From: Leptospirillum ferrooxidans C2-3
Lineage (GTDB): Bacteria; Nitrospirota; Leptospirillia; Leptospirillales; Leptospirillaceae
Assembly (NCBI RefSeq): GCF_000284315.1
Contig: NC_017094.1
Span: 527,486 to 591,485 of the forward strand
Direction of reading: 5' to 3'
Length of the DNA: 64,000 nt
The notes under the pieces: model-generated
Told to the model about the DNA's origin: nothing
Database searches by the model: none
Seen by the model: only the letters and a program-made list of their open reading frames with translations
In this document: positions 1 through 64,000 of the stretch, piece by piece
How the letters are laid out: every line of letters begins with the position of its first letter
Position numbering within the stretch: the first letter of the stretch is position 1
Translations under genes and position numbers: made by a program

Positions 1-227
1 ATTCCGTCTCCGTTTTATCGACTGAAACTTCACCCAGCATGCCGTTCAAGATTGGTCCCCATTGGTCAGGAGTTCGTGGATGGGTGAAGGTGGAAAAGGA
101 TGGTCTCCATTATTTTATCCGTACAAAAAAAGATTTTTATGCTCAACCGGAACACTTTCGCGGAATGCTGGACTGTGTGAAAGATTCCTATAAATGCATC
201 GTCAAGTTTTCAACCGATTCGCCTTGA
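1..227 (+). CDS. Possible 3' end of a gene entering from the left edge
   Basis: The frame ending at the stop at 227 is open back to the left edge, so this may be the tail of a longer gene. The first internal ATG, at 39, has no Shine-Dalgarno sequence, which argues against it as the start. The C-terminal 62 residues contain several aromatic and basic residues and no recognised domain. It overlaps the convergent lipoprotein gene by 26 bases. I do not recognise it, and it could be a chance open frame. Confidence 0.35.
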   Translation, partial: SVSVLSTETSPSMPFKIGPHWSGVRGWVKVEKDGLHYFIRTKKDFYAQPEHFRGMLDCVKDSYKCIVKFSTDSP

Positions 228-642
228 TGAGCATTTGCAGGTTTTTGGAAGGATCCCTGAATATCACCGACCAGCGATCGATCTGCAATGTTCCATGAAA
301 CTCAGGGAAAGATTGTCCATCATAAGAAAGGCGTCCGGCATATTTGATCTCGTTTCTACACTTTTCGACGTGGTACATGACGAAGGAAGTGCTGCCGACA
401 TTCACCATGATCGAACTTGAAGGCCACTGGAATCCTTGAGGCAATCCTTTTGGAGAAGAACCAAAAGCTCCGGATACCAATGGTGAATTTTTAAAGACAA
501 CGGTCGATCCAATCACCTCTTTGAAGGAAAAGAGGATGCGGTCGGCTCTGGAAACGTCTCGACATCCTGACCCGATCGTCGCACATCCGGCGAAGAGAGT
601 GAGACCGGACAGAGCAAGAAAGAATCCGATCTTGGATCTCAC
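202..642 (-). CDS. Hypothetical lipoprotein
   Basis: About 146 residues. The N-terminus is a lipoprotein signal: basic start, hydrophobic core, then a lipobox LFAGC near residue 20, so it is probably exported and lipidated. I chose the GTG at 642 because an AAAGGAGG sits six bases upstream of it; the TTG at 648 lies directly against that sequence. The mature part has no recognised domain and contains a few cysteines. It runs opposite to the replication genes that follow. Function unknown. Confidence 0.72.
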   Translation of the reverse strand: MRSKIGFFLALSGLTLFAGCATIGSGCRDVSRADRILFSFKEVIGSTVVFKNSPLVSGAFGSSPKGLPQGFQWPSSSIMVNVGSTSFVMYHVEKCRNEIKYAGRLSYDGQSFPEFHGTLQIDRWSVIFRDPSKNLQMLIKANRLKT

Positions 643-733
643 AAACAACCTCCTTTAGAAGTAGGGGGGAAGGGAAATACAACCATGACAATCTACCAGA
701 ATTCCAGAGCAGTGCCCATGTACGGAGGATGAG

Positions 734-1129
734 ATGAAAGAGAAATTCGACTGCAATAATGACTCTTCGGTTTCAAACGAATCAAAAATCCAGAAATCTT
801 ACCTTATAAAAGGATTGTTTGTCTGGGATCGGGAGGGCTCCGGGCCGGAGTTAACAAATATTCCGGACTTCGATATCATGATGTATCAGGAACTCCTTTG
901 TGTGTACTATCAGACAGAATCACCTCTTCCATTCGACCTTGGCAATCTCATGAACCAGATTGAAGGTCGTGTCAGCTGTATATATGGGAAACACACGCTC
1001 AGAGAATATCGACGCCTCGTCCGGGTCCTCTCCCGATTTTTCGTTGCGATCGATCAGGGGTACGTTCCCCGCTATCCTCACAGCCGTTTCATCAATCCGG
1101 AAACGGATATGAAAGAGGAGGAGAACTGA
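734..1129 (+). CDS. Hypothetical protein upstream of replication gene
   Basis: 131 residues, start ATG at 734 just after a CGGAGG. There is no signal peptide or membrane segment. The middle is rich in aromatic residues and the C-terminal half in arginine (REYRRLVRVLSRFF). Its stop overlaps the start of the replication-like gene (ATG at 1129) by one base, so the two are probably translationally coupled. I do not recognise a family. Position suggests a role in replication control, which is inference only. Confidence 0.65.
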   Translation: MKEKFDCNNDSSVSNESKIQKSYLIKGLFVWDREGSGPELTNIPDFDIMMYQELLCVYYQTESPLPFDLGNLMNQIEGRVSCIYGKHTLREYRRLVRVLSRFFVAIDQGYVPRYPHSRFINPETDMKEEEN

Positions 1130-2325
1130 TGCGGACCTATGCCAAAATTTCCCCCCAATTCTGGATCGGACAAACGGGAAAAAAACTCCGCAAAACGGGT
1201 CCAGAAGCTCAGCTTGTCGCGTTGTACCTGCTCACGAATCCCCATGCGAATATGCTTGGTGTCTACCATCTCCCGGTCGCCTATATGGCGCACGATCTGG
1301 GATGCGAGGTCGGAGTAGCGATGAAGGGGCTTTCGGGATGCGCCGATGCCGGTTTCTGCAATTATGACGAAGCGACTGAAACCGTCTGGATCTACGAAAT
1401 GGCCAGGTTTCAGATCGGGGATTCCCTGAAGTCCGCCGATAACCGGGTCGCCGGAATTCAAAAGGAGTACGACGATCTACACGAAAATCCCTTTCTCCAA
1501 GGGTTCTTTGAAAAGTATGGAAGTGCTTTTTGTCTCACAAATTCAAGGGACTTTGAAGCCCCTTCGGAGGTCCTTCGAAGCCACTTCAAAGGGGTTCTGA
1601 AGGGCGATCAATCCCCTCTTGAACCCCCTTCAGAGGGAGAAAAGAAGGCGATTGTCCATTTGCGGGAAGACGGATCGGAGGAGAAAGGATCGTTTCCTTT
1701 GAAAACGCCTCCAGTCATGGCTGAAGCAAGGGGCTTCGAAGCCCCTTCGGAGGCCCTTCGAAGCCAAGAACAAGAACAGGAACAAGAACAGGAACAAGAA
1801 CAGGAACAAGATTTAAAAACTTTTGCTCCGAGCGATTTTTCCAAAAGCGAAAAATCCTCGAAGCCGGAAACCGATGAAAAACCCGGTAGTCATTCCGGAG
1901 AACCGCAGAAAGACCCCTCATCGCCGCTTCTGGACGGAACTACGACCCTTCTCCCCCATCAGCGCATTCGGCTTGATGCAGTGTCCATTCACTGGAAAGG
2001 AATACTCCCCGAAGACATCGAACGCTGGAAGAAAACCTATCCTGCGGTGGATGTTGAACAACAACTCCGGGAGATGGAAGTCTGGGCCTCCGCTCATCGT
2101 TCCCAATGGAAATCCAATTGGCTCCGCTTCATAGTGCACTGGCTCTCCAAGGAGCAGGATAAGGGTGGAACCTTCAGACGATCGAGTAGTCCGGAATTCC
2201 GAACGCCACCCAAGACCTTCGAACAGATCAAAGCCGAAAGAACCCACACCGCAGCGAAGCAGGTACTGGATGAAATCTACGGACCACAAGAAACGGAGGC
2301 CTCCATTGGAACGATTTCAGTCTGA
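1129..2325 (+). CDS. Phage-type replication initiation protein
   Basis: 398 residues. The N-terminal 130 residues (from MRTYAKISPQFW, through a YMAHDLGC-like segment, to IGDSLKSADNR) resemble the winged-helix region of phage and plasmid replication proteins that start 'MRTYAKISPxFW'. The C-terminal block around residues 285-340 (DIERWKKTYP, then WKSNWLRFIVHWL) resembles the conserved tail of such proteins. The middle is low complexity and contains a Glu-Gln repeat coded by a 12-base unit. It probably acts at the replication origin with the next gene, a helicase-loader-like protein. Family assignment is by recall of sequence pattern, not by search. Confidence 0.65.
   Translation: MRTYAKISPQFWIGQTGKKLRKTGPEAQLVALYLLTNPHANMLGVYHLPVAYMAHDLGCEVGVAMKGLSGCADAGFCNYDEATETVWIYEMARFQIGDSLKSADNRVAGIQKEYDDLHENPFLQGFFEKYGSAFCLTNSRDFEAPSEVLRSHFKGVLKGDQSPLEPPSEGEKKAIVHLREDGSEEKGSFPLKTPPVMAEARGFEAPSEALRSQEQEQEQEQEQEQEQDLKTFAPSDFSKSEKSSKPETDEKPGSHSGEPQKDPSSPLLDGTTTLLPHQRIRLDAVSIHWKGILPEDIERWKKTYPAVDVEQQLREMEVWASAHRSQWKSNWLRFIVHWLSKEQDKGGTFRRSSSPEFRTPPKTFEQIKAERTHTAAKQVLDEIYGPQETEASIGTISV
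1768..1810 (+). repeat. 12-bp tandem repeat coding (EQ)n
   Basis: About three and a half copies of a 12-base unit (GAACAGGAACAA) inside the replication gene, coding alternating Glu and Gln. Each unit is four codons, so copy-number change would alter protein length but not frame. Confidence 0.85.
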
Positions 2326-2938
2326 AGCACTTTTTTCCATGCTCGAAGCGATCTCCAGGATGAACAACCGGGAAATGTCGGCAGAAATATTCAAAATCTG
2401 GCTGGCCGCCCTGAATTCACATCCCTTCGAGGAGATTAAAAATGCTTTCAACCGGTATATCCAGACCGAATCGGGAATGCCGGCCCCTGCCGACATACTG
2501 AATATCCTCAGGGGATCCGAAGAGGACTTGGCTTTGGCCGCCCTGATCAAGGTTGAAAGCGCCATGAGTCGCTATGGATCTTACGCCACGGTGGTTTTCG
2601 ACGATCCGATCATTCATGCCGTGATTCCCGAATTGGGAGGATGGGTGCGCACTTGCCGGCTAAGCGAAAACGAGTTCACCTGGTGGAAAAAAGATTTCCG
2701 GGAACGATATCAGCACCATCTCCGATATGGGACCCTCACCAATCTTCCTCCCAAACTCCTGGGAATTTACGACGAAAAGAATCTTCTCTTCGGAGAAAAA
2801 CCCCAGAAGCCAAAAGTCGTCGGCAACTATGATAAGGCAATCGGCTGGGTATCGAAGCTTTCGAATCCCGAATCATTGTCATGGCTCAAAAAGAACGCTC
2901 CGGAAAAAATCGCTTCGTCTATAAAGGATGGTATCTGA
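2306..2938 (+). CDS. Replicative helicase loader-like protein
   Basis: About 210 residues from a TTG at 2306, which has a GGAGG six bases upstream. An in-frame ATG at 2270 is an alternative start. The N-terminal 70 residues (EIFKIWLAAL, HPFEEIKNAFNRYI, then PAPADIL) resemble the helical N-terminal domain of phage helicase loader/inhibitor proteins of the G39P type. The C-terminal half has no recognised domain. It overlaps the end of the replication gene, so the two are probably made together and act together in loading helicase at an origin. Function is inferred from pattern and context. Confidence 0.55.
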   Translation: MERFQSEALFSMLEAISRMNNREMSAEIFKIWLAALNSHPFEEIKNAFNRYIQTESGMPAPADILNILRGSEEDLALAALIKVESAMSRYGSYATVVFDDPIIHAVIPELGGWVRTCRLSENEFTWWKKDFRERYQHHLRYGTLTNLPPKLLGIYDEKNLLFGEKPQKPKVVGNYDKAIGWVSKLSNPESLSWLKKNAPEKIASSIKDGI

Positions 2939-2967
2939 AAATAACATTATTATTCAGGAGAAAGACC

Positions 2968-3174
2968 ATGTTCATCAAACGCTATTGCGGTCATGAGGAG
3001 GTCATCAAGGCCCCGGAGACAAAAGATCAGTTTCTGATGGAAAGAGGTCGTCAGTGCAAAAAGTGCCGGGTTTCCCCGGTAAGCAGTAATGAAATTGACA
3101 GGCCGACCATCGAAAAAATTCGATGGCAAGTTCCACGAGCTATGGCAAGTGCCATGGATCGCTTGGGGGAATAA
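2968..3174 (+). CDS. Small zinc-knuckle-like protein
   Basis: 68 residues. ATG at 2968 follows an AGGAG seven bases upstream. It carries a CGH near residue 7 and CKKC near residue 33, spaced as in a small metal-binding finger. The same pattern (CGH, then about 25 residues, then CxxC followed by R) appears in the small gene at 63445, so the two look like diverged copies. Basic overall, with no signal peptide, so probably cytoplasmic and possibly nucleic-acid binding. Exact role unknown. Confidence 0.6.
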   Translation: MFIKRYCGHEEVIKAPETKDQFLMERGRQCKKCRVSPVSSNEIDRPTIEKIRWQVPRAMASAMDRLGE

Positions 3175-3243
3175 GCGGGAGGCACTGTGTGTCTCCCTGA
3201 ATGCGGAAATTTCCGCACAAATTTCATCAGAGGAGGAAGTGAA

Positions 3244-3537
3244 ATGGGTGGACAGAATTTCGGAGCGATGTCAAATGGCTTCATTTCGAACACACAGGGG
3301 GTCGGGGCTCTGATCCTGTACTTGTTCACACTTGTCGGAGTGGTTATGGCGGGAATGGGAATCCATGGTTTTTATAAGGCACAGCAAAGTCATCAGCCTG
3401 GGGAGATGGGAAAAGCGGCTACAATGTTGGTTGTCGGGATCATTCTGGCCGGAGGACTCATGTATTTCATTAATTCCGGCTCGACGACGATGGGAGCCGG
3501 TACATCCTCCACTCTTCAGGGCATTGTGAATCCCTGA
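3244..3537 (+). CDS. Small inner-membrane transfer protein, IcmD/TraR-like
   Basis: 97 residues. The ATG at 3244 follows GAGGAGGAAG. Two hydrophobic segments at roughly residues 17-38 and 59-79 flank a short polar loop (KAQQSHQPGEMGKAA). This layout, and resemblance to the larger IcmC/TraQ-like protein at 12964 (shared motif GxxMxGxxGhhhVGI), fits the small membrane proteins IcmD/DotP (TraR in IncI plasmids) of type IVB secretion systems. It would sit in the inner-membrane part of the transfer channel. Assignment rests on topology and context, so moderate confidence. Confidence 0.5.
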   Translation: MGGQNFGAMSNGFISNTQGVGALILYLFTLVGVVMAGMGIHGFYKAQQSHQPGEMGKAATMLVVGIILAGGLMYFINSGSTTMGAGTSSTLQGIVNP

Positions 3538-3560
3538 TGGCGGGATCGGGAAGCATTCTC

Positions 3561-3584
3561 CGGGAGAGGGTTTCACCCTTCCCG
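3561..3584 (+). other. Intergenic hairpin
   Basis: CGGGA(g)AGGGT, TTC loop, ACCCTTCCCG: a ten-pair stem with one bulged G, in the gap between the IcmD-like gene and the VirB9-like gene. No T-run follows, so it is more likely an mRNA processing or stability element than a terminator. Confidence 0.5.
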
Positions 3585-3643
3585 GGACGCTTTCGGCTAT
3601 TGGACCTCGGGTCAAAAAAACTATAGAGAGGGAGAAAAAAGAC

Positions 3644-4126
3644 ATGAAGACATTTTTTTTGAAATTGGGAAAGGGGTTGGTATGGGTCGGGAGTCTCTTG
3701 TGTTTGTCGGGAGTCGTGGCGTTTGCGGGTGAAAACGAATTGTCTCCACCGCCCCTCGCTCCGCCGATGCTCGGTCTGGATGGTCCCTATCTTGGGACCG
3801 AACAGGTTCTCCGTGTCGATGGGGAAAAACTGCCGATTATCCGAGGCAAAATCGGCTACGACTCGGTTCTGCTCTTTCCCGGGAAAAATGTCCGGAAGAT
3901 CTTTCTGGGCGGTTATTCCTGGTCGGGATCGAGCGAGAACATAGCGGGAGAAGGCGTGGTCATCTTGGATCCTCCTTATTCGCCTCCGGTCGACTCGAAT
4001 CTGGTCGTGGTATTCAAGCGGGGAGTTTCAATCTTTCAGCTGAAAACGGTCGATCCGAACAAGCCGTTTATGGCGCGCACGGTTGTCCTGTTTGAAGGGG
4101 AGGAAAAAGATCAGCGCCCGAAGTAA
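3644..4126 (+). CDS. Periplasmic protein with VirB9/TrbG N-domain-like pattern
   Basis: 160 residues with a clear signal peptide (cut near VAFA, residue 28). The ATG at 3644 follows AGAGAGGGAGAAAAAAGAC. The mature part has the run of features typical of the N-terminal beta domain of VirB9/TrbG: a LLFPGKNVRKIFLGG segment, then a DSNLVVVF segment near the 'TNLxV' position, then FQLKTVD. The C-terminal domain that contacts the outer-membrane ring is absent. It may be a short VirB9-like part of the transfer channel, but DotH already fills the equivalent role here. This is inference from pattern. Confidence 0.45.
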   Translation: MKTFFLKLGKGLVWVGSLLCLSGVVAFAGENELSPPPLAPPMLGLDGPYLGTEQVLRVDGEKLPIIRGKIGYDSVLLFPGKNVRKIFLGGYSWSGSSENIAGEGVVILDPPYSPPVDSNLVVVFKRGVSIFQLKTVDPNKPFMARTVVLFEGEEKDQRPK

Positions 4127-4434
4127 AAAGGCCGGACGCGGTCCGGAAGGCAGATGAAGAAATACGGCCAGCCTTTTGCCAAGACTGGACTATTTCTTGC
4201 TATTTCGGCTCGTTTGTCTTCGCAGGGTTTTTGAGAAGGAAAAACTGCATAAGCCATGGCTTCGGCGAATGGCAAGTGTGTGGTCGGATTTTGTGGATTC
4301 GGATATAGAATCGCGTTTTGGTTAATAACTTCTTCCCAAAGCACCCAGAAGCGGGTTTCATCGGCGGAAGCGAGAAGAGGAGAAAGTAAAAACATGCCAA
4401 GAACGAGAGTCGGTACAAAAAGTTTTATCGACAT
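4111..4434 (-). CDS. Small secreted hypothetical protein
   Basis: 107 residues on the minus strand, between two plus-strand genes. The start ATG at 4434 has a perfect AGGAGG four bases upstream. A strong signal peptide ends near LLASA (residue 24). The mature protein is about 80 residues and has two cysteines, so a disulfide is possible in the periplasm; a DsbC-like gene lies next door. No family recognised. The last 15 bases overlap the end of the neighbouring plus-strand gene. Confidence 0.65.
   Translation of the reverse strand: MSIKLFVPTLVLGMFLLSPLLASADETRFWVLWEEVINQNAILYPNPQNPTTHLPFAEAMAYAVFPSQKPCEDKRAEIARNSPVLAKGWPYFFICLPDRVRPFYFGR
4132..4146 (-). terminator. Candidate terminator hairpin
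   Basis: CCGGAC-GCG-GTCCGG, a perfect six-pair stem. Read on the minus strand it is followed by CCTTTTTAC, so it could end transcription of the small secreted gene, although it lies just inside that gene's last codons. On the plus strand it falls six bases after the VirB9-like stop, with no T-run. Confidence 0.4.
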
Positions 4435-4500
4435 GGAGCCTCCTGTGACTGGATCGTGCGCGCGGGAACGATTTTATCAAACACGAGAGGGAAAAACACT

Positions 4501-5431
4501 TATGAGAAGTCCTCGAAAAAGGATGGCAATCCTCTTTTTCTCCCTGGCGGCTTTGGCCGCCTGCCATAAAGCCGCTCCCTCGCCACCGGCCTCAAGCGGT
4601 GCCGGTCTCATGAAGAGCGCCAGTCTACTGATAGGCACTCTGTCGAAAAACACAGCCTCCGTGGTCCGGCTCTACCCGGGCCCCGACGGTCTGGTCGGAG
4701 TGATCTTCAAAAACCAGTCCGGAGTCATGAGGGTTGTCTGGATGACACCCCATGGTGCGGCGATCGTTCCGGGCCCCGTCATCACAGCCGCCGGACAGGA
4801 CCTGACCGGGATCGCACAACAGGCGGTCGATGCCGTGTCGAAACCGGTGACTTCGGCTCCCTCCGGATTTCCCGGAGGAATCGGGGGAGCCGCCGGGGAG
4901 CAAGTGCCCGACACACGTCCGCAAGCAGGATCTTCTGTTCAAGGGAAGAAAATGTCCGCGGACGATTTCCTGCTGATGTCCCGGCATTTGAAATCCATCC
5001 CCCTGGGGAGGGGAAGCCGGACAGTCTGGATCTACTTCGATCCGAACTGCATCTTCTGCAACCGTCTCTGGGAAGAAATGAAGCCGTTCGACAAAGTCGT
5101 GACGGCGCACTGGATCCCGGTGGGATTCCTTAAAAAAGACGATTCGCTCAAAAAAGCGACGGGAATTCTCCAGGCGCGTAATCCGCTTCTCGCTCTCCGG
5201 GAAAACGAGGACCGGTTCGATACCGAAACGGAGGAAGGTGGATACCCGAATCCGGGGAAGATCGATGTTGCCTCCGAACGGTCTGTTGCGACTTCCACAA
5301 TTGGTCTTGGCCAGGCAACAGGAGAACTGGCGACACCGACTATCGTGTACCAGGGCACGGATGGCAAGGCCCATAGCGTGATGGGCATGCCAGAGGATCT
5401 CCGGCGATTTCTGGCGGGGGTCAAAAACTGA
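4501..5431 (+). CDS. DsbC-like thioredoxin-fold lipoprotein
   Basis: About 309 residues from the ATG at 4501. Starts with a lipoprotein signal (LAALAAC). The C-terminal half is a thioredoxin fold: VWIYFDPNCIFC gives a CxxC active site (CIFC), and ATPTIVY supplies the cis-proline loop. This is the plan of DsbC/DsbG and of the TrbB/TraF disulfide isomerases of conjugative systems. It would shuffle disulfides in periplasmic transfer or pilus proteins. The N-terminal half has a beta-rich segment (VRLYPGPDGLVGVIF) of unknown role. An upstream in-frame extension to 4256 is open but lacks a signal peptide. Confidence 0.75.
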
Positions 5432-5432
5432 A

Positions 5433-5612
5433 ATGGAAAAAGGAGGGAGAAAAGGTTTGGGTCGGAAGGAAAAAAAAGAAATCAATCTTGTGGAGGTGGC
5501 GGTTGAATGCGAGCTTTGCGGGAGACTCTACCGGGTGATCAGCGACCACGCCGGCTTTTATATCTGTAACTCTTGCCGGTGGGACATCGTGTCCCCCCAC
5601 ATTCACGACTGA
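5433..5612 (+). CDS. Small zinc-ribbon protein
   Basis: 59 codons before a TGA at 5610. Two CxxC pairs (CELC near residue 26 and CNSC near residue 45) make a compact zinc ribbon. The ATG at 5433 has no ribosome site, while an AGGAGG at 5441 serves the in-frame TTG at 5457; the real start may be that TTG, giving 51 residues. It lies between the DsbC-like gene and ssb, close to both. Probably a cytoplasmic nucleic-acid or protein-binding factor. Function unknown. Confidence 0.5.
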   Translation: MEKGGRKGLGRKEKKEINLVEVAVECELCGRLYRVISDHAGFYICNSCRWDIVSPHIHD

Positions 5613-5634
5613 CTTTTCAATAGGAGAAAAGCAA

Positions 5635-6012
5635 ATGGCGAATTACAACAGGACAATCCTCATGGGCAACCTCACGGCCGATCCGGAAAAACGATTCACG
5701 AAGGATGGGAGTGCGGTGACGAATTTCACGGTTGCTGTCAACGGACCTCCCTCAAAGGACCCTGACCGGGAAGATGAGGTGTTGTTCATGCCATGCGTTA
5801 CCTTCGGAAAGACGGCGGAGGCGGTCGGTAAGTATCTGTCCAAGGGAGATCCTGTTCTTGTCGATGGCCGTCTTCGCACGGATAAATGGGAACAGGATGG
5901 AGAAAAAAAGAGCCGAACGGTATTGCGCGTGGGGCTTGTCCAGTTTTTGGGAAGAAAGGGAGAAGCTTCCGGGGAGCCGGAGGGAGCATCGGATGGGGAT
6001 CTCTCATTCTGA
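5635..6012 (+). CDS. ssb: Single-stranded DNA-binding protein
   Basis: 125 residues, start after TAGGAGAAAAGCAA. The OB-fold features are clear: NRTILMGNLTADPE, then FTVAVN, then VDGRLRTDKWEQDG. The C-terminus ends in the acidic tip DGDLSF, comparable to the DDDIPF tail that recruits partner proteins. Somewhat shorter than chromosomal SSB because the linker is reduced. Plasmid-borne SSBs protect transferred single strands on arrival and during replication, which fits this conjugative setting. Confidence 0.93.
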   Translation: MANYNRTILMGNLTADPEKRFTKDGSAVTNFTVAVNGPPSKDPDREDEVLFMPCVTFGKTAEAVGKYLSKGDPVLVDGRLRTDKWEQDGEKKSRTVLRVGLVQFLGRKGEASGEPEGASDGDLSF

Positions 6013-6036
6013 AAAGCTTCAATTATGTATCGATCG

Positions 6037-6059
6037 CACCCGCCCGAAGGGGGCGGGTG
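6037..6059 (+). other. Hairpin after ssb
   Basis: CACCCGCCC-GAAGG-GGGCGGGTG: perfect nine-pair GC-rich stem, 25 bases after the ssb stop. There is no T-run, so it is not a standard intrinsic terminator; it may limit read-through or protect the ssb mRNA end. Confidence 0.6.
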
Positions 6060-6086
6060 AAGATTGGACCATTGCCTGGAGGAATC

Positions 6087-6497
6087 ATGCTTGTGAAGGA
6101 ACCGAGTTTCATCCCACCACTCCTGCTCCATGGGGATCCCGAATGCTCCGGACCGGAAATGCCGGAGTCCGGCCCGATTCGGGAAAAGAAATTGGAGATG
6201 GAAAATCTTTTCTGGTGGAATCTCCATCGGCTGGGGATTAATCCCCGGATACTTGAGATTGAGGGAGACCGCGTGCATATTTCAGATGGGACGGTTGATA
6301 TCCGGGTTCCCGTCGAGAAGTTGGCCTTCGGGCTCTCGTTGTGTCTTTCGGAAGAAGGCAAGAGATATCCCCCGATACCACCAGGTCGGCCGTTTGTCAG
6401 CCAGATCGGGTATCTCTCCAGGCGGGGGAGGCGAGGAGGCATTCGTCTGAAGGAGGTTCTGGACATGATCGATCGCGGAAAAGAGGGGAACAAATGA
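6087..6497 (+). CDS. Hypothetical protein upstream of lytic transglycosylase
   Basis: 136 residues from the ATG at 6087, which follows CTGGAGGAATC. Cytoplasmic by composition. The middle (LEIEGDRVHISDGTVDIRVPVEKL) looks like a small beta-rich unit and the C-terminus is basic. Its stop overlaps the start of the next gene (ATGATG), so it belongs to the same operon as the transglycosylase, dotH and dotG. No family recognised. Confidence 0.65.
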   Translation: MLVKEPSFIPPLLLHGDPECSGPEMPESGPIREKKLEMENLFWWNLHRLGINPRILEIEGDRVHISDGTVDIRVPVEKLAFGLSLCLSEEGKRYPPIPPGRPFVSQIGYLSRRGRRGGIRLKEVLDMIDRGKEGNK

Positions 6498-6928
6498 TGG
6501 ATCTTCCTCCCCTTCCTGTCCCAGTCGCGTGCGTCCGTTCGGCGGCTGGATATTACGGGCTTCCTCCTCTCGCGATTGTCGGGATTCTTGGTGCGGAAGG
6601 GGGTCGTCTCGGCCAGGCGGTCCGCAATACCGACGGGTCCGAGGACCTGGGCCCAATGCAGATCAACAGCCGGTGGCTGCCTCGTCTCGCCCGATACGGT
6701 TTGACCCGCAGCAAACTTCTCATGAATCCGTGCGCAAACGTTTGGGCAGGGGCGTGGATACTCGCCCGATCCTATGCCCGGGACGGAGATGTCTGGATGG
6801 CAATCGGGCACTACCATTCAGGACGTCCAGGGGAAAGCCGGAAATATCGTCTCCGGGTTTCAAGAATTCTCTCCAAGTGGCTTGAACGGGAAGGGATTGA
6901 TCGGGGAGGAGAAGCGGATGGCCGGTAG
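6494..6928 (+). CDS. Lytic transglycosylase of transfer system (VirB1/PilT-like)
   Basis: About 144 residues. Goose-lysozyme-like SLT fold: the catalytic Glu lies in IVGILGAEGG (near residue 34), followed by NTDGSEDLGPMQINS and a late NVWAGAWIL helix. These are the family hallmarks of VirB1, IncI PilT and similar proteins. It would open peptidoglycan locally so the channel or pilus can be built. There is no obvious signal peptide, as in several plasmid homologues. It lies directly before dotH, with its end overlapping that start. ATG codons at 6494 and 6497 are both possible starts. Confidence 0.85.
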   Translation: MMDLPPLPVPVACVRSAAGYYGLPPLAIVGILGAEGGRLGQAVRNTDGSEDLGPMQINSRWLPRLARYGLTRSKLLMNPCANVWAGAWILARSYARDGDVWMAIGHYHSGRPGESRKYRLRVSRILSKWLEREGIDRGGEADGR

Positions 6929-8081
6929 GAAGCAAAAACGGGCGTTGGGAAACGGTCTGGAGAGCCTCTTCGGCCCGGAGGGTCCATCCGGCGGGCCGGA
7001 ACGGACGATCCCGGCTGCTTCGGGAGGTCAGGGAGGGATATTTGCAATCATTCTGGTGGCGTTCGTTCTCGGGGCATTAGTGGAGTTTTTTTTGTCTGAG
7101 GTCCATCTCCGGGTGGGGATCGGTCCTCCGTCGGCCAAAGCAGACTCCTTTCTGGCTCCTTCTCCAGCTCTTTCCGGGCCAGTGAAGGCTTCCGGACAAT
7201 CCGTTCCTTCCTCCAAAAAGGGAAGTTCCGTCGCTCCGAGGGAGGTTTCTCCCGGGAGTACCGTTGCCGGTTTTACACCACCCCCAGTTCCGGCAGATTT
7301 TCACGATTCGGTGGTTCGACAGGTGATCCATAACCGTTTTCCATTGTCTCCGGGCGATATAGGTCTTTTGAAGGGTATTCTGAAGCAGACGCAGAAAGCG
7401 GTTCATGGACCTCCTCCTGAGGGCCGGGCCGTTTCCGTTTCCGTATCTCTCGATCCCGGAGCCCAGTTTCCGGTGATCCACCTCGTTCCGGGGATCGCTT
7501 CGACCATCACGGTGGTGGATGCAAGCGGCGCTCCCTGGCCGATCGAGGATGTCATCGTTGGAAACGCCAAGTCGTTTCCGGTCCGTCGAATGAGCGCAAC
7601 GAACGGTGTCGTGATCGAACCGCAGAACAATGTGGGATGGACGAGTCTCTCCCTCGTTCTTCGGGGGAGGGGTACCCCGGCGGTTCTGAAACTTGTCGAT
7701 TCGGACACTCTTTCGGATACGCGGGTGACCGCCCGGATCGAAGCGCGGGGGCCGAATGCGGTCATCCCCATTTTTCGGGAAGCAAAGCCGGTTGTTTCAA
7801 GCCGGGTGTTGGCATTTCTGGACGGAATTCCTCCCTCCGAGGCCCGGGCGATTCCTGTCCATGGTACAGGGGACATGGAAGCATGGCGGGATGGCAACCG
7901 CCTGTTTGTGCGGACCCATCTTGATGTGCTGGCCCCTGCCTGGATCGAAACGGTCTCGGGGCCAAACGGAATGAAGCTTTATGTGTTTTCTCCGGTCTCG
8001 GTTATTACCGCGGCGGGAGAGGATGGAGAAATGATCACCGTTGAACTGGGAGAAGGAGCCACTGATGTCGGAAAGGGATGA
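6918..8081 (+). CDS. dotH: DotH/IcmK (TraN) type IVB secretion protein
   Basis: 387 residues from the ATG at 6918 (GGAGGAGAAGC upstream). A transmembrane segment lies at about residues 35-55 and is followed by a long proline/serine-rich linker. The C-terminal half carries the DotH/TraN signature: LDPGAQFPVIHLVPGIASTI, then DASGAPWPIEDV, then NNVGWTSLSLVLRGRGTP. DotH forms part of the outer-membrane core ring with DotC and DotD. The N-terminal transmembrane anchor followed by a long linker differs from the plain lipoprotein or signal-peptide start of Legionella DotH. The gene is followed by dotG with overlap, as traN-traO in IncI plasmids. Confidence 0.8.
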   Translation: MAGRKQKRALGNGLESLFGPEGPSGGPERTIPAASGGQGGIFAIILVAFVLGALVEFFLSEVHLRVGIGPPSAKADSFLAPSPALSGPVKASGQSVPSSKKGSSVAPREVSPGSTVAGFTPPPVPADFHDSVVRQVIHNRFPLSPGDIGLLKGILKQTQKAVHGPPPEGRAVSVSVSLDPGAQFPVIHLVPGIASTITVVDASGAPWPIEDVIVGNAKSFPVRRMSATNGVVIEPQNNVGWTSLSLVLRGRGTPAVLKLVDSDTLSDTRVTARIEARGPNAVIPIFREAKPVVSSRVLAFLDGIPPSEARAIPVHGTGDMEAWRDGNRLFVRTHLDVLAPAWIETVSGPNGMKLYVFSPVSVITAAGEDGEMITVELGEGATDVGKG

Positions 8082-9459
8082 TGTGGAGGTTATGGGGTCT
8101 TTTGAACATCCGCTTGCTCCCCGCCGTAAGCGATTTTCCCTTCGGATGCTTCCAAAATGGGCTTGGATGGTTGTCCTGGTTCTTATTGTCGCAGGGGCCT
8201 TTTTGCTCGTTCACAAAAAAAGTACTCTGATCTCCCCGACCGGATCCGTGGTTTCTGCGCCTCCGCTCCCGGACCAGAAAGCGGGAGTCTCTTCCAATCA
8301 GGAGTATCGCAGGAAGATTGATATTTTGAATCAGGAGCGAGGCAGCCAGGCTGAAAAAACGGGGCAGAGCAGCGTTCCGTCGGCGGGGGGAGGAGGTCAC
8401 CCGGGTTTTTCGAAAGAGGCTCCGCCGGTGGCTCCGAGTTCGTATCAGACCAATCCGTCGGCGGATGCGGATGCCATCAGGGAGGCCCGAAGGGAAGCGA
8501 CACAGAAGGCTGTCGACGCCGCCAATGACCTCGAACGGACTGCGGTTGCGAAGGAGTTCGATGGGATTCTGGCGTCCTGGTCGTCCCAGGGGGCCAGCCT
8601 CGCTATTCTGGCCGCACCAAAAGAGGCCACACCGGCAGGAACGAATACAAAAGGGAATCCAGGGAAATCTTCCGGAAAGTCTGGAAGCGTCAGAGGAGTG
8701 GGTAAGGGCATTCCGATCATTCCTGCCGGCAAAATCCTTTATGGAAGAATCATCAACGAGTTGAACTCGGACCGTCCCGGACCGGTTCTGGCTGAAGCGG
8801 TCGGCGGAAAATTCGACGGAGTGAAATTCCTGGGAAGCTTCCAGCGGGATAACGGAGCTCTCGTGATCAAGTTCGACCGGGTGATCTATCCGGATGGCGA
8901 GACGGATTCGATCGGGGCCTATGCCGTATCTCCGGGAGCCAAGCTCCGGTCCGGACTCGAGACGGATGTGAACAACCATTACCTCTACCGGTATGGGTCA
9001 CTTCTGGCCTCCGCCTTCATGCAGGGATTCGGACAGTCTGCGATGTATTCAAATTCGACATCATACCCTTCGGCTATGGGCACTCCAGTCATTGGATTTA
9101 ACGGAATGACGCTCATGCAGCAGACGGAGATGGGGCTCGGGCAGGCGGGAATGATGCTTGGCGGACAAGCAATGAATGCTTTCAATACGCCTCCAACAGT
9201 GAAGGTTGCCGCGAACTCGCCCGTCGGTCTCATGATTGTCGCGGAAACCGGGCAGAAAATGCCAAAGTCGTCTTCGTCCGCTGGAAATGCTCCGGCGAAA
9301 CCGGGCCTGGTAACCGCCCCTGGTCCTTCGATGGTTCCCCAGCCTGGATATCCCCAGCAGCCGATGATGGGGGGCGGCTATCCCGGTTACGGTGGTGGAT
9401 ATGGAGGAAGCCCCTATGGGGGCGGATACGGCATGCCCATGATGCCGATGATGCCGTGA
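8065..9459 (+). CDS. dotG: DotG/IcmE (TraO) VirB10-like core protein
   Basis: 464 residues. The ATG at 8065 follows AGAAGGAG; a TTG at 8041 is a weaker alternative. One transmembrane segment lies at about residues 32-54 (WAWMVVLVLIVAGAFLLV), followed by a variable stalk and then the VirB10-like C-terminal domain from about residue 215: IPAGKILYGRIINELNSD, GPVLAEAV, DGVKFLGSF, then a YMYR-like region. It would span the periplasm and link the inner membrane to the outer ring. The last 45 residues are Gly/Tyr/Met/Pro rich (GGGYPGYGGGYGG, MPMMPMMP), an unusual tail. Confidence 0.85.
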   Translation: MSERDDVEVMGSFEHPLAPRRKRFSLRMLPKWAWMVVLVLIVAGAFLLVHKKSTLISPTGSVVSAPPLPDQKAGVSSNQEYRRKIDILNQERGSQAEKTGQSSVPSAGGGGHPGFSKEAPPVAPSSYQTNPSADADAIREARREATQKAVDAANDLERTAVAKEFDGILASWSSQGASLAILAAPKEATPAGTNTKGNPGKSSGKSGSVRGVGKGIPIIPAGKILYGRIINELNSDRPGPVLAEAVGGKFDGVKFLGSFQRDNGALVIKFDRVIYPDGETDSIGAYAVSPGAKLRSGLETDVNNHYLYRYGSLLASAFMQGFGQSAMYSNSTSYPSAMGTPVIGFNGMTLMQQTEMGLGQAGMMLGGQAMNAFNTPPTVKVAANSPVGLMIVAETGQKMPKSSSSAGNAPAKPGLVTAPGPSMVPQPGYPQQPMMGGGYPGYGGGYGGSPYGGGYGMPMMPMMP

Positions 9460-9486
9460 AGAAACAATTAAAGAAGGAATCCAATC

Positions 9487-10227
9487 ATGACGTTAGAAAG
9501 GAAAATGCTTTTAAATATTAGTAACTTAAAGGGGATATCAACTATGAGGTTGGCGAATGAAAATGACATTCCCCAAGCCAATCTCAGTCGTTGGTTCAAG
9601 TCTCAGAAAGGTGGTTACGTCAAGGAAGAGAAAATCGAAAGGATGGCCAAATACCTGGGTTTAGACTATAAGGTCGGAAAACTTTTCCCTGGAGTTCATC
9701 GTTGGACGGTTCCATCTCATTTAATAGAGGATGTTCTGCAAGTGGAATCTATCGTCCAGAAATTTCTTCCTGGCGGCGGAACTATCTATCCTGTTCGAAG
9801 GAAAAACCCCATTTTGATTAAGATGACCACTGAATCATATGTTCCTTGGTCCCCTTGGGTCCGATGGGTTCTGGTTCCCCTAGCTTTTCCAGATCTTCGG
9901 GTAATCCTCAAAATGGGTGAAAAAGTTAAACAGTTGATCAGCCCCTTCGACAATCACTCCCCTGATCCTTTCCGCATGGAAGGATGGTTTTGCCCCGAGG
10001 GAAGCAAAGGAAATAAAAAAGAAGAAATCAAAAAAACATTATGGGTGGATCTTCCTGAGGAAATGTTTCTTCGTCTATCAGGTGACGAAGATCTCTCCGT
10101 TCATGATTTAGACATAATTTTGGGAATTACTGGAAGTTTGGGATGGACTTGGGAGAAATTAATCCCTGTTTTGGAAGCAAAAGGGACCACACCGGATGAA
10201 ATCGCTAGAAATCATGGGCTTCTTTGA
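9487..10227 (+). CDS. HTH regulator, paralogue of the 26-kb regulator
   Basis: 246 residues. The N-terminal 60 residues form a helix-turn-helix (IPQANLSRWFKSQKGGY, then EKIERMAKYLGLD). The layout matches the protein at 25601-26308: HTH, then VHxWxV, then a variable centre, then a C-terminal WxWExL...EIA helix. The two are therefore likely paralogues. Base composition here is clearly more AT-rich than the dotG gene before it, suggesting separate acquisition. It lies between dotG and the prepilin peptidase and may control transfer or pilus genes. Confidence 0.65.
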   Translation: MTLERKMLLNISNLKGISTMRLANENDIPQANLSRWFKSQKGGYVKEEKIERMAKYLGLDYKVGKLFPGVHRWTVPSHLIEDVLQVESIVQKFLPGGGTIYPVRRKNPILIKMTTESYVPWSPWVRWVLVPLAFPDLRVILKMGEKVKQLISPFDNHSPDPFRMEGWFCPEGSKGNKKEEIKKTLWVDLPEEMFLRLSGDEDLSVHDLDIILGITGSLGWTWEKLIPVLEAKGTTPDEIARNHGLL

Positions 10228-10412
10228 TGACGACTCCAGACATCATTTTACGAAAAATCCTTACGGATGCCTGTCTAGACCAATTGCCATTCCTTGAAAT
10301 TCGCGAAAAGGAACGGCCTTTATGGTTGAATACCCTGCCGGAAGCGGATTCCGAACGGAAATCGTCCCGAAAAACAGGAGTCTTCGCACGTTTCTTGGGA
10401 AGGGGAACCTGA
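10227..10412 (+). CDS. Small hypothetical protein
   Basis: About 61 residues, ATG at 10227 immediately after the regulator's stop, ending in a TGA that overlaps the prepilin peptidase ATG at 10412. It is charged and has no signal or transmembrane segment. The tight one-base couplings on both sides support translation. Function unknown. Confidence 0.45.
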   Translation: MTTPDIILRKILTDACLDQLPFLEIREKERPLWLNTLPEADSERKSSRKTGVFARFLGRGT

Positions 10413-10864
10413 TGACCTCCGTTTTCTGGATCAAGGTCACTGTATTCATCACACTCGGAACGATCTTGTCCGTCATCGACCTCCGGAGCTTCCGGCTCCC
10501 TCACCGGATGACCATCCCGATGGCGGGACTTGGGTTTTTATTTTCGTTTGTTCCTGGAAACGGTCTGTCCCCATGGGAGGCTTTTCTGGGGTTTGCTGTC
10601 GGAATTCTTTCTCTTGGGATTCTTTCCTGGAACCTGAGAGATTCTCTTGGATTTGGGGACGCTGTGTTTGCGGGGGCGATTGGGGCATTTTCAGGAGTAT
10701 TGGGATTGGGAATCGCCCTGTTCGTGGGAGGAACGATTGCCCTGATCGTTTCTACGGTCCAGAAAAAGCGGGGACTTGTGGCGTTCGGACCGTGGCTGAC
10801 GGCAGGAGCAATCCCAGGACTGCTTCTGTCCAATATTGTCCATATTGGGGAATTGTTTCATTAA
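10412..10864 (+). CDS. pilU: Prepilin peptidase (A24 family, PilU-like)
   Basis: 150 residues, mostly membrane helices. The two catalytic aspartates of the aspartyl prepilin peptidases are visible: VIDLRSFRLP near residue 24, and the GxGD motif in LGFGDAVFAG near residue 88. The N-terminal cysteine-bearing domain of PilD is absent, as in short plasmid enzymes such as R64 PilU. It would cleave the leader of PilS and PilV, encoded 29 kb away. The start at 10412 overlaps the preceding stop. Confidence 0.85.
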   Translation: MTSVFWIKVTVFITLGTILSVIDLRSFRLPHRMTIPMAGLGFLFSFVPGNGLSPWEAFLGFAVGILSLGILSWNLRDSLGFGDAVFAGAIGAFSGVLGLGIALFVGGTIALIVSTVQKKRGLVAFGPWLTAGAIPGLLLSNIVHIGELFH

Positions 10865-10875
10865 TATATATTTTA

Positions 10876-10895
10876 ATGGTATTCTGATATACCAT
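10876..10895. promoter_or_regulatory. Operator-like palindrome ATGGTAT-N6-ATACCAT (copy 1)
   Basis: Perfect seven-base inverted repeat with a six-base spacer in AT-rich DNA, 33 bases before the HD-domain gene. Identical arms recur at 27122 and 39897, and with one mismatch at 59070, always in front of genes. It probably binds a dimeric regulator. Confidence 0.8.
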
Positions 10896-10928
10896 AAAAA
10901 TATTAAGACAGATTATCATGGAGGATCA

Positions 10929-11498
10929 ATGCAGACAGTCGTTGGATTACCGGTCCTGAGCGCAGGGGAATGGATTCTGACCCACAGCGGACGGCATGTG
11001 GAATTGAGAAATCCCGATCCTGAGGAAATCGATATCTCAGACATCGCGCGGGGAATTTCGCGGGAATGCCGTTTTACCGGACAGTGCCGGGAATTTTATT
11101 CCGTAGCCCAGCATTCTGTTCTGGCAAGCCTTATCGTCTCTGCGGAGTTCGCTCTGGAAGCCCTCTTGCACGACGCCACCGAAGCCTTCATCAAGGATAT
11201 TCCCTCTCCACTCAAAAAACTGTTGCCAGAGTATTCGCGGATTGAAGGGATCCTCGAAGGGGTGATCCGACTAAAGTTTGGTCTTCCGGAAGAGATGAGT
11301 GTCCCCGTAAGAATAGCCGACCGTATCCTTCTCGCGACGGAAAAGCGGGATCTGATGGCGCACGATCCATGGGCGTGGCCCATTCTCGAAGGAGTCGAGC
11401 CTCTTTCAGAACAGATCGTTCCATGGTCTCCGGAGGTTTCGATGGAAAGATTCCTTCACCGTTTCGCCGAACTGGGAGGAGTGCTCCATGCAGCTTGA
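10929..11498 (+). CDS. HD-domain phosphohydrolase, YfbR-like
   Basis: 189 residues, ATG at 10929 after CATGGAGGATCA. Motifs of the HD superfamily in YfbR-type nucleotidases: VAQHSVLAS with the first His, ALLHDATEAFIKDIPSPLK with the HD pair and downstream metal ligands, and IADRILLATEKRDL late in the protein. Such enzymes remove phosphate from deoxynucleoside monophosphates and are common in phages and mobile elements. A role in nucleotide pools during plasmid transfer is inference. It lies directly behind the shared operator. Confidence 0.75.
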   Translation: MQTVVGLPVLSAGEWILTHSGRHVELRNPDPEEIDISDIARGISRECRFTGQCREFYSVAQHSVLASLIVSAEFALEALLHDATEAFIKDIPSPLKKLLPEYSRIEGILEGVIRLKFGLPEEMSVPVRIADRILLATEKRDLMAHDPWAWPILEGVEPLSEQIVPWSPEVSMERFLHRFAELGGVLHAA

Positions 11499-11712
11499 CG
11501 GCCTGGATTTCTGGGGAAACAAGTTCCGGGAAATTCAGACGCTTCTGTATCAGCGATGGAAGGACTGTTCGTTTCTGGGAATTCCGAATCTTCCTTCCTG
11601 GCCGGAAATCATGTCCTGTCCGGATCTTTCCGCCTTGCATGATCTCGAAAAACGCCTGGAAGGAGCTGGTGGAAAGGAAAAGAAGACCCGGAAAAAGAAG
11701 GAGGCGGCGTGA
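11488..11712 (+). CDS. Small hypothetical protein with basic tail
   Basis: 74 residues. The ATG at 11488 overlaps the end of the HD gene by 11 bases and its stop overlaps the GTG start of the nuclease. The C-terminus is strongly basic (KEKKTRKKKE). There is no signal or membrane segment. Operon position suggests a transfer-related job; no family recognised. Confidence 0.6.
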   Translation: MQLDGLDFWGNKFREIQTLLYQRWKDCSFLGIPNLPSWPEIMSCPDLSALHDLEKRLEGAGGKEKKTRKKKEAA

Positions 11713-12395
11713 GGTTTCTTTCGTCCTCCCGGATCACCGCCGGATTCTTGGTGCTTGTCATTCCGGGAATTCTTCTGGCGGGAGGGGCACAAGCGGGTGC
11801 CTGGCCCTTTCGCGGGTCCGAACATTTTTCTTCGTGTTCGAGACCTGTAACCTCCTCTCCAGAATCCCTTCTCGGAGAACATTACTCTCCGGAAGAGAAC
11901 CTCGAATCGATCGATGTGGACCTGATCGACCACGCCAGACGGTCGATTGAGATTGCCATGTATGCCTTCACGGATCGTCCGATCGCCGATGCGGTCATCC
12001 GGGCGTCCTCTCGCGGCGTCCACGTGTGGATTTACCGGGACGGCATTCAGATCAAAGACCGTGGTGACAAGTCGAGGCGCATTCTGTCCGCCTCCGGACA
12101 GAGCGGAGTCGTCCAGATCGAAGTGAAGAGGAATTCCTCAAGAAACATCATGCATTTGAAGGCGTATCTCATCGACGGGATGATCCTCCGGACCGGGTCG
12201 GCCAACTGGTCGCCCCCCGGAGAAGGCGCCTGGTGTTCCCGAGGAGAACGGCTTCACCGGGATCAGCAGGACAACAATCTTTTTATCACGAACGATCCCC
12301 GGGAGGTCCGGAAATTCGAATCGACGTTCCGGAGAATCTGGACACGGGAGACGAATCGTCCTTGGAATGAGAACTTGTCGAGAAGGAGATCTTGA
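11709..12395 (+). CDS. Secreted PLD-family nuclease (Nuc-like)
   Basis: 228 residues from a GTG at 11709. A signal peptide ends near AQAGA. The mature part has the phospholipase D nuclease fold: RRSIEIAMYAFTD at the front and one HxKxxxxD motif (HLKAYLID) followed by GSANWS. Proteins with a single HKD motif, such as Nuc of the IncN plasmid pKM101, dimerise to make one active site and are encoded in conjugation regions. Probably periplasmic. Role in transfer unproven. Confidence 0.82.
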   Translation: MRFLSSSRITAGFLVLVIPGILLAGGAQAGAWPFRGSEHFSSCSRPVTSSPESLLGEHYSPEENLESIDVDLIDHARRSIEIAMYAFTDRPIADAVIRASSRGVHVWIYRDGIQIKDRGDKSRRILSASGQSGVVQIEVKRNSSRNIMHLKAYLIDGMILRTGSANWSPPGEGAWCSRGERLHRDQQDNNLFITNDPREVRKFESTFRRIWTRETNRPWNENLSRRRS

Positions 12396-12967
12396 TGAAA
12401 CGAGAATCCGGTGGCTTTGTCCTCCCCGTCGCGGTCATGGTGGTTATTGTCCTCATGGCTTGGTTCTTTGTTTTTAAATCGTCAACGCCTCCTCCCAAAC
12501 CTCTTTTCCTTGCTCCGCCGGATCAAAAGGTCCCTCCCACCACCAAACCATCATATAAGCGTGCGGAGACGGAGTCGCCGATGGGCTGGAGAACTCTTTA
12601 CCGGGACAACTGGGAATTTCTGTGTCCCGTTCTCGGACACCAAGTTGTCGATCCGGAAGAAGCCTGCCGTCTGATTGCGGCTCCGGCCCGGCTCGGGCCG
12701 ATCGTCGTCCGAGATTCGTCGGTCAAGTATGACAAACCATTCACCGTGAAACGGAATCCATCGGTCCCATTGGTCAAATACAGCATCAAACATCCGGTGA
12801 TGAGTCTCCCGGAATACGTTGGCCCCCGGTTTTACCCGGAGCGAATGATGTGTGCAAACTCTCCCGGAAAATGGATTCCGACTCATCGTCCTGTGATCGA
12901 TCCGCAAGGAAGGCTGATCCGGTATGACCCGGAGCAGGTCCGGATCTTTTGCGGAGGAGGCAAGTGA
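12395..12967 (+). CDS. Membrane-anchored hypothetical transfer protein
   Basis: 190 residues from the ATG at 12395. One N-terminal transmembrane segment (residues 8-28) precedes a periplasmic domain with a few cysteines (LCPVLG, EEACRL, RMMCAN, IFCGG). The DsbC-like protein could act on these. It lies between the PLD nuclease and the IcmC/TraQ-like gene, overlapping both ends. It could be a diverged part of the IVB channel, but I do not recognise it. Confidence 0.65.
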   Translation: MKRESGGFVLPVAVMVVIVLMAWFFVFKSSTPPPKPLFLAPPDQKVPPTTKPSYKRAETESPMGWRTLYRDNWEFLCPVLGHQVVDPEEACRLIAAPARLGPIVVRDSSVKYDKPFTVKRNPSVPLVKYSIKHPVMSLPEYVGPRFYPERMMCANSPGKWIPTHRPVIDPQGRLIRYDPEQVRIFCGGGK

Positions 12968-13482
12968 GCGGACTAACGTCCACGGCCACATCCCTTCTCC
13001 AGCAGGTGGCAAACGACCTGCCCGCCTTCTGGAACCTCCTGATTGCGTTTGCCTCTCTGACGGGGTTTGTTCTCTGCGGGTACGGCCTGTATCGGGCGGT
13101 CGAAGAGCAGAAACGGGGAGAATCCATGATGGGTGCGGCCGGGATCTTCATGGTCGGGATCGGACTCGTCAACTTCATCTACTTCGTGAATTCCGCCACG
13201 ATGACCATCGGTTTTTCGACCGGGAATCTTTCCACATTTTCCTACACGGCATCCTCCTCCTCTGGAACTCCCGGATCTTCGGTTCCGTCCTTTGCCTTTG
13301 TGATCCTGAAGTTCTTCGGGTGGCTCGCGGCCTTTCGGGCCCTTCTCCTCTGGTCCGAATCCGCCCGGTCGGGATCTCCTCCCGGGACGGTCTGGCGGGG
13401 AACGACACACTTCGTGGCGGGAATTTTCCTGATCAACATCAACCAGTTTCTGGGAACGATGGGGAATTACATGGGTGGATAA
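12964..13482 (+). CDS. IcmC/DotE (TraQ)-like inner-membrane protein
   Basis: 172 residues from a GTG at 12964, after GGAGGAGGCAA. About four hydrophobic segments. The first part (NLLIAFASLTGFVLCGYGLYRAVEEQKRGE) and MMGAAGIFMVGIGLVNFI resemble IcmC/TraQ of Dot/Icm and IncI systems and also the smaller protein at 3244. It would sit in the inner membrane as part of the transfer complex. Assignment is by topology, motif recall and context. Confidence 0.6.
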   Translation: MSGLTSTATSLLQQVANDLPAFWNLLIAFASLTGFVLCGYGLYRAVEEQKRGESMMGAAGIFMVGIGLVNFIYFVNSATMTIGFSTGNLSTFSYTASSSSGTPGSSVPSFAFVILKFFGWLAAFRALLLWSESARSGSPPGTVWRGTTHFVAGIFLININQFLGTMGNYMGG

Positions 13483-13547
13483 GGGCGTTGAAAGAGGTTT
13501 TGAAGTCGAGACGTGAGAAATTTTTTGCTGGAACAAACCAAGGGGGA

Positions 13548-14102
13548 ATGATGGAAGAAAAGAAGGAAGAAACAATCAAGGAGCACAAAAAGGCAAATCT
13601 TTTCGGAGCGATTATGGGAGTAATGGGTAGAGTTTCAAAACGGTTTTTCCTGAGGACTCATCCCCGTCCAGATACTCCATGGGTTCGGATCCGGGAGAGA
13701 AAAGGATCCAGGACTCTCGTGTGGGGAATGGGGGACGGAAAATTGTTCGGGAGCGTTCCCCTTGATCCGGAGGTTGCTTTTTCAGTGGATCCGGAGGGAG
13801 TGAAGCTTCGGAGCGTGGACGGTGATCCTCTTCTGATCGGGAGTCCGGGAAACGAGAGTGCAAATATCCTGCTTTCCCGGAAAATCGAAAAAGTCCTCAG
13901 AAATCAGGGGAGACGAAACATGATCGTATGGGTGTCGATCGGTACCCTCATTTTTCTGGTCGTTCTGGAAGCATTGGGAGGAACGGCCCTCGGTCGCCTC
14001 GCCCAGATCACCCCTCCCGGGAGCGGAGGCGGGAGTCTTTCTTCCCTTTCCGATCTTCCGGTGCCTTCCATGAGTTCGGGGCTCACTTGTCACACACACT
14101 GA
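13548..14102 (+). CDS. Hypothetical protein with C-terminal membrane segment
   Basis: 184 residues. ATG codons at 13548 and 13551 follow AAGGGGGA. A long cytoplasmic-looking N-terminus, with a DPEVAFSVDPEGVKLRSVDGDPLLIG segment, is followed by one transmembrane helix near residues 125-147 and a short Gly/Ser/Pro tail. It lies after the IcmC-like gene, where IncI plasmids carry other inner-membrane transfer genes. No family recognised. Confidence 0.6.
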   Translation: MMEEKKEETIKEHKKANLFGAIMGVMGRVSKRFFLRTHPRPDTPWVRIRERKGSRTLVWGMGDGKLFGSVPLDPEVAFSVDPEGVKLRSVDGDPLLIGSPGNESANILLSRKIEKVLRNQGRRNMIVWVSIGTLIFLVVLEALGGTALGRLAQITPPGSGGGSLSSLSDLPVPSMSSGLTCHTH

Positions 14103-14126
14103 CCCCTGGGTAGTTCTTCCGCCCTT

Positions 14127-14222
14127 CTCCGCTTGTCGCCTTCCGCGCGCGACACCGGGACTTTTGGTGTCCCTGTGCGCATCGCTGGTCCTTCGGACCC
14201 GGCAACATCGCTTCGGACGGGC
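14127..14222 (+). repeat. Imperfect outer inverted repeat, left copy
   Basis: The first 31 bases (CTCCGCTTGTCGCC start) match exactly, in inverted orientation, the segment at 22119-22149, and the following 65 bases match 22056-22118 imperfectly. A 16-base piece of the same motif also occurs at 15189-15204. Confidence 0.85.
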
Positions 14223-14253
14223 AGATGTCTTTTTCTTATAAAAGGAGGTTCTT

Positions 14254-15171
14254 ATGAGCACGCCACTTTCTCCGGAGTTCGCTCCGGAGATCCAGATTGT
14301 CAACGACCGCATCACCACCACATCGCTCGCCGTCTCGAACGTGTTCGAAAAGAACCATCGCGACGTTCTCCGCTCCATAAAAGATCTTGAAATTCCTGAT
14401 GATTATCGTGAGCGCAATTTTGCGCCGACGTTCCGAGAGGTTCCCGGCCCGAATGGGTCCATCCGGAAAGAACCGATCATTCTCATCACCCGGGACGGCT
14501 TCACGATCCTGGCCATGGGGTTCAACGGCAAGCGGGCCATGGAATTCAAGATCAGGTACATCGAGGCATTCAACCAGATGGAGGAAGAGCTTCGAAGCCA
14601 GAAGGGGAAATCCGGGCGCAGTACGAAGATTGAGATGAAGGAGACGGCCCCCCTGTTAGGGGATATGGATCTGGAAAGGGAGAGGATCCGTCTGGAGACG
14701 ATGCGCCTCTGGACGGATCGGGCGATGAAACTCAAGAAGATGATCCTGGAATTCCGGGAGCGGGAAATATTCGGCCTTGCGGAGGCACGGAAGGCGGCCC
14801 TGGACGCAGTGAGGCTCTTGACTGGAGAGGATCCATCTGGTCCGGTTCCCGGATCGGGCGGGGAGGTTCCTGCGGAGGAGGACTCCGCCCTGCTTGCGGA
14901 CGTGTGTCGGGCACTTGCTCTTGAGAAAAAGCCGACCGACGTCGTCTCTCTTATGAGGGGACTGGATTCCGAACTGGATTCCTGGTTGCTCGACCGGGGG
15001 ATCCTGCCGACATCCCGTGCCCAGATCACCTGCCTCCGGATCGAGAGGAAGATCTCCAAGATCAGCCACGAAATCCATGACCGGATATTGGAGGCGGAGA
15101 GACGGATTCCCTCCTTCCAGGAGACTCTCGAAGCGGCGGTAAAGGAGTTTCTCGAGGGGAGGGAAGGATGA
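14254..15171 (+). CDS. Rha-family phage regulatory protein
   Basis: 305 residues; ATG at 14254 after AAAGGAGGTTCTT. The N-terminal 110 residues match the Rha/pRha pattern: TTSLAVSNVFEKNHRDVLRSI, later ILITRDGFTILAMGFNGKRAMEFK and YIEAFNQME. The C-terminal region has long helices and no recognised domain. Rha proteins are phage regulators that act as antirepressor-like factors. The gene lies between two repeat segments on the left side of the mobilisation module and may be an insertion from a phage. Confidence 0.85.
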   Translation: MSTPLSPEFAPEIQIVNDRITTTSLAVSNVFEKNHRDVLRSIKDLEIPDDYRERNFAPTFREVPGPNGSIRKEPIILITRDGFTILAMGFNGKRAMEFKIRYIEAFNQMEEELRSQKGKSGRSTKIEMKETAPLLGDMDLERERIRLETMRLWTDRAMKLKKMILEFREREIFGLAEARKAALDAVRLLTGEDPSGPVPGSGGEVPAEEDSALLADVCRALALEKKPTDVVSLMRGLDSELDSWLLDRGILPTSRAQITCLRIERKISKISHEIHDRILEAERRIPSFQETLEAAVKEFLEGREG

Positions 15172-15324
15172 GGGGGGATTCCTGCTTGCTCCGCTTGTCG
15201 CCTTTCCCTATCAGGACAAGAACACGCCGCCTCCCGAGGCGACCAAAAAAGGTCGCACGGGTCCCTGGCGTTTCCCGTTGGAACAGGGGACTCGGGGCGG
15301 TGCCCCAAACCCCCCAAAAGGACT

Positions 15325-15506
15325 TAACACAGCACGCACCCTCTCGGGGTGGGAGAAAATCCAGTGTGCGTGCCGTTTCCGGGCACTGGTCCGGTGCCTT
15401 GTCCCCTTCATTTCAAAAACTGTCTTTGAGGGGACAAAGGCCTTCCGGAACGAGGGGACAATGAGGGGCTGTCCCCTCAAAAAAGTGCTCCCATTCAGGG
15501 AGATAG
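15325..15506 (+). repeat. 182-bp perfect inverted repeat, left copy
   Basis: Identical over 182 bases to the reverse complement of 21657-21838. It contains nested inverted repeats (GCACGCAC with GTGCGTGC; CACCC with GGGTG; GGCAC with GTGCC) and several AGGGGACA motifs in both orientations. This density of short palindromes next to a relaxase gene is what an oriT region looks like, but no nic site was identified. Confidence 0.95.
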
Positions 15507-15541
15507 GAACCAGTCCCAGACACAAGGAGAAGGAGAAAAAG

Positions 15542-16009
15542 ATGGGTTACCAAAGGATGGATCTCCGAGTGTCGGATTCGACCATCTCGGCGATCAAAAA
15601 ACGGGCGTTTTCAGAAGGGAAATCGGCATCAAAAATTGTTAGGGAATTGATCGAGTCCTCTCTCGCGCGCACATCGGGATCCAATGAACTTGCCGTTCTC
15701 GGGGGTGGATCGGGAATGGATCTGGAGATGTTAAAAAAGGCGATTGGGGAGGAGCGGGATGAGCATGAAAAGACCCGATCGGAACTGGCCGCAATGGGGC
15801 TTTTGCCCGATTCCCAAAACGGATCAGGTCTATCCCCTCAAATGATCAAATTTCAGGTTGAAACTCTTACAAAAACATACGAACTGCTGAGGAAGATTTC
15901 CCTTCACCTTTCTCAGGAAAACACTAAAGAGCATGAGGATCGAGTCAAATACGCGGAGGCTATGGCGATGGAAACCGTGAAAAACCTGAACTTGGGAGAT
16001 GAAAAATGA
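15542..16009 (+). CDS. Ribbon-helix-helix relaxosome accessory protein
   Basis: 155 residues from the ATG at 15542. The N-terminal 45 residues are a ribbon-helix-helix DNA-binding unit (MDLRVSDSTISAIKKRAFSEGKSA, then KIVRELIESSL). The rest is helical and charged, suited to oligomerisation. Gene order (RHH protein, membrane protein, coupling ATPase, MobF relaxase) matches trwA-trwB-trwC of IncW plasmids, so it probably binds oriT and may repress its own promoter. It starts 35 bases after the 182-bp repeat. Confidence 0.75.
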   Translation: MGYQRMDLRVSDSTISAIKKRAFSEGKSASKIVRELIESSLARTSGSNELAVLGGGSGMDLEMLKKAIGEERDEHEKTRSELAAMGLLPDSQNGSGLSPQMIKFQVETLTKTYELLRKISLHLSQENTKEHEDRVKYAEAMAMETVKNLNLGDEK

Positions 16010-16413
16010 ACAATTTTCAGGGATTCGACGATCAGAAAAATGGATCGGAAATCGTTGCCGCTTTAGCCGGGAGTCTCTCCGGAATCGGAGCGTATCTGGG
16101 TGCGGAATGGGCGTGGTGGCATCTTGGATGGGGCCCATGGAACTGGTCAGTGAGCGCCGGCAGATCGGACACGATCCATGCCTACTGGCTCGCCTTCTTT
16201 GGACATTTGAATCCTTCCTACAAAGGTGATTTTGGAACATGGCTTGAATTCGAGATCTGGCTCAGGAGCCGCCATATGTATGACGCTTTCGTGGCTTCGT
16301 TCTGGGTTCCCCTGACTGTTTCGGTCATTACAGGAATACTGATTGGCTTTTGGATCTTCAGATCAATGAATAAAAAAGTGGCCCCCTTCATCCGCGGCGG
16401 GAGATTCAACTAA
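16006..16413 (+). CDS. Membrane anchor of coupling protein, separate gene
   Basis: 135 residues, ATGA overlap with the gene before. Two transmembrane segments (about residues 19-39 and 101-122) enclose a 60-residue periplasmic loop rich in Trp. It ends with a short cytoplasmic stretch, KKVAPFIRGGRFN, resembling the Arg-Gly segment found just before the ATPase domain of TrwB/TraD. The next gene is a coupling ATPase without its own membrane part. The simplest reading is that the usual N-terminal anchor of the coupling protein is encoded separately here. Confidence 0.6.
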   Translation: MNNFQGFDDQKNGSEIVAALAGSLSGIGAYLGAEWAWWHLGWGPWNWSVSAGRSDTIHAYWLAFFGHLNPSYKGDFGTWLEFEIWLRSRHMYDAFVASFWVPLTVSVITGILIGFWIFRSMNKKVAPFIRGGRFN

Positions 16414-16432
16414 AAATTCAGGAGGTTTTAAG

Positions 16433-17722
16433 ATGGGCTGGTTTGATGGAAAAAAAGAAGAAAAGGGTATCCCCCTGAGCTTGCCTGGTCTGACTTTCCC
16501 CATGGGCGCGGAACTTGAGCACATCCTGATCCCGGCCACGACCGGATCAGGAAAAAGCCAGCTGATCCACTATCTTTTGGACTCGATCCTCAAGGGCATC
16601 GCGGCTCGTCCCGAAAGTCAACGAGCGATCATCACAGACCTGAACGGACAGTTTGCCGAGAGCCGTAGTCACCCTCAGGACCATCTGGTGAATCCTTCCG
16701 ACAAGCGGAGTCTCAAGTGGAACCCTTTTCGGGAAATAAAAAACGAAATGGACTTCAAGCTTCTGTCCACGTCCGCGATCACGACGGACGGAGCGTCAGG
16801 AGAAGAAAAGAATTGGCGCCAGTTTGCCCAAACAATGCTGGAGTCAATCATGAAGGGTCTGGATAAAGAAGGGAATCCAAACCCTCAGCGCGTCCTCGAG
16901 TTGATCCGACCCTCTGATCCGGAACTCGTGCGGCAATACATCACTGGAACACCTGCCGAATCTCTTTTGAGCGGCCCGAATGAGCGTTTTTTCGGGTCCG
17001 TCATCGGGGTTCTCTCCAATGCCCTGTCCGCATGGGAATTTCTGGAACCCGATGGAGGGTTTTCAATCAGGGATTGGGTCTGGGAAGGGAAGGGGTGTCT
17101 CTTCCTGATCTATACCCCCGCTCAAATCGAAGCGATGCGTCCTCTTCTTGGATGTTGGCTCTCTTTGGCCATTCGGGAAACACTCTCTTTGCCGATCGAA
17201 GTGGACAAAAACGGTGTTCCGACTCGCCGGATCTGGTTTATCACGGACGAACTGGATTCTCTGGGAACGATTCACGGAATGGGAGAAGCGCTCTCTCAAG
17301 GGAGAAAAATGGGCCTGTCCGTTATCTCTGCCATTCAAACCCTTGCGCAGCTCCGGATCCGGTACGGGCCGGATGGAAGTGCGGCTCTCCTGGCGTGCTT
17401 TGTGAACAAGCTGATCATGAAGCAGGGTGATTTTGCCGATGCCAAACACTGGAGCGATTACCTGGGCCAGCAGGAGGTGGAAAGAATCGTGAGAAACGAG
17501 GGGGGATCGAAGGGGGGAAACGGTGGTGCCGGAGAGTCGTTCGGCAGACATGCTCAGAGGGAGATCCGCCAACTGGTCCTTCCTGCCGAATTGCAGGATC
17601 TTCCAAAATTCTGCGGGTATGCGCGCATCAGCGGCCAGTCTGGGGTCAGCAAATTCCGTTTTGAGCCCAGGGGATTGCCGAAGGTAGCGGAGCCGTTCAT
17701 TCCGAAACAGAAGAAATATTGA
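16433..17722 (+). CDS. Type IV coupling protein ATPase (TrwB/TraD-like)
   Basis: 429 residues; ATG at 16433 after CAGGAGGTTTTAAG. Walker A in IPATTGSGKSQL near residue 36, Walker B near RIWFITDELDSL (about residue 268), then EALSQGRKMGLSVISAIQT, typical of TrwB/TraD. This hexameric pump hands the relaxase-bound strand to the secretion channel. It lacks the N-terminal transmembrane region, which seems to be the gene just upstream. Its stop overlaps the relaxase start. Confidence 0.9.
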   Translation: MGWFDGKKEEKGIPLSLPGLTFPMGAELEHILIPATTGSGKSQLIHYLLDSILKGIAARPESQRAIITDLNGQFAESRSHPQDHLVNPSDKRSLKWNPFREIKNEMDFKLLSTSAITTDGASGEEKNWRQFAQTMLESIMKGLDKEGNPNPQRVLELIRPSDPELVRQYITGTPAESLLSGPNERFFGSVIGVLSNALSAWEFLEPDGGFSIRDWVWEGKGCLFLIYTPAQIEAMRPLLGCWLSLAIRETLSLPIEVDKNGVPTRRIWFITDELDSLGTIHGMGEALSQGRKMGLSVISAIQTLAQLRIRYGPDGSAALLACFVNKLIMKQGDFADAKHWSDYLGQQEVERIVRNEGGSKGGNGGAGESFGRHAQREIRQLVLPAELQDLPKFCGYARISGQSGVSKFRFEPRGLPKVAEPFIPKQKKY

Positions 17723-20700
17723 TGGCGCTCGGACGGAATATCTCCCCCGCCCAGGGGGAGACATACTACAGGAAAGATGATTACTACTTGGAGCGTGAAG
17801 GAGGAGATGACCACCGTCTCGAATGGGGAGGGAAGCTTGCCGTTGAACTGGATTTATCCGGGAAAGCCGGTGCCGAAGATTGGAAAAATGCCCTGAATGG
17901 ACATTTTCCCGGAGGGATCGAGATCGAGGGAGGATCGTTCAAGGATCCAAAAACTGGCGAAAGAGAGCGCCGGGCCGGAACGGACTTCGAATTTTCCGCT
18001 CCCAAGTCGATCAGCCTCCAGGCGCTTGTTCACGGAGATGAAGAACTTGTCCGGGCTCATCGGGAGGCTGTGGATGTTGCCATGGCGGCTCTTGAAAGGG
18101 AAGTTGGCGCCCGTCGGGGGCATGCCGGGAAAAATTGGGAAACTTCCGGAAAGGGGTTGATCGGGCGGGTCACACACATGACCAGCCGGGCCGGAGATCC
18201 GCAACTTCACGACCACGTGGTTTTTATGAACATCACGAAAAACTCCGATGGCAATTATCAGGCCATGACAAACGATCGGATGATGAACTATCAGCGGCTG
18301 GTTCAGGAGATCTATTTTGAGGAACTCGCCCATCGAATGGAATCGATGGGGTATGAACTGGAGAAGGGCAAGTATGGGGAACCGGAGATCAAAGGGTACA
18401 CCCGGGAGCACATCGAGCATTTTTCCAAAAGAACGTCCGATGTTGATGCCTATCTGATGAAGCATTTCGGGGAAACAAGGGAAACAGCGTCTCCGGCGCA
18501 TAAGAGGCTCGCCGCGGAACATTCTCGGGAGGCAAAAAAAGTCCGGGAGATGGAAGGACTTCAAAAAGAATGGGAGAGTCGGGCGCGAGATCTCGGTATG
18601 GAAAAAGTGCTTCCGGAAAAGGAAAGAAAACATCTCTCTCCTTCGAGTCGTCTGGAGATCGCCCGGGATTCCCTGAAATTTGCCATTGAACACCACACGG
18701 AGAGGGAATCTGCCGTCAAGGAGGGGGAGTTGATCAGGACGGCTTTGCAGGCCGGGCGCGGAAAAGTGACGAGTCGAGATATTGAAAAGGCGGTCGATGA
18801 GTCGAAAGCGGAGGGCCAGCTGATTCGGCAGAGTGGGGCCGGATCAAAGCAAAACCTGATGACCAGTCGGGAAGCTCTGGAGCGGGAAAAACGGATTCTC
18901 TCTTTTGAGAAGTCCGGCCGTCATGCAGTGGTCCCCGTCATGAACCCTCTTCAGGCGGAAAACGCCTTGAAAGCGATTCAGGAAAAAGAGGGATTGATAC
19001 TGAACCATGAGCAGAAATCGGCGGCCAGGATGATTCTGACGACCGATAATCGCTATTCGGGCATCAATGGCTATGCCGGCGTGGGAAAGACCACGATGCT
19101 GAAACCGGCGATCGAATCCCTTCAAAACGGCGTGGCGGTTTCTGCTTTGACAAATGCCGGATACCGGGTTATTGGTCTTGGCCCTCAACATTCAGCGGTC
19201 CATGCTTTGCGCGACGCGGGCATCATTGAGTCCCGAACGCTACAAAGCTGGCTTGCGGACCGACAGGCGGGAAAGAATCTGAACGACAAAACCGTTGTCG
19301 TAATTGATGAAGCTGGACTGACCAATGCCAGCGACCTCGAATCCGCCATGAAGCGGATCGAAAAGGCGGGAGCGAGAGCGGTCCTTGTGGGAGACATCAA
19401 GCAATACGAGAGTGTGGCCGCAGGTCCGGTGTTCCGGCTTCTGCAGGATAACGGAATGGAAACGGTCTACGTCAAGGAAATGCAGAGGCAGAAGAACGCT
19501 CCAGAGAATGTTCGGGAAGCGGCCAGGCTCTCTATCGAGTCCCCGGAGGCGGCACTTTCAAAGCTTGAGATCCGGGAAATCAGGAATTCCCAGGAGCGTT
19601 TCAAGGCTATCTCCGAAGCATATCTGAAATCGAAGGATCCGAAGGAAACTCTTTGTCTTACTGGAACGCACGATGCCCGGAAGGCCGTGAACAATCATGT
19701 TCGGGAGTCACTGGGACTGGCCGGATGCGGCAATGAGTTTACCCGCTATGAAGCCGGGGATTTTACGGAAGCGCAGAAGAAGCGGATCGATGCCTACGAG
19801 GTCGGTCAGGATATCCGGTTCGGAAAGGATTACCGGAGCGTGAAGGTCAAATCTGGCGAACTTGGCAAGGTTGTCGAAGTTGACAAGGAAACAGGGCAGG
19901 TCCTCCTGAAAATGGAGGATGGGCGGGAAGCGACCCTGACTCCCAGGGAAATGTCCGGAAAGGGCCACGAGATCGGACAGCTTGAGAAGATCGAACTATC
20001 GAAAGGGGACCGGATCCGGATCACCGGGAACGAACTCAAGAAAGAGGGGATTACCAACGGAATGAGAGGGGCGGTTCTCGAATCGAAGAATGGCATGCTA
20101 AAAATTCTCCTGGATAGCGGAAAGACCTTCGATCTGAAGCCGGGATCCCGTCCAGTCGAGATCGACCATGGATATGCACAGACAGGGCACTCTGCCCAGG
20201 GATTGGGGGCTCAGACCGTCATTCTGGATCTTCCATCGAGTTCACAGACTCTGAATCGGAGAAGCTTCTATACGAATCTGACCCGAACAAAAGACCAGGT
20301 CATCGCTTTTACTGACAACATGGAAAAGCTCACCGGAGCCGTTTCCCGGGAGAAAGACAAGACCATGGCCCTTGATGTGGAGAAGGAGGTTCAGGAGAAA
20401 AATCGGGAGAGAAAGACGAAGAACCTTCCCGACGAGCTGCGGTTCGGGGAGACTCCCGAACAAACGAAAGCCCGTTTCGAAAAGGGCGGAATTGAAATCG
20501 ATGACGTCGGCTTCTTCGGAAGGCCGGGAGAACAAGGAGAAAAAACTGAAATTGAAACGGGCGGAATCGCTCCGGTCGTCCCACCAGGTCAAGGGGAAAA
20601 GAAGATTCCGGGAGAAGAGAAGACGACAGAGATGAAGAAGGAGAAGAGAGAAGAGGAAATAATGTCGAAGGAACGGGAACGCTCCCGGGAGAAAGAGCGC

Positions 20701-20820
20701 GAGAAGACCGGAGAGCGGGCAGTAGAACTCCAGGAGAAACGGCTGGAAAAAGAGCAGGAGAAAAAGAAAGAGGCTCCCCGGATCGAGCGGCAGAGAGGTC
20801 GGGACGGGATGGAGTTTTAA
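17722..20820 (+). CDS. MobF relaxase-helicase (TrwC/TraI-like)
   Basis: 1032 residues from the ATG at 17722 (TGATG overlap). Relaxase domain first: tyrosine pairs at about 15-16 and 21-22 (ETYYRKDDYY), and the His triad at about 152, 163 and 165 (RVTHMTSR, DPQLHDHVV). A RecD-like helicase follows: Walker A NGYAGVGKTTM near 450, VVVIDEAGL near 530, then GYAQTGHSAQGLGAQ and FYTNLTRTKD. The last 150 residues are highly charged (Glu/Lys/Arg). It nicks oriT, stays bound to the 5' end, and unwinds the plasmid. MobF enzymes usually pair with VirB-type channels, so finding one with a Dot/Icm-type channel is notable. Confidence 0.95.
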   Translation: MALGRNISPAQGETYYRKDDYYLEREGGDDHRLEWGGKLAVELDLSGKAGAEDWKNALNGHFPGGIEIEGGSFKDPKTGERERRAGTDFEFSAPKSISLQALVHGDEELVRAHREAVDVAMAALEREVGARRGHAGKNWETSGKGLIGRVTHMTSRAGDPQLHDHVVFMNITKNSDGNYQAMTNDRMMNYQRLVQEIYFEELAHRMESMGYELEKGKYGEPEIKGYTREHIEHFSKRTSDVDAYLMKHFGETRETASPAHKRLAAEHSREAKKVREMEGLQKEWESRARDLGMEKVLPEKERKHLSPSSRLEIARDSLKFAIEHHTERESAVKEGELIRTALQAGRGKVTSRDIEKAVDESKAEGQLIRQSGAGSKQNLMTSREALEREKRILSFEKSGRHAVVPVMNPLQAENALKAIQEKEGLILNHEQKSAARMILTTDNRYSGINGYAGVGKTTMLKPAIESLQNGVAVSALTNAGYRVIGLGPQHSAVHALRDAGIIESRTLQSWLADRQAGKNLNDKTVVVIDEAGLTNASDLESAMKRIEKAGARAVLVGDIKQYESVAAGPVFRLLQDNGMETVYVKEMQRQKNAPENVREAARLSIESPEAALSKLEIREIRNSQERFKAISEAYLKSKDPKETLCLTGTHDARKAVNNHVRESLGLAGCGNEFTRYEAGDFTEAQKKRIDAYEVGQDIRFGKDYRSVKVKSGELGKVVEVDKETGQVLLKMEDGREATLTPREMSGKGHEIGQLEKIELSKGDRIRITGNELKKEGITNGMRGAVLESKNGMLKILLDSGKTFDLKPGSRPVEIDHGYAQTGHSAQGLGAQTVILDLPSSSQTLNRRSFYTNLTRTKDQVIAFTDNMEKLTGAVSREKDKTMALDVEKEVQEKNRERKTKNLPDELRFGETPEQTKARFEKGGIEIDDVGFFGRPGEQGEKTEIETGGIAPVVPPGQGEKKIPGEEKTTEMKKEKREEEIMSKERERSREKEREKTGERAVELQEKRLEKEQEKKKEAPRIERQRGRDGMEF

Positions 20821-20845
20821 TCGACTTTCGACAAGGAGGAACAAA

Positions 20846-21016
20846 ATGATCGACGCATCAATGCTGCTTCACATGATCAGCGCACTGGACACATTGGAAA
20901 AACTGATTCCAGGGGAGGAGGCCGGAGAATATGCAGTCAAGAAGATGGAGTGGGAAGCCCTGAAAAAAGCCTGCTGGGCTGAATACCGCTCCAGGGATAG
21001 GGGAATGGGGATGTGA
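20846..21016 (+). CDS. Small hypothetical protein after relaxase
   Basis: 56 residues with a strong AAGGAGGA seven bases before the ATG at 20846. Helical and acidic at first (LLHMISALDTLEKL), with WEALKKACWAEYRSR at the C-terminus. Followed directly by a good terminator, so it is the last gene of the mobilisation operon. Function unknown. Confidence 0.65.
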   Translation: MIDASMLLHMISALDTLEKLIPGEEAGEYAVKKMEWEALKKACWAEYRSRDRGMGM

Positions 21017-21036
21017 TAGATTACCTGTAACCGAAG

Positions 21037-21080
21037 ACGAATGTTTCTCCGGAAGCATTCGTTCTATTCTCTTTTCACTT
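21037..21080 (+). terminator. Intrinsic terminator of mobilisation operon
   Basis: An eleven-pair stem (ACGAATGTTTC with GAAGCATTCGT, one G-T pair) and a TCCG loop are followed by a pyrimidine-rich run, TCTATTCTCTTTTCACTT. It lies 20 bases after the last stop. Confidence 0.75.
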
Positions 21081-21088
21081 ATTTCTCT

Positions 21089-21106
21089 CGGACTTCAGAA
21101 AGTCCG
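21089..21106. other. Hairpin between convergent genes
   Basis: CGGACTT-CAGA-AAGTCCG, seven perfect pairs, between the mobilisation operon and the convergent ribbon-helix-helix gene. No T-run on either strand. Confidence 0.5.
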
Positions 21107-21132
21107 GCACAGCAAAGCTCGATGTCAGGGGA

Positions 21133-21339
21133 TTACAGGCCGCCGCCGAGATCAATACCGTTGCCAGGACAATCATTCTTCCGATGATTTTCACTTTCAT
21201 TTTCTTCCTCCTTTGAAAAAAACTGTTGAACAATTCGCCTAATGACTGCACTCCGCGTTCTGTCTTCTTTCTTCGCGATTTTCTCGATCTCCCGAAAAAT
21301 CTCTTCCGGAAGACGAATCGAACAAAACTGTTGTTTCAC
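21133..21339 (-). CDS. Ribbon-helix-helix regulator (CopG-like)
   Basis: 68 residues from a GTG at 21339. The pattern FCSIRLPEEIFREIEKIAKKEDRTRSAVIRRIV is a ribbon-helix-helix DNA-binding unit like CopG and antitoxins. The tail is Glu/Asn/Gly rich. No toxin gene accompanies it. A palindrome sits 32 bases upstream and is a candidate self-operator. It points away from the mobilisation module. Confidence 0.7.
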   Translation of the reverse strand: MKQQFCSIRLPEEIFREIEKIAKKEDRTRSAVIRRIVQQFFSKEEENESENHRKNDCPGNGIDLGGGL

Positions 21340-21370
21340 CTCTTTCTCCCTCCGCTTTAGGTGTGAATGG

Positions 21371-21385
21371 TGTGCATTATGTACA
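21371..21385. promoter_or_regulatory. Candidate operator of the RHH gene
   Basis: TGTGCATTATGTACA, an inverted repeat of TGTnCAT around a central T with mismatched fourth positions, 32 bases upstream of the ribbon-helix-helix gene. Confidence 0.4.
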
Positions 21386-21656
21386 ATTTGATTGTCCCAG
21401 AACGGGATTTGTAAGTCAGGACGGGAATTGGGTGAAATTGGGTGAACCCATTAAGGAGGAAAGATGAATCGAAGAATTCGACTTGGGCCAATGGGGTCCT
21501 TTGAGTCCTGACCATCTGCCATTGACTAGTCCTGGCGACCCGGCCAGAGGATCCGGAAAAAAGGGAGAGATCTTCAAATGATTGGAAAGCAGTGATTCCA
21601 CAAAATCCCGGAGAGGCTTCCTATCGAGTTTGTTAAGTGGTACCGGTGCCGGTGTT
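21386..21656. other. Intergenic stretch with a short open frame
   Basis: No real gene seen. A strong AAGGAGG precedes an ATG at about 21464 that opens a 15-codon frame ending TGA, possibly a leader peptide or the stub of a lost gene. No other feature recognised. Confidence 0.4.
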
Positions 21657-21838
21657 CTATCTCCCTGAATGGGAGCACTTTTTTGAGGGGACAGCCCCTC
21701 ATTGTCCCCTCGTTCCGGAAGGCCTTTGTCCCCTCAAAGACAGTTTTTGAAATGAAGGGGACAAGGCACCGGACCAGTGCCCGGAAACGGCACGCACACT
21801 GGATTTTCTCCCACCCCGAGAGGGTGCGTGCTGTGTTA
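21657..21838 (-). repeat. 182-bp perfect inverted repeat, right copy
   Basis: Reverse complement is identical to 15325-15506. The two copies enclose the accessory, anchor, coupling and relaxase genes. Identity stops sharply at both ends, on the inner side after GATAG and on the outer side before TAACAC. Confidence 0.95.
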
Positions 21839-22055
21839 TGACCTTTTGAGGGGTTCGGGGAGAATCCCCGCTGCCTCTTTTCTGGACCGTCTCCTGGTCC
21901 GGGAAGAGAGGTTGCTTTCTCTCCTGGCCCTCTTCGGGGGGGGAAGTCGCCCTGAAGGCTCTTTCGCTGGCGGTTCTGTCAGACAGGAAAGGTGACCTTT
22001 CTCTTGCTTTCATTTTTCCAGCCTTTATCCATGTCGTGAAAGTCTTCAGGTGCCA

Positions 22056-22149
22056 GCCCGTCCAAAGCGATGTCGCCGGGTCGAAGACCAGCGAAGCGCC
22101 CAGAGACCCACAAAGTCTCGGTGTCGCGCGCGGAAGGCGACAAGCGGAG
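22056..22149 (-). repeat. Imperfect outer inverted repeat, right copy
   Basis: Inverted partner of 14127-14222; the first 31 bases are identical. It mirrors the left side, where the same element lies outside the 182-bp repeat. Confidence 0.85.
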
Positions 22150-22589
22150 CAGGGGGGATTCCGTAGAGGGAGATTTTGAAAACAAACAGGCAAAGGAGCA
22201 ATGTTCCCTTAAGATTTTTTGTATGGGGGTGTTCAGACCTTAAAGGGGGTGGCAATCATGTCAGGAATCCGTATGTCGCGATCTTGACATTGCGGATCTG
22301 TGTTAAAAACAAAGCCATTTGGGCTAATAATGGCGCTTTTTTGATACGGTTAAGCAAGCAAGGTTACGGCGAGATTGTGAACACGATTATAATGGGGACC
22401 ACCAAGCTAAAGAAAAAGTATGTTCTTGTGAATTTGGACTAGTCGTCATGAGCAGGGCTCACCCTGCAGGATGAAAACAGAGATTTCAAAGGAACCAGAT
22501 TTTCCAGGAATCTCGAAACACGAGATCTTAATTTTACAAGAACTTGCAAGCCATTTTCTAACCAGTCCCTCATGGGCGGGTGGCCCACC
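22150..22589. other. Intergenic region before insertion sequence
   Basis: About 440 bases with only short open frames and no convincing ribosome sites. A palindrome GCGGGTGG-C-CCACCCGC at about 22576-22592 lies at the left edge of the insertion sequence. I see no gene here. Confidence 0.5.
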
Positions 22590-24112
22590 CGCGAATCATG
22601 AAAATTGGGGTAGACTGAAAGGGCCGTTTCCCGGACGACGCCGGTTTTTTCTTGGCACTTCCAAGTCCGATAACCAGTCTGGCGCAGGAGCTTCCGGAAC
22701 CCCGAATTGTGCCCTTGAGCGCGTTGGTCAGAATCGTTGATCGCGAAGCTCCCCCGGAGAGGCGGCGATTCGAACTGTCATTCCAGCCGGGAGGAGTGCG
22801 ATGGAGCAAATTTTCGAACGATGCGCAGGACTGGTCGGCCTCATGATCCTGAAACACCGCTTCAACCAGTCGGATGAGGAGGTTGTTCAGGGGCTCCACG
22901 AGAACGTGGTGTGGATGGTTTTCTGTGGCGTTCCTCCGGAAGAGGCCCATTTTGTGGAGAGTTCCACGTTGTGCAAGTTCCGGAAACGACTGGGGCCGGA
23001 CGGAACGGAGAAGGTCGAGACGCTCATCCGGGAGCAACTCCGGAAGGACAAGCGGATCGCGCCTTCCATGCGGGTGGATACCACGGCGATGGAAAAACAC
23101 ATCGCCTACCCGACCGACGCGGGACTTCTTCAGAAAGGCCGGGTTCGTCTGACCCGCCTGATCAAGAAGATGGAGGCGGTGGGCGTTGCCGTTCCCAAGG
23201 GGCTGCGAAGCTTTGTCCGGGTGAGCCGGAAGACGGTCCTGAGCATGGCGAAGTTCGGCAAGGACAAAAGAGCGAATCGACAAGGGTGTGAAAAAGCTCC
23301 TCTCCTTTGCCCGACGGACCATGAACCGGGTTCCCGAAGCGCTCGGGAATGCCAGGAAGGCCGTGACGAAGGCCAGGAGAAAAAAAGACGGCGTGTTGCA
23401 GAAGACCCTGACCCGTCTGGTGGAGAAAGTCACGGAGGAGAGCCGGGTTCTGGAGCGGGTGATCACGCAGACCGTCAACAGGATCAAGGAACGACCTGTA
23501 GAGGACAAGCGGATCTACAGCACTCACGAGCCGCATGTCACCTGCATCACCAAGAACAAGGCGGGCAAGAGGCATGAATACGGGGTGAAGGTCTCCCTGT
23601 CGGTCGATGCCAACGGGTTCGTGGTGGCCCATCGGGAATATCCGGACAACCGGCATGACTCGACGACCCTGGGAGAGGCTCTGGAGGATTGGGTGGAGGC
23701 CACAGGATCCCTTCCGAAGAGGCTGGCGGCGGACCGGGAGCCGGAGATTCTGGAGCAGGTTCCCAAGGTGGCGATTCCCCGCAAGGGAAAGACCAAAGGT
23801 CCGAACGAACAGACCGGCTGGTTCAAGCGGTTGACCGCCCGACGGGCCGGTCTGGAAGCGATCATCAGCCACCTGAAGACTGATCACCGGATGAACCGCT
23901 CCCGGTACAAGGGATTGGCGGGGGATCATCTGAATGTCTCCTGGGCAGCGATCGCCTGGAATACGAAAAAATGGGTGGAGGGTTGCCGAACCTGAGGGGA
24001 AAGACAGGAAAAAATCCCCTCGATTCCATCAATCGTGAAAAAAGAATCCATGAAACCCCCTCCCATTTTAACCTGACCCCCGATTTTATAGGGGCAATTT
24101 TCAAGAACCGCG
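22590..24112 (+). mobile_element. Insertion sequence with frameshifted transposase
   Basis: Candidate terminal inverted repeats: 22590-22607 (CGCGAATCATGAAAATTG) and 24095-24112 reversed (CGCGGTTCTTGAAAATTG), 15 of 18 matching. They enclose one DDE-type transposase split by a frameshift. The element length of about 1.5 kb is ordinary. Exact ends and target duplications were not confirmed. Confidence 0.65.
22801..23995 (+). pseudogene. DDE transposase, interrupted by frameshift
   Basis: Two reading frames join into one transposase. The first (from 22801, MEQIFERCAGLVGL) runs through STLCKFRKRLGP and MRVDTTAMEKHI, where VDTT probably holds the first catalytic Asp. The second resumes before 23288 and carries HEYGVKVSLSVDANGFV, LAADREPE and LEAIISHLKTDHRMNRSRY, the region of the last catalytic Glu. 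The break is at the AAAA run near 23265-23268; with one A fewer, the frame reads on smoothly. It resembles IS5/IS1182-like enzymes. Probably inactive unless the shift is a sequencing error or is bypassed. Confidence 0.75.
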
Positions 24113-24179
24113 TTTTTCAGCGTGAACTAATTAAAACATAAAAAATCAGTGAGGGGAGAAATAAGGGGGGATCCTGTGA

Positions 24180-24320
24180 CTGGGCAATATTCTGTCCGAT
24201 CTGGCCAGAACGAGCGGAATGGCCATTACGAGGGCCATTCTCAAAGGAGAGAGGAATCCCGTGGTTCTGGCGTCTTTGTTCGACAGGCGCATCCAGTCTT
24301 CCCGAGCGCAGTGGCTAATC
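24180..24320 (+). pseudogene. IS110-family transposase remnant
   Basis: The translation LGNILSDLARTSGMAITRAI, followed by GERNPVVLASLFDRRI, resembles a conserved internal block of IS110-type transposases. It begins right after a stop and loses similarity after about 45 residues, so only a short relic remains, next to the complete-length insertion sequence. Confidence 0.55.
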
Positions 24321-24446
24321 TCTGGAGGGGAACTGGAGGCCCGAGCATCTCCTCGATGCCGGAGAAAAGGCCTACAAAGAGCGCTATCACCAGAGGGTTG
24401 TAAAAAAACTGGAAAATTGTTCCTGATGAGCGCTAATTAGGTAAAC

Positions 24447-25532
24447 TTATGATGTCACGCCAAATCTTTGCCGTAACCGTTCAATCGTATTATTCCATTT
24501 TGGATCTGTGGGGCGAGCAACACTATTTTGATTCCCGAAGAATCCTTTTTCCTTAACGGCTTCTGCTAAAGGGACTGTTTTGATCCAATCCACCCCAACC
24601 AGATATTCAGCTGAATCAGGAAACACATCAGACCGGTTCGACTTAGCAATATTGAGGGGAAGACTAATGATAGGTTCATCTTTGACTCGAAAATTTTCAA
24701 CGGGAACAGCAGGACTGATAACCCTCCCAACTCCAACGTAACCAGTTCCTGGGATATTGACCCAAATCCGAGCACCGGGAGCAAGCATTTGTAAGGTATT
24801 ACTATACCAAGCTCCTCCTCCGGCCGATATGAATCCATATTTTATGGCCTCTTCCCAATCCCGGTTTTTATCATTTCCGCCAAAGGATACGTAATACTCT
24901 CCATTCCATTTTCGTGATTCGGAATCAGTCGAATTGCTACTTATGATGGGTTCTCCCGACCAGACTCTGGCCAAATATTCACTCTCCCCATCTTTGAAAA
25001 AGCGGAAAAAAATAGTTTTGATATCAACTTTATATTGCTCGGCAAGATAATCGACAATCCTTTCGGTGCTTGGATCGAGAAAGGAAGCAACAATGATTAA
25101 CTGGTGGCTTTGGTTCAGTTCATCAGGCATAGTCTTGACATTAAAATACCGACAGAAATTTTCGTTAATGGATTGTAGCTGTTTTTCAGGAAAATAACGC
25201 TTCAAATAATTGTTGTGTATGTTGGCGATGTCTTCGTCGTGGAGAGTGGAAATCCATGAGCCATAGTCAAGCACCTGAGCAACGATATTACGGGGAGTTT
25301 TTTCTTTCTTGAGTTCAATAACACTTAAGTTGCCAGTAATATCTATGGCTAAAATGTCGATTACTTTATCGAATGAGGTCCTTACCTGACGTCCAATTAC
25401 CATAAGCTCTGGAGCAAGAATGCCGATATTCTTGGCAAGAATGTCTTCTAATCGCGACTCTGACTCCATTGGCTCAAAATGAATCGGCTGGAGTTTGTCA
25501 TCAATACGCCAAAGACCTAGTTCAATGGACAT
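24447..25532 (-). CDS. NucS/DUF91-like endonuclease
   Basis: About 361 residues from the ATG at 25532, which has GGAG seven bases upstream. The first 110 residues have a PD-(D/E)xK nuclease core: LEDILAKNIGIL, VIDILAIDITGNLSVIELKKEKT, then AQVLDYGSWI, which is the pattern of NucS and related restriction-like proteins. The C-terminal part has a strand-rich domain (ARIWVNIPGTGYVGVGRV). Base composition is AT-rich compared with the transfer genes, suggesting a separate origin. It may be a defence or repair gene carried as cargo. Confidence 0.7.
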   Translation of the reverse strand: MSIELGLWRIDDKLQPIHFEPMESESRLEDILAKNIGILAPELMVIGRQVRTSFDKVIDILAIDITGNLSVIELKKEKTPRNIVAQVLDYGSWISTLHDEDIANIHNNYLKRYFPEKQLQSINENFCRYFNVKTMPDELNQSHQLIIVASFLDPSTERIVDYLAEQYKVDIKTIFFRFFKDGESEYLARVWSGEPIISSNSTDSESRKWNGEYYVSFGGNDKNRDWEEAIKYGFISAGGGAWYSNTLQMLAPGARIWVNIPGTGYVGVGRVISPAVPVENFRVKDEPIISLPLNIAKSNRSDVFPDSAEYLVGVDWIKTVPLAEAVKEKGFFGNQNSVARPTDPKWNNTIERLRQRFGVTS

Positions 25533-25583
25533 TTCAATCTCCACTTTTTGCGGGTTTGGGCTAACCTCGACGTGAAAGTTTTC

Positions 25584-25594
25584 GGGGGGGGGGG
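25584..25594. repeat. G11 homopolymer (C11 on the gene strand)
   Basis: Eleven G in a row in the gap between the regulator stop (25601) and the nuclease start (25532). Such tracts are prone to slippage. Confidence 0.9.
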
Positions 25595-25600
25595 TAGATT

Positions 25601-26308
25601 TTAACCGGAACTCCGTTCCTGGATCATCTCCGCGATTTCCCGGGCAGTCACCCCCAGCTTTTTGGCCAGTGCTTCGACGTCTTTCCATTCCCATGGGGTG
25701 CTCTTGTCCATCAGCGCGTCGAATGTCTCGATCGAGACGTTTCCCACTACGAGGTCAAAGAGGAACGGGCCAGGAACCAGGAGCGGTGGGGCATCCTTTT
25801 CAGAGGCGATTCCCGTTGCTTTCCATCTGGCTCTAGGGATCAGAGCGGGACGGATCCACGGAGTTCCCGCTTTTTGGGACAATGGGGATTCGCTCATTTT
25901 TGCAGGGAAGAGTTTTCTTAAAAGGACGATCCGGATATTTCCCGACCTGAGAAGGGCCGCCTGAGGTGCCTGTGAGAGAGAGGCTGGGCCATCCGGATCC
26001 GGAGATACGAGGGTCATCGTAACATCCGCTTCGAGAAACGCTTCCGCAGCGCCTGTCAGTGTTTCCAGTTCGTGAAGCGCCACGATCCAGACATGGACCC
26101 TGGAGGGGTCCAATTTCAGGGTGTCGGGGTCGAGGGATAGCGCCTTTAGAAGGCGGGCCTGGTTTTCCTCGGAAAGCGTCTCTCTGTCCCGAAGCCAGTT
26201 CGAGAGGTTGGAAGGGTGGAACCCGCAGACGCTGGCCCAATAGAGAACCGGTCGATCAGAAAGATCAACCAATATTCGGGCGAGTTTTGAAAGCTTCCGT
26301 GGTATCAA
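25601..26308 (-). CDS. HTH regulator, paralogue of the 9.5-kb regulator
   Basis: 235 residues from a TTG at 26308 that overlaps the stop of the EAL gene. The N-terminus contains a helix-turn-helix (VCGFHPSNLSNWLRDRETLS, then RLLKALSLDPDTL). After VHVWIVALHELE comes a central domain, then a C-terminal WEWKDVEALAKKLGVTAREIAEMI helix pair. The same layout occurs in the protein at 9487. It is transcribed with the EAL gene and may act at the shared ATGGTAT palindromes, one of which lies before that EAL gene. That link is inference. Confidence 0.7.
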   Translation of the reverse strand: MIPRKLSKLARILVDLSDRPVLYWASVCGFHPSNLSNWLRDRETLSEENQARLLKALSLDPDTLKLDPSRVHVWIVALHELETLTGAAEAFLEADVTMTLVSPDPDGPASLSQAPQAALLRSGNIRIVLLRKLFPAKMSESPLSQKAGTPWIRPALIPRARWKATGIASEKDAPPLLVPGPFLFDLVVGNVSIETFDALMDKSTPWEWKDVEALAKKLGVTAREIAEMIQERSSG

Positions 26309-27093
26309 TCCGTTTTTCTCCCAGCTTGGTAGTTATGAATACCATTAATTCCATTTTCGCTAACGATACCGAAGAGAGCGTTTTTTTTCAATTTTCCCCT
26401 GGTCAGTCCTCGGGAAAATTCTTCGATTGGTACCGGTTTTCCGTAAAACCAGCCTTGCCCCGAAGCGCATCCGATCTTTCCCGCAAAATGGACATGTGCC
26501 TCGGTTTCGAGTCCTTCCCCCAGAATACTGATCTCAGTCCTCCCAATTGCTCGCACAACGCCTTCGACAAGATTCCTGTCATTTCTATCCGTTGCCTGAA
26601 TGAGTTTACGGTCAATTTTCACGAAGTCGACGGACAGGTCCAGAAGTCTTGAGATATTGGAATGTCCTGTCCCAAAATCATCAATCGCAATTCCGAATCC
26701 CCTACGTTTCGCCTCGACAAGAACCGATAACTCGGATGGTTCAAGAGATTCCTCCAGTACTTCGATAACTGGCACGATCCGGGAGGGGAAACGGGACAGC
26801 CAGGGGAAAAGAAACGAAGACATGCATTGCCTGGGCGAAAGATTGAAGAAGGCCAAAAAAGGTTCTTCCCCAGGAGGGATCTCAGAGAGATCGGATGCGA
26901 CCTGTTCCATTTCCCATCTGGTGAACTCTTCCCACTCTCCCGTTCTTTCAATCTGGATCAACATCTCGACTGGGGTTCCGGCCAGAGGCCGGAATAGGGC
27001 TTCCGCTCCGACGGTTCGTCCGGTTTTGAGATCGACAATGGGTTGCCAGTGCAGACAAGATCCCGAAAGAGATTCCTCGAACGAATAGGACAT
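26305..27093 (-). CDS. EAL-domain c-di-GMP phosphodiesterase
   Basis: 262 residues; ATG at 27093 after AGAAGGATAAA. A stand-alone EAL domain: AEALFRP (EAL motif), FFNLSPRQ, EVLEES, IAIDDFGTGHSN, FVKIDR, ILGEGLET and GQGWFYGKP. Most metal and catalytic residues are in place, so it may degrade c-di-GMP, although the E-x-x-E element is slightly changed. It is divergent from dotD, with the shared operator between them. It may tune pilus or transfer activity through c-di-GMP. Confidence 0.85.
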   Translation of the reverse strand: MSYSFEESLSGSCLHWQPIVDLKTGRTVGAEALFRPLAGTPVEMLIQIERTGEWEEFTRWEMEQVASDLSEIPPGEEPFLAFFNLSPRQCMSSFLFPWLSRFPSRIVPVIEVLEESLEPSELSVLVEAKRRGFGIAIDDFGTGHSNISRLLDLSVDFVKIDRKLIQATDRNDRNLVEGVVRAIGRTEISILGEGLETEAHVHFAGKIGCASGQGWFYGKPVPIEEFSRGLTRGKLKKNALFGIVSENGINGIHNYQAGRKTD

Positions 27094-27121
27094 TTTATCC
27101 TTCTCTCTATTTATAATTATA

Positions 27122-27141
27122 ATGGTATTGACTAATACCAT
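27122..27141. promoter_or_regulatory. Operator-like palindrome ATGGTAT-N6-ATACCAT (copy 2)
   Basis: Perfect arms with spacer TGACTA, 28 bases upstream of the EAL gene and about 180 bases upstream of dotD. A TATAAT-like sequence overlaps its left side. It could control both directions. Confidence 0.8.
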
Positions 27142-27321
27142 TTAAAAATGTTTATATGAATTGCGCAAGACATTCAAGTGAGGCGGGTGGAAGACACAGG
27201 AGTCATTTTCGATGACATTCAGGTCAGCAAGTGACCCACAAGACACCGTTTTCGACACAGGAGACAGTGAAATGACGTATAAGGCACCTGTGTTGACATG
27301 CGAGGCACCACTTGAACATGG

Positions 27322-27891
27322 GTGGCATGGGTGATGACCTGGAAGGATTGGTGCAGGTGTTGTTTATGGACAAGTATTCTGGTGGGGGTGTCTGTAATGA
27401 TGACCGGCTGCGCATCATCGTCTGTCTCTTTCAAACAAAAGGTCACATCCATCCTCCAGGACGACTCCGCACCGAAGATCCTGTCCATTGCCGCCTTGCG
27501 CATCTCCCGGGACTGGGACCGTCTTCTGGCGTACCAGAGCCATCTTCCTCCGCAATCTCTTGGAATCTCCCGTGTTCAGAAAACGGGAACGATGGGACGA
27601 CGATTGACCCTCAAATATGTCGGACCGGTGGAGCCCTTCCTCCGGCATCTCGGAAAAACCGCCCGATGGAAACTTTCGGTGATTGGCAAGAGACCGGCGT
27701 CCCAACCCATGATCGAAATACGGTCGAAAAAAGAGCCTCTTTACGACATCCTTCGGGATGCCGGCGTGCAGATAACACCTGCGGCCTGGATTGTTCTTCG
27801 GCCCGAGGGTCGGGAGATCGACCTGATCTATCCGCCACCCATTCCCTCTCGAACGAGCAAAACGCAAGAAGGGCGGGTTTATGAAAAATAG
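27322..27891 (+). CDS. dotD: DotD (TraH)-like lipoprotein
   Basis: 189 residues. The lipoprotein signal has lipobox MMTGC near residue 30. The C-terminal part (VGPVEPFLRHLGKTARWKLSVIG, then LYDILRDAGVQITPAAWIVLRPEGREIDLIY) fits the secretin-N0-like fold of DotD. Gene order DotD-DotC-DotB-IcmT equals traH-traI-traJ-traK of IncI plasmids, which strongly supports the call. DotD helps assemble the outer-membrane ring with DotC and DotH. Upstream in-frame ATG choices are few; 27322 lacks a strong ribosome site. Confidence 0.75.
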   Translation: MAWVMTWKDWCRCCLWTSILVGVSVMMTGCASSSVSFKQKVTSILQDDSAPKILSIAALRISRDWDRLLAYQSHLPPQSLGISRVQKTGTMGRRLTLKYVGPVEPFLRHLGKTARWKLSVIGKRPASQPMIEIRSKKEPLYDILRDAGVQITPAAWIVLRPEGREIDLIYPPPIPSRTSKTQEGRVYEK

Positions 27892-28711
27892 GCTTGCCAT
27901 GTCGTTCCTTGCTCTTTCCCTTTGCCTTTCGCCAAAAATCGCATTTGCCGCCGGATTGCCTTCCGGGGCGAATTCCCGCCAGACGCTGCCGACCATCGGA
28001 CAGGCCGAACATCCAGTAAAGCCGGACGACAAGCTCCGGAAGCGGGCGCTTCGCCAGTCGGCCCAAAAAAAAGCGGCCTTGTCGTGGGGCGCCCAGACCG
28101 GGTATGCCAGAAAAACTAGTCTTCGGAACCGTTGGCTCAGGAAGGAGTCATTCCTCCTCGACCGGGTCTTCAGCTTCCGGCCGTTTCTGTCCACGGATGA
28201 GCATGTGCTTCTGCCTTCGGTCGATATCGGGAAGAGGGCATTCAAGCTTGAAGACAGAACCTCATCGGACTCGACGCTCGTGTCCTATCGCATTCATGAG
28301 CCGGCCAGGATTATTTCCATTCCTCCCACCTTCCGGGATTATCTGATCCTTTCTCCCGGGACGCCTAAAAAGGTCAATTCCCTTCTCCTTCCCAAAAATT
28401 TGAAGGAGAAAAAACTTTGGAAAAAATGGACGGACAGGGGATGGAATGCCGGCGAGCGACTCTCCGATCAGGCGTTCCGGATTGGAATGCGACGGCTTGT
28501 CAGGGCGATCGAGGGAAGAATCCGTTTTTATGAACTGACGCTCGCCGGCCAGATCGACCGGCCTACCTGGGCACGATCTCCGGCCGCCACGCTTCGGACG
28601 GGTGAAGTTCTCGAAATAGGGGACACGGTTCTCCGGATTACGAGACCGGCCCGGTTTACCGCATCGAAGCACTGGAAACCGTTAGAAGTGAAGGAGGAGG
28701 AAGAAAAGTGA
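27881..28711 (+). CDS. dotC: DotC (TraI)-like outer-membrane core protein
   Basis: 276 residues with a signal peptide (cut near AFAAG). Characteristic DotC features: RKRALRQSAQKKAALSWGAQ, then FLLDRVFSFRPFL, IPPTFRDYLIL, WKKWTDRGWNAGERLSDQAF and GRIRFYELTLAGQI. Legionella DotC is a lipoprotein, but this one has no lipobox cysteine, an oddity. It starts 11 bases before the end of dotD and overlaps the dotB start. Confidence 0.8.
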   Translation: MKNRLAMSFLALSLCLSPKIAFAAGLPSGANSRQTLPTIGQAEHPVKPDDKLRKRALRQSAQKKAALSWGAQTGYARKTSLRNRWLRKESFLLDRVFSFRPFLSTDEHVLLPSVDIGKRAFKLEDRTSSDSTLVSYRIHEPARIISIPPTFRDYLILSPGTPKKVNSLLLPKNLKEKKLWKKWTDRGWNAGERLSDQAFRIGMRRLVRAIEGRIRFYELTLAGQIDRPTWARSPAATLRTGEVLEIGDTVLRITRPARFTASKHWKPLEVKEEEEK

Positions 28712-29823
28712 GTCTTCCTCTTCCCGAACTTCGCGATCCGGTCCGGCATGACCGGGACAGTCTCGATTCCTTGCTCAGAACCCTCGTATCGGTCGGGGCC
28801 TCGGACATCCTTCTGGTTTCCGAATCCCCCGTCCGGGCCTATCTCCGGGGACGATGGGAGACGGTCGGAACGAGAGCGGTCAAGACCCACGAACTCGCGG
28901 ACATCCTGAACGCCATCGACATGGCGAACGCGTCTTCGATGGTGGCTTCGGGAACGGCTCGAAATATCGCCTACGAAGTCTCCTTGGGGAGCAGGGAGTC
29001 CCGTTTGAGGTTCAGGGTCAATGCGACGGGAACCCGGCGGTCCGGTCCCCGGGATCTGAAGATCGTTCTCCGGAGCATCCCTGACGTGCCTCCGACGCTC
29101 GAATCGATGGGGCTTCCTCCGGAACTTGTGGCTGCGCTTTTCCCCCTGGACGGGCTGGTGGGCGTGGCCGGCGCCACGGGATCCGGAAAAAGCACGCTCC
29201 TGGCGGCCAACCTTCGTGAAAAGCTCGAACGGGGCGGGTGCCATATCGCCACCGCGGAAGCGCCCATCGAATTTGTCTACGACAAGGTCGAGACTCGGGA
29301 AACCGGAATTATCGTCCAGAGCGAGGTTCCCACCCATCACCCTTCCTTTGGCAAGGCCGTGGAGGAGATGCTCCGGCAAAAGCCGGATGTGATCCTGGTC
29401 GGCGAATCACGAGACGCGGAGACGATCTCGAACACGGTATTGGCTTGTCAGACCGGGCATACCGCCTATACGACGATCCACACCAACGGAGTGGGAGAAA
29501 CCATCGGACGCATGGCGGAGGCCTTTCCCGGTCCAGAGCGGGATGCTGTGGCTTCCAAGATCCTTGCCGCCATGAGGGTTCTGGTTCACCAGAGGTTGAT
29601 CCGGAAAGCCGACGGTTCCGGACGGGTGGCTGTTCGGGAATGGCTCGTGTTCGACCGGGACATCAAAAGAACTCTCATGGCCTCACCCTGGTCCAACTGG
29701 CCGTTTCTGATCGGCGATATTCTTGTGAAACGGGGACAAAGTGCCTCCCAGGATGCCCGGCGTGTCTATGAGGCTGGTCTGATTGCCGAAGATTCCCTTC
29801 TGGCGATTGAGGGAGGCGCCTGA
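28708..29823 (+). CDS. dotB: DotB (TraJ) secretion ATPase
   Basis: 371 residues from a GTG at 28708 after AGGAGGAAGAAAA. PilT/VirB11-type ATPase: N-terminal domain with GASDILLVSESPVRAYL, Walker A VAGATGSGKSTLLA near residue 155, Asp box ATAEAPIEFVYD, Walker B KPDVILVGESRDAET, His box TGHTAYTTIHTN. It powers the type IVB channel from the cytoplasmic side. Order and sequence match IncI traJ and Legionella dotB. Confidence 0.92.
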   Translation: MSLPLPELRDPVRHDRDSLDSLLRTLVSVGASDILLVSESPVRAYLRGRWETVGTRAVKTHELADILNAIDMANASSMVASGTARNIAYEVSLGSRESRLRFRVNATGTRRSGPRDLKIVLRSIPDVPPTLESMGLPPELVAALFPLDGLVGVAGATGSGKSTLLAANLREKLERGGCHIATAEAPIEFVYDKVETRETGIIVQSEVPTHHPSFGKAVEEMLRQKPDVILVGESRDAETISNTVLACQTGHTAYTTIHTNGVGETIGRMAEAFPGPERDAVASKILAAMRVLVHQRLIRKADGSGRVAVREWLVFDRDIKRTLMASPWSNWPFLIGDILVKRGQSASQDARRVYEAGLIAEDSLLAIEGGA

Positions 29824-30083
29824 TGTGGAGATGGGCCTCCGGAGTTCCCCGTCTCGGTCCGGTCGACGCCCGGGCCGGGGTCGCGCTCCTGATTTTCTTT
29901 TTTCATATGCGGCTCTGGACGCTGGGAGTCGCGTTTCTTGGCGTGGCATTTTTTGGACTTCTTGAACGATTCGGCCTGACATTGCCGGTCGCCTGGCGTG
30001 TTCTTCTTCGGCTTCTCTCCGGCCCGGTTGTCTGGCCGGAACATCCGATGAAACCTGTGTACCGGTTCTACCGGGAATATTGA
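29823..30083 (+). CDS. icmT: IcmT (TraK)-like small membrane protein
   Basis: 86 residues, ATG overlapping the dotB stop. The line-up WRWASGVPRLGPVDARAGVALLIF, HMRLWTLGVAF, LLERFGLTLPVAWRVLLRLLSG matches the IcmT/TraK family, with one or two hydrophobic segments. Position right after dotB is the IncI traK position. It is an inner-membrane component of the channel. Confidence 0.85.
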   Translation: MWRWASGVPRLGPVDARAGVALLIFFFHMRLWTLGVAFLGVAFFGLLERFGLTLPVAWRVLLRLLSGPVVWPEHPMKPVYRFYREY

Positions 30084-30096
30084 AGAGGAGGACTCT

Positions 30097-31137
30097 ATGC
30101 CTGAACCATCCATTTCTGCTAAGGAGGATCATTCCGATCCGCAAGCTATTGATGTGGGGATCGATGATGGATACGCCGCCGTCAAGGTCGCCTGGTACGA
30201 CCCGAGCGGGGCGATCCGGACCCTGTCCATTCCTTCCCTTACCCGTCAAGGATCCCTGGGAGTTGGGTCTTTTGGAGAGAACGGAACCGTTGGAGGGTAC
30301 GAAACGGATGGGATTGTTTACACCGTAGGGCCAGATATCGGCGGTTCCGAAACGAGAATTCCTGACTACAACCTGTCGAGAACTGCGCGGGTATTGGCTC
30401 ATCATGCCCTTGTTCAGGCCGGATTCGGCGGAAAAGCCGTCCGCATCGCCTCGGGACTCCCTCTCAACCGGTATTTCAATGGAGGAAAAAAAGACGAGGA
30501 AAGGGTTGAGCAAAAAGTCTGGAACTTTGCCCAGCCGGTTCGCCGACTGGATGGAGGACAACCGGCGAGAATCGTTGCCCACAAAGTATTTGCCCAGGGG
30601 TTGACGGCGGCTGTCGACTGGTTTGTCGAGGGGAAAAACCCCCGTTCGCACAAAGGAAAGATCGGAATCGTCGATATCGGCGGTCAGACCATCGATATTT
30701 CTGTGGTCTGGCTTGACCAGAAAGGAGAGTTGATGACGAACCGCGACAACCTGGTGACCGAGGATATCGGGGTGCTCGATGTCCACAAGATCCTGAAACG
30801 CCAAATCATGAGTATTCACAAGGTTGACCACGTTTCCTCCGAAGACCTGGACAGGGCTTTGACCACGGGAAGCATCTGGATCTGGACAAAGGATCACTCC
30901 GTCCAGGATGAAATTGCCGCGGCTGTCCGCTCGGTCGGAGAGCAGCTTGAAGCGCCGATCCTTTCCGCATTTGGAAAAGAAATATCGAGTTTGGAAAGCA
31001 TCCTTTTTGTCGGGGGTGGAAGCTACCTCTTTCGGGATCTGGTGTCGATGTTTCCCAACGCGGTCACCCCGCACCAGCCAGAATTCGCCAACGCCCGGGG
31101 TCTTCTCAAGGCCCTGTCCATGAGAAAGGAAGCTTGA
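30097..31137 (+). CDS. parM: ParM/StbA actin-like segregation ATPase
   Basis: 346 residues; ATG at 30097 after AAGAGGAGGACTCT. Actin-like fold: VGIDDGYAAVKVAW (phosphate 1), KIGIVDIGGQTIDISVVW (phosphate 2) and SILFVGGGSYLF (adenosine loop). The IASGLPLNRYF segment is typical of ParM/StbA. It would form filaments that push plasmid copies apart. Oddly, it is embedded between the IVB transfer genes and the pilus operon, with no clear centromere repeats just upstream. The following small gene is the likely adaptor. Confidence 0.88.
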   Translation: MPEPSISAKEDHSDPQAIDVGIDDGYAAVKVAWYDPSGAIRTLSIPSLTRQGSLGVGSFGENGTVGGYETDGIVYTVGPDIGGSETRIPDYNLSRTARVLAHHALVQAGFGGKAVRIASGLPLNRYFNGGKKDEERVEQKVWNFAQPVRRLDGGQPARIVAHKVFAQGLTAAVDWFVEGKNPRSHKGKIGIVDIGGQTIDISVVWLDQKGELMTNRDNLVTEDIGVLDVHKILKRQIMSIHKVDHVSSEDLDRALTTGSIWIWTKDHSVQDEIAAAVRSVGEQLEAPILSAFGKEISSLESILFVGGGSYLFRDLVSMFPNAVTPHQPEFANARGLLKALSMRKEA

Positions 31138-31604
31138 TGCCTCGGCCCCCCTCTCCAACCGGAAGGGCCAGGCGGATTCGGATCGGGATAGTTTGTCATA
31201 CCGGGATCGAACCCCTCCGGCAATTTTGGGAGGTCTTTTCCGGAATGAGAAGGGCGCACCGGCAGGAATACCTGCGGACGTGTCTGTTTCTGGGTTTCCG
31301 CTTCGGATGCCCGAAGAAAGAGGAATGGCCGGAACCAGAGCCAAACGGGAAGATCCGGAATATCCGGGTCGATTTCTTCGTCGATCATCCTTATCTCGGC
31401 CAATTTTTACAGAGATACGATTCGAGAGAATCGTGGGACAAAAATACCCGCTGGGTTTTGAAAACGCTCATTCTTGGACATGAAATTCTTTCAGGAAATG
31501 ACCCGGGCAGGGGCGAAAAAGAAATGCATCCGATGGGGAATCAATCAGTCTCTTCCCCTGTTGAAAAGGAACCGGAAGATATTTTGGGAGGACTGTTCAA
31601 TTGA
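31137..31604 (+). CDS. Probable ParR/StbB-like adaptor
   Basis: 155 residues, ATG at 31137 overlapping the parM stop. It is basic and aromatic, with a likely DNA-binding N-terminal half (RARRIRIGIV, RRAHRQEYLRTCLFLGF) and an acidic C-terminal end (PVEKEPEDILGGLF) that could bind ParM. This layout is that of ParR/StbB partners. No direct family match was recognised, so the name rests on position. The stop overlaps the TTG start of the pilL-like gene. Confidence 0.5.
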   Translation: MPRPPSPTGRARRIRIGIVCHTGIEPLRQFWEVFSGMRRAHRQEYLRTCLFLGFRFGCPKKEEWPEPEPNGKIRNIRVDFFVDHPYLGQFLQRYDSRESWDKNTRWVLKTLILGHEILSGNDPGRGEKEMHPMGNQSVSSPVEKEPEDILGGLFN

Positions 31605-32029
31605 AACGATCAAGCCTGACTGTGGCTATGGGGGTATTTGTTCTTCTCAAGGCCTTTGAACCTTCAGCCCAAGCTTACTTCTGCGGGGATCCGCTTTCGG
31701 ATAACTGCTCCGCTCCCCAGGAGACTCAAAAAGCTCCTTCGAATGGAGAGTCTCCGGTCAATAAGGAGACCCATTCGCTCGCAACCTTCGTCCTGGTTCC
31801 GGGAGAGTCCCTGAAAGAGAATTTCGAAGCATGGGGAAAGGCCTCCGGATGGAAGGTCCTCTGGCATTCGGAATATAGCTTTCCGGTCAAGGCCAGGTAT
31901 ACAGCCGGGAGAAGTTTTCTGGGGGCGGTTCGGCGAAGCATCAAAATCTTCAACGCCGGCTCCGGAGGATGGCTGAAAGTTCACGCGTATCTTTCGAACC
32001 ATGTGCTGCTGGTCGAGGATGGTCGATGA
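31601..32029 (+). CDS. pilL: PilL/TcpQ-like pilus biogenesis protein
   Basis: 142 residues from a TTG at 31601 with GGGAGG upstream. Signal peptide ends near AQAY. The C-terminal half (VPGESLKENFEAWGKASGWKVLWHSEY, FLGAVRRSIKIFN) resembles the TcpQ/PilL domain, which helps place the secretin in type IVb pilus systems. Much shorter than R64 PilL. First gene of the pilus operon. Confidence 0.7.
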   Translation: MKRSSLTVAMGVFVLLKAFEPSAQAYFCGDPLSDNCSAPQETQKAPSNGESPVNKETHSLATFVLVPGESLKENFEAWGKASGWKVLWHSEYSFPVKARYTAGRSFLGAVRRSIKIFNAGSGGWLKVHAYLSNHVLLVEDGR

Positions 32030-32676
32030 GAAGAATCGCCCCTGTATTTCTGGTGCTTGCTATCCTTCTTTCCGGGTGTATTCCGGAAAGGGATCTGAAT
32101 TTGTCGGATGTGTCCCCGCAAACATTCGAGTCCCTTCCCTATGAGGGCGGAGGGCTCCTGTGCCGGACGCCCGTCCCTGTCCCGGATGTCCGGGTCGTCT
32201 CCCGCACGGTTCATGCCATGGCGGGATCCGAAGGGCGAATCCGGGAGGCTGTCCTCCCTTCCGGAATGGCTTTTGGTGTCTGGACCTCTGCGGTTCGGGC
32301 CCGATCGATCAGAGATTACATTCGAAGCATCTCCCGCAGCCGGAAGGTTCGGGTCTCCGTCAGCCTGTCCCGGATCGACCGCGCGGTTCCTTATGTTTCG
32401 AGAACGTTTTTCGTGCGGACCCGACATGCGTTCATGGCCGCCCGCTGGAAGGAAGGAGACAGAATTTTGGCTGTGAGGGGATTCTTCATGCGTACTGGCC
32501 CCCATATTGTGCCGGTTTTTTCCATGGAAGAACGATCATTGGGCTGGTTTGCCTGTCGTACGGAGACACCGGGATTTTCCGGCGGGAGGATCTCTTTCGA
32601 TTCCTCCCGGGCGACCGTCAAAACCGGTACCGAAACCTTGAGAATCGATTGGGAGACAAAAGATGCGAAACGTTAA
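32026..32676 (+). CDS. Pilus-operon lipoprotein of unknown function
   Basis: 216 residues; ATG at 32026 overlaps the previous stop. Lipoprotein signal with lipobox LLSGC. The mature region is beta-rich with several Arg residues and one late Cys. It occupies the slot between pilL and the secretin, where R64 has pilM, but it does not look like PilM; a PilM-like gene lies at 40522 instead. Possibly an envelope helper of the secretin. Confidence 0.65.
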   Translation: MRRIAPVFLVLAILLSGCIPERDLNLSDVSPQTFESLPYEGGGLLCRTPVPVPDVRVVSRTVHAMAGSEGRIREAVLPSGMAFGVWTSAVRARSIRDYIRSISRSRKVRVSVSLSRIDRAVPYVSRTFFVRTRHAFMAARWKEGDRILAVRGFFMRTGPHIVPVFSMEERSLGWFACRTETPGFSGGRISFDSSRATVKTGTETLRIDWETKDAKR

Positions 32677-34483
32677 ACTGGAAACATGGGGTGCAATGAT
32701 TCTTTCCGCGGGGATCATCCTGTGCGCGGGATGTTCTTTCGACAAACACGTCGATATTTCCGCGACGAAGGACATCAACAAGGGGTTGAAAACGTTCAGT
32801 GACGCCAAGCCAAAACCTCCGGAAGACTTCGAGGTGAGCGATTCGGCGTGGTTTGCGGGATCTGAGGACCGGGTGCGGATTCGGCGGTCGGAGCATATTC
32901 GGCTTCATATCCGTCCGAAGCATCTTCCCGCGCTTTTTGAAAAGCGCGTTCTCCTGGTTTCCGAAAAGCCGATCGGCATTGCCGATATCACCAGCGAAAT
33001 CACGACCTCGACGGGACTTCTCGTGACCGTGACGACTCCCCGGAAAATGGGGATATCGGGCAATGTTTCGGGCATGGGTGGCGGTATGGGCATGCCGATG
33101 ATGGGAGGATCCTCCCCCGCCGGAGCACCGTCTGCTCCCTCCCTTCAAGCGGGAACATCTTCCGGGGAAACGTTTCTCAAGAAGAAGATCCGGGTGGACT
33201 GGGACGGTTCCCTCGAAGGACTCCTGGATTATACGGCCAGCCGGTTCGGGCTCTTCTGGACCTACCGGGACCATGTGGTCTCTTTCGGTCGCACGACCAC
33301 GAAAATCTTCCGGATCAACGCCGCTCCCGTCATGAATATCGTGTCGAATTCGATCTCGGATTCCGGTATGACGGGGCTTTCCAGCATCCTCATGAACCAG
33401 GGCGCCGCCGGTGGCATGGGAGGAGGGGCCGGTATGATGGGCGGGGGGATGACGGGAGGAATGGGTGGCTCCTCCATGATGGGTGGCGGTATGTCCGGGG
33501 GGATGACGGGAGGAATGGGAGGATCTTCCATGATGGGTGGGGGTATGGGCGGCGGGATGGGGGGAAGCGGACAGAATGTCTCCTCTTTTTCCATCTCCAC
33601 GGTCTGGAGCGAAATCTCCCAGAGCCTGAAATCGATTTTGGGAGGTCGGGGCAATTATTCCATCGCCCAGTCAGCGGGGACTGTTACGGTTACCACGACC
33701 CCCCGGATCATGGGAGAAATCGCCGAGTATGTTCACGATCTGAATAACTCCCTCTCCCGACATGTCTGGCTCAAGGTGGAGGTCCTGGACGTCAATTTGA
33801 CGGACCAGAACGCCAACAGCTTTAACCTGTCGGCCGCGCTTTCGGGACTCGCCAAGAGCGGATCGATTCTTACGACTGGCCAGCCGGGGGTCTTTTCACT
33901 CGCGGGAGCCAGTCCGATCACTACGACGACCATGACACTTCCAAACTCTTCCACGAACGCGGTCATTCATGCGCTTTCCTCTCTCGGCAAGACATCGGTG
34001 GCGACCCGCTCCTTCGTCACGACCTTGAACGACCAGGCCGTTCCTGTCCAGAACGTTCAGAATATTGGTTACCTGATGGAAAATCTGGCCGGAATCGCGG
34101 GAATCGGGCAATCCACATTCACGCAAAACATCCCGGGATCCGTCACCGTCGGGTTCACGATGACCCTGGTGCCCCATCTTCTGGACAACAAGGAAATGCT
34201 CCTTGGCGTTTCGATCGACGACACCAATCTGAACCAGATGCAGACCCTGACCTCCGGAGGAGGGTCGATCCAGCTCCCGAACACGTCCCAGAGATCGTTC
34301 ATGCAATGGGTCAAACTGACTTCCGGACAGACGGCGGTCATCGGTGGCTACGAGCAGACCCGCCGGGTCTTTCAGCAGAACGGTACCGGCACTCCGTCGA
34401 ACTTCTATCTTGGCGGTGGACAGAATTCCCAGATCGTCCGGGATGCGATCGTCATTCTGGTCACGCCGGTCGTGGGGGGGTAA
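32663..34483 (+). CDS. pilN: PilN outer-membrane secretin of thin pilus
   Basis: 606 residues; overlaps the end of the lipoprotein gene. Lipoprotein signal (ILCAGC). The N-terminal domains include a small N0-like unit (FEKRVLLVSEKPIGIADIT) and a Gly/Met stretch. The C-terminal secretin domain includes SRHVWLKVEVLDVNL, TSVATRSFVTTLNDQAVPVQ, PGSVTVGFTMTLVPHL and GQTAVIGGYEQ. It forms the pilus exit pore, as in R64 PilN and BfpB. Between residues 250 and 300 is a tandem Gly/Met-rich repeat. Confidence 0.9.
   Translation: MRNVKLETWGAMILSAGIILCAGCSFDKHVDISATKDINKGLKTFSDAKPKPPEDFEVSDSAWFAGSEDRVRIRRSEHIRLHIRPKHLPALFEKRVLLVSEKPIGIADITSEITTSTGLLVTVTTPRKMGISGNVSGMGGGMGMPMMGGSSPAGAPSAPSLQAGTSSGETFLKKKIRVDWDGSLEGLLDYTASRFGLFWTYRDHVVSFGRTTTKIFRINAAPVMNIVSNSISDSGMTGLSSILMNQGAAGGMGGGAGMMGGGMTGGMGGSSMMGGGMSGGMTGGMGGSSMMGGGMGGGMGGSGQNVSSFSISTVWSEISQSLKSILGGRGNYSIAQSAGTVTVTTTPRIMGEIAEYVHDLNNSLSRHVWLKVEVLDVNLTDQNANSFNLSAALSGLAKSGSILTTGQPGVFSLAGASPITTTTMTLPNSSTNAVIHALSSLGKTSVATRSFVTTLNDQAVPVQNVQNIGYLMENLAGIAGIGQSTFTQNIPGSVTVGFTMTLVPHLLDNKEMLLGVSIDDTNLNQMQTLTSGGGSIQLPNTSQRSFMQWVKLTSGQTAVIGGYEQTRRVFQQNGTGTPSNFYLGGGQNSQIVRDAIVILVTPVVGG
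33415..33575 (+). repeat. Gly/Met-coding tandem repeat in pilN
   Basis: Two near-identical blocks of about 60 bases coding GGMTGGMGGSSMMGGGM, followed by a shorter third piece. A related short patch lies near 33066. In-frame length change by slippage is possible. Confidence 0.8.
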
Positions 34484-34486
34484 CCA

Positions 34487-35899
34487 TTGGCCCAGGTCGT
34501 CCGGATCGGAAAGAAAAAGTATGCAGTCGGCCTCTCCTGGGGACCCCTCACGCCCGACCGGCCGCTCAGGCCACAGGCGATCGAGAAAACCCGCCACAGC
34601 AAAAACGATCTCTATGTGACCTCCGGAGACATCGAGCCGATGGTCGGCCACTGCGATCAGGCGAACGGTGTAAAAGCGGGGCTTCCTGTCCTGGCTCCGC
34701 TTGTTGCGGATGGGTGGCCTGCGAACACACTGATTGCGTTGGCTCCAGACGGACAGCCTGCAATCGGATTCCAGATTTTAAACGGAATCATCTACGACGA
34801 TGTGGTGGGGAGTGTCGAAGAAATCCGGACATGGTTCGACGGAATCGTCGGAGAGCACAAGTGGGACCATGTTTCCTCTCCATGGGATGCTTCTGGTGTC
34901 AAAACATCCGCCTTCGAAGATTCCATCCGGACAAGTGGAGTGAAACCTCCCAGGCTTCATTCGGTAAGAGAGGGGAGGGGGGCGGCGATCAAGGTCACCG
35001 TTTTGATCCTTCTCGTTCTGGCCGGCTTTGTCGTCGTTTCGAAGATCGTTCGGGATCGTCAGGAGATGGCCGCCCGCTTGGCGCTTCTTTCCCGGCATGT
35101 GGTCATTCATGTGACCCCGCCAGCCCGCATCGTACCTGTCGGAGCTTTTGTCGCGGGTTGTCTTTCGGCGGTCAACCGGATCCCCTCGGACGCGGTGGGA
35201 TGGACGGTCCAAAGCATCTCCTGTCGCCCGGACAAGATCTGGATCCTGTGGAAGAGATCCTCCGGATCGGGGACGATCCGGGATCTCGAAAGGGCTCTTT
35301 CCTCCCGGGTCAAACTCGTCGGAAAGAACAGGGCCAAGACCGGAATTTCCCTGTCTGTTCCGGAATACGAAATTCCTGTCGGGAGACTTCCTGATCTCGA
35401 GGAGGAAAAGAAAGATCTTGCCTCTGTACTGGAATATTACAATCTCGACTATCAAGCGGCGGGTGATTCGTTTCTTCCGGGGTTTTCCGGAGGGAGTGGT
35501 GCGGGATTTTCGGTCAACCTTCCCGATATTCCCGATGACAGACTTTTGTCAGCCCTGGGATCGGTCAACGGCCTTTCCGTCCGCTCCCTTGATTGGGCCG
35601 GAAAATCGCAGTGGATTTTAAAAGGAGAATTAAAACATGCGCCGATCATTTTGGTTCACGACCGTTCTGATGGTCGCTTTGGGAGGGGAACTTCTGGTGA
35701 GAGTGGCTCCGGTCCAGGCGGGAAACACGAATCTTCTCCCCCCTTCGGAAAATCAGGGAGGAGTTCTGTCGGGGAGCGTCAATTCGGCTCCGTTTCCGGA
35801 AACCTCGCCCCCAGGGAGTCTTCCGGCCCAATCGAAAAAACAAAGGGACAGTATGAGGGAACGGCCCTCCCTTCCGTCCGTCTCCCCGGGGACCGATGA
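34487..35899 (+). CDS. pilO: PilO pilus assembly protein
   Basis: 470 residues from a TTG at 34487. The N-terminal cytoplasmic domain starts KKYAVGLSWGPLTP, with later GLPVLAPLVADGWPAN. A transmembrane helix lies near residues 168-188 (VTVLILLVLAGFVVVSKIV), followed by a periplasmic domain. This is the plan of R64 PilO, an inner-membrane platform protein. The reading frame runs 263 bases into pilP; the last 87 residues are Gly/Ser rich and may be read-through past a lost stop. Confidence 0.8.
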   Translation: MAQVVRIGKKKYAVGLSWGPLTPDRPLRPQAIEKTRHSKNDLYVTSGDIEPMVGHCDQANGVKAGLPVLAPLVADGWPANTLIALAPDGQPAIGFQILNGIIYDDVVGSVEEIRTWFDGIVGEHKWDHVSSPWDASGVKTSAFEDSIRTSGVKPPRLHSVREGRGAAIKVTVLILLVLAGFVVVSKIVRDRQEMAARLALLSRHVVIHVTPPARIVPVGAFVAGCLSAVNRIPSDAVGWTVQSISCRPDKIWILWKRSSGSGTIRDLERALSSRVKLVGKNRAKTGISLSVPEYEIPVGRLPDLEEEKKDLASVLEYYNLDYQAAGDSFLPGFSGGSGAGFSVNLPDIPDDRLLSALGSVNGLSVRSLDWAGKSQWILKGELKHAPIILVHDRSDGRFGRGTSGESGSGPGGKHESSPPFGKSGRSSVGERQFGSVSGNLAPRESSGPIEKTKGQYEGTALPSVRLPGDR

Positions 35900-36341
35900 A
35901 AGTTCCCCGGGGACCTACGGCAGTCATCGTTCTCTGGGCTCCCTTTTCGAACTCAAACGGCAGGAGACCCTTCTGAAAAGGGAAATCGCCATCAAAAAAC
36001 TACAGAAGCAGCTCTCGGGGCATAGCGCGAAAAAAACGCTCGACACGGGTACACAAGGATCTCCCATGACGCTTCTTGCGGCGGGTATCGACGGAAATCG
36101 CTATGCCGTTCTGGCCTGGCCCGATGGAAGAAAAATCCGGGTTCGGGAGGGAGAAAAACTTCCGGATGGCACCCGAGTTATCAGGATAGACGGCTCCGGA
36201 GTTTCCGTTCAAAAACGCGGATCGATAGTGACCTATCCGTACGGAGAAGCGTCCGGATCTCGCCAGGGTGGGGGAATCCCCCAGTTTTCCGGATTCTCTC
36301 CTCCTCCCCCTCCGTACCAGAGGACAGGAGGGCATCCGTGA
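35637..36341 (+). CDS. pilP: PilP pilus assembly protein
   Basis: 234 residues; ATG at 35637 after AAAAGGAGAATTAAAAC. Signal peptide ends near VQAG. A coiled stretch (LKRQETLLKREIAIKKLQKQL) precedes a C-terminal domain with YAVLAWPDGRKIRVREGEKLPDGTRVIRI, typical of R64 PilP. It probably bridges PilO and the secretin in the periplasm. Its first third overlaps pilO in another frame; its strong ribosome site and signal peptide show this frame is real. Confidence 0.82.
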   Translation: MRRSFWFTTVLMVALGGELLVRVAPVQAGNTNLLPPSENQGGVLSGSVNSAPFPETSPPGSLPAQSKKQRDSMRERPSLPSVSPGTDESSPGTYGSHRSLGSLFELKRQETLLKREIAIKKLQKQLSGHSAKKTLDTGTQGSPMTLLAAGIDGNRYAVLAWPDGRKIRVREGEKLPDGTRVIRIDGSGVSVQKRGSIVTYPYGEASGSRQGGGIPQFSGFSPPPPPYQRTGGHP

Positions 36342-38782
36342 AAGTTTTCGAACTTCCTCACCACCTCCCGGTCGAGGTGGTTTCCGAACCGGACGGGGAC
36401 CTCCCGGCTCCCTCATCGCTTTTGGAGGGACTTGTGGGAATGGGAAACGGCCAGCTCTTCGCTCTGAAAGAGTTCAAGGGGAGGGCGGATGTCGATGCCT
36501 ACATCGCCCGATTCTCCGAGTATCTGGAAACATCCGGGAAGGGAGGGGAGCGTATGGTTTTCTGGGTCGAGAAACCCATTTTTGCGAATGTTCTTTCGAA
36601 GCTCAGGGAGCTTCCTGGCCCTTCTTCACCGAGTTCCAATTTATTGCCAGACCCCTCCAACATGGAACAGTCTCCGGAGACATCTCTTCCTGATGAGGTT
36701 TTTTCAGAAAAAGACGGGATTCCCATCCCCGAATCTCTTTCCAAAAAAGTGGTTGCAATGGAGGATGGTCAGATCGTAGCATCGGAAGACCTTCGCGGGA
36801 GTTCGGATTTCGCCCTTTTTGTAGGACAAACTTCCATGAGGATGGAGGCCAGGGGAACCATTGGACAATTTCGGATTTCCTATGTTCCAAACAGAAAAAT
36901 CCGGGATCTTCTTGCGAAGAGGCTTCGAGAGTGTGAGGAGGAAGACTATTCCCATCTTTTGGGCGAGATGGGGCTTTTGAGCATCAATACGGAGGAAGAA
37001 GCCCGCAAGCCAGCGGAAAGTCTTGAGAAGGAGACCTCTAAAAAATATTCCGGAGAAAAATGTGCTCCAGGGATTCCCCTGATAAAGGATTCTGCGGGAG
37101 GTTCCCCCTCCAGGTCTCTGGCAACCGATGTTGGAAAGGGAATTTCGGAGGTTTTGGAAGAAAAAAAAGAATCCATCAACTCCAGGGAGGGGGACACTGA
37201 ATGCCTTTCGGTCCCGTCCGGAGGCACCATTCCGGATTTTCGGGCACCGGAAGATATCGCTTCCATGGTTCTTCTCTTTCTGGACGGCCGTTTCTATGTG
37301 TCCAGGGAGCACAAGACAAACCAGCATGTGAACTATTATTGTCGGCATTTCGTTCCGGAATTGTGGCCAAAGATTTTTGGCGACAAACCAGTTCCGAAGC
37401 CGCAGTATGTGCCATACGAGCACCTGCGGAAAATCCGTCTGGAAAACTTGCCCTCCGAGTCTGTCGCAGACGGATACAAGGCAGAGGGGGACGAGGCCCG
37501 GAAAATCATGGAGATCATTCGGGACGCCATCGCCAGGAAAGCCTCCGATATCCATCTCCGAATCGAACGGGACCGGACGAGAATCCTTTTAAGGATCCAC
37601 GGCTGGCTCAAGCCCGTACAGACACTGACCCACGACGAAGGAGAACGTCTCGCCCGGATTGTCTACAACACGATGCTCGATTCCTCCGGGCGGGATAATA
37701 TGTTTTCCGACAAGAAACCCCAGGATGGACAGTTTCGGCAGGATTACCTTCCCCGGGGCACCTTCAATATCCGGGAGTTCCATGCCCCGACGGGAGGGAC
37801 GGGCCTCGGGACTATCACGATGGTCTTGAGGCTCCAGTACGGCTCAGGAACCGCTACTGCGTCGGCCCAGGATATCGATACTCTGGGGTACGGGGCGGAT
37901 CACTTGGCTCAATTAAGGTATCTCATGGGATTGTCCTATGGAATCGTCCTTTTTTCCGGGCCCATGGGATCCGGAAAATCCACCTCCATGGCTTCGGTTC
38001 TCTCGATCGTTCTGTCGATGAATCCGCTCGAGGAGGGGAGGGGCCTCCATCTTGCGACGCTCGAAGATCCTCCGGAGTACGTGATTCCGACAGCCAGCCA
38101 GATTGCTGTCCCTGGTGGCCTCTTTTCCGAGGTTCTTGGGCGCATCATGCGTTTTGATGCGAATCTTTTGATGATCGGCGAAATACGGGACGAATCGACG
38201 GCCGAAAAGGCGGTCGAGGGGGCCATGAGCGGACATGTGGTCTATTCGACCGTGCATGCGAACGATGTTCTTTCCATTCCCCGGCGTCTGGATGGATTAA
38301 AAGTCCGACGGGATCTCCTGTGCGACCCGACGATTTTTCGCGGCATGATTTGCCAGCGACTCGTCCCCCTTCTTTGTCCGGATTGCAAACTTTCATGGGA
38401 GAAAGCGGAAAAAGCTGGAATCTTGCGACCGGATCTTTTAAAACGCCTGGAAGATGTCTCTGTGGATTCGGAAGAGGCTTTTTTTCACCGTGCCGGCGGA
38501 TGTGACACCTGCAATGGGCAGGGAATCACCGGGAGGACAATCGTTGCGGAAATTCTCATTCCCGATCAGGAAATTCTGGATCTTGTCGCAGGGGGACGCA
38601 TGACGGACGCCTGGCGTTACTTCTCGGAAAAACTCGAAGGTCGTACGATGATGGATCATGCGCTTGAAAAAATCCGGATGGGGGCCGTTGATCCGCGCGA
38701 TGTCGAGGCCCGTCTTGGATGGATCCACAAAGGATCTCTCGACAGCCGGACGATCCGGGAAATTATCGGAGGGCTTTCATGA
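36338..38782 (+). CDS. pilQ: PilQ pilus assembly ATPase with three N-terminal modules
   Basis: 814 residues from a GTG at 36338. The C-terminal 420 residues are a GspE/PilB-type ATPase: KASDIHLRIERDRTRILLR, Walker A SGPMGSGKSTS near residue 542, EDPPEYVI, LLMIGEIRDEST, HVVYSTVHAN, and a CPDCK/CDTC zinc site. R64 PilQ is about 500 residues, so some 300 are extra. The extra part has three related units, each with a GQ/GR-h-x-h segment and a FWVEK/YVPN/YVPY segment (near residues 30, 145 and 310). It powers pilus extension. Confidence 0.9.
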   Translation: MKVFELPHHLPVEVVSEPDGDLPAPSSLLEGLVGMGNGQLFALKEFKGRADVDAYIARFSEYLETSGKGGERMVFWVEKPIFANVLSKLRELPGPSSPSSNLLPDPSNMEQSPETSLPDEVFSEKDGIPIPESLSKKVVAMEDGQIVASEDLRGSSDFALFVGQTSMRMEARGTIGQFRISYVPNRKIRDLLAKRLRECEEEDYSHLLGEMGLLSINTEEEARKPAESLEKETSKKYSGEKCAPGIPLIKDSAGGSPSRSLATDVGKGISEVLEEKKESINSREGDTECLSVPSGGTIPDFRAPEDIASMVLLFLDGRFYVSREHKTNQHVNYYCRHFVPELWPKIFGDKPVPKPQYVPYEHLRKIRLENLPSESVADGYKAEGDEARKIMEIIRDAIARKASDIHLRIERDRTRILLRIHGWLKPVQTLTHDEGERLARIVYNTMLDSSGRDNMFSDKKPQDGQFRQDYLPRGTFNIREFHAPTGGTGLGTITMVLRLQYGSGTATASAQDIDTLGYGADHLAQLRYLMGLSYGIVLFSGPMGSGKSTSMASVLSIVLSMNPLEEGRGLHLATLEDPPEYVIPTASQIAVPGGLFSEVLGRIMRFDANLLMIGEIRDESTAEKAVEGAMSGHVVYSTVHANDVLSIPRRLDGLKVRRDLLCDPTIFRGMICQRLVPLLCPDCKLSWEKAEKAGILRPDLLKRLEDVSVDSEEAFFHRAGGCDTCNGQGITGRTIVAEILIPDQEILDLVAGGRMTDAWRYFSEKLEGRTMMDHALEKIRMGAVDPRDVEARLGWIHKGSLDSRTIREIIGGLS

Positions 38783-39867
38783 AAACAATTTCCTTGTCCG
38801 GAAACCTCCATGCATTCAAAAAGAGGCTCTCGTTCGGCCCTGGCGTTCGACGAAAGTTCTACGCCGACCTGGCTTCCATTCTCCGGACAGACTCATCGAT
38901 GAGCCCAGTCCAGATCCGTGTCGCGATCGAGGAGTTCAAGAAACTTCCCTCCGCACCGAAGGCCGCGTTAGTGGAAATCGGAGCGGGGCTCGGCCGCGGT
39001 CGCGATTTTTCCAAAGCAATTGAAAATCTGACTCCGGAGTCGGAATCGATGATTCTCCATGCGGCGGAATCCACCGGCGATTCCAGAATCATGGTTCGCC
39101 TTCTTTCGACTCTTGCCGCAAATATGGACGAGTCCAGAAAAATCCGAAGGGCCTTTCTGGGAGCACTCCAGCAGCCGGCATTTCTGTTTTTGAATATCGG
39201 GGTGATTACCGTCTATATTTCGGATTCCCTGCTCCCCAAGATCTTCCAGGCGTTCAAGATCTCCCAGGACCGGTTGTTCGGGGCGGCCAGAATCTCTTTC
39301 GACCTCTTCTCCTTCGTTCACCATTTCTGGTTATTGATCGTGCTGTTCCCCTTCCCCGTCATCGGGGTGGTGTGGGGATCCTTGCGTCGGGATTTTCCCG
39401 GACGCAGGTTTCTGGATCGTCTTCCGCCCTGGTCCATCTACCGGATGATGATGGGAACGGAATTTCTGCTGGGTTTGTCAGCCATGCTGGAAGCGGGCAT
39501 TCCCGTTATGCAGGCGTTCGAGCAGATTCGTAAACAGGCGCCGCCGTACCTCCGGGCGAGGATTGTTCCCGTCATGAAAATTTACCGGCGGACCGGAAAA
39601 CTGGGAGATGCGATGGAGAAGAGCCGGACCCACTTCCCTTCCGACGAGATCATCGTCCGGCTTTCCCTTCGGGAAAAATACGGCGATCTGGGACCGGCCC
39701 TCGCAGAATTCGCGCGGGACTGGAAGGAGGACGGTTTGCCGAAAATAGAACGTCAGGCCCAATATCTGAATTACGGTGCCATGACACTGGCCGCTGTGGC
39801 GATCGGTTTTCTGGGGCTTGGAATACTCCAGATCGTGCAGCAGGCGATGGGCGGACTTGGGGTTTGA
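38779..39867 (+). CDS. pilR: PilR inner-membrane pilus platform (GspF-like)
   Basis: 362 residues; the ATG at 38779 overlaps the pilQ stop. GspF/PilC-type protein with two related halves, each a cytoplasmic helical bundle followed by membrane segments (about residues 140-160, 195-215 and 338-358). The second half has LGLSAMLEAGIPVMQAFEQI and RTGKLGDAMEKS. It forms the assembly platform for pilin with PilQ. Confidence 0.88.
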   Translation: MKTISLSGNLHAFKKRLSFGPGVRRKFYADLASILRTDSSMSPVQIRVAIEEFKKLPSAPKAALVEIGAGLGRGRDFSKAIENLTPESESMILHAAESTGDSRIMVRLLSTLAANMDESRKIRRAFLGALQQPAFLFLNIGVITVYISDSLLPKIFQAFKISQDRLFGAARISFDLFSFVHHFWLLIVLFPFPVIGVVWGSLRRDFPGRRFLDRLPPWSIYRMMMGTEFLLGLSAMLEAGIPVMQAFEQIRKQAPPYLRARIVPVMKIYRRTGKLGDAMEKSRTHFPSDEIIVRLSLREKYGDLGPALAEFARDWKEDGLPKIERQAQYLNYGAMTLAAVAIGFLGLGILQIVQQAMGGLGV

Positions 39868-39896
39868 TGATCCTGTTTTCTATCTAATAAATTATA

Positions 39897-39916
39897 ATGG
39901 TATAGTAAAATACCAT
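39897..39916. promoter_or_regulatory. Operator-like palindrome ATGGTAT-N6-ATACCAT (copy 3)
   Basis: Perfect arms with spacer AGTAAA, 24 bases before pilS. The left arm overlaps a TATAAT, so a bound protein would cover a likely -10 element. It separates pilS-pilM-pilV from the upstream pilus genes. Confidence 0.82.
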
Positions 39917-39939
39917 GTTAAAATGAAGAGGAGGAAGAA

Positions 39940-40509
39940 ATGACAAAGACAATCGCCTGGTGGAAACAGAATCGTATTCGGGTGATCCGGACACTCTCGG
40001 ACGAAAGGGGTGTTGCTGACGATGGACCCATGTCCATTCTGCTGGGAATCGGCTTGGGGATCATTCTTCTGGCCGCCCTGGTAGGCGTTTTTAAATTCGC
40101 CTTCTCGAGCACGACCAGCGCCATCTCGTCCTCCGGGGCATTTGAAATTCAGACCGGAGTGAAACAGGTGGCTTCTCCGGGAAATTATGGGTCAGGAGAT
40201 CTGACGTCTGCCCTCATTGCCTCGAAATCCGTTCCCAGCAACATGATTATTCCTGGAAATACGACGACGCTCCAGGGGCCGACGGGAACCTCTTTCTATA
40301 CGGTGACCGGAAACTACAGCACATTCTCGATCACCTTGGCCGGAATTACGAGCTCGGGATGCATGAGAACATTGGAGCAGACCACGACAGGAAATTCCTG
40401 GTACTCCGTCTCGGTCAACGGATCGAGCGTCACTCAACCGGTAAGCGTTCAGATGGCCCAGGGGGTCTGTTCCTCCGGAAGCGACACGATCACCTGGGTT
40501 TCGGACTGA
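39940..40509 (+). CDS. pilS: PilS major pilin (type IVb)
   Basis: 189 residues; ATG at 39940 after GAAGAGGAGGAAGAA. A basic leader ending DERG is followed by a hydrophobic helix (ILLGIGLGIILLAALVG) and a Ser/Thr/Gly-rich globular domain with two cysteines (SGCMRT and GVCSSG) that can form the usual C-terminal disulfide loop. PilV shares the DDRG sequence before its helix, so cleavage after RG is likely. The glutamate normally at position 5 of the mature pilin is not there. The gene follows its own operator-like palindrome, suiting a highly expressed pilin. Confidence 0.82.
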   Translation: MTKTIAWWKQNRIRVIRTLSDERGVADDGPMSILLGIGLGIILLAALVGVFKFAFSSTTSAISSSGAFEIQTGVKQVASPGNYGSGDLTSALIASKSVPSNMIIPGNTTTLQGPTGTSFYTVTGNYSTFSITLAGITSSGCMRTLEQTTTGNSWYSVSVNGSSVTQPVSVQMAQGVCSSGSDTITWVSD

Positions 40510-40521
40510 AGCGGAGAACAC

Positions 40522-41001
40522 ATGTGGCTTTTGCTGGGGATCCTTCCGATCGCACTCCTTCTGTCCGGGATGTCCATGACTGTTTCCCGAACAAGTGTGC
40601 CGACTCTTGAAAATGCGAACCGGTTTTCCCTCGAGGCAAACCAGGAAGCGACCCTGTTTCAGTTGTATCGAGAGGCGGTGGCAAATTATCTCGACGCCAA
40701 TCCGGGCTTTAACGGGGAGGTTCCTGTCTCCTCACTGAGTCTTCCTATTGGAACGATCCTTCCGTCGATGTTCGGAAACACCGTTTCGGGAGGGGTTGCC
40801 TGGACCTGGATCGCCCCTTCCTCATCTCTTGTCTACTCTCCGGATGTTGTGATGGGACCGGAGTTTGCCAAGTCCTTCGGTTCTCTTCTTGTGGGGGTGA
40901 ACAAAAATGGAACCTTTGCTTCACCCTCGGGAATTTCCGTTTCCATCGGTGTTCCATCGTTCGTTCCGAATGGCTCTATCGTGTCTTTTTGGGAGGTTTG
41001 A
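40522..41001 (+). CDS. pilM: PilM pilus protein
   Basis: 159 residues, ATG at 40522 just after the pilS stop. One N-terminal hydrophobic helix, then TLFQLYREAVANYLDANPGFNGEVPVSSLSLP and a beta-rich tail, the pattern of the PilM family of R64-type pili. Displaced from its R64 position (between pilL and pilN) to between pilS and pilV. Needed for pilus function in R64; mechanism unclear. Confidence 0.75.
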   Translation: MWLLLGILPIALLLSGMSMTVSRTSVPTLENANRFSLEANQEATLFQLYREAVANYLDANPGFNGEVPVSSLSLPIGTILPSMFGNTVSGGVAWTWIAPSSSLVYSPDVVMGPEFAKSFGSLLVGVNKNGTFASPSGISVSIGVPSFVPNGSIVSFWEV

Positions 41002-41004
41002 TCA

Positions 41005-42027
41005 ATGTCAAAACATTGCTTTCTGAAATCCTTGGCGGATTTTCGGCTGGATGATCGGGGAAACTCATCTTTGCTGGGAATGATCCTTGCAACGGCTCTC
41101 GGCACGATCCTGATTGCGAACACGGTTCCTTTCTGGCTCGAGACACAACATCACGCGCTCATGGACCAGACGACCGCCCAACAGATCCGACAGGTCTCGG
41201 ACGGATTGGCCGGGTATACGAAGGCCTATTATTCCGCGATCGAGGGGGTGAGCACGGCCACCAAGCCGGCGGTCATTCCAATCTCCGCTCTTGTTGCCAC
41301 AGGGTTCTTGCCGGCCGGAACGAACACCGTCGATCCGTATGGGCAGACAGTTGTGGGGGAGATTCTTCAGCCCATTGCCGGTATTCTTGTCGGAGCGGTG
41401 GTCACCCAGGGGGGAACGGCCCCGGCCGGCGCGCACCTGAACCAGCTCGCAACCCTGATCGGGGCTCAAGGGGGATTTGTCCCAACGTCGGATATCCTGT
41501 CCCTCCCTGGGATTTGCGGAACAAACTGCTATCAGGGATCCGGTGGAACATGGAAGGCGAGTTTTTCCCAATACCCTTTTACGGGAGTGGGGCCGGGAAG
41601 CCTGATTGCCCTTCAGCAGTTCAATGCAAACAACATGCCCCAGGATTTTCTCTATCGCTCAAATATTCCTGGATTCCCCCAGGCGAACCAGATGCAGACC
41701 AGTATCAATATGAACGGGAACAACCTCAATAACGCCAACCAGGTGCAGACCTACAACCTGAACAGCCCGAACGGGACCGTCAACATGGACGGAAATTCAC
41801 TTTCTTCCGGTTCGATCAACACGAATGGACAACCAATCTACTCGGGAGTGGCAAATATTAACGGACCTACTGGATATGCCCAATGCTCTCTTCCTCACCC
41901 CGGATATGGGTGTGGGTTAGTAGGACCGACTTACTCTGCGGGCGTAAGTATAGGAGGTGTCCCTATCTGTTTTGGGGTGTTTGGTGCCGATAACAATTCG
42001 GCAGTTTTTCTTGTTCCATGCTTGTAG
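41005..42027 (+). CDS. pilV: PilV tip adhesin with shufflon-encoded C-terminus
   Basis: 340 residues. Leader with DDRG followed by a pilin helix (LLGMILATALGTILIAN). The constant body includes ADGLAGYTKAYY-like and TNTVDPYGQTVV segments and a tail of Asn-rich repeats (NMNGNNLNNANQVQT). The variable C-terminus begins at GQPIYSG, exactly where an inverted repeat lies (41830). The current 65-residue end is VANINGPTGYAQC to FLVPCL. Two other ends, also starting QPI-x-x-G, lie reversed downstream. In R64 the PilV end decides which recipient cells are recognised. Confidence 0.88.
   Translation: MSKHCFLKSLADFRLDDRGNSSLLGMILATALGTILIANTVPFWLETQHHALMDQTTAQQIRQVSDGLAGYTKAYYSAIEGVSTATKPAVIPISALVATGFLPAGTNTVDPYGQTVVGEILQPIAGILVGAVVTQGGTAPAGAHLNQLATLIGAQGGFVPTSDILSLPGICGTNCYQGSGGTWKASFSQYPFTGVGPGSLIALQQFNANNMPQDFLYRSNIPGFPQANQMQTSINMNGNNLNNANQVQTYNLNSPNGTVNMDGNSLSSGSINTNGQPIYSGVANINGPTGYAQCSLPHPGYGCGLVGPTYSAGVSIGGVPICFGVFGADNNSAVFLVPCL
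41828..41847 (+). repeat. Shufflon recombination site 1 (in pilV)
   Basis: Contains CAACCAATCTACTCGGG (41830-41846), repeated in inverted orientation at 42302-42318. The site reads GQPIYSG in the pilV frame and marks the constant/variable border. Confidence 0.88.
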
Positions 42028-42045
42028 ATTGAGCTTTTCCTTTTA

Positions 42046-42318
42046 TCAATCAAAGCACGTCGCTGTTGGGGAGGCTACGTCTCCTGACTCGTTCCAAGAA
42101 TAAAGCGTCCACGACGGGAGGCCACCCGTTACGGTGGGCACGAGCATGTTGGGTCCGTCCGGCCACCCAACCTCCCCCGATAAAGCGCAAAACGCATGTA
42201 TCCCCAATCCCCATGCTCCGGTACAAGCTCCAGCTGAGTAGTAGGGATAAACTCCACAAGGGTTATAGTAAGAGACTTGGTTCGTGTTTGGGTACAACGC
42301 CCCCGAGTAGATTGGTTG
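42046..42318 (-). CDS. Silent alternative PilV C-terminus B
   Basis: A 90-codon open frame with no start of its own, beginning exactly at the recombination site (QPIYSGALYPNTNQ) and ending TGA at 42046. It is rich in Gly, Pro, Trp and Cys, like an adhesin end. Inversion of 41830-42318 would fuse it in frame to pilV in place of the present end. Its stop lies 18 bases from the stop of the active end, so the invertible segment carries two opposed ends, as in R64 segments. Confidence 0.85.
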   Translation of the reverse strand, partial: QPIYSGALYPNTNQVSYYNPCGVYPYYSAGACTGAWGLGIHAFCALSGEVGWPDGPNMLVPTVTGGLPSWTLYSWNESGDVASPTATCFD

Positions 42319-42320
42319 GC
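42301..42320 (-). repeat. Shufflon recombination site 2
   Basis: Inverted copy of site 1; 17 identical bases plus flanking GG. Its codon frame matches the B cassette exactly. Confidence 0.88.
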
Positions 42321-42336
42321 CAATGGCTTTGCTACG

Positions 42337-42349
42337 GCCAATCCATCTC
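42337..42349 (+). repeat. Degenerate shufflon site 3
   Basis: GGCCAATCCATCT matches 11 of 13 bases of the left part of site 2 (GGCCAACCAATCT), in the same orientation as site 1. It lies 19 bases from site 2 and just beyond the stop of cassette C, where a boundary site is expected. Confidence 0.5.
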
Positions 42350-42358
42350 TAGAGGTAC

Positions 42359-42652
42359 TCACCACTGTGCTCCGGGGTTTTGCCATTCTGGTGGTCCACC
42401 ACCAGGGGCCGTATTTCCAGCAGAACCACCTCCACCTCCATTTTCATATGCCTGAGTCATTCGGTCCATTATTGCCAGATTATTGGCAACAATTCCTGTA
42501 AAACACGCCCATTCCCCGGCATAGCACCCACATTCCCCTTTCCAGTAATTGTATTCGAGCGTATATGTCGGGCATGGGCTCACCCATAGGCCCATTTTGT
42601 CTTGCGCCCAAGAAGTTGTAGTCGTATTAACCGTTCCTGCAGAGATTGGTTG
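42359..42652 (-). CDS. Silent alternative PilV C-terminus C
   Basis: A 97-codon open frame without its own start. It begins at recombination site 4 (QPISAGTVNTTTTSW) and ends TGA at 42359. It contains four cysteines (LWVSPC, GECGCYAGEWAC) and a Gly-rich end. If the DNA between sites 1 and 4 were inverted, this end would join pilV in frame. The open frame continues beyond the site toward the recombinase only as a shadow. Confidence 0.82.
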   Translation of the reverse strand, partial: QPISAGTVNTTTTSWAQDKMGLWVSPCPTYTLEYNYWKGECGCYAGEWACFTGIVANNLAIMDRMTQAYENGGGGGSAGNTAPGGGPPEWQNPGAQW

Positions 42653-42654
42653 TC
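42643..42654 (-). repeat. Shufflon recombination site 4
   Basis: Reverse complement reads GACAACCAATCT, identical to the left 12 bases of site 1; the right part differs. In R64 the recombination sites also share only part of their length. Confidence 0.7.
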
Positions 42655-42688
42655 TCTTCCTTTTTCCAGGAGTCTCCGATAAGAGCAC

Positions 42689-43708
42689 ATGCAGACTCCA
42701 ATCATTATTGTGGTTCCTCCTTCTGAACATTCCATCACGATCCGAATCGATTGTTCCTCTTCCTGTCTCTTTAAAAACCAGGTCGTGCCGGTCGTTTCCC
42801 TTCAAACATGCTACGACAGCTATGTTTCCCTGCGTGTTCTGCGCCAATCGACAAGAACGGGTTACAACCGGGTCGTTCTGAAGTATCTTGCCGACTGGCT
42901 GGAACGGGACCTCTCGTCTCTGACGGACGACGAGATCCTCAAAAAATACGCGTGGATCCGGGAAAAATCCGGATCTGCTCAGGCGGCGCTTGCGGTCAGG
43001 GTGCTTAAGGCTCTTTATTCTTATGCGATTGCAAGATTTGGGATTCCAGAACGAAATATTGGAAGGATCCTTCGTGTAGCCGGAATAGCTCTCACTCCCA
43101 TCAGGAAAACACAGCTCATTCACAAGAACGATCTTCCGAAATGGTACAAGGCCGTTTCTTCTCAAAGCAAAACCCGGCAGGAACGCACAGCTCGGGATAT
43201 CTTCCTGGTCGGACTCTTTACCGGTCTCAGGAAAACGGAGATCATGTCCCTCAAGTGGGAAGACATTGATCTTCGGTCCCGAACCCTGACAGCCAGAAAT
43301 ACAAAAAATCACAGGGACCATACTCTGCCACTTCCGGATTTTCTGGTTCGACTTTTACGGGAACGAAAACCGGATGTGGGGAAATCTACCCATGTTTTTC
43401 CGGGAAAGGATCTTACCGGTCGAATCCGGGATATTGACGATTCCCGATTTCGGGTGATCGAGGAATCCGGAATTGCCTTCACGATTCATGATCTCAGGAG
43501 AACCTTTGCGACGATCGCGGCGGAGATGGGTATACCACCTTACCTTCTGAAAAAGCTCCTGAACCACAAGTCCGGAGACGTTACTGAGGGGTACGTGATC
43601 TCGACTGTCGAAATTTTACGGAGTTCTGTTCAGAAGATCGCGAAACGGATAGAAGATCTCTGCCGGATGAAAAAGGAGGAAGAACCGGTCCGGGAGGAGT
43701 CTGCATAA
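42689..43708 (+). CDS. rci: Rci-like shufflon tyrosine recombinase
   Basis: 339 residues from the ATG at 42689; a GTG at 42710 is another possible start. The N-terminal SAM-like DNA-binding domain is around STRTGYNRVVLKYLADWL. The catalytic set is complete: R181 (TGLRKTEIM), a Lys in the beta-hairpin (TKNHR), H267-xx-R270 (HDLRRTF), H293 (LLNH) and Y302 (EGYVI). It lies directly after the pilV cassettes, as rci does in R64, so it is the likely enzyme for their inversion. A role as a general integrase cannot be excluded. Confidence 0.88.
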   Translation: MQTPIIIVVPPSEHSITIRIDCSSSCLFKNQVVPVVSLQTCYDSYVSLRVLRQSTRTGYNRVVLKYLADWLERDLSSLTDDEILKKYAWIREKSGSAQAALAVRVLKALYSYAIARFGIPERNIGRILRVAGIALTPIRKTQLIHKNDLPKWYKAVSSQSKTRQERTARDIFLVGLFTGLRKTEIMSLKWEDIDLRSRTLTARNTKNHRDHTLPLPDFLVRLLRERKPDVGKSTHVFPGKDLTGRIRDIDDSRFRVIEESGIAFTIHDLRRTFATIAAEMGIPPYLLKKLLNHKSGDVTEGYVISTVEILRSSVQKIAKRIEDLCRMKKEEEPVREESA

Positions 43709-44194
43709 AGAGAATCAGAACACGCATGGTTCGGAATCATAACTGATGATCGGTCAAGTTAGGGATCGGCCGGCAATAAGATATCTTATACACGGTTGGA
43801 GCCACTCTCAAATATAGCAATTTTCTGTACCTTTAAGTTCCTTCAAACTTCTGCGTTTGCCCCCATCACAATGGTCTGTTTGAAAAATAGAGGAACAAAT
43901 TTTTGGTGGTACAGAGGGGATGCCTCATCTGGACCATCTATTTGTCAGTTTGTTGGCATTATTGTCAGTGGCTTCTACCATGGAGATCCCTTAAGTCTTT
44001 TGAATCATTTTTTTTATTTTTTTGGCATACATGTTGCTGTATATTTTGCAGAATAAGTAAATAAATAATTATTTTCAATCAATCCGTGTGGAGTGAGAGC
44101 ATTTTGGTATGGTTGGATTCTCCCTCGCCATCATCCCCGACACTACGGAATGAGCTAATAGGAAAAGATCCTATTTTCTTAAAAGGGGAATGAC
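43709..44194. other. AT-rich intergenic region
   Basis: About 490 bases separating the pilus operon from the c-di-GMP cluster. An open frame at 43796-44056 has no ribosome site and unlikely composition. I see no gene or convincing terminator; promoters for the next operon are expected here. Confidence 0.5.
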
Positions 44195-44992
44195 TTGGAA
44201 AACTTTATCGTGAATACAACCCTTATCCCCTCATCCTCATCCGATCCGCCTCAAATCCAGGAATCACCCTCCTCGCATTCTGTTTCTTCCCTCCTCGACG
44301 TTCTGCATCAAACAACTCTTGTTTTTCTTGAGGAAATGATGACCCAGCTTGACCGATGGACCTATGAGAAGAGATTTCACTCCTACCGGGTCAGCATTCT
44401 CTCGGAAGAGTTGGGGAAGAGAATGGGGTTGTCTCCTTCCCGACTGACGATATTGAGAGGCGGAGCCCTTCTCCACGATATCGGAAAGATTCGGATTCAG
44501 CAGGATATTCTGAATAAACCCGGTGCACTCACTCCTAATGAATGGTCCATTATGCGGCAGCATCCAGCCCATGGCCGCTCGATCCTCTCCCAAATTCCCA
44601 GCCTCGCTTTTGCGAAGGATATTGTCTATCAGCACCATGAACGTTGGAATGGGACTGGATACCCAAAAGGGTTGAAACAGGATGCCATTCAGATGGAGTC
44701 CCGCATTTTTGGGGTAGTCGACAGCTATGATGCGATGATATCCCGCCGTTCTTACAACATTGTGAAATCCCATGAAGAAGCGATCGAAGAGATCCAGCGG
44801 AATTCCGGAATACTCTTCGACCCTGAGGTCGTTCACGCATTCGAGAATATTTCGAGAGAGTTTTTCGACCAGGTTGAATTCGGCCGGAGTCATCCCCGTT
44901 TTATTCAGGAGTTTTTTGTGCCGGAAGAATATCTGGCTCTGCTTGTTCCATTGGGGCAGTCCGTAGCCGAAAAAAAGGGAATTTCTTCATGA
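44195..44992 (+). CDS. HD-GYP c-di-GMP phosphodiesterase
   Basis: 265 residues from a TTG at 44195 (AAAAGGGGAA upstream). HD-GYP domain from about residue 55: GGALLHDIGKIRI with the HD pair near 94-95, MRQHPAHGRSIL, IVYQHHERWNGTGYPKGL with the GYP motif, and ARIFGVVDSYDAMISRRSY-like ending. All hallmark residues are visible, so it probably degrades c-di-GMP. The start of the diguanylate cyclase gene overlaps its stop (ATGA), so opposing enzymes are made together. Confidence 0.9.
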   Translation: MENFIVNTTLIPSSSSDPPQIQESPSSHSVSSLLDVLHQTTLVFLEEMMTQLDRWTYEKRFHSYRVSILSEELGKRMGLSPSRLTILRGGALLHDIGKIRIQQDILNKPGALTPNEWSIMRQHPAHGRSILSQIPSLAFAKDIVYQHHERWNGTGYPKGLKQDAIQMESRIFGVVDSYDAMISRRSYNIVKSHEEAIEEIQRNSGILFDPEVVHAFENISREFFDQVEFGRSHPRFIQEFFVPEEYLALLVPLGQSVAEKKGISS

Positions 44993-46707
44993 AAGAAAAA
45001 ACCATTCGGGGCTACATCCAGAGATTGATCAACCGGGTCCGCTTTGGCGCGGTTTTTTTCTTTCTTGTATGGGTTGGATTTATTGCCCTTTACATTTCAG
45101 TTGGACAAGGTGTTCTCAAAAAGGAAAAGAGCATTCTGGTCGATGAACAAATCGAACGGAACTTTCTGAGGCTCCAGGAACCTTTGAGCGTGTATGTGGA
45201 AACGCACAGTTCTTCCCAGAAACTTCGTTTCAATATCATCCTTCAGAAAATACTCTCAAAAATACCCGAATATGCCGTGCAATCTCCAGGAAGTGTTTTC
45301 ACTCCTTCAGAACAAAGGATCAAAGGAATCATCTTGCAGATCCGGTCATTGGGAAACGCCCTCTTCATTCCAGACATTGGAAAGAAGGAACGGGAACAAC
45401 TTTCACTAACGCTCACCAATCTCATTTTCGAATCGGTCCACAAGGAAATTGATCCTCTTCTCATCGAATTGCGGGCGCAGGAGATAAAGAGTATCCACCA
45501 GATGTTCTTGGTCATCCTTTTTAATGTCTTTTTCCTTCTCTCGGAACTTGTTCTTCTCTTATGGATAGGGCGCCCTCTTCGAAACTATGTCGAAAAATCC
45601 CTTCTGAGACCTCTGGAAGATCTGGCGATCTGGTCTCGGGGAGTGACAAAAGGGGAGGAGATGGCGTTCGGACACCTCGAATCTTTCCCAAAGGATGAGG
45701 AAATTAGGGATCTGGTTGGGTCCATCCGGTCGATGAAAGAGTCTCTATTACAGTCGTTGGGACATACCGAGCGCAAACTTCAGTATAACGAACTCCTGTC
45801 GATGATCATCCAGGCTTCGGGCTTCATGTCCAGGGAAGAGGACATCCTCAATGTATCCCGTCAAGCTTTGATGTCGGTATTTGCTGGAAAACCGATAGAG
45901 ATTCATTTCCATCTTGGAGCGTTTTCCGAAGTGGATGAATGCTGGGCTATGAGGAAGGGAGGACTGATCAGCGATCAGGACTGGAATGGATTGGTCCGCT
46001 GCCACCAATGTGAACATAGCCTGATGGAAAGAACGTATCTCTGTGCCCCCATCCAGTCCTCTGAAGAGACTCTCGGGACGATCACGCTAAGGGCGCAAGG
46101 GGTATTTGGATGGGCAGAAGAAGACCGTTCATTCTTAAGGGATGTCGCGGCCCATGTTGGAATGTCTCTCTCAAAACTCAGACTGTTGCATCGGCATAGG
46201 AACGAAGCAATTCTTGACCCGCTGACCGGCTTGTACAATCGGCGATATCTGGAAGACTTTTTCCAGAGGGCGGTGGCTCTTATGCTCCGACATGGAACCC
46301 CTTACACCTTTATTATGCTGGATATCGACCATTTTAAAGAGATTAATGACACGCATGGGCATGAAACAGGAGATAAGGTCCTCCGGGAATTTTCGGAAAT
46401 CATCCGGAGCAGTATGCGACAGGGGGAAGATATGGCTGCGCGTGTTGGAGGGGAGGAATTCGCGATCATTGTGTTTGGAAACAGATCCCAGGCTTTTGTC
46501 GTGGCGGAAAAGATCCGAAAGACAACAGAGTCAAGATGGGAAAGGGTGAAGGAACTCAATGTGACCATATCGGCAGGACTTGCGGAATTCTTTCCGGAGA
46601 CTTCCCTGGCCGAGGTGATGAAAGAAGCCGATCAATCACTCTATCAGGCCAAGAAGGAAGGGAGAAACAGGACGGTCATGGCAGGGGAAAAGGGGAACAT
46701 GTTTTAA
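44989..46707 (+). CDS. Membrane diguanylate cyclase with GAF-like domain
   Basis: 572 residues. Transmembrane helices at about 19-40 and 170-192 flank a periplasmic sensor, followed by a HAMP-like linker, a GAF-like domain (about 260-400) and a C-terminal GGDEF domain. The active site is VGGEEF near residue 487, and DPLTGLYNRRYLEDFF starts the domain. The usual inhibitory site RxxD upstream is shifted (R-Q-G-E-D), so product inhibition may be weakened. It would make c-di-GMP in answer to an external signal. Confidence 0.9.
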   Translation: MKEKTIRGYIQRLINRVRFGAVFFFLVWVGFIALYISVGQGVLKKEKSILVDEQIERNFLRLQEPLSVYVETHSSSQKLRFNIILQKILSKIPEYAVQSPGSVFTPSEQRIKGIILQIRSLGNALFIPDIGKKEREQLSLTLTNLIFESVHKEIDPLLIELRAQEIKSIHQMFLVILFNVFFLLSELVLLLWIGRPLRNYVEKSLLRPLEDLAIWSRGVTKGEEMAFGHLESFPKDEEIRDLVGSIRSMKESLLQSLGHTERKLQYNELLSMIIQASGFMSREEDILNVSRQALMSVFAGKPIEIHFHLGAFSEVDECWAMRKGGLISDQDWNGLVRCHQCEHSLMERTYLCAPIQSSEETLGTITLRAQGVFGWAEEDRSFLRDVAAHVGMSLSKLRLLHRHRNEAILDPLTGLYNRRYLEDFFQRAVALMLRHGTPYTFIMLDIDHFKEINDTHGHETGDKVLREFSEIIRSSMRQGEDMAARVGGEEFAIIVFGNRSQAFVVAEKIRKTTESRWERVKELNVTISAGLAEFFPETSLAEVMKEADQSLYQAKKEGRNRTVMAGEKGNMF

Positions 46708-46790
46708 ATATTGATGAATGACAAAGGTGCTTCCTAAATAGAGTCGTCTCCAATTATAGATTGTTTTTGCAATATACACAGGAGGTCACA

Positions 46791-47972
46791 ATGGCATGGT
46801 TTGGCAGATCGGCACAATTGAATGAATACGAGAGACCTCTGAGTGAGCCAAAAGACGAGTCAGACTTTTTAAATGATAGCCGGATCCTGCGAAAAATTCT
46901 GGACTCCCTTCCCGATTTTGGGATTGCGATCGCTTCAGCCGATATGTGTCCGGGAAAATCGGGAAATCGCATTCTCTATATGAATCAGACCATGAAGGGA
47001 ATTGTTTCGAGGATGGAGTCAGAAATGAAGAAAAGCTTCGGAGTGTCTGGCTCCGAAGTCATGGGAGGCTCCATTCACCGGTTTCATAAGGATCCCGACC
47101 GGATTAAAAAAATTCTTGAAGGAATTCAACCAGGGGAAGTGCGCAAGAATCAGGTCATGGATATCGGGGGAATCAGCCTTCTTTCGACGACCGAGCCAAT
47201 TATCGATCCGTCTTCAACCCGGGTATTGGGGTATATGACGATCTTCAAGGACATCACAAGTGATATTCTTCTTGAAAAATCTGTCGATTCCCAACAGAAA
47301 TCTTCGGAGACTCTCTCAAAGGCAATGGAGGATCTCAATTCGGGAATCAGGGAGATCGTCAAAACGACAGGGAATGCTTCTGGCGAAGCCCAAAAAACCC
47401 GATTGGAGGGCGAGGCTGGCCGGAACACTCTAAAAGATCTTCTCTCTCAGGTCAGGGAAGCCGGCGAAGCGATGCGGGCGCTTGTGGGTGTCGTGAATAC
47501 CCTGAATGCCCGAAGCCAGGAGATTGGCAAAGTCGTGGAGGTGATCGATGACATCGCAAGCCAGACAAATCTTCTGGCCCTGAACGCGGCGATTGAAGCG
47601 GCCCGGGCGGGAGACCAGGGAAGAGGCTTTGCCGTTGTGGCTGACGAAGTCCGGAAGCTTGCCGAACGCACCATTCGGGCGACGAAGGAAATTGGATCGA
47701 CCATCCGCGAGTCTCAGAACGATACGACTCAGACCGTAACACTGATTCACGGAACTCTGGGAATGGTAACGGAAAGCCAGTCCAAGGCCGAAGTGGTTGG
47801 AACGGTCTTTGAGTCGATACTCTCCCATGCGACTATTTTATCCGATACTCTGAAATCCATTGTAGGAGTTACGGAAACACAATCAAAAAGCGTATCGGAA
47901 GTCAGAGATCAACTGGACCTTTTGGTGGAAGGAATGAAGGAGACGATGGATGGAGTCAAGTCCAAAGTGTGA
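46791..47972 (+). CDS. PAS-linked methyl-accepting chemotaxis-like protein
   Basis: 393 residues; ATG at 46791 after AGGAGGTCACA. A PAS-like domain at about 30-165 ([23 protein letters not shown]) is followed by a chemoreceptor signalling domain with the hairpin tip [24 protein letters not shown] and [16 protein letters not shown]. There is no transmembrane segment, so it is a soluble receptor. Without the rest of the chemotaxis operon in view, it could feed the host's pathway or a c-di-GMP pathway. Confidence 0.9.
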
Positions 47973-48150
47973 AACTTGGTGTGTATATGTGGATCCAAGT
48001 TATTGAGTGAGTGGAATAAATCCATCTTGGATACTCCAGCCTAAAATAAGAGAAGGGCAATGCCTTACTTATTGACCTGCAGATTCTGCAGTCGAGGCTG
48101 TTTCTTTTTTTATTTCGAGATCCTTTTTTGGATAGAATGACTTTTTATTA

Positions 48151-49314
48151 ATGATTCCCATATGTAAAGAAAAACTTGATCCAGCTCTTCTCGGAAAAAT
48201 CGTTGTGGCGAGATTTTTGGAACTCCCTCTTCAACGTTTCGACCTGTTTGTGCAACGCCTCGAGTCGGAACTATTAACCCAGAGACTCTCCGGAGTTATC
48301 ACGATTCGAGAAATTGAAGGCACAAAAATGGGCCAGAATGTTGATCCGGAGGGAAAGACGATCGGAGAGATTGGATGGGAAGGAAATACTCCAGAACTTC
48401 TATATCATAAAAAGAGTTATATTAGGACATATCACTTCGATGATACCGATCAAGAAGGGATTCTCCAGAAAAAAGAATTCCAAAAAATGGTTCAGAGTTT
48501 CCGGCTCATCAATACCAGAAATCATTTGACCTATGCTTTGATCCAATACATGCTCCGTTATCAGGCGACGTATCTTCGAGCCTCCGACCCAACGCTTCTC
48601 CGCCCATTGACCCAGAGCCAGATTTCCTTTGGTCTGGCAACTGGCGGGTTTTATTCGGGCATTGCCGACTCTAGCCGTATATCCCGTCTCATTAGGACTC
48701 TTTTCGTAAAAATGCCGGATAACCGGATCCGTGACCTTTCGATTCTTTCCCCGAGTTCTCGTGAAATTTGTTGTCATTTTATCAATAGAGTGATAAAACT
48801 TGAAAGATCATTGATGGATGAAGGAAAACTTTTGGATCCACTCACGGATGGGGAGATCGCTGAACGGGTAGGTGCAGACTTCGGATCCCATTTGTCGAGA
48901 AGAACGGTCGCTTACATTCGCCGTGAACTCGGTATCCCTGAGGGAAAGGAGCGACGGCAGGTAAGGTGTTACCATGTGGCGACGGCACACTTTTCTCCAC
49001 CGATGTTTCTTTCCACACCAATTTTGAGAGAGGTTGTTCCAAACGAACCAGGAGTGTATGAAATCCGCTCGTTTGTTCCGGGGTCTCATGAAGGTGTTAT
49101 CTACATCGGCTCTACTAGGGATCTCAGGAAAAGGTTGCATCACCATCTTCAAGGAACCGGAAATAACCAGCGACTTCGGGAAAAAATCGTCAGAGGTGCC
49201 AGGTTCCGCTTCCGGATTGTCAGAGAACACTGGCGGGATGAGGAGCGAGAGATTTACCGGACATTCTGCGTCACATACGGAACGCCTCCCGAGTGCAACC
49301 GCATGAGTCCGTGA
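48151..49314 (+). CDS. Sigma-54 C-terminal-like protein fused to GIY-YIG nuclease
   Basis: 387 residues. Residues about 110-275 resemble the core-binding and DNA-binding parts of sigma-54: PLTQSQISFGLA, ADSSRISRLIR, LSPSSREICCHFI, PLTDGEIAERV, and an RpoN-box-like RRTVAYIRRELGIP. The activator-contact region I is missing. The last 95 residues are a GIY-YIG nuclease: GVYEIRSF, VIYIGSTRDLRKRLHHHL, a catalytic Glu in RDEEREIY, and CNRM. I know of no such fusion. It may bind -24/-12-like DNA and cut it, or it may be a regulator built from sigma-54 parts. The start lacks a strong ribosome site. Confidence 0.7.
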   Translation: MIPICKEKLDPALLGKIVVARFLELPLQRFDLFVQRLESELLTQRLSGVITIREIEGTKMGQNVDPEGKTIGEIGWEGNTPELLYHKKSYIRTYHFDDTDQEGILQKKEFQKMVQSFRLINTRNHLTYALIQYMLRYQATYLRASDPTLLRPLTQSQISFGLATGGFYSGIADSSRISRLIRTLFVKMPDNRIRDLSILSPSSREICCHFINRVIKLERSLMDEGKLLDPLTDGEIAERVGADFGSHLSRRTVAYIRRELGIPEGKERRQVRCYHVATAHFSPPMFLSTPILREVVPNEPGVYEIRSFVPGSHEGVIYIGSTRDLRKRLHHHLQGTGNNQRLREKIVRGARFRFRIVREHWRDEEREIYRTFCVTYGTPPECNRMSP

Positions 49315-49366
49315 AGAAACGAACCCTCTCGGAAATAAGGAGGTTCCTCCTTGGAAAGATTTTTGC

Positions 49367-49400
<34 letters not shown>

Positions 49401-49420
49401 CTTCAGGTCTCAACCGGTCG

Positions 49421-51997
49421 ATGATGAAATCGATCGACAAAATTATGGAAGAATTAATCCAAAAATTAGCTCTTGATGAAGAGAGTCACCGTCTCCGTCG
49501 CGATTTTCTTGGATTCACAGAAGAAGATGGCTCCCGTCTAAAGGCTCTCCATCCCCATATTTCCTCCTTTTATCCTCAGTTTATAGATAGCTTCTATCAG
49601 CACCTCATCGATTTCGAAAAAAACAGATGTTTCCTCCAGGAGGAAGCAACTGTCGAGTTTCTGAAAAAAAATCATACCGCTTATTTTAATAATTTGACGA
49701 CTGGGATTTATGACAAGGATTACATCAGCAGTCGCCTCAAGATTGCCTTGATTCATCATTCCATTGGCCTTTCTCTGCAATGGTATCTGGGCGTGTATGT
49801 AAGATATCTTTCGGATTTTCTTCCCAAAATTCGGTTGCTTACGTCCGATCTGTCAGAAGAGTTCACGTCAGTTGTCGTCTCTTTTCTCAAGGTGATGATG
49901 TTTGACCTGGGGTTTGCTCTGGATACCCAAAAATATATTGAGACCAGAAGGCTCTATAATCTGAAACAATATGCGGAGAGCATCCTCTCGAATATTCCTG
50001 ACGGCATTCTCGTTCTTTCGGGATCCCTTACGATCCTTTCTGCCAACCAATCCTTTCTGAAACAATTTGATCTTGCTACGAAAGAGGTTGTCGGGAATCC
50101 CATTGAGAAAATCCTTAACGCATCCGGGCTGAAGTCTCGTCTTTTGGAGGTGCTCGGAAGAGCAGGAGCACATTCCGATTTCTTTCTGACAATAGGAAAA
50201 TCCGGAAAAGAACCTGTGAAACAAATGCAGGTCATTCTTATGGGAATGCGTTTTGAGGAAGAAGAGGGCCAGGCTCTTCTGATTATGAAAGACCTTTCGG
50301 AAGAAGAACGATTGAAAGCCATATCAGGCGGGTCCGAACGACGTTTCAGAAAATTGGCCGATGTCGCTCAATCCGGAATCATTTTAGTGGATTCGAAGAA
50401 TATAATTCTTTATTTCAATGGGTCTGCAGAAAAAATGTTCGGGATTTCGAGGGATCTTGCGTTAGAACGTTCGCTCCATATGCTCCTACCAGAGGCGGAA
50501 GATTTTATCTTTTCCTCTGTCACCGATCCTCTAGAGGAGCAAGAAAACCAATTTTTTGAGACACAGGGTCAACGAAGCGATGGGTCATTTTTTTCTGTTG
50601 AGGTCTCGGCTAGTATCTCCAATGAACCTTCCGGTCCTTTAACGACACTCGTAGTTCGTGATCTTACCCGCCCCAAACAATTTGAAGATGAACTTCTTTA
50701 TGTTGCCAATTATGATGCCCTGACAGGTCTTCCCAACCGTACACAACTAATCGATCTGCTGAGTCGGGCCATCTCCCAGACCGAAAGGAATGATGAACAG
50801 ATAGCTCTTCTGTTTCTTGATCTGGATCGATTCAAGGGGATCAACGACTCCATGGGACACGCAATTGGTGATACCCTATTGGTGGAGATAGGAAAACGCC
50901 TCTCCCACTGTCTCAGAAAGGGTGACATCGTAGCCCGCTTCGGTGGGGATGAATTCGTCATTCTTTTGAAAGATCTCGATAAAGAGATAAATATCGAACA
51001 GATTGCGGAAAAAATTCTCGATGAGTTGGCCCAGTCTTTCGAAATTGATCAAAATCAGATTTTTATGAATGGAAGTATTGGTATATCGATCTACCCTAAT
51101 GACGGTGACACGGCGGACCTTCTTTTACGACGTGCGGAAGCTGCCATGTATCGGGCAAAAGAGATCGGGAATTCTTATGTCTCCTACAGTCCAGAAATTG
51201 GTACTCTTCCTGAACGGAGATTTATAATGGAGCGGGATTTACGTCTGGCTCTGGAACGAGAGGAATTCGAACTTTACTTTCAACCTCAGATCGATCTTCA
51301 AACGGGAACGCTGGTAGGAGCGGAAGCGTTGATCCGATGGAGACATCCGGAAAAAGGTTGGATACTTCCCGAGCAGTTCATTCCCATGGCCGAATCGACA
51401 GGGCTGATTGTTCCGATCGGAGCTTGGGTAATTCGTGCTGCCTGTAACCAGATCAAATTATGGAAAGATACGGGATTCGACCCCATCCGACTGACCGTCA
51501 ATGTCTCGGTCAAACAATTCGAACGTGGGCGTCTGACCGAGACATTTGAATCCTCCTTGATTGAATATGGGGTTGATGGGCGATTTCTCGAAATGGAAGT
51601 AACCGAAAGCGTGCTGTTGAAACATTCCCTAACTGCTGACAATCTGCGGGATCTGTTGCGTCTGGGTATCAGGACCTCGATCGATGACTTTGGCACGGGC
51701 TATTCAAGTCTATCGAGTCTTAAGAAACTTCCCGTTTACAAATTGAAAATAGACCGTTCATTTGTGACCCCGCTTCAGGAGGATCCAGATATCCGGGCAA
51801 TCACCAACGCCATCATCACGATGGCGGCGGCTCTCCGCCTAAAGACGATTGCGGAGGGAGTCGAAACACAAGAACAGTTCGATATTTTGAAAAAACTGGG
51901 ATGTGATGAAATCCAGGGGTATTATTTTAGTACTCCTCTCCCGAATTTAGAGTTTCTGAAATGGGTTCAGGATAGAAAATCAATTGAAGGATCATAA
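49421..51997 (+). CDS. Globin-coupled PAS-PAS-GGDEF-EAL sensor, possibly phase variable
   Basis: About 858 residues from the ATG at 49421. Protoglobin domain at about 10-165 (DFLGFTEEDGSRLKAL, FYQHLIDF, IALIHHSIGLSLQWYLGVYV with the likely heme His). Two PAS domains follow, then GGDEF (FGGDEFVILL near 505-510) and EAL (GAEALIRWRHPE, DDFGTGYSSL). Both catalytic sites look intact. It would sense oxygen or another gas and make or break c-di-GMP. The ATG has no ribosome site, while a strong one serves a TTG at 49351 upstream of the GCAA repeat. With eight repeats that TTG is out of frame; with seven or ten it would be in frame. Confidence 0.9.
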   Translation: MMKSIDKIMEELIQKLALDEESHRLRRDFLGFTEEDGSRLKALHPHISSFYPQFIDSFYQHLIDFEKNRCFLQEEATVEFLKKNHTAYFNNLTTGIYDKDYISSRLKIALIHHSIGLSLQWYLGVYVRYLSDFLPKIRLLTSDLSEEFTSVVVSFLKVMMFDLGFALDTQKYIETRRLYNLKQYAESILSNIPDGILVLSGSLTILSANQSFLKQFDLATKEVVGNPIEKILNASGLKSRLLEVLGRAGAHSDFFLTIGKSGKEPVKQMQVILMGMRFEEEEGQALLIMKDLSEEERLKAISGGSERRFRKLADVAQSGIILVDSKNIILYFNGSAEKMFGISRDLALERSLHMLLPEAEDFIFSSVTDPLEEQENQFFETQGQRSDGSFFSVEVSASISNEPSGPLTTLVVRDLTRPKQFEDELLYVANYDALTGLPNRTQLIDLLSRAISQTERNDEQIALLFLDLDRFKGINDSMGHAIGDTLLVEIGKRLSHCLRKGDIVARFGGDEFVILLKDLDKEINIEQIAEKILDELAQSFEIDQNQIFMNGSIGISIYPNDGDTADLLLRRAEAAMYRAKEIGNSYVSYSPEIGTLPERRFIMERDLRLALEREEFELYFQPQIDLQTGTLVGAEALIRWRHPEKGWILPEQFIPMAESTGLIVPIGAWVIRAACNQIKLWKDTGFDPIRLTVNVSVKQFERGRLTETFESSLIEYGVDGRFLEMEVTESVLLKHSLTADNLRDLLRLGIRTSIDDFGTGYSSLSSLKKLPVYKLKIDRSFVTPLQEDPDIRAITNAIITMAAALRLKTIAEGVETQEQFDILKKLGCDEIQGYYFSTPLPNLEFLKWVQDRKSIEGS

Positions 51998-52075
51998 ACC
52001 TCAGAGGATTTTCCTGAACAGGAACAGATGCGTTACTAGAGAAGAATGATGGACAAAAATAAGAAGGAGTTTTTT

Positions 52076-52402
52076 ATGAAAAATATGCTCGTTCGATTGG
52101 AAACATTGCAAGAGGGAGTTCTTATTGTTTCGGATATTTTTGATCCCCAAGGGAGGCTTCTTGCCAGATCTCCTGTAACTCTCGATGAGAAGCTGAAAAA
52201 ATTACTGCAGTCCCGGGGGGTGAGAGAAGTTTTTATTGAGGATAAGAAGGATGAAGGTCGGGGTGAGGACGATCAGAGCGTTAAACTCAAGATATCAACC
52301 TTAAAAAAATGCCTGAATTTGCTGAGTTCCGAAAAAAAGGATACAGACTTGAAAACTATAGTCCTGAATACAGTAGAGCAGTTTTACATGAGAAATAGAT
52401 AA
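52076..52402 (+). CDS. Small hypothetical protein beside HDOD gene
   Basis: About 108 residues; I chose the ATG at 52076, which follows AAGGAGTTTTTT, over the ATG at 52046. Starts MLVRLETLQEGVLIVSDIFDPQGRLLA, like the short N-terminal domain often found before HD-GYP domains, followed by a charged helix. It lies directly before an HDOD gene and probably works with it. Function unknown. Confidence 0.65.
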   Translation: MKNMLVRLETLQEGVLIVSDIFDPQGRLLARSPVTLDEKLKKLLQSRGVREVFIEDKKDEGRGEDDQSVKLKISTLKKCLNLLSSEKKDTDLKTIVLNTVEQFYMRNR

Positions 52403-52463
52403 AGAAAAAGGGGGATGACAATATTGCAAATTTGATTCCCCTTAAGATGGAAGGAGTCGCGTC

Positions 52464-53300
52464 ATGGTGGAAGACACTAACAAGATATTCGAGAATTTCG
52501 AAAAAAAAGAAGGATTTTCAGCACTTCCTGAAGTGGTTAGCGATGTCCTTTACTCTCTTGAATTGGAGAACACCTCACTGATAGATATTGCAGAAATCAT
52601 CAAAAGAGATCCTGGATTTGCTACTCAAGTCATGAAGTATGCAAATTCAGGCCAGTACATCCTCTCCAACCCTATTAGAAGTGTCGATGCGGCCGTTAGT
52701 CTCATTGGAATGACTGCAATCAAGGGGCTATGCCTGGTTTTGCCTATTTTTGAAAAATACAAGAATATTCTTGGTATCCCTGAAATCTGGACTCATAGCC
52801 GCGCTTCGGCAATTTGTTGTAAGAGCATTGCCCAAGCGATTAGATTCGAAGAAGTGGATGTCGCAGAAACAGCCGGACTTCTTCATGATATTGGAAAAGT
52901 TGTCTTGGCTGTAACAATGGGTGACCTTTTTTATTCCCAAATACAGACGGCTGATTCTCTGGAGAGACAGTCCGACTGGCGAATGGAGAAGAGTCTCATG
53001 GGAGTGAATCATTGCTTTATCGGAGGCGGGATTGCGAGAAAATTCAGACTGCCTCAAACACTCATCGACACCATCATGTGGCATCATGAATTTGAGAAGT
53101 CTCAGAATAGTCAGATTTTGGCGTGCATCTGTTTTGTTGGTGATCAAATTGCTGGGATGATCGGGTTCGGACACCCTGACTACGTTTTTATTGAGCCCAG
53201 AATCGGAGCAGCTTTGGAGTTTTTGGGAATCCATGACGAATTATTTGAAACCATTATGTTGGATTGTTTAACCCGCGTCAATCAAATGGCTCCTTCCTAA
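52464..53300 (+). CDS. HDOD-domain signalling protein
   Basis: 278 residues. HDOD domain: LPEVVSDVLYSLE, IAEIIKRDPGFATQVMKYANSGQY, VDAAVSLIGMTAIKGL, AETAGLLHDIGKVVLAVTMG. The HD pair is present, though many HDOD proteins are not enzymes. Such proteins scaffold signalling in c-di-GMP and motility pathways. AT-rich compared with the transfer genes. Confidence 0.85.
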   Translation: MVEDTNKIFENFEKKEGFSALPEVVSDVLYSLELENTSLIDIAEIIKRDPGFATQVMKYANSGQYILSNPIRSVDAAVSLIGMTAIKGLCLVLPIFEKYKNILGIPEIWTHSRASAICCKSIAQAIRFEEVDVAETAGLLHDIGKVVLAVTMGDLFYSQIQTADSLERQSDWRMEKSLMGVNHCFIGGGIARKFRLPQTLIDTIMWHHEFEKSQNSQILACICFVGDQIAGMIGFGHPDYVFIEPRIGAALEFLGIHDELFETIMLDCLTRVNQMAPS

Positions 53301-53402
53301 AAGGAAGATTGATTTTCAAGGCAATTGATAATAAGGGAGCGGGGGAGTGTGCCAATCTATCAAATTGATCACTCCTCCATCGATTGAGTTATCCTAATTT
53401 CG

Positions 53403-53753
53403 TCAGTCCAAAGTCTCATAAAGTTCTTCCCGAAGTCTCCGGTCAAGGCAAGCCTCTCTTAACACTTGGGCAATTTCCTCTTCGTTTTTGGGCCAGTTAA
53501 TCCAGAAAAAATCCCGCGCTAAAAATCCGAAGTTTGTTTTCCAGACAGGGGTTCCTTTCAGACCTTCTCTCCAGACGATAATCCTCCCATCTGTATTTCC
53601 TTCTTCCAGAAAATCGTGATATGGGACAATCCGGCAGATAAACATGGGAAATCCGGCGTGTGTCAGATACTCAGAATCGTCGAATCCCGATCCAAGATAG
53701 CCGAAGATGGCTTTTCCCCAAATGAATTTTGGGAGGTTGTTAAGAGGTCTCAA
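53403..53753 (-). CDS. Hypothetical protein after PAS-GGDEF-EAL gene
   Basis: About 116 residues from a TTG at 53753; the start is uncertain. Aromatic-rich middle (KTNFGFLARDFFWINWPKNEEE) and an acidic C-terminal helix. It follows the GGDEF-EAL gene by 19 bases on the same strand, so an operon is likely. No family recognised. Confidence 0.5.
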   Translation of the reverse strand: MRPLNNLPKFIWGKAIFGYLGSGFDDSEYLTHAGFPMFICRIVPYHDFLEEGNTDGRIIVWREGLKGTPVWKTNFGFLARDFFWINWPKNEEEIAQVLREACLDRRLREELYETLD

Positions 53754-53771
53754 AAGAGAAACCTTTTCGAT

Positions 53772-55868
53772 CTAAGGGATTTTATGAGGTGGATTCTGTG
53801 CAATCCTGTCAAAAAGAGGTTGGACCTTTTCGGGAGAGACCGGATGGCCGTAATAGTAACCCTGGGCCAGATAACATCCGTTGTTTCGAAGGAAGCGATC
53901 TTGTTCCTCCTGTTCGACGCCTTCGGCCACCACATCCAGGGAAAGTGACTTGGCCATGGCGAGGATGGCCAGAACGATCGCCTGGTCGTAATGGTTGTTG
54001 AACAGGCCTGTCAGAAATGACCGGTCGATCTTGAGCGTATTCACTGGAAAATTCCGGATGTAATTCAGGGAGGAGTATCCTGTTCCAAAATCGTCAACAG
54101 AAATACTCACGCCGAGATCTCGTATTCGGGAGAGTGTTTCTAACGTATGATGATCCTGAAACATCAATGTCCTTTCCGTGATTTCCAGCTCAAGAAGAGC
54201 GGGATCGATGCGATTCTCCTTCAAAAGGTATTCCAGAAAATCGACGAATCCCGCCGAGTGGATCTGTTTGACGGCAACATTCACCGCCAACCGGTTTAGC
54301 AGAAAGCCCTGGTCAATCCAGATTCTCATCTGCTGAAGGGCTGATTGCAATACCCATCTTCCCAAGGGAACGATGAGTCCCATTTCTTCGGCCACAGGGA
54401 TGAATTCATCCGGATGGCGAGTTTTATTTCGATGTTTCCAGCGAACAAGAGCTTCTACTCCGATGGCTCTGGACTGTGCATAGTCGACAATCGGCTGGTA
54501 ATGGAGAAAAAATTGGTTCTGATCGAGTGCATCCTGAAGCTCTGTCGCGATTTTCAGTCGCTTCTGGACAATCCGGTTCATCTCCTGAGAGAAAAACTGG
54601 ATGTTGTTGCGTCCGGTTTTCTTGACCTGGTAAAGAGCGATGTCGGCATTGCGTACAAGACTTGTCATGTCGGTTCCATCATCAGGGAAAAGGGTCACAC
54701 CGATACTGACTGTCAGGTCCGCGCGGGAATCATCGATCCTGAATGGAGTGACCGATTCATTCAAGAGCCGGTGCCCCAAAACAAGAGCTTCGGTCTGATC
54801 CGACAAATCTCCCAGAATGATGGCGAACTCATCTCCTCCGATACGAGCAATGGTATCTGACTCGCGAACGATGCTTGTAAATCGCCGCCCCAACTCAACC
54901 AGAACCCGATCCCCAAAGGGGTGACCAAGGCGGTCGTTGATATTCTTGAAATGGTCCACATCCACATACAAAAGCGCAAACAGTCGGCCGGTGCGATGAG
55001 CCTGTGCGATGGCCTGGGTCACTCGGTCCTGAAACAGATGTCGGTTGGGAAGACCTGTCAGGGCATCATAATTGGCCTGGTAGCTGATTTTCTGCTCGAG
55101 TCTCCGTTTTTCGGTAACATCCCGGAAGATAATCACACAACCACGGACTTTCTCCTCATCATCTCTGATAGGCGCTGCGGAGTCCTCAATGGAGAACTTT
55201 TTTCCATCCCTCCTGATCAGAAGGGTGTGGTTGGCAAGTTCCACAACGACGCCTTCCTTCAGTGCCCGTTCCACCGGATTGTCTCCGGGAGCTCCGGTAT
55301 ATTCATTGACGATCTGAAAGACTTGAGCGATCGGATGTCCCATGGCTTCATCAGATCCCCATCCTGTCATCTCTTCCGCCAGGGGATTCAAATAGGTGAT
55401 CCGGCAATGTTCATCGGTCGTAATCACCGCATCCCCGATGGATTTGAGTGTCACGAACCACTGTTCCTTTTCGAGGTGGAGATCATGGATCAGCTGTTTT
55501 TGCCGGGTGATATCCCGGATGGATACGGTAAACCCGATTCGCTCCTCCCGTTCGTTGATGACGACTGCACCATGGGCTTCCCCCCAAAAAGTACTGCCGT
55601 CTTTTTTCCTGTACTGCATCTCGTAGGGATGAGAGTCAGAAGGGCTGTTCCGGCTGTAACGAAGTTTCCCCTGCTCCTCGTAATCAACCGGATTGGCATA
55701 CAAGAGAGCGATGGGTTTGGAAACCATTTCCCCGGAAGAGTAGCCGAAGAGGCGGACAAAGGCAGGATTGACCCACAGGATTCGCCGATCAAGATCCACC
55801 GCAATGATGGCGTCTCCTATGGCCTGAAGGATGAATTGATGCTCGAATTCTGATTGAAAGGGATCCAT
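53772..55868 (-). CDS. PAS-PAS-GGDEF-EAL c-di-GMP enzyme
   Basis: 698 residues from the ATG at 55868, 16 bases after the previous stop. Two PAS domains (about 10-125, with YEMQYRKKDGSTFWGE; and about 135-255), then GGDEF (IGGDEFAIILGD) and EAL (GVEALVRWKHRN, in which EAL is conserved; DDFGTGYSSLNYI). Both catalytic motifs look intact, so it may be bifunctional or switch activity by signal. No membrane segment. The open frame extends upstream, but only as a shadow of the neighbouring gene. Confidence 0.9.
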   Translation of the reverse strand: MDPFQSEFEHQFILQAIGDAIIAVDLDRRILWVNPAFVRLFGYSSGEMVSKPIALLYANPVDYEEQGKLRYSRNSPSDSHPYEMQYRKKDGSTFWGEAHGAVVINEREERIGFTVSIRDITRQKQLIHDLHLEKEQWFVTLKSIGDAVITTDEHCRITYLNPLAEEMTGWGSDEAMGHPIAQVFQIVNEYTGAPGDNPVERALKEGVVVELANHTLLIRRDGKKFSIEDSAAPIRDDEEKVRGCVIIFRDVTEKRRLEQKISYQANYDALTGLPNRHLFQDRVTQAIAQAHRTGRLFALLYVDVDHFKNINDRLGHPFGDRVLVELGRRFTSIVRESDTIARIGGDEFAIILGDLSDQTEALVLGHRLLNESVTPFRIDDSRADLTVSIGVTLFPDDGTDMTSLVRNADIALYQVKKTGRNNIQFFSQEMNRIVQKRLKIATELQDALDQNQFFLHYQPIVDYAQSRAIGVEALVRWKHRNKTRHPDEFIPVAEEMGLIVPLGRWVLQSALQQMRIWIDQGFLLNRLAVNVAVKQIHSAGFVDFLEYLLKENRIDPALLELEITERTLMFQDHHTLETLSRIRDLGVSISVDDFGTGYSSLNYIRNFPVNTLKIDRSFLTGLFNNHYDQAIVLAILAMAKSLSLDVVAEGVEQEEQDRFLRNNGCYLAQGYYYGHPVSPEKVQPLFDRIAQNPPHKIP

Positions 55869-55884
55869 CGATATTGTGACTTGG

Positions 55885-56271
55885 TCAATATCCGGGATTG
55901 CTGTGATCCTGAACGAGTTCCTCATCCGGAGCGGCCATATGCCACAAGAGGTAGGAAGCGACCAGGGGGAGCAGAACCGTATGATGGTTGCCACTTTCCT
56001 GAAGAATATGCCTGATATCGATTTTGACAGAAGGGATGTTCGTTGTGTCGAGGATGATATCGATATCACTTCCCCATCGGGAAAGGGCATCCTTGTAGTC
56101 CTGAAAAACGGGTATGCCGTCTTCTTTGAGACTTGCTAAAAACGGATGTCCGGGATCGATTTCACAGATGGCCAGGATTTTGACCCTGTCTTCTCCCAAA
56201 AGATGGAACTTCTCATAAAAACGGGTTCCCACACGTCCGAGTCCAATTAATAGCACCTGCACAGGCTTCAC
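55885..56271 (-). CDS. Small Rossmann-fold protein
   Basis: 128 residues from a GTG at 56271, after AGAGGGGGAAATC. N-terminal nucleotide-binding fold VQVLLIGLGRVGTRFYEKF, followed by ILAICEIDPGHPFL and DIILDTTNIP, as in a dehydrogenase or homoserine-dehydrogenase-like N-domain. No catalytic domain follows. It may bind NAD(P) as a sensor for the GGDEF-EAL protein encoded just downstream. That pairing is inference. Confidence 0.7.
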   Translation of the reverse strand: MKPVQVLLIGLGRVGTRFYEKFHLLGEDRVKILAICEIDPGHPFLASLKEDGIPVFQDYKDALSRWGSDIDIILDTTNIPSVKIDIRHILQESGNHHTVLLPLVASYLLWHMAAPDEELVQDHSNPGY

Positions 56272-56483
56272 GATTTCCCCCTCTGATCTCTGGTTGATCC
56301 TCCCGATACTTTTTCCGAATTCTGTCAATAACACAAAGACTCATTGCTTGTTATAGACCGACAAAGATCAAAAGACAATATTTTCAAAAAACCATAATGA
56401 ACTATTATCGAAAAGGGAAATAAGTTTCGTGTCAAGATTGGTGACAGATATGAAGAGGACCACAACACAACGTGTGCCGTGGC

Positions 56484-56501
56484 CCTTTTCTTTCGAGAAA
56501 A
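56484..56501 (+). other. Hairpin with T-rich flank
   Basis: CTTTTCT-TTCG-AGAAAAG, seven pairs with a TTCG loop, followed on the plus strand by ATTTTTCTTTT. On the minus strand it lies 11 bases after the stop of the small lipoprotein gene. Terminator-like, but its T-rich side faces the strand without a gene. Confidence 0.4.
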
Positions 56502-56511
56502 GATTTTTCTT

Positions 56512-56802
56512 TTAGGTCCCCGAAACTTTCGCACAGAAGCGGGTGAAGAAGACATAATTCTTTGTCTCGTACTGGATCGAAAAGATCTTTTTGATTCCGG
56601 CCTTCCTTGCGGCATCGAGAATCGTATCACCGCTTCCGGTTGTCGTGTCGGCGGCGAAGGTTCCGTTACATACCTCCGTCGATTTGAGATCCACGGGTTT
56701 TTTCGTTTCGACCATTGGATTCATGGGGGCTTCAGGCATGGCCAGTGTGCAACCGCCAAGAATGATGGTTCCCAGAATGAGTGGCGCCAAGACTTTCTTC
56801 AT
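56512..56802 (-). CDS. TRL-like family lipoprotein
   Basis: 96 residues; ATG at 56802 after GAAGGAGGTATCA. Lipoprotein signal with lipobox ILGGC. The C-terminal part (GSGDTILDAARKAGIKKIFSI) matches the GDASIxxAAKxxGITKI pattern of TRL-like small lipoproteins, whose function is unknown. Last gene of the minus-strand operon that carries dotI. Confidence 0.7.
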   Translation of the reverse strand: MKKVLAPLILGTIILGGCTLAMPEAPMNPMVETKKPVDLKSTEVCNGTFAADTTTGSGDTILDAARKAGIKKIFSIQYETKNYVFFTRFCAKVSGT

Positions 56803-56864
56803 TGATACCTCCTTCGATGGCATGACCCGCCATAATTCTGGCGGGAAGGTTTGTGATCCGGCCG

Positions 56865-57587
56865 TCACAGCTTGTGTTCCTTCGCCAGAAACTGGGCAAC
56901 GGCCAGACCCTTCGGGTGAACCAGGACGCTGCGCCTGACCACCATGAGAGTGACAAGAAGATTCTGGGAAACGCTCGACTTGGCTGCTTGGTAGGTGACC
57001 AGGATGGGCACCTGGATCTTCCAGACGTAAACGCCCTTCAAAAGTCCCTTGGCGAGGATAACTCCTGCTTCTGTGGGAACGGCAGACGCTACCATGCGGT
57101 TGTCGGAGACGAGCTTCAGGTTGCCGGAGGCCTTGAGCGATCCGATAAACGAGGCAAATCCCTCTTTCGTGAATTCGGGGGAAAGCCCGGACAGGGCGGA
57201 TCTCCAGTTCACAAAATCATACGAATAGGCGGCGGTGGCCACATTTGTGGCCCAGGACACAACGGCACGGTCGGACGCGGCGGGGTGGGACAACGGTACA
57301 AGCGGCAGGATCCGGCCATCGTTCGTGGCGGCAAAATAGACGGGACTTTTGTGGACGAGCGCCCATCCCATCGCACCATTCAGAAGGACTGACGCCAGAA
57401 GAGCCCCCGCTCCATAGCGGAGAATCGCTGACTTGTTCCGGTACTCATCCTTGTAGAAGTCGTTCCGGAAACGAACAAACTCGGCACCTCCCTCCCGGAT
57501 CGGACTCGATCCGGGAGCAGAGGCCTTTTGTCCCGCTGAACCCCCTGTCGTTTGTTCCTTTTGTTTTCCGAATCCGAAGAGTCCCAT
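56865..57587 (-). CDS. dotI: DotI/IcmL (TraM) inner-membrane transfer protein
   Basis: 240 residues. One transmembrane helix at about 54-77, then the DotI/IcmL signature: VYFAATNDGRILPLVPL, VVSWATNVATAAYSYDFVNWRSAL, EFTKEGFASFIGSL, VYVWKIQVPILVTYQ and VVRRSVLVHPKGLAVAQF. The periplasmic domain is VirB8-like. In IncI plasmids this gene (traM) lies directly before traN; here it sits more than 48 kb away in a separate minus-strand operon. Its start overlaps the RadC stop. Confidence 0.9.
   Translation of the reverse strand: MGLFGFGKQKEQTTGGSAGQKASAPGSSPIREGGAEFVRFRNDFYKDEYRNKSAILRYGAGALLASVLLNGAMGWALVHKSPVYFAATNDGRILPLVPLSHPAASDRAVVSWATNVATAAYSYDFVNWRSALSGLSPEFTKEGFASFIGSLKASGNLKLVSDNRMVASAVPTEAGVILAKGLLKGVYVWKIQVPILVTYQAAKSSVSQNLLVTLMVVRRSVLVHPKGLAVAQFLAKEHKL
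57492..57517. repeat. Perfect palindrome in dotI N-terminus
   Basis: CTCCCGGATC-GGACTC-GATCCGGGAG: ten-base perfect arms within the codons for the SSPIREG segment, about 70-95 bases after the dotI start. Confidence 0.8.
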
Positions 57588-58594
57588 CAGAAGCCCATTC
57601 CGTCACGGGATCTCTGGCGGGAGGTCTGGGGCTCGACCGACTTCTCTTCCCGGGCTTGTGGGGCGGAGTGGCTTCGATCTTTTCCAGAGGTTTCCATCCG
57701 GAGACATTCCTTCATGGATCCGGTCAGTAACTCGATATCACGTTTGGCCAGCGCACTTCCTGGTTGTGATGGATAATTTTCAATCGCCTTCCGGTAATAT
57801 TCGGCGGCTTTTTTCCAGTCATGGTTGCGTTCTGCCTCCGAAGCCCGGTTCCTCAAAACCGCTGTCGATGCTTTTTCTGCCGGGAGTTCTTCTCGGGATT
57901 GGGGGGTGGTTTCCCGACTCCCGTCGTTTTCGGCAGCCTGACTCATTCCGCGCTCTTCACGGAACGCTCCCCGGTCCCGGAGGCTCACAAAGGCTCCATC
58001 GCCGATCACTACATGATCGACTACCCGGATTCCCAACAAAATGCCCGCTTCGTTCAGACGTACGGTCAGGTTATAGTCATCCGTGGAAGGCTCGGGATTT
58101 CCTGACGGATGGTTGTGCAGAAAGATGACCGACGCAGCCGAGTCCCGGATCACGGGATTGAAAACCTCTCGTGGATGGACAAGCGTCATAGTCAAAGATC
58201 CTTCCGAGATTTTATGAAGATCGATCACCTGATGTTTCTGATCCATCGAAATCGCATAGAAACACTCTTTTTTCGCATCCTTTGTTTGCCCACTGAAAAT
58301 CCGATAAGCGTCTTCGGCGCTGTTGATGGACATTCCCCGGTCGATGCCCTCGTTCGCCAGGCGTTCTCCCAGGACCAGTGCAGCTCCAAGTTTCTTTCCC
58401 TGAACATCCGTGAGCCCCAAGGTTTCTTTTAGTTCGGTTTGTGTCATCCGGGAGAGATCTCTGAGATTGACGTTCTCCGGGCATTTTGTTCCGGTGATGC
58501 GTTCGACCAGCACCCAGTCCGGCTCGTCTCTCAGTTTTGTCGTGGAGAGAGGTTCCGGAGGAAAAAGCCCTGGAATGAGTTGCAGGCGGCTCAT
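57587..58594 (-). CDS. radC: RadC/JAB-domain protein with TPR-like tail
   Basis: 335 residues; ATG at 58594 after GGGAGGTGAGTG. RadC plan: helix-hairpin-helix-like N-terminus, then the JAMM metal site with IFLHNHPSGNPEPSTDD, and VVDHVVIGDGAFVSLRDRG. The C-terminal 130 residues are extra, with a tetratricopeptide-like pair (AERNHDWKKAAEYYRKAIENYP) and a charged end. RadC-like genes are common on plasmids and islands; their role is unclear. Overlaps both neighbours by one base. Confidence 0.85.
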   Translation of the reverse strand: MSRLQLIPGLFPPEPLSTTKLRDEPDWVLVERITGTKCPENVNLRDLSRMTQTELKETLGLTDVQGKKLGAALVLGERLANEGIDRGMSINSAEDAYRIFSGQTKDAKKECFYAISMDQKHQVIDLHKISEGSLTMTLVHPREVFNPVIRDSAASVIFLHNHPSGNPEPSTDDYNLTVRLNEAGILLGIRVVDHVVIGDGAFVSLRDRGAFREERGMSQAAENDGSRETTPQSREELPAEKASTAVLRNRASEAERNHDWKKAAEYYRKAIENYPSQPGSALAKRDIELLTGSMKECLRMETSGKDRSHSAPQAREEKSVEPQTSRQRSRDGMGF

Positions 58595-58794
58595 CACTCA
58601 CCTCCCTTTGAGTTCTTCATCCGTTCCCCGAGCGATTTCATCTCACGAAGGAGCTCGAAGGCGTCGGGATCTGTTTCGGACAACCGGGCAAGAGGATCGA
58701 GTGAGATGAGCAAGGGACGCCCCAGGGTTCTTTCAAGTAATTCGGGTTCGTTTCCAACCAGAAGATAGCTCTTTGCCTTGTCGCTTTCCGTCAT
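58594..58794 (-). CDS. Small hypothetical protein
   Basis: 66 residues, ATG at 58794 overlapping the previous stop by four bases (ATGA) and the RadC start by one. Reads MTESDKAKSYLLVGNEPELL, then a helical Glu/Lys-rich end. Couplings on both sides support translation. Function unknown. Confidence 0.65.
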   Translation of the reverse strand: MTESDKAKSYLLVGNEPELLERTLGRPLLISLDPLARLSETDPDAFELLREMKSLGERMKNSKGGE

Positions 58795-59024
58795 ATAAGC
58801 TCTCCCGCGGTTTCGAGAATGTCCCGTTCGTCGGCAATGACTCCTCCCTTGGCCCGTTCTTTTTCGACGAGGCCCAGGATCTTGGTGATATCGGCCGGTT
58901 TCACGCCCAGTTCGTCCGCGAGTTGCTTGACGGCGTCTTTCAGTGTTTCTTGAGTTTCCTTCAGTTCCTCTTTCTGGTTCAGAATCGCTTCGAATCTTTT
59001 TTTGTTGGCGGGATCGAGGTGCAT
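58791..59024 (-). CDS. Small coiled-coil protein, first gene of dotI operon
   Basis: About 77 residues from the ATG at 59024, nine bases after AGGAGG; an upstream in-frame ATG at 59042 contains that same AGGAGG. A coiled helix (ILNQKEELKETQETLKDAVKQLADEL) is followed by a short globular end. It could be a small regulator. Transcribed divergently from topoisomerase III, with the shared palindrome between. Confidence 0.65.
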   Translation of the reverse strand: MHLDPANKKRFEAILNQKEELKETQETLKDAVKQLADELGVKPADITKILGLVEKERAKGGVIADERDILETAGELI

Positions 59025-59069
59025 AGTGGCGTTCCTCCTCATAAACACTCTGGTCATTCATTAAATTAT

Positions 59070-59089
59070 ATGGTATTATCAATTACCAT
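59070..59089. promoter_or_regulatory. Operator-like palindrome (copy 4, one mismatch)
   Basis: ATGGTAT-TATCAA-TTACCAT, one base different from the other three. It lies 45 bases upstream of the dotI operon start and 48 bases upstream of topoisomerase III, in AT-rich DNA, so it could control both directions. Confidence 0.75.
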
Positions 59090-59137
59090 TTAATTATATT
59101 ACTCCAGAAACACAGAAAGTCAAAAGGAGGTTTCTCT

Positions 59138-61438
59138 ATGAGATTGTTTATCGCCGAAAAACCCAGTCTTGCCAGAGCGATAGCGGAGGCGATCGGAAAC
59201 CCCGTCAAAACAAGGACGCATATCGATTGCGGGTCGGACCGGGTCACCTGGTGCATCGGTCACATCATGGAACAGGCCCCTCCAGAGGCTTATGGAAAAG
59301 AATTCGCTCCCCCGTGGGATCTTCGCCCTCTTCCGGTCCTCCCGGAAAAATGGCTGGTTCTTCCGCTCAAACCTCTTCCTAATCCTTTCGGAAAAGATTC
59401 AATCACCGAACAAAACAGATTCAGAAAGGGAATTTTCGAACACTTCGAAGCGATTTCGCGGATGATCATGGATCCTTCTGTCACGGAAATCGTCAATGCC
59501 GGCGATCCGGACCGCGAGGGGCAGTTGATCGTCGATGAAATACTCGAGTACCTGAATGTCAAAAAGAAGGTCTTGCGGATCTGGCTGAAAGCTCTCGATC
59601 CGGAAACGATCAGGAAGGCGATCAGGAATCTTGAAGACAATGCTCTTCCGAAGTTTCGTGGCCTTAAAAATTCTGCCCTGGCAAGATCGAGAGCGGACTG
59701 GCTTGTGGGGATGAACATGACGAGGGCGATCACATCGGTTGCCCAGACCAGAACGGGAGACAGGACGGTTTGGTCTATCGGGAGGGTCCAGACACCTGTT
59801 CTAAGGCTGGTTCACGATCGAAACGAAGAGATCGCCAATTTCCATCCCAAGGATTTTTTTGTTCCTGTGTTGACGGTCGAAACGGGAAAGAATGTTTCCG
59901 TCGATCTTGAATGGTCCGAACGAGATATTCCGGGGGTGACGGATGAGGAAAAGCGCATTCTGGAAAGACGGGATGCGGAAAAGATCGTTCAGAGTGCCAA
60001 GGGGAAGAGTTTTCCGCTGGAGGTCAAGAAAGAGAACAAATCAGTCGGCGCTCCTTTGCCATGGTCTCTTTCCTCCTTGCAGGTCTTTGCCGGAAAAGAA
60101 TTCGGCCTGAACCCGAAGGAAGTTCTTGAAACGGTTAAATCCTTGTATGACAACGGTTTTGTCAGCTACCCGAGAACCGATTGCGAGTATCTCCCTGAAA
60201 GCATTCATCAGGACGCGGCAAGAATCATCTCTTTGCTTCTTCCTGTTTTCTCTATCGAGAAGAACCTTGTCAATCCTTCACAGAAATCGAAAGCGTTCAA
60301 TGATTCCAGGGTGACGGCCCATTATGCGATTACTCCTACGATCAAGGTCCCTTCATTCAGAAGTCTTTCTCACGACGAACGCTCAATCTACGAGGCGATA
60401 TCAAGGGTTTATCTAGCCCAATTCGCTCCTGCCCTCTTCCTTTCTGAAACAAAAATCGGACTGAAGGTCTCCCCCGAATCGTTTTCGGTGTCGGGAAAGA
60501 TCATCCAGGCAAAGGGTTGGACGGAGATATGGCCTCATGGAGGCCCGAAAAACGACAAGGTGTTGCCCCCAGTCGACAACTTCGATCCCGGGAAGGTGAC
60601 GGAGGCAAGCGTCAGGGGAGGGAAGACGACTCCTCCGAAACCGTTCACTGAGTCAGGAATTATCGAGGTCATGAAGTCGGTTCACAAATACGTCTCCGAC
60701 AAGGAAGCAAAATCCATCTTGAAGGAGTCGGACGGGATCGGGACGGAAGCGACGAGGGCGGAAATTGTGAGTCAGTTAATTCTGCGGAGTCTCCTTGAAA
60801 AGGCTTCCGGCAAATCGAAGGATCCGGCGCTCCTGGTGACGGATAAGGGGAGAAATTTGCTGAAGTCCGTTCCTGCAGAAGTCTCAAATCCCGTTTTGAC
60901 GGCCACATGGGAGCGAGCCCTTTCCGAAATCGCATCGGGAGGCTCCGGGCCTGACGCATTTGTTCATGAGGTATCGGGAATGGTGGCCAAATGGATCTTC
61001 TCCCTGAAAGAGGTGTCCGGAACGATCGATATGGGCATCGCTTCAAAACAGACTGTCCCATCTCCCTGTCCTTCCTGCGGACGTCCGCTCGCAAGAATCA
61101 AGGGACCATCCGGATTCTTCTGGGGGTGTACTGGATACCGGGATACGGAAAAATCCTGCAAGACGACCTGTCCGGATGAACGGGGAAAGCCCGGAAAACC
61201 GAGGGAAGCGGAAAAACCGGAGGGGATCGGCCCATCCTGCCCGAAATGCGGAAAATCGACGGGAGAGATGAAAACAAAGATGAAAATTTCCTATTTCCGT
61301 TGTCCGGAAGGCCACGGCCCCTGGTGGTCGGACAACGGTGGGCTCGGAAAGGAATGGGAGCCCTTTTCTGCCAAAGGAAAATCCGGGCCGAAGGTTACCA
61401 AAACCTCCGGATCCCAAAAAAAGAGAGGGGTCCGGTGA
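59138..61438 (+). CDS. topB: Topoisomerase III-like type IA topoisomerase (TraE/TopB)
   Basis: 766 residues; ATG at 59138 after AAAAGGAGGTTTCTCT. Toprim domain with LFIAEKPSLARAIAEAIG and NAGDPDREGQLIVDEIL; active-site tyrosine near residue 344 in FVSYPRTDCEYLP; then LMKSVHKYVS-like and GIGTEATRAEIV segments. The C-terminus has zinc-finger cysteine pairs (CPSCGRPL, CPKCGKS). It relaxes or decatenates DNA. Similar enzymes (TraE of RP4-type plasmids) travel on conjugative plasmids. Confidence 0.93.
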   Translation: MRLFIAEKPSLARAIAEAIGNPVKTRTHIDCGSDRVTWCIGHIMEQAPPEAYGKEFAPPWDLRPLPVLPEKWLVLPLKPLPNPFGKDSITEQNRFRKGIFEHFEAISRMIMDPSVTEIVNAGDPDREGQLIVDEILEYLNVKKKVLRIWLKALDPETIRKAIRNLEDNALPKFRGLKNSALARSRADWLVGMNMTRAITSVAQTRTGDRTVWSIGRVQTPVLRLVHDRNEEIANFHPKDFFVPVLTVETGKNVSVDLEWSERDIPGVTDEEKRILERRDAEKIVQSAKGKSFPLEVKKENKSVGAPLPWSLSSLQVFAGKEFGLNPKEVLETVKSLYDNGFVSYPRTDCEYLPESIHQDAARIISLLLPVFSIEKNLVNPSQKSKAFNDSRVTAHYAITPTIKVPSFRSLSHDERSIYEAISRVYLAQFAPALFLSETKIGLKVSPESFSVSGKIIQAKGWTEIWPHGGPKNDKVLPPVDNFDPGKVTEASVRGGKTTPPKPFTESGIIEVMKSVHKYVSDKEAKSILKESDGIGTEATRAEIVSQLILRSLLEKASGKSKDPALLVTDKGRNLLKSVPAEVSNPVLTATWERALSEIASGGSGPDAFVHEVSGMVAKWIFSLKEVSGTIDMGIASKQTVPSPCPSCGRPLARIKGPSGFFWGCTGYRDTEKSCKTTCPDERGKPGKPREAEKPEGIGPSCPKCGKSTGEMKTKMKISYFRCPEGHGPWWSDNGGLGKEWEPFSAKGKSGPKVTKTSGSQKKRGVR

Positions 61439-62295
61439 GAAAAATTCTGGTGGGCTTTCTGTCCGTTCTCATGATCTTTCCTGGATCGATCGTTTCCATG
61501 GCAGCACAGGGACAGTCGCCAGCCACCACGACCGCACCCTCTCCACAGTCACAGTCCGTGACATCGATACAGAACCAGCTCAACTCCGACCTTGTTTCAT
61601 CCTCAACGACTCCGCCTCCGACCCCGTCCCAGGGCGGAGGATATCAGTCTGTCCCGGCGGGTACCGCTCCGAACAACTGCGCGGCCCAGCCGATCCTGAA
61701 CGCCATGGCGGGAGCCCAGTCGGGCTATCTGAATACGGCCAGCAGGGCGGTCTCGAAGCACCAGGGAGTGATGCAGGCATTGGCCAGCCAATTGGATGTC
61801 TGTTCCCAGAACTTCCTGAAATTTGCTTTTGGACTGTCCTCGTCTCTTCCGGGCTGGTCGGCGGTCTTGGACCAGATCGTCACGATGGCCTGCTCAATGG
61901 CCGGACAGGCGGTCTACGACGCCCTCATGTGTCTCATCAACGGAGCGCTCTATGGCGCCCTCACCGGAAAACCGTTCGGGTTCTGTGGCGGATATGTCAT
62001 GAATGCGACCATGTCCGGTGGAATGAACGTCAACCCTTCGACAGGCCAGCTTCAATTGTCCGGGACCGGATCGACCGGAAATTCGTCCTTTACCTCCGGC
62101 GTCTCGGGAAACGCCACCCCGAACATCGGTACGTCCCAGAGTTCGGGAATGAACAACTCCACCTATAACGCCGGCGGAAACTACACCCCAGGACAGGGCA
62201 TCCAGAATTCCACGTCCGGAGGAAGTACTGGATCGGGACAATCTATTGGGCCGGGCGGAGGCGTCACCGGAACCATTCAGAAACTTTTCCAGTGA
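61435..62295 (+). CDS. Secreted hypothetical transfer-region protein
   Basis: 286 residues from a GTG at 61435 overlapping the topoisomerase stop. Signal peptide ends near SMAAQ. A central helical region with cysteines (NNCAAQ, LDVCSQNF, ACSMAG, LMCLING, FGFCGG) is followed by a Gly/Ser/Asn-rich low-complexity tail. It precedes another secreted gene and both probably serve the transfer machine or cell surface. No family recognised. Confidence 0.65.
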   Translation: MRKILVGFLSVLMIFPGSIVSMAAQGQSPATTTAPSPQSQSVTSIQNQLNSDLVSSSTTPPPTPSQGGGYQSVPAGTAPNNCAAQPILNAMAGAQSGYLNTASRAVSKHQGVMQALASQLDVCSQNFLKFAFGLSSSLPGWSAVLDQIVTMACSMAGQAVYDALMCLINGALYGALTGKPFGFCGGYVMNATMSGGMNVNPSTGQLQLSGTGSTGNSSFTSGVSGNATPNIGTSQSSGMNNSTYNAGGNYTPGQGIQNSTSGGSTGSGQSIGPGGGVTGTIQKLFQ

Positions 62296-62317
62296 GGAGG
62301 AGTCGAGGAGAATCATG

Positions 62318-63448
62318 ATGAGACGATTTCGTTTTTTTTCCGCCTTGCTTCTGATTGGTGGAGCCATTTTTCTGTTTCGTCCGATCCCGGCGATGGCGGT
62401 CGCCGGATCGTCCTATGTCCAGTGCCTGGGAGTGGTGACGGCGGAAATGTCCGCCCTCATGGCCGCCGGAAGCGCCACCCCTTCAGTTATTGCGGGAACC
62501 GTTTCCGCAAGTCTGACGTTGAATCTCCAGCCGTATGTCGAAGCCATGGCGGCCGAGATCTGCGCACAGGGATCGAATGTTGTTTCGGGCTTGGCATCCC
62601 TCACCGCGGCCCTGTCTTCGGATCTTCACAACCAGGCCCGTCAGACGGACGCCTCCCTCACGCACAAGTACCTGATCGGAGAACGCCTCCGGACAGAGCG
62701 GGAATACGGTCCCCACGCAACTGTCGCCCATGTCTGCGCCAGAAGCATGGAGGCAGGTCAGGCCGGGCCTGTCATCGGAAGTGCCGCCACCACGGCCGCC
62801 ACATCCGACATGATCGCCAACCAGTGGATGCAACAGACTATCCCGAAAACCGCGGCTCTCCAGAAAATCGCCAGTCAGCCGGCGGAAAACTTCGACGCAG
62901 CGAATCTGTTCGGAACAAACGATCTGGCCGGAGGATCGACCCTGACTCCGACACAGGCCACGGCTGCCCAAAATTATGTTCTGAATGTCACGAACCCCAT
63001 TCCCTATGCCGCGGGATCCACTCCGTCGGCGAATACGACCGAAGGACAGAGAGCCTCGGTCGCCAATCTTCGGGAGCATGCCGTCCTGTCGCTCGCCCGT
63101 CATGCCATGAATGAACAACTGGCGCTTCGGACCGCCCAGGCCAATCCCCAACTTGTGACCTGGCAAAACACCCTGGCGCAGGAATCGGGCCTCCCGCCGG
63201 TTCCGGTTTCTGCCGGAGGAGTGAGTCTCATGAGCGTTCTGGGAACGGACGTGAACAGCCGGTTTAGCAACCCGTCCTGGCTTACCGAACTTCACACCCT
63301 TTCATCAACCGGGGTCCTTCGGGAGACCGCTCTCGAAGGGGCACTTGAGATCGAGATCGAATGGCAAAGCCTCCTGTCCGACCAGAAAATGGAGGCGCTT
63401 TTGGCTGCGATCGCGGCGAAGCAGGTGGAGATCCGGAGGCAGCCGTGA
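62318..63448 (+). CDS. Secreted helical protein, possible transfer component
   Basis: 376 residues; ATG codons at 62315 and 62318 follow GAGGAG. Signal peptide ends near AMAVA. The mature protein is mainly helical with three cysteines (YVQCLG, AEICAQ, HVCARS) and a charged segment HKYLIGERLRTEREYGPHA. Similar secreted proteins are found near conjugative channel genes, but I cannot name the family. Its stop overlaps the GTG of the next gene. Confidence 0.65.
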   Translation: MRRFRFFSALLLIGGAIFLFRPIPAMAVAGSSYVQCLGVVTAEMSALMAAGSATPSVIAGTVSASLTLNLQPYVEAMAAEICAQGSNVVSGLASLTAALSSDLHNQARQTDASLTHKYLIGERLRTEREYGPHATVAHVCARSMEAGQAGPVIGSAATTAATSDMIANQWMQQTIPKTAALQKIASQPAENFDAANLFGTNDLAGGSTLTPTQATAAQNYVLNVTNPIPYAAGSTPSANTTEGQRASVANLREHAVLSLARHAMNEQLALRTAQANPQLVTWQNTLAQESGLPPVPVSAGGVSLMSVLGTDVNSRFSNPSWLTELHTLSSTGVLRETALEGALEIEIEWQSLLSDQKMEALLAAIAAKQVEIRRQP

Positions 63449-63720
63449 CCCGGGAGTTTGTCCGGAGATCTTGCGGACATGGAGAGGCGGTTTACGCTGT
63501 CGGCCCATTCTGTGGGCGACATAGAAGGATACAAATTGCGGAAAAAGAACTCTGCGGAATTTGCCGGGAAAAAAGAAAGTCCTCCGAAAGAGAGGCCCAG
63601 GCGGCCATGACGGAGAAAAACGACCGGAACCCTTCCGGCGAACAGAGTTTCTCCGGAGAAGTCAGGGACATCTTGAAAGAAAGAAACAACCATAACAACC
63701 ATCAAGGAGACAACTCATGA
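63445..63720 (+). CDS. Small zinc-knuckle-like protein, paralogue of 2968 gene
   Basis: About 91 residues from a GTG at 63445. The N-terminal 40 residues repeat the CGH ... CxxCR layout of the protein at 2968 (RRSCGHGEAVYAVG, CGICREKRK), with one additional Cys. The C-terminal half is charged and Asn/His rich. Overlaps its neighbours at both ends. Probably cytoplasmic; function unknown. Confidence 0.6.
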   Translation: MTREFVRRSCGHGEAVYAVGPFCGRHRRIQIAEKELCGICREKRKSSEREAQAAMTEKNDRNPSGEQSFSGEVRDILKERNNHNNHQGDNS

Positions 63721-64000
63721 TCAGAAAAATCAAAAGCGCAATCCTGACTCTCGTTCTGGCGGCTTCATTCGGATTTTTCCTCCCCAACGCGGATGCTTCC
63801 GATTCCGGCCCCGGAGTCTGGGATTTCCTTCTCTTTGGAAATCTTGATATGGGGAGCAATTTTAATGCCGGAACCTTGGGAATGAATTCTGCAGGCACGA
63901 CTGTCTACAAAGGATCATCTCCCATTACGTCGGCCGGATACGGATTCGGGTTCGGGACCGAGGTCTGGTTCACGGACAACATTGCGGCAAGAGTTCTTCT
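63717..64000 (+). CDS. Secreted or outer-membrane protein, cut by window edge
   Basis: The first 94 residues are visible. Signal peptide ends near ADASD. The mature start (GVWDFLLFGNLDMGSNFNAG, then AGYGFGFGTEVWFTDNIAARVL) has alternating aromatic and small residues typical of an outer-membrane beta-barrel. The rest lies beyond the right edge. Start ATG at 63717 overlaps the previous stop. Confidence 0.65.
   Translation, partial: MIRKIKSAILTLVLAASFGFFLPNADASDSGPGVWDFLLFGNLDMGSNFNAGTLGMNSAGTTVYKGSSPITSAGYGFGFGTEVWFTDNIAARVL

What the first reader, a model, noticed from the sequence alone, without database searches (positions are those of the whole stretch)
10876..59089. One 20-bp operator-like palindrome at four scattered promoters
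ATGGTAT-N6-ATACCAT is perfect at 10876, 27122 and 39897 and has one mismatch at 59070. All lie in AT-rich gaps just before genes: HD phosphohydrolase; EAL/dotD; pilS; dotI operon/topoisomerase III. At 39897 an arm overlaps a TATAAT. Fixed spacer and placement suggest a regulon linking transfer, pilus and c-di-GMP genes.
Basis: partly seen in the sequence, partly recalled or inferred. Interest (0 to 1): 0.85.

Follow-up and report, generated by a model that had tools for sequence, protein, structure and literature searches.

The report
Shared operator across an ICE's promoters
A 95-kb mobile DNA element in an iron-oxidising bacterium (probably Leptospirillum) carries the same 20-base palindrome at six promoters of its conjugation genes and nowhere else in the genome, and a related element in another genus keeps all six in the same places, so this is almost certainly the binding site of a master switch for the element's transfer genes.

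Summary
These six are the only copies with at most one mismatch in the 2.56-Mb genome. All lie inside one 95.5-kb ICE bounded by a 50-bp tRNA-Lys repeat, in spacers 20-48 bp before start codons. A related element in another genus (G100:C28) has all six at the orthologous promoters: 79 of 84 arm bases are identical, against 53% in the N6 and 43% in the flanks. So it is a genuine, selected DNA operator for the element's conjugation regulon (dot/icm, pil, topoisomerase III, EAL). The box covers predicted -10/-35 elements, which suggests a repressor. The best candidate regulator is the XRE-type HTH protein 25601-26308(-). It is the only conserved HTH gene lying in an operon (EAL-HTH) behind a box in both elements; the 9487 protein is disfavoured. 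Regulator identity and repression are inferred, not shown. The c-di-GMP link rests on one EAL gene. This works like the KorA regulons of conjugative plasmids, with a new operator and an unnamed regulator family.

The parts
2928..2947 (.). Box 1, ATGGTATCTGAAAATAACAT (1 mismatch), 20 bp before a 68-aa gene; not in the finding
   Evidence: G100 counterpart C28:32201
10876..10895 (.). Box 2, perfect, 33 bp before the HD-domain gene
   Evidence: G100 counterpart C28:41594, G078 counterpart C39:351 (both perfect)
27122..27141 (.). Box 3, perfect, between the divergent EAL-HTH operon (minus) and dotD (plus); N6 forms TTGACT, a -35-like hexamer, with TTATAT 18 bp on
   Evidence: G100 counterpart C28:58636 (perfect)
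39897..39916 (.). Box 4, perfect, 23 bp before pilS; TATAAT at 39893-39898 overlaps the left arm
   Evidence: G100 counterpart C28:72154 (1 mismatch)
59070..59089 (.). Box 5 (1 mismatch), between the dotI operon (minus) and the topoisomerase III gene (plus)
   Evidence: G100 counterpart C28:83152 (perfect). Box 6 lies beyond the window at 72810-72829, 21 bp before dotA (minus); G100 counterpart C28:98224
26326..26345 (.). Weak seventh site (2 mismatches) in the 3' end of the EAL gene, 17 bp before the HTH start; tentative
   Evidence: score 18.4; the G100 counterpart 57829 scores only 11.6; half-site coincides with codons Asn-Gly-Ile
25601..26308 (-). HTH protein, 235 aa, XRE-like N-terminal domain; best candidate for the protein that binds the boxes
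   Evidence: second gene of the EAL-HTH operon behind Box 3; 63% identical ortholog behind the same box in G100
26305..27093 (-). EAL domain protein (c-di-GMP phosphodiesterase type), first gene of the EAL-HTH operon
27382..42027 (+). dotD, dotC-type, dotB-type ATPase and pil genes (secretin, PilO, ATPase, T2SSF, pilS, pilV); Box 3 in front, Box 4 before pilS
2968..10864 (+). 68-aa gene followed by a same-strand run including SSB-like, DotH (6918), DotG/TrbI-like (8065), 9487 HTH and prepilin peptidase (10322); operon structure inferred
10929..11498 (+). HD-domain phosphohydrolase-like gene behind Box 2
   Evidence: sub-threshold YfbR-like
56512..59024 (-). Operon behind Box 5: small coiled-coil protein, 66-aa protein, RadC, DotI, small lipoprotein-like protein
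59138..61438 (+). Topoisomerase (type IA, topoisomerase III-like) behind Box 5
9487..10227 (+). HTH-like paralog, considered and disfavoured as the regulator

Best explanation
The box is the operator of an element-encoded, dimeric DNA-binding regulator of the ICE's transfer genes. A dimer binds the two ATGGTAT arms on top of the core promoter (extended -10 inside an arm, or -35 inside N6) and blocks RNA polymerase at six promoter regions: the dotH/G run, the HD gene, EAL-HTH and dotD-pil, pilS, the dotI operon and topoisomerase III, and dotA. The regulator is most likely the XRE-type HTH protein 25601-26308(-), made from the EAL-HTH operon behind Box 3 and so repressing itself. The regulon would keep transfer genes low until repression is relieved. 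Shown here: the set of sites, its restriction to the ICE and its conservation in a second element. Inferred: protein binding, repression rather than activation, and the identity of the protein. My estimates: true operator regulon 0.95, repressor 0.75, 25601 as the protein 0.6.
For: Six sites with <=1 mismatch in the genome, all in the ICE. All six at orthologous promoters in G100, arms 94% identical against 43% in flanks; third element G078 keeps one before its HD gene. Clean score gap between these six and everything else. Predicted promoter hexamers lie inside or across the box: TGGTATnnT at pilS, topoisomerase and dotA in both elements; TTGACT-N17/18-TTATAT at dotD in both. At four starts (68-aa gene, pilS, dotA, EAL) the box ends only 20-28 bp from the start codon, too close for an activator site upstream of the -35. 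25601 is in both elements behind a box, with its recognition helix kept, and its N-terminal domain models as an XRE/P22 C2/SinR-type fold.
Against: No binding or expression data. The CI-like S24 repressor is also conserved in both elements with a similar recognition helix. G078 has a box but no 25601 ortholog was found (its assembly is fragmented and 87% complete). G089 has a 43% homolog but no recognisable box before its HTH or dotD genes. Promoter predictions are consensus matches only, built on E. coli-type frequencies.
Confidence: 0.55

Rival explanations
1. Same operator regulon, but the bound protein is the S24-peptidase CI-like repressor (window -1532 to -792, minus) or its Cro-like partner, so that DNA damage would induce transfer, as SetR does in SXT-type ICEs (SetR from general knowledge).
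For: Both genes are on both elements (56-59% and 66% identical); HTH_3 plus Peptidase_S24 domains; recognition helix region conserved.
Against: The divergent CI/Cro spacer, where such proteins normally bind, has no box in either element and is itself conserved with a different sequence.
Confidence: 0.2
2. The boxes are activator sites: a transfer activator binds them to switch on the transfer operons.
For: At dotD the box lies around the predicted -35, where an activator could act; conjugation activators are common (general knowledge).
Against: At most starts the box lies on the predicted -10 or start point and within 20-33 bp of the start codon, leaving no room downstream for a promoter plus ribosome-binding site.
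Confidence: 0.17
3. The palindrome acts as an RNA hairpin in the leader transcripts.
For: The arms fold as a 7-bp stem with a 6-nt loop in three of four leaders tested; the box is close to the ribosome-binding site at several genes.
Against: The fold is no better than shuffles at three of four sites. One-arm changes are not compensated in the other arm, and letters rather than pairing are conserved. At dotD the predicted promoter puts the box upstream of the transcript.
Confidence: 0.04
4. The boxes are partition or maintenance sites (centromere-like) scattered over the element.
For: A dispersed palindrome on a mobile element; an actin-like ParM homolog is present (30097).
Against: All six sit on promoters and none is inside a gene; ParM systems use clustered repeats (general knowledge).
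Confidence: 0.03

Closest known systems
KorA regulon of conjugative plasmid R388 (and KorA of RK2)
   Same: One element-encoded regulator acting on several transfer promoters and on its own promoter; in R388 KorA represses the type IV secretion promoters and itself (PMC3937220). RK2 KorA uses a palindromic operator at several promoters (from memory).
   Different: Different operator sequence and regulator; here a tRNA-integrated ICE with Dot/Icm-type (MPF-I) transfer genes in Nitrospirota; repression not shown.
SetR of SXT/R391 ICEs and ImmR of ICEBs1 (from general knowledge)
   Same: HTH repressors that hold ICE transfer genes silent; the 25601 model's N-terminal domain matches the ImmR DNA-binding domain among many XRE folds (Z 9.3, rmsd 2.7 over 63 residues).
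   Different: Those act mainly at one regulatory promoter region; here the operator is spread over six transfer promoters. SetR is an S24 protein like the CI-like gene here, not like 25601.
BluF/BluR and PdeR(YciR)/MlrA: EAL proteins paired with a DNA-binding regulator (trigger enzymes; PMC5052742 found, details from memory)
   Same: An EAL enzyme encoded together with a DNA-binding regulator.
   Different: Only gene adjacency is seen here; no interaction is known and the regulator is XRE-type, not MerR-type.

Membership tests
Element-wide operator regulon (KorA-like logic) | Same operator at several promoters of one mobile element and not elsewhere in the host | tested here: met
Element-wide operator regulon (KorA-like logic) | Operators conserved at the same promoters in related elements | tested here: met
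   six of six in G100, one in G078; not in the more distant G086/G089 elements
Element-wide operator regulon (KorA-like logic) | Regulator gene under its own operator | tested here: inconclusive
   25601 lies in the EAL-HTH operon behind Box 3 in both elements, but that it is the regulator is inferred
Element-wide operator regulon (KorA-like logic) | Repression of the boxed promoters | not testable with these tools
   only promoter overlap is seen
KorA protein family | Sequence homology of the regulator to KorA | tested here: inconclusive
   no KorA family among Pfam or NCBIfam hits of 25601; not claimed as a member
XRE/lambda-repressor-like HTH proteins | N-terminal HTH of the XRE fold | tested here: met
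   25601: HTH_31 and HTH_3 below curated cut-offs; model residues 1-65 match SinR, P22 C2 and C proteins, Z about 10, rmsd about 2
S24 CI/Cro switch (SetR-like) | Box in the CI/Cro divergent promoter | tested here: not met
Integrative and conjugative element | Integrase, att repeats at a tRNA, relaxase, coupling protein and type IV transfer genes | tested here: met

The most novel reading that the evidence does not exclude
The EAL phosphodiesterase and the HTH protein, made from one self-regulated operon, work as a sensor-switch pair: depending on c-di-GMP, the EAL protein binds or releases the HTH repressor, so the ICE ties conjugation (pilus and Dot/Icm machinery) to the host's planktonic or biofilm state. 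The HTH family would be a new class of regulators of MPF-I conjugative elements.
Probability: 0.12. Interest if true: 0.75.

Novelty: new member of a known kind. Interest (0 to 1): 0.5.

Why it matters
It defines, from sequence alone, the transfer regulon of a Dot/Icm-type ICE in the deep-branching acidophile group Leptospirillum: six promoter regions, an operator with letter-level conservation and a named candidate regulator. I found no paper describing how such ICEs are held silent, and the prediction can be tested with one purified protein and six short DNAs. The regulator's family has no curated name and also occurs beside a conjugation gene in a gammaproteobacterium, so it may be a wider class of transfer regulators.

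Tried and rejected
Chance: rejected. Exact matches in 296 phylum genomes outside G000, G100 and G078: one (G277, near a contig end), at or below background. The one-mismatch hits in G001, G002, G039 and G089 had no shared transfer genes beside them, so I treat them as background. Viral contigs: 80 rows listed before the scan hit its limit, one site each, uninformative; no 25601 relative in viral contigs or plasmids. Test of regulator and operator changing together in G089/G086: orthologous promoters there lack the box and I found no single replacement palindrome, so inconclusive. Other regulator candidates set aside: 58791 coiled-coil protein (behind a box, but absent from G100), RHH 21133 (absent from G100), RHH 15542 (near the relaxase genes, no box). 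Fold search: only the N-terminal domain matched; the C-terminal part of 25601 was hardly tested. A suspected recent exchange of the secretin gene (98% protein identity) was dropped: the DNA is only 76% identical.

Full report
Check of the observation. Scanning the whole 2,559,538-bp genome gives six sites with at most one mismatch: window 2928, 10876, 27122, 39897, 59070 and 72810 (the last 8.8 kb beyond the window). Two of these were not in the finding. By simple letter counting, about 0.4 such sites would be expected in the genome and 0.015 in the element (own calculation). The pattern read backwards, as a control, gives no site with at most one mismatch. The sites with two mismatches outside the element are at the level expected by chance.

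What it lies in. All six lie in an integrative and conjugative element. A 50-bp repeat of the 3' end of tRNA-Lys(CTT) marks its ends, at window -10861 to -10812 and 84640 to 84689, about 95.5 kb apart. An integrase gene lies beside the tRNA. The element carries a TrwC relaxase, a coupling protein, Dot/Icm-type (MPF-I) transfer genes and thin-pilus genes. A nearly complete Dot/Icm set has been reported in L. ferriphilum (PMC5880901).

Position. Every box is in a spacer: 20 bp before the 68-aa gene 2968 that heads the dotH/G run; 33 bp before the HD gene; 28 bp before EAL (and in front of dotD on the other strand); 23 bp before pilS; 45 and 48 bp before the dotI operon and topoisomerase III; 21 bp before dotA. 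A matrix built from all 13 sites separates them cleanly over the element and 68 kb of flanks: 23.4-30.0, then 18.4 for a weak site just before the HTH gene 25601, then 11.5 or less. That seventh site is tentative: it lies in EAL coding sequence, and the G100 counterpart scores only 11.6.

Conservation. Among 21 genomes of the family, G100 (JAMCWM010000003.1, a Nitrospirae MAG of another genus) carries a related element on contig C28 with all six boxes at the orthologous promoters. The transfer proteins around the boxes mostly share 55-88% identity, so the two elements have diverged. Of the arm positions, 79 of 84 are identical between the elements, against 53% for N6 and 43% for 40 bp on each side. 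G078 keeps a perfect box before its HD gene. Departures from the consensus in the 13 sites always affect one arm only.

Mechanism. Conserved letters rather than conserved pairing, divergent genes served by one box, and a fixed 20-bp dyad point to a dimeric DNA-binding protein. Predicted sigma-70 elements overlap the box: TGGTATnnT (extended -10) in the left arm at pilS, topoisomerase and dotA in both elements and at HD in this one; a -35 TTGACT in N6 with TTATAT 17-18 bp on at dotD in both. The short distance to start codons leaves no room for an activator site upstream of a -35 at four of the starts. I therefore favour a repressor, at about 0.75.

Which protein. An element-encoded regulator should be in both elements. 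That leaves mainly the HTH protein 25601, the CI-like S24 repressor and its Cro-like partner. Only 25601 lies behind a box in both (EAL-HTH operon, Box 3 and G100:58636), which would give autoregulation. Its ortholog is 63% identical with the recognition helix kept (PSNLSNWLR / PANLSNWLR). Its N-terminal domain models as an XRE fold. The CI/Cro spacer has no box. The 9487 protein is a distant relative without a box directly before it, and its nearest G100 relative has a different helix and place. Members of this HTH family are few; a gammaproteobacterial one (Pseudoxanthomonas kaohsiungensis, L059) lies near a homolog of the large ATPase-like gene 81541-84501 of this ICE, with a second HTH gene of similar type beside it (the second assignment is by eye). 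Counter-points are the unresolved CI-like protein, no ortholog found in the fragmented G078 genome, and the absence of the box in G089/G086.

Comparison. The logic is that of KorA in R388, one repressor over several transfer promoters and its own (PMC3937220). Operator and regulator are different, so this is a new member of a known kind, not a KorA homolog. The c-di-GMP element is limited: the EAL protein keeps the expected motifs by eye (EAL, DDFGTG, KIDR; alignment), but the HD protein is not recognised as HD-GYP and the GGDEF/EAL cluster at 44339-56090 has no box.

Verdict.

Noticed in passing
window 41005-43708: Probable shufflon: pilV with a Shufflon_N domain, a 30-bp inverted repeat (41817-41846 and 42302-42331, 83%) with a third partial copy near 42640, and a tyrosine recombinase gene at 42689-43708.
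   Followed up: partly
window -10861 to 84689 (beyond the window on both sides): The ICE ends are a 50-bp direct repeat of the tRNA-Lys(CTT) 3' end; the element is about 95.5 kb.
   Followed up: yes
window 44339-56090: c-di-GMP and chemotaxis cargo (HD_5, protoglobin-PAS-GGDEF-EAL, MCP, HDOD, PAS-GGDEF-EAL) without boxes; mostly absent from the G100 element.
   Followed up: partly
window 72877-79889 (beyond the window): Genes that look like a type I restriction-modification set (judged by eye) divergent from dotA; the first starts 47 bp from box 6 on the other side.
   Followed up: no
L059 (Pseudoxanthomonas kaohsiungensis) 4277-5738: Two adjacent genes that look like members of the 25601 HTH family, near a homolog of the ICE gene 81541-84501: a hint of a wider family of transfer regulators.
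   Followed up: partly
window 58791-59024: 77-aa coiled-coil protein with a weak match to a phage transcription-regulator family (phrog_639), first gene behind Box 5; present in G089 but not in G100.
   Followed up: partly
window 32663-34483: The secretin gene's C-terminal 305 aa are 98% identical to G100 although the DNA of the region is only 76% identical, so this protein is under unusually strong constraint.
   Followed up: partly

Follow-up and report, generated by a model that had tools for sequence, protein, structure and literature searches.

The ATPase of a coupling protein feeds DNA into the transfer channel, and it normally forms one protein together with its own membrane anchor. A recognised subfamily of coupling proteins (T4CPs) lacks the transmembrane domain (TMD) and is paired with a small membrane protein; its studied case is TraJ/TraI of pIP501 (PMC7434980, PMC12857230, PMC13037476). 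For this Gram-positive plasmid, whose TraJ belongs to the VirD4 family, a separately encoded anchor (TraI) has already been proposed. TrwB and CloDF13 MobB are non-functional without the membrane domain, yet a chimera of the TraJ(pKM101) membrane domain and the TrwB motor works, and TMDs are exchangeable between TrwB relatives (PMC7431656). Because TrwB and MobB lose function without the TMD, a lone TrwB motor is expected to need a supplied anchor.

Gene layout and surrounding element

The window, the whole 64,000-nt stretch of DNA that was analysed, corresponds to positions 527,486-591,485 of a complete 2,559,538-bp chromosome. It contains two neighbouring ORFs, 16006-16413 and 16433-17722, whose products of 135 aa and 429 aa were designated P0001 and P0002. 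The locus was compared with a MAG contig from a different genus of the same family (JAMCWM010000003.1, locus L053, designated G019; 150x coverage by contig name). The features of the module and the transfer genes around it were as follows.

15542-16009, + strand: TrwA-like ribbon-helix-helix accessory protein, 155 aa; first gene of the operon, its stop overlapping the anchor start (ATGA)
16006-16413, + strand: candidate anchor half P0001, 135 aa, two hydrophobic helices (from the ORF, hydropathy and a G019 homologue of 56% identity)
16390-16407, + strand: IRGGRF codons, encoding the linker motif of the TrwB family at the very C-terminal end of the anchor half (from motif comparison)
16420-16425, + strand: AGGAGG, Shine-Dalgarno sequence serving the ATPase gene, whose ATG follows 7 nt later
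16433-17722, + strand: motor half P0002, 429 aa, ATPase of the TrwB family lacking a transmembrane domain (TrwB_AAD_bind, E=1.1e-85)
16535-16558, + strand: Walker A of the motor half (ATTGSGKS)
17722-20820, + strand: MOBF (TrwC-like) relaxase-helicase (MobF, E=3.3e-67; TrwC relaxase, E=5.7e-73)
6774: DotH/IcmK
8041: DotG-like TrbI domain
27322: DotD
27881: DotC/TraI
28708: DotB-type ATPase
32663-42027: PilN-V thin pilus (IncI-type) with shufflon-type adhesin

The ORFs of the anchor and the ATPase were separated by a gap of 19 nt and lay in different frames, and a second stop in the frame of the anchor fell within this spacer. The relaxase probably starts at the ATG at 17722, which overlaps the ATPase stop (TGATG); the ORF list gave a TTG at 17719. 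The TrwA-like protein shared 37% identity with the protein at the equivalent position in G019, and its comparison with Pfam gave a sub-threshold match to DUF6364 and nothing else. The operon order trwA-anchor-ATPase-trwC equalled the trwA-trwB-trwC order of R388-type plasmids. With a MOBF relaxase directly downstream of P0002 and a ribbon-helix-helix-like gene upstream of the pair, the TrwB-type association was present.

On sequence grounds, the pair is located in an integrated conjugative element with IncI/Dot-type transfer genes, and the relaxase and transfer genes downstream of it were intact. A DotO/TraU homologue was found at 609 kb of the genome. With a distant query, no DotA/TraY homologue turned up in this genome, and G019 yielded a weak one. 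A PF12696 search, made without a DotL-positive control, detected no DotL-like protein in the genome. The only other detectable T4CP was TrwB/TraD-like and fused (688 aa); its gene lies at 362 kb, about 180 kb away, near an integrase and an ArdC-like gene. The preliminary description had regarded a split TrwB-type protein as a departure from the Dot/Icm systems, in which the coupling protein is DotL. This remark was partly right, in that Dot/IncI-type transfer genes are present and the second T4CP of the genome is also TrwB/TraD-like, although fused.

The trwA-anchor-ATPase-trwC module is flanked by a 226-nt inverted repeat (15281-15506 and 21657-21882; 94% complementary), of which only two copies exist genome-wide. 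The upstream copy lies where an oriT is expected; the repeat could be a duplicated oriT or control region, or could permit inversion of the module. Just 3' of the relaxase module, a transposase-like gene (22801-23995) is apparently broken into two overlapping frames. A ParM-like actin segregation gene (30097-31137) in this apparently chromosomal element suggests a plasmid origin or a plasmid phase. The shufflon-type PilV adhesin gene occupies 41005-42027 and is part of the IncI-type thin-pilus set.

The motor half, the proposed anchor half and the linker

The TrwB_AAD_bind profile (PF10412) was covered by P0002 from position 2 to 386 of 387, and crystallised R388 TrwBdeltaN70 (1e9r/1gl6) aligned from residue 9 (E=6e-50). 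Walker A and Walker B were intact. Walker A begins after the first 34 residues, at residue 35. No membrane segment was found in P0002, with no 19-residue window reaching a mean hydropathy above 1.0. It had been proposed that the ATPase at 16433 starts almost at its nucleotide-binding domain, and these data agree. P0002 is a complete TrwB motor domain that lacks the N-terminal transmembrane domain on the same polypeptide, and the missing domain is apparently supplied by the upstream ORF.

Hydrophobic segments of P0001 were located at residues ~13-34 and ~90-122, with a stretch of ~60 residues between them; the first helix was weakly hydrophobic (maximum ~1.35). P0001 ends in ...FIRGGRFN and its G019 homologue in ...PVRGARID. 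The two membrane helices and the linker-like end that had been described for the preceding gene were thus recovered. Searches of P0001 against Pfam, NCBIfam, PHROG and the PDB gave no convincing family match, and no homologues were found in plasmids. AlphaFold models made with two sequences were of low confidence (pLDDT 59), and Foldseek with the low-confidence P0001 model gave no structural match.

A profile was built from fused TrwB membrane domains only, cut at the linker motif, and each query was compared with 500 shuffles of itself. P0001 scored 8.0 bits (equalled by 2 of 500 shuffles) and the G019 small protein 8.9 bits (equalled by 1 of 500). Undoubted divergent TrwB membrane domains scored 5.1 (R388-like), 4.6 (X. 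euvesicatoria) and -0.4 bits (X. citri) with the same profile. Profile-profile alignment of the P0001 family with TrwB membrane domains by hhalign gave E=3.5e-4, and the alignment ended at the motif. With a profile of longer N-terminal halves that included the linker, P0001 scored 3-5 bits, which is inside the shuffle range and not significant. The sequences make homology of P0001 to the TrwB membrane domain likely, without proving it.

Of 36 fused TrwB proteins, 31 had the linker motif [I/L/V]RGxx[L/I/V/F], more broadly [hydrophobic]-R/K-G-x-x-[hydrophobic], upstream of Walker A. Its distance to Walker A in the motif-bearing fused proteins was 39-48 residues, with one exception at 56. When both halves were summed, the same distance was 41 residues in the window and 40 in G019. 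Among the 2379 ORF ends of the DNA examined, the split pair included, 14 had the motif within their last 12 residues. P0001 has the layout of a TrwB-family TMD: two helices, then an RGxx(hydrophobic) motif whose distance from Walker A is that of the linker. Because the motif ends the small protein and the summed distance matches an intact linker, the cut lies inside the linker.

Conservation of the split and direction of change

The same two-gene layout was found in G019. There, a small protein of 132 aa (56% identity to P0001) lies directly upstream of an ATPase of 427 aa (61% identity to P0002). The neighbourhood was conserved as well: a DotH homologue (66%), a phospholipase-D-like protein (76%) and the TrwA-like protein (37%) precede the pair, which is followed by a MOBF relaxase. 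The ATPase gene is preceded by a strong Shine-Dalgarno sequence in both genomes (CAGGAGG in the window, AAGGAGG in G019), in line with the separate ribosome site claimed earlier. Nei-Gojobori dN/dS between the window and G019 was 0.29/1.71 (~0.17) for the anchor and 0.37/1.87 (~0.20) for the ATPase, with dS near saturation. With both ratios at about 0.17-0.20, both ORFs are under purifying selection and kept as proteins.

Relatives were sought by peptide-pattern scans over viral and genome contigs, and the sole close relative was the G019 locus; single-protein scans of the viral and genome collections and further viral scans gave no close relatives. Only two independent split loci, those of the window and of G019, are known. 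About 30 other TrwB-family proteins examined were fused. Nearly all strong PF10412 proteins of this phylum were fused, with open frames mostly of ~560-650 aa. The plasmid TrwBs examined were fused, as were the T4CPs next to six relaxases among the most similar MOBF relaxases (6/6).

Three candidates for further splits were rejected. In L009 (G126, 1015-2823), from another Nitrospirota family, the otherwise fused gene is interrupted by an in-frame stop near the linker, and another genome has a near-identical intact fused copy (G311/L011). In G195, the apparent break lies elsewhere, and other members of that genus are fused. L042 (G005, ~11700-13220), from another genus of the family, is a degraded remnant of the same ATPase-relaxase module. 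The protein of L030 (G078) is fused but diverged, and the motif is absent from its usual place.

In a maximum-likelihood tree of motor domains, the two split ATPases grouped together (100/100), apart from most other Nitrospirota proteins. The split pair grouped with fused plasmid TrwBs of Xanthomonas, Vibrio and Pseudomonas (97/92; 99/97 when R388-type TrwB was added). The tree was rooted at its midpoint, which falls on a long branch, but the fission reading stands with any root that lies outside the group of plasmid TrwBs. Because the split pair is nested among fused plasmid TrwBs, the split is read as a fission and not as the ancestral state. The simplest reading of these sequences is that the ancestor was a fused TrwB, probably obtained from a plasmid of proteobacterial type, and that it split before the two elements diverged. 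The proposal that the two proteins are halves of one ancestral protein is upheld by the conserved split, the nesting in the tree, the motif end with the linker length and a weak profile similarity, the anchor homology being likely and unproven.

Assembly model, rival explanations and relation to known systems

The pair is considered, with good probability, to be a TrwB-type coupling protein gene that was fissioned inside the membrane-to-motor linker, giving a detached anchor and a complete motor that associate non-covalently. The fission would have occurred in trwB, within a trwA-trwB-trwC module. P0001 would be the detached two-helix membrane domain, with a cytoplasmic tail that ends in the RGxxF linker motif, and P0002 the whole DNA-pumping motor, an ATPase of the hexameric TrwB type. 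As products of a single operon, they would most likely bind each other at the inner membrane without a covalent bond, the helices and tail of the anchor touching the membrane-proximal face of the motor, and a normal coupling protein would result. The MOBF relaxase-DNA complex would then pass via the TrwA-like protein to the split coupling protein and on to the IncI/Dot-type channel. We infer the physical association, its stoichiometry and the contribution to transfer. Several results weigh against the model: the family searches with P0001 gave no convincing match, its score with linker-containing N-terminal halves was not significant, its structure model was of low confidence and matched nothing, its first helix is weakly hydrophobic, and the split loci number only two.

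An unlikely alternative is that the ATPase has lost its membrane domain and acts as a soluble or peripheral protein, and that the small protein is an unrelated accessory, such as a helper like R27 TraJ or an exclusion protein. P0001 could not be identified by family searches, loss of the TMD is tolerated by some T4CPs, and R27-type TraG needs a neighbouring TraJ despite having its own membrane domain (PMC7434980), all of which fit an accessory role. However, P0001 terminates exactly in the TrwB linker motif, the summed linker has the fused length, the gene lies between trwA and trwC where the TrwB N-terminus lies, and mutants of TrwB and MobB that lack the TMD do not function (PMC7431656).

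Decay of the coupling protein into a pseudogene within an inactive island is very improbable. The remnant in G005 shows that degradation occurs in the family, and the stop of G126, at a similar place, stands beside its intact copy in G311. Against decay, the low dN/dS of both ORFs was maintained over ~40% amino acid divergence, the Walker motifs and the downstream genes are intact, and the ribosome sites are strong. The chance is slighter still that the split is a sequencing frameshift, for which the preliminary description had singled out 16400-16440, or that the halves are joined by programmed frameshifting. Ahead of the ATPase ATG, the two frames do overlap openly (450-aa open frame), but the second stop in the anchor frame falls inside the spacer and the ATPase has its own AGGAGG. 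The independent assembly of G019 is split alike, with the ATPase frame at -1 relative to the anchor where that of the window is at +1; because the offset is opposite in the two genomes, a sequencing error or a conserved programmed frameshift was excluded.

In the literature searched, of which coverage was incomplete, no earlier report of a split TrwB-family coupling protein was found. The loss of function of TMD-less TrwB, set against the working TMD swaps, frames the question of covalent joining. A naturally split TrwB, from the best-studied family, together with the fused forms for comparison, makes the need for covalent joining of membrane domain and motor testable.

Compared with TrwB of R388 and its relatives (PF10412), the locus shares the whole motor, Walker A and B, the trwA-trwB-trwC order, the MOBF relaxase and the linker motif and length; the membrane domain is a separate gene here, whereas it is fused in R388-type plasmids. 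The IncI/Dot-Icm systems, with TrbC/DotL as coupling proteins, share the DotC, DotD, DotB, DotG, DotH and DotO homologues of the element, but the coupling protein here is of TrwB type and split. In R27, as here, a small membrane protein is encoded alongside the coupling protein (PMC7434980), but TraG retains its own membrane domain and R27 TraJ has ~200 aa and up to five helices.

The preliminary description had missed the precedent of pIP501, with its TMD-less T4CP and separate anchor. For comparison with pIP501, the plasmid pRE25 was used, which we take to be a related plasmid and a suitable stand-in. In pRE25, TraI (143 aa, two helices) lies directly upstream of TraJ (551 aa). Both systems have a two-helix protein adjacent to and upstream of a TMD-less T4CP, and in both the break precedes the motor, within the linker. 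TraJ is a member of the VirD4/T4SS-DNA_transf family (PF02534, E=9e-100) in a Gram-positive MOBQ system, whereas P0002 belongs to PF10412 and is associated with MOBF. BLASTP of TraI against P0001 gave no similarity, and the two ATPases, TraJ and P0002, matched with E=0.017. Because similarity between TraI and P0001 is absent and the ATPase families, hosts, relaxases and channels differ, the two splits are apparently independent. The locus is thus, apparently, an analogous fission in the TrwB family and in a Gram-negative-type system, and a second case of the same gene fission after pIP501. We give an even chance to the fuller reading, in which a TrwB-family/MOBF protein underwent an independent fission at a linker equivalent to that of the VirD4-family protein of pIP501, giving a two-subunit anchor-plus-motor coupling protein whose detachable anchor may let a TrwB motor serve a Dot/IncI channel.

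Follow-up and report, generated by a model that had tools for sequence, protein, structure and literature searches.

PilV shufflons are known with recombinases of the Rci family, and mostly from enterobacterial and other proteobacterial elements. In the shufflon of the IncI1 plasmid R64, pil genes are followed by pilV, the alternative cassettes and the recombinase gene rci, and the constant part of PilV is of the Shufflon_N type. The R64 tails bind recipient lipopolysaccharide and thereby set the recipient range (PMC5430464; PMC3414803). The shufflons of IncI2, IncK and pKF707 likewise combine pilV with an adjoining tyrosine recombinase and alternative ends, and their recombinases are relatives of Rci (49% to R64 Rci for the pKF707 enzyme). 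The sites used by Rci-family invertases are asymmetric, with a conserved core and right arm and a variable left arm. All 14 shufflon invertases tested in one study were found via their homology to Rci and all carry the Rci C-terminal domain, which has been proposed to restrict Rci to inversion (PMC11852207). In Leptospirillum ferriphilum DSM 14647, a "shufflon-specific DNA recombinase" (WP_036082283.1) was upregulated 4.2-fold in NaCl-adapted cells (PMC9053815), a name that is also borne by ordinary integrases (PMC3414803).

We analyzed a stretch of 64,000 nucleotides of the Leptospirillum ferrooxidans C2-3 chromosome, hereafter the window, which belongs to a finished genome of one contig (2,559,538 bases). 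It contains a locus with the R64 order, pil genes-pilV-cassettes-recombinase (Table 1). We read this locus, with a probability of about 0.8, as a shufflon-type switch acting on the tip adhesin of a conjugative pilus of type IVb, encoded on a 95.5-kb element, whose tails would have different binding specificities and which would be run by a non-Rci recombinase. The preliminary description had likened the gene order to pilV-shufflon-rci of R64, with sites unlike those of R64 and in a distant host, and our comparison supported all three points.

Upstream of pilV, Pfam and TIGR profiles identified PilM, PilS, PilR and PilQ together with PilP- and PilN-like proteins, that is, a pilus of the type IVb class, and the earlier assignment to a thin-pilus operon was borne out. 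A tRNA-Lys gene with an adjoining tyrosine integrase lies 10.8 kb to the left of the window, and a stretch of 50 bp at the end of this tRNA gene (contig position 516624) is repeated directly at 612125-612174. These 50-bp repeats bracket the window, which therefore lies entirely within an integrated 95.5-kb element. No Rfam family and no tRNA was found within the 64 kb of the window. With its att repeats at a tRNA gene, integrase, TrwC relaxase, TrwB coupling protein and DotH/DotI, the element is, judged by its ends and gene content, an integrative conjugative element with MPF_I-like transfer genes. R64 too has Dot/Icm-type transfer genes, but its relaxase is of the MOBP type, whereas the element described here is chromosomal and has a TrwC-type relaxase. 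The conjugative setting is firmer than was known when the locus was first described.

Table 1. Features of the pilV locus and of the surrounding transfer genes (positions within the window)
Feature	Position	Strand	Evidence
DotH/IcmK outer-membrane core protein	6774-8081	+	PF12293 E=3e-91
TrwB-type coupling protein	16433-17722	+	PF10412 E=1e-85
TrwC-type relaxase	17719-20820	+	PF08751 E=6e-73
DotB/TraJ-like transfer ATPase	28708-29823	+	TIGR02524 E=9e-84 (below cut-off), TIGR02525
PilN secretin (type IVb)	32663-34483	+	TIGR02520 E=4e-73, 247 bits, below cut-off 288
PilP	35637-36341	+	TIGR03021, 30 bits, just below cut-off 34.65
PilQ assembly ATPase	36338-38782	+	PF00437 E=9e-60
PilR (T2SSF) inner-membrane protein	38719-39867	+	PF00482
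PilS major pilin	39940-40509	+	PF08805 E=4e-9
PilM-like protein	40522-41001	+	PF07419 E=3e-20
pilV constant part, 275 codons	41005-41829	+	PF04917 E=1e-20; 86% identity to G019, residues 1-275
Site 1, CAACCAATCTACTCGGG, in pilV	41830-41846	+	Sequence match
Expressed PilV tail A, 65 aa	41830-42027	+	Reading frame
Silent PilV tail A', 90 aa, from site 2	42046-42318	-	In frame upon simulated inversion; Lys+Arg 0/90
Site 2, identical to all 17 bases of site 1, inverted	42302-42318	-	0/1000 simulations
Degenerate direct site, 5-codon frame RPIHL-stop, probably no site	42335-42352	+	325/1000 simulations
Silent PilV tail B', 97 aa, from site 3	42359-42652	-	In frame upon simulated inversion
Site 3, 12 bases in common, GACAACCAATCT	42643-42654	-	Sequence match
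Tyrosine recombinase, 339 aa, non-Rci lineage, without arm-binding domain, without Rci C-terminal domain	42689-43708	+	PF00589 E=1e-21; tree; AU test
DotI/IcmL	56865-57587	-	PF11393 E=5e-69

The 17 bases of site 1 and their inverted copy, site 2, were both found where the preliminary description had placed them. The identity between the two sites covers exactly 17 bases and extends no further, and not one of 1000 Markov simulations of this 1.7-kb stretch of the locus produced an exact inverted repeat of at least 17 bases. The third inverted site, likewise described before, is present and shares 12 bases; a 12-mer inverted match arose in 79 of 1000 simulations and is therefore weak by itself. 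A degenerate direct site, CGGCCAATC, which had been suggested near position 42337, did not withstand the same comparison: it matches 8 of 11 consensus bases, as did 325 of 1000 simulations, which is the level of chance, and would yield merely RPIHL before a stop. The left flanks differ at all sites, and only sites 1 and 2 have a right arm in common. A search of IMG/VR returned no copy of the 17-mer. The sites differ from those of R64 in sequence (CAACCAATC(TACTCGGG) versus GTGCCAATCCGGTNNNTGG), in the frame that they open (Q-P-I versus C-Q-S-G) and in number (three versus seven), and the R64 repeats are 19 bp long, versus 12 bp at site 3. The bases CCAATC occur in the sites of both systems, but six bases, read in a different frame and recognised by enzymes that are unrelated, are within chance.

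The Shufflon_N match covers residues 55 to 275 of PilV and ends with the last codon ahead of site 1. From each of the two inverted sites, a stop-terminated frame on the opposite strand continues the pilV frame exactly, opening with QPIYSG in tail A' and with QPISAG in tail B'. When 41830-42318 was inverted in silico, a complete PilV of 365 aa with a 90-aa tail was obtained, and inversion of 41830-42652 gave a complete PilV of 372 aa with a 97-aa tail. The earlier proposal that inversion would exchange the PilV end in frame thus held in silico for both segments. Coding is compact throughout, from tail A over A' and B' to the recombinase gene, which starts 37 bp past the last site (about 54 bp in the case of rci of R64). 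The R64 tails are of similar length, and in R64, too, a segment carrying two opposed tails precedes one with a single tail.

The tyrosine recombinase that had been reported directly behind the cassettes is complete; its reading frame is open, and alignment with R64 Rci showed that all tyrosine-recombinase catalytic residues are there. The label "Rci-like", on the other hand, had to be given up. The enzyme is only 24% identical to R64 Rci over 156 aa, about 40 residues follow its catalytic tyrosine compared to about 110 in R64 Rci, and the extra C-terminal domain of Rci is absent. In the tree it fell into one clade with arm-domain integrases of Legionella and Acinetobacter (support 100/100), and its grouping with the enzymes of R64 and pKF707 was rejected (AU p=1e-10, for a group that was put to the test once the free tree was known). 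Its closest sequence relatives are PF13356 integrases of Legionella fallonii plasmid III (37%) and Acinetobacter baumannii (29%). These relatives keep the PF13356 arm-binding domain, which is absent from the window enzyme, and have no pilV or cassette array beside them in the stretches examined. Judged by tree and domain content, the recombinase is thus of the arm-domain phage-integrase lineage and has lost the arm-binding domain. A search by homology to Rci, like the one behind the 14 tested invertases, would miss it. No relative was found in IMG/VR, and among the GTDB genome contigs only a distant Cloacimonadota integrase was detected. The host genome encodes a further recombinase, at 789325, which stands closer to Rci (40%) than does the enzyme of the shufflon.

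Of 396 genomes in the phylum, two contain Shufflon_N, this genome and G019, and two contain a close recombinase, this genome and G009. G009 belongs to the same family but to another genus. Its recombinase is 65% identical and likewise has neither the arm-binding domain nor the C-terminal domain of Rci; the gene adjoins four copies of TGACAACCAAT(C) that all point the same way. Three of these copies open Q-P-I frames as in the window, of 85, 65 and 71 aa, and two of the tails end in the very TGA that stands ahead of the following site. The G009 repeats are about 11 to 12 bp long, without a common right arm, and 4 of the 5 copies of GACAACCAAT in the genome lie within the array. This array, too, has a tRNA-Arg gene and an integrase in its neighbourhood; DotH was not found in the G009 assembly, but as this is 88% complete, the absence is uninformative. 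The contig ends at 49883, exactly where the CAACCAATC core of the fourth copy ends. A repeat of 12 bases would not suffice to break an assembly, whereas varied sequence behind the site would break it at that very base, and the contig end is therefore circumstantial evidence for mixed orientations or rearrangement in the G009 population.

Considering the window and G009 together, the joint chance of five silent frames all this long was about 3e-8 (product over Markov shuffles). The five silent tails contain only 7 lysine or arginine residues in 408, while 44.5 would be expected for open frames so composed (0 of 4000 as low), and each has 2 or 4 cysteines. By this measure, the composition of both silent frames of the window is under strong constraint. 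By codon usage the silent tails do not look like genes, but neither does the expressed tail, and codon usage was thus uninformative as evidence for coding.

Taken together, these data led us to infer that the segment inverts and that the recombinase encoded behind the cassettes carries this out. The enzyme would pair the pilV site (41830, +) with the inverted site at 42318 or at 42652, the DNA between the paired sites would invert, and the last 65 residues of PilV would be replaced, in the same frame, by the silent 90- or 97-residue tail. A recombinase of the arm-domain lineage, with its arm-binding domain lost, would here take the place of Rci. The alternative tails would confer different binding specificities on PilV, as the R64 tail picks the recipient cell. 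As the pilus sits in a conjugative element, recipient choice is the most likely role of the tails, and by analogy with R64 they probably select recipients.

The comparison of the cassette peptides with other pilV ends, which the preliminary description had called for, gave a divided answer. Tails A' and B' had no homologue among plasmids at E<=1. A' resembled the R64 C tail to a degree reached in 5 of 1000 shuffles (HMM E=0.5), and with a profile of the R64 C tail the top three fragments were three of the five silent tails, A' included, each of them weak alone (E 0.4-2.8); no relative of B' was detected. In the sister array, tail 1 of G009 scored z=8.4 in direct comparison with the rci-proximal R64 tail and was the sole significant match of an enteric-tail profile among 1361 six-frame fragments (E=2e-4), while a single-sequence tblastn against plasmids gave nothing convincing (best E=0.2). 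On these comparisons, G009 tail 1 is homologous to an R64 shufflon tail, a relation that is visible only by direct comparison and profile. This homology bears on whether the switch, even if real, serves mating at all. The tails might instead help the host cell to attach to minerals, to biofilm or to other cells; type IV pili are held to aid the adhesion of acidophiles to mineral surfaces (PMC5880901), and genes for HD-GYP, GGDEF/EAL and chemotaxis-like proteins come next after the recombinase. Given the homology of a sister tail to an R64 tail and a pil operon placed, as in R64, amid relaxase, coupling-protein and Dot/Icm-type genes that all belong to one mobile element, we regard a role in attachment as unlikely, if more plausible than the readings considered below.

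A shufflon that once inverted could also have been frozen, with tail A fixed, by decay of the recombinase, of the third site or of expression. The genome G019 shows what a fixed end in this family looks like: the 275 constant residues of its PilV are 86% identical but lead into a different end, no site was found in the 19 kb examined, and the genome contains no close recombinase. The mere 12 bp common to sites 3 and 1 and the poor codon usage of the tails would also fit with decay. In the window, though, the recombinase is open with every catalytic residue, sites 1 and 2 are still identical over 17 bp, and both silent frames are intact with a strongly constrained composition, making a frozen state distinctly improbable.

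The enzyme could, on yet another reading, chiefly insert and excise tail cassettes at direct sites, as in integrons, with inversion being secondary. Integrons also combine a tyrosine recombinase with promoterless cassettes, and the four G009 sites are all direct, with tails that are short and promoterless; moreover, the window recombinase is without the C-terminal domain held to limit Rci to inversion (PMC11852207). Integron cassettes, however, are genes, whereas those of the window and G009 are gene ends. No attC or attI was found, the integron-integrase model TIGR02249 scored 27 bits against a cut-off of 265, and the silent sites of the window run opposite to the pilV site, which leaves inversion as the only way to express their tails. 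Cassette exchange as the main activity is thus highly improbable. That frames and sites are coincidental can practically be dismissed, for although inverted matches of 12 bp are no rarity in themselves, the 17-bp repeat, the five in-frame tails in two genomes and their composition all speak against it, and the independent G009 array already contradicts chance.

The sites, frames, operon, element boundaries, G009 array, homology of one G009 tail to R64 and lineage of the recombinase are established. The locus is best filed as an R64-like shufflon in which the enzyme falls outside the Rci family; what is new is the pairing of a PilV shufflon with an enzyme from another recombinase lineage. More tentatively, and in our view possible rather than probable, it may represent a second, convergent shufflon lineage, in which an arm-domain phage integrase lost its arm-binding domain, was recruited as a pilus tail switch and, since it is without the inversion-only domain of Rci, also inserts and deletes cassettes between direct sites. 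If this were true, adhesin ends could be added to the array and lost from it in the way that integrons acquire genes, and the all-direct G009 array would be such a product.

The same PilV scaffold with at least one related tail thus occurs with an unrelated recombinase and other sites, indicating that switch and enzyme can be uncoupled. As the window enzyme is without the C-terminal domain, it allows testing of what makes a shufflon enzyme inversion-only. Our findings also suggest that such systems escape surveys that start from Rci and 13-base repeats, and they provide a candidate for recipient choice in the conjugation of acidophilic iron oxidisers.

The shufflon is carried on a 95.5-kb integrative element, inserted in tRNA-Lys and flanked by 50-bp att repeats, that encloses the whole window. 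A ParM/StbA-like actin homologue, flanked by transfer genes, is also encoded within the integrated element. Immediately after the shufflon on this element comes a set of genes of the c-di-GMP and chemotaxis-like sort, with products of the HD-GYP-like, GGDEF, methyl-accepting, protoglobin-PAS-GGDEF-EAL and PAS-GGDEF-EAL types. One further protein has an unusual make-up: it matched both the sigma-54 DNA-binding domain (PF04552, E=1e-8) and the GIY-YIG nuclease domain (PF01541, E=7e-6).

In G009, a relative from another genus of the family, a second integrase adjoins tRNA-Arg near the shufflon array. Despite its likeness to R64 Rci (42% identity over 298 aa), this integrase is distinct from the array's own enzyme.

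The G019 contig with the fixed-tail pilV harbors a tRNA-Gly and a nearby recombinase match, which may mark a third integrative element of this type, seated at a different tRNA gene. In plasmid pKF707, pilV is followed by an Rci relative encoded on the opposite strand; this locus is a possible shufflon.

Coordinates of the element, its genes and the related loci
Feature	Location
Integrative element (C1, contig of source genome G000)	G000:C1:516624-612174
Window within element	527486-591485
att repeats	G000:C1:516624 and 612125
Element integrase	L057:9211-10230
Actin homologue	window 30097-31137
Signalling gene group	window 44195-56090
Sigma-54/GIY-YIG protein	window 48151-49314
Second G009 integrase	L031:10178-11406
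G019 tRNA-Gly and recombinase match	L060 near 14264-14841
pKF707 pilV and Rci relative	L054:3989-7428
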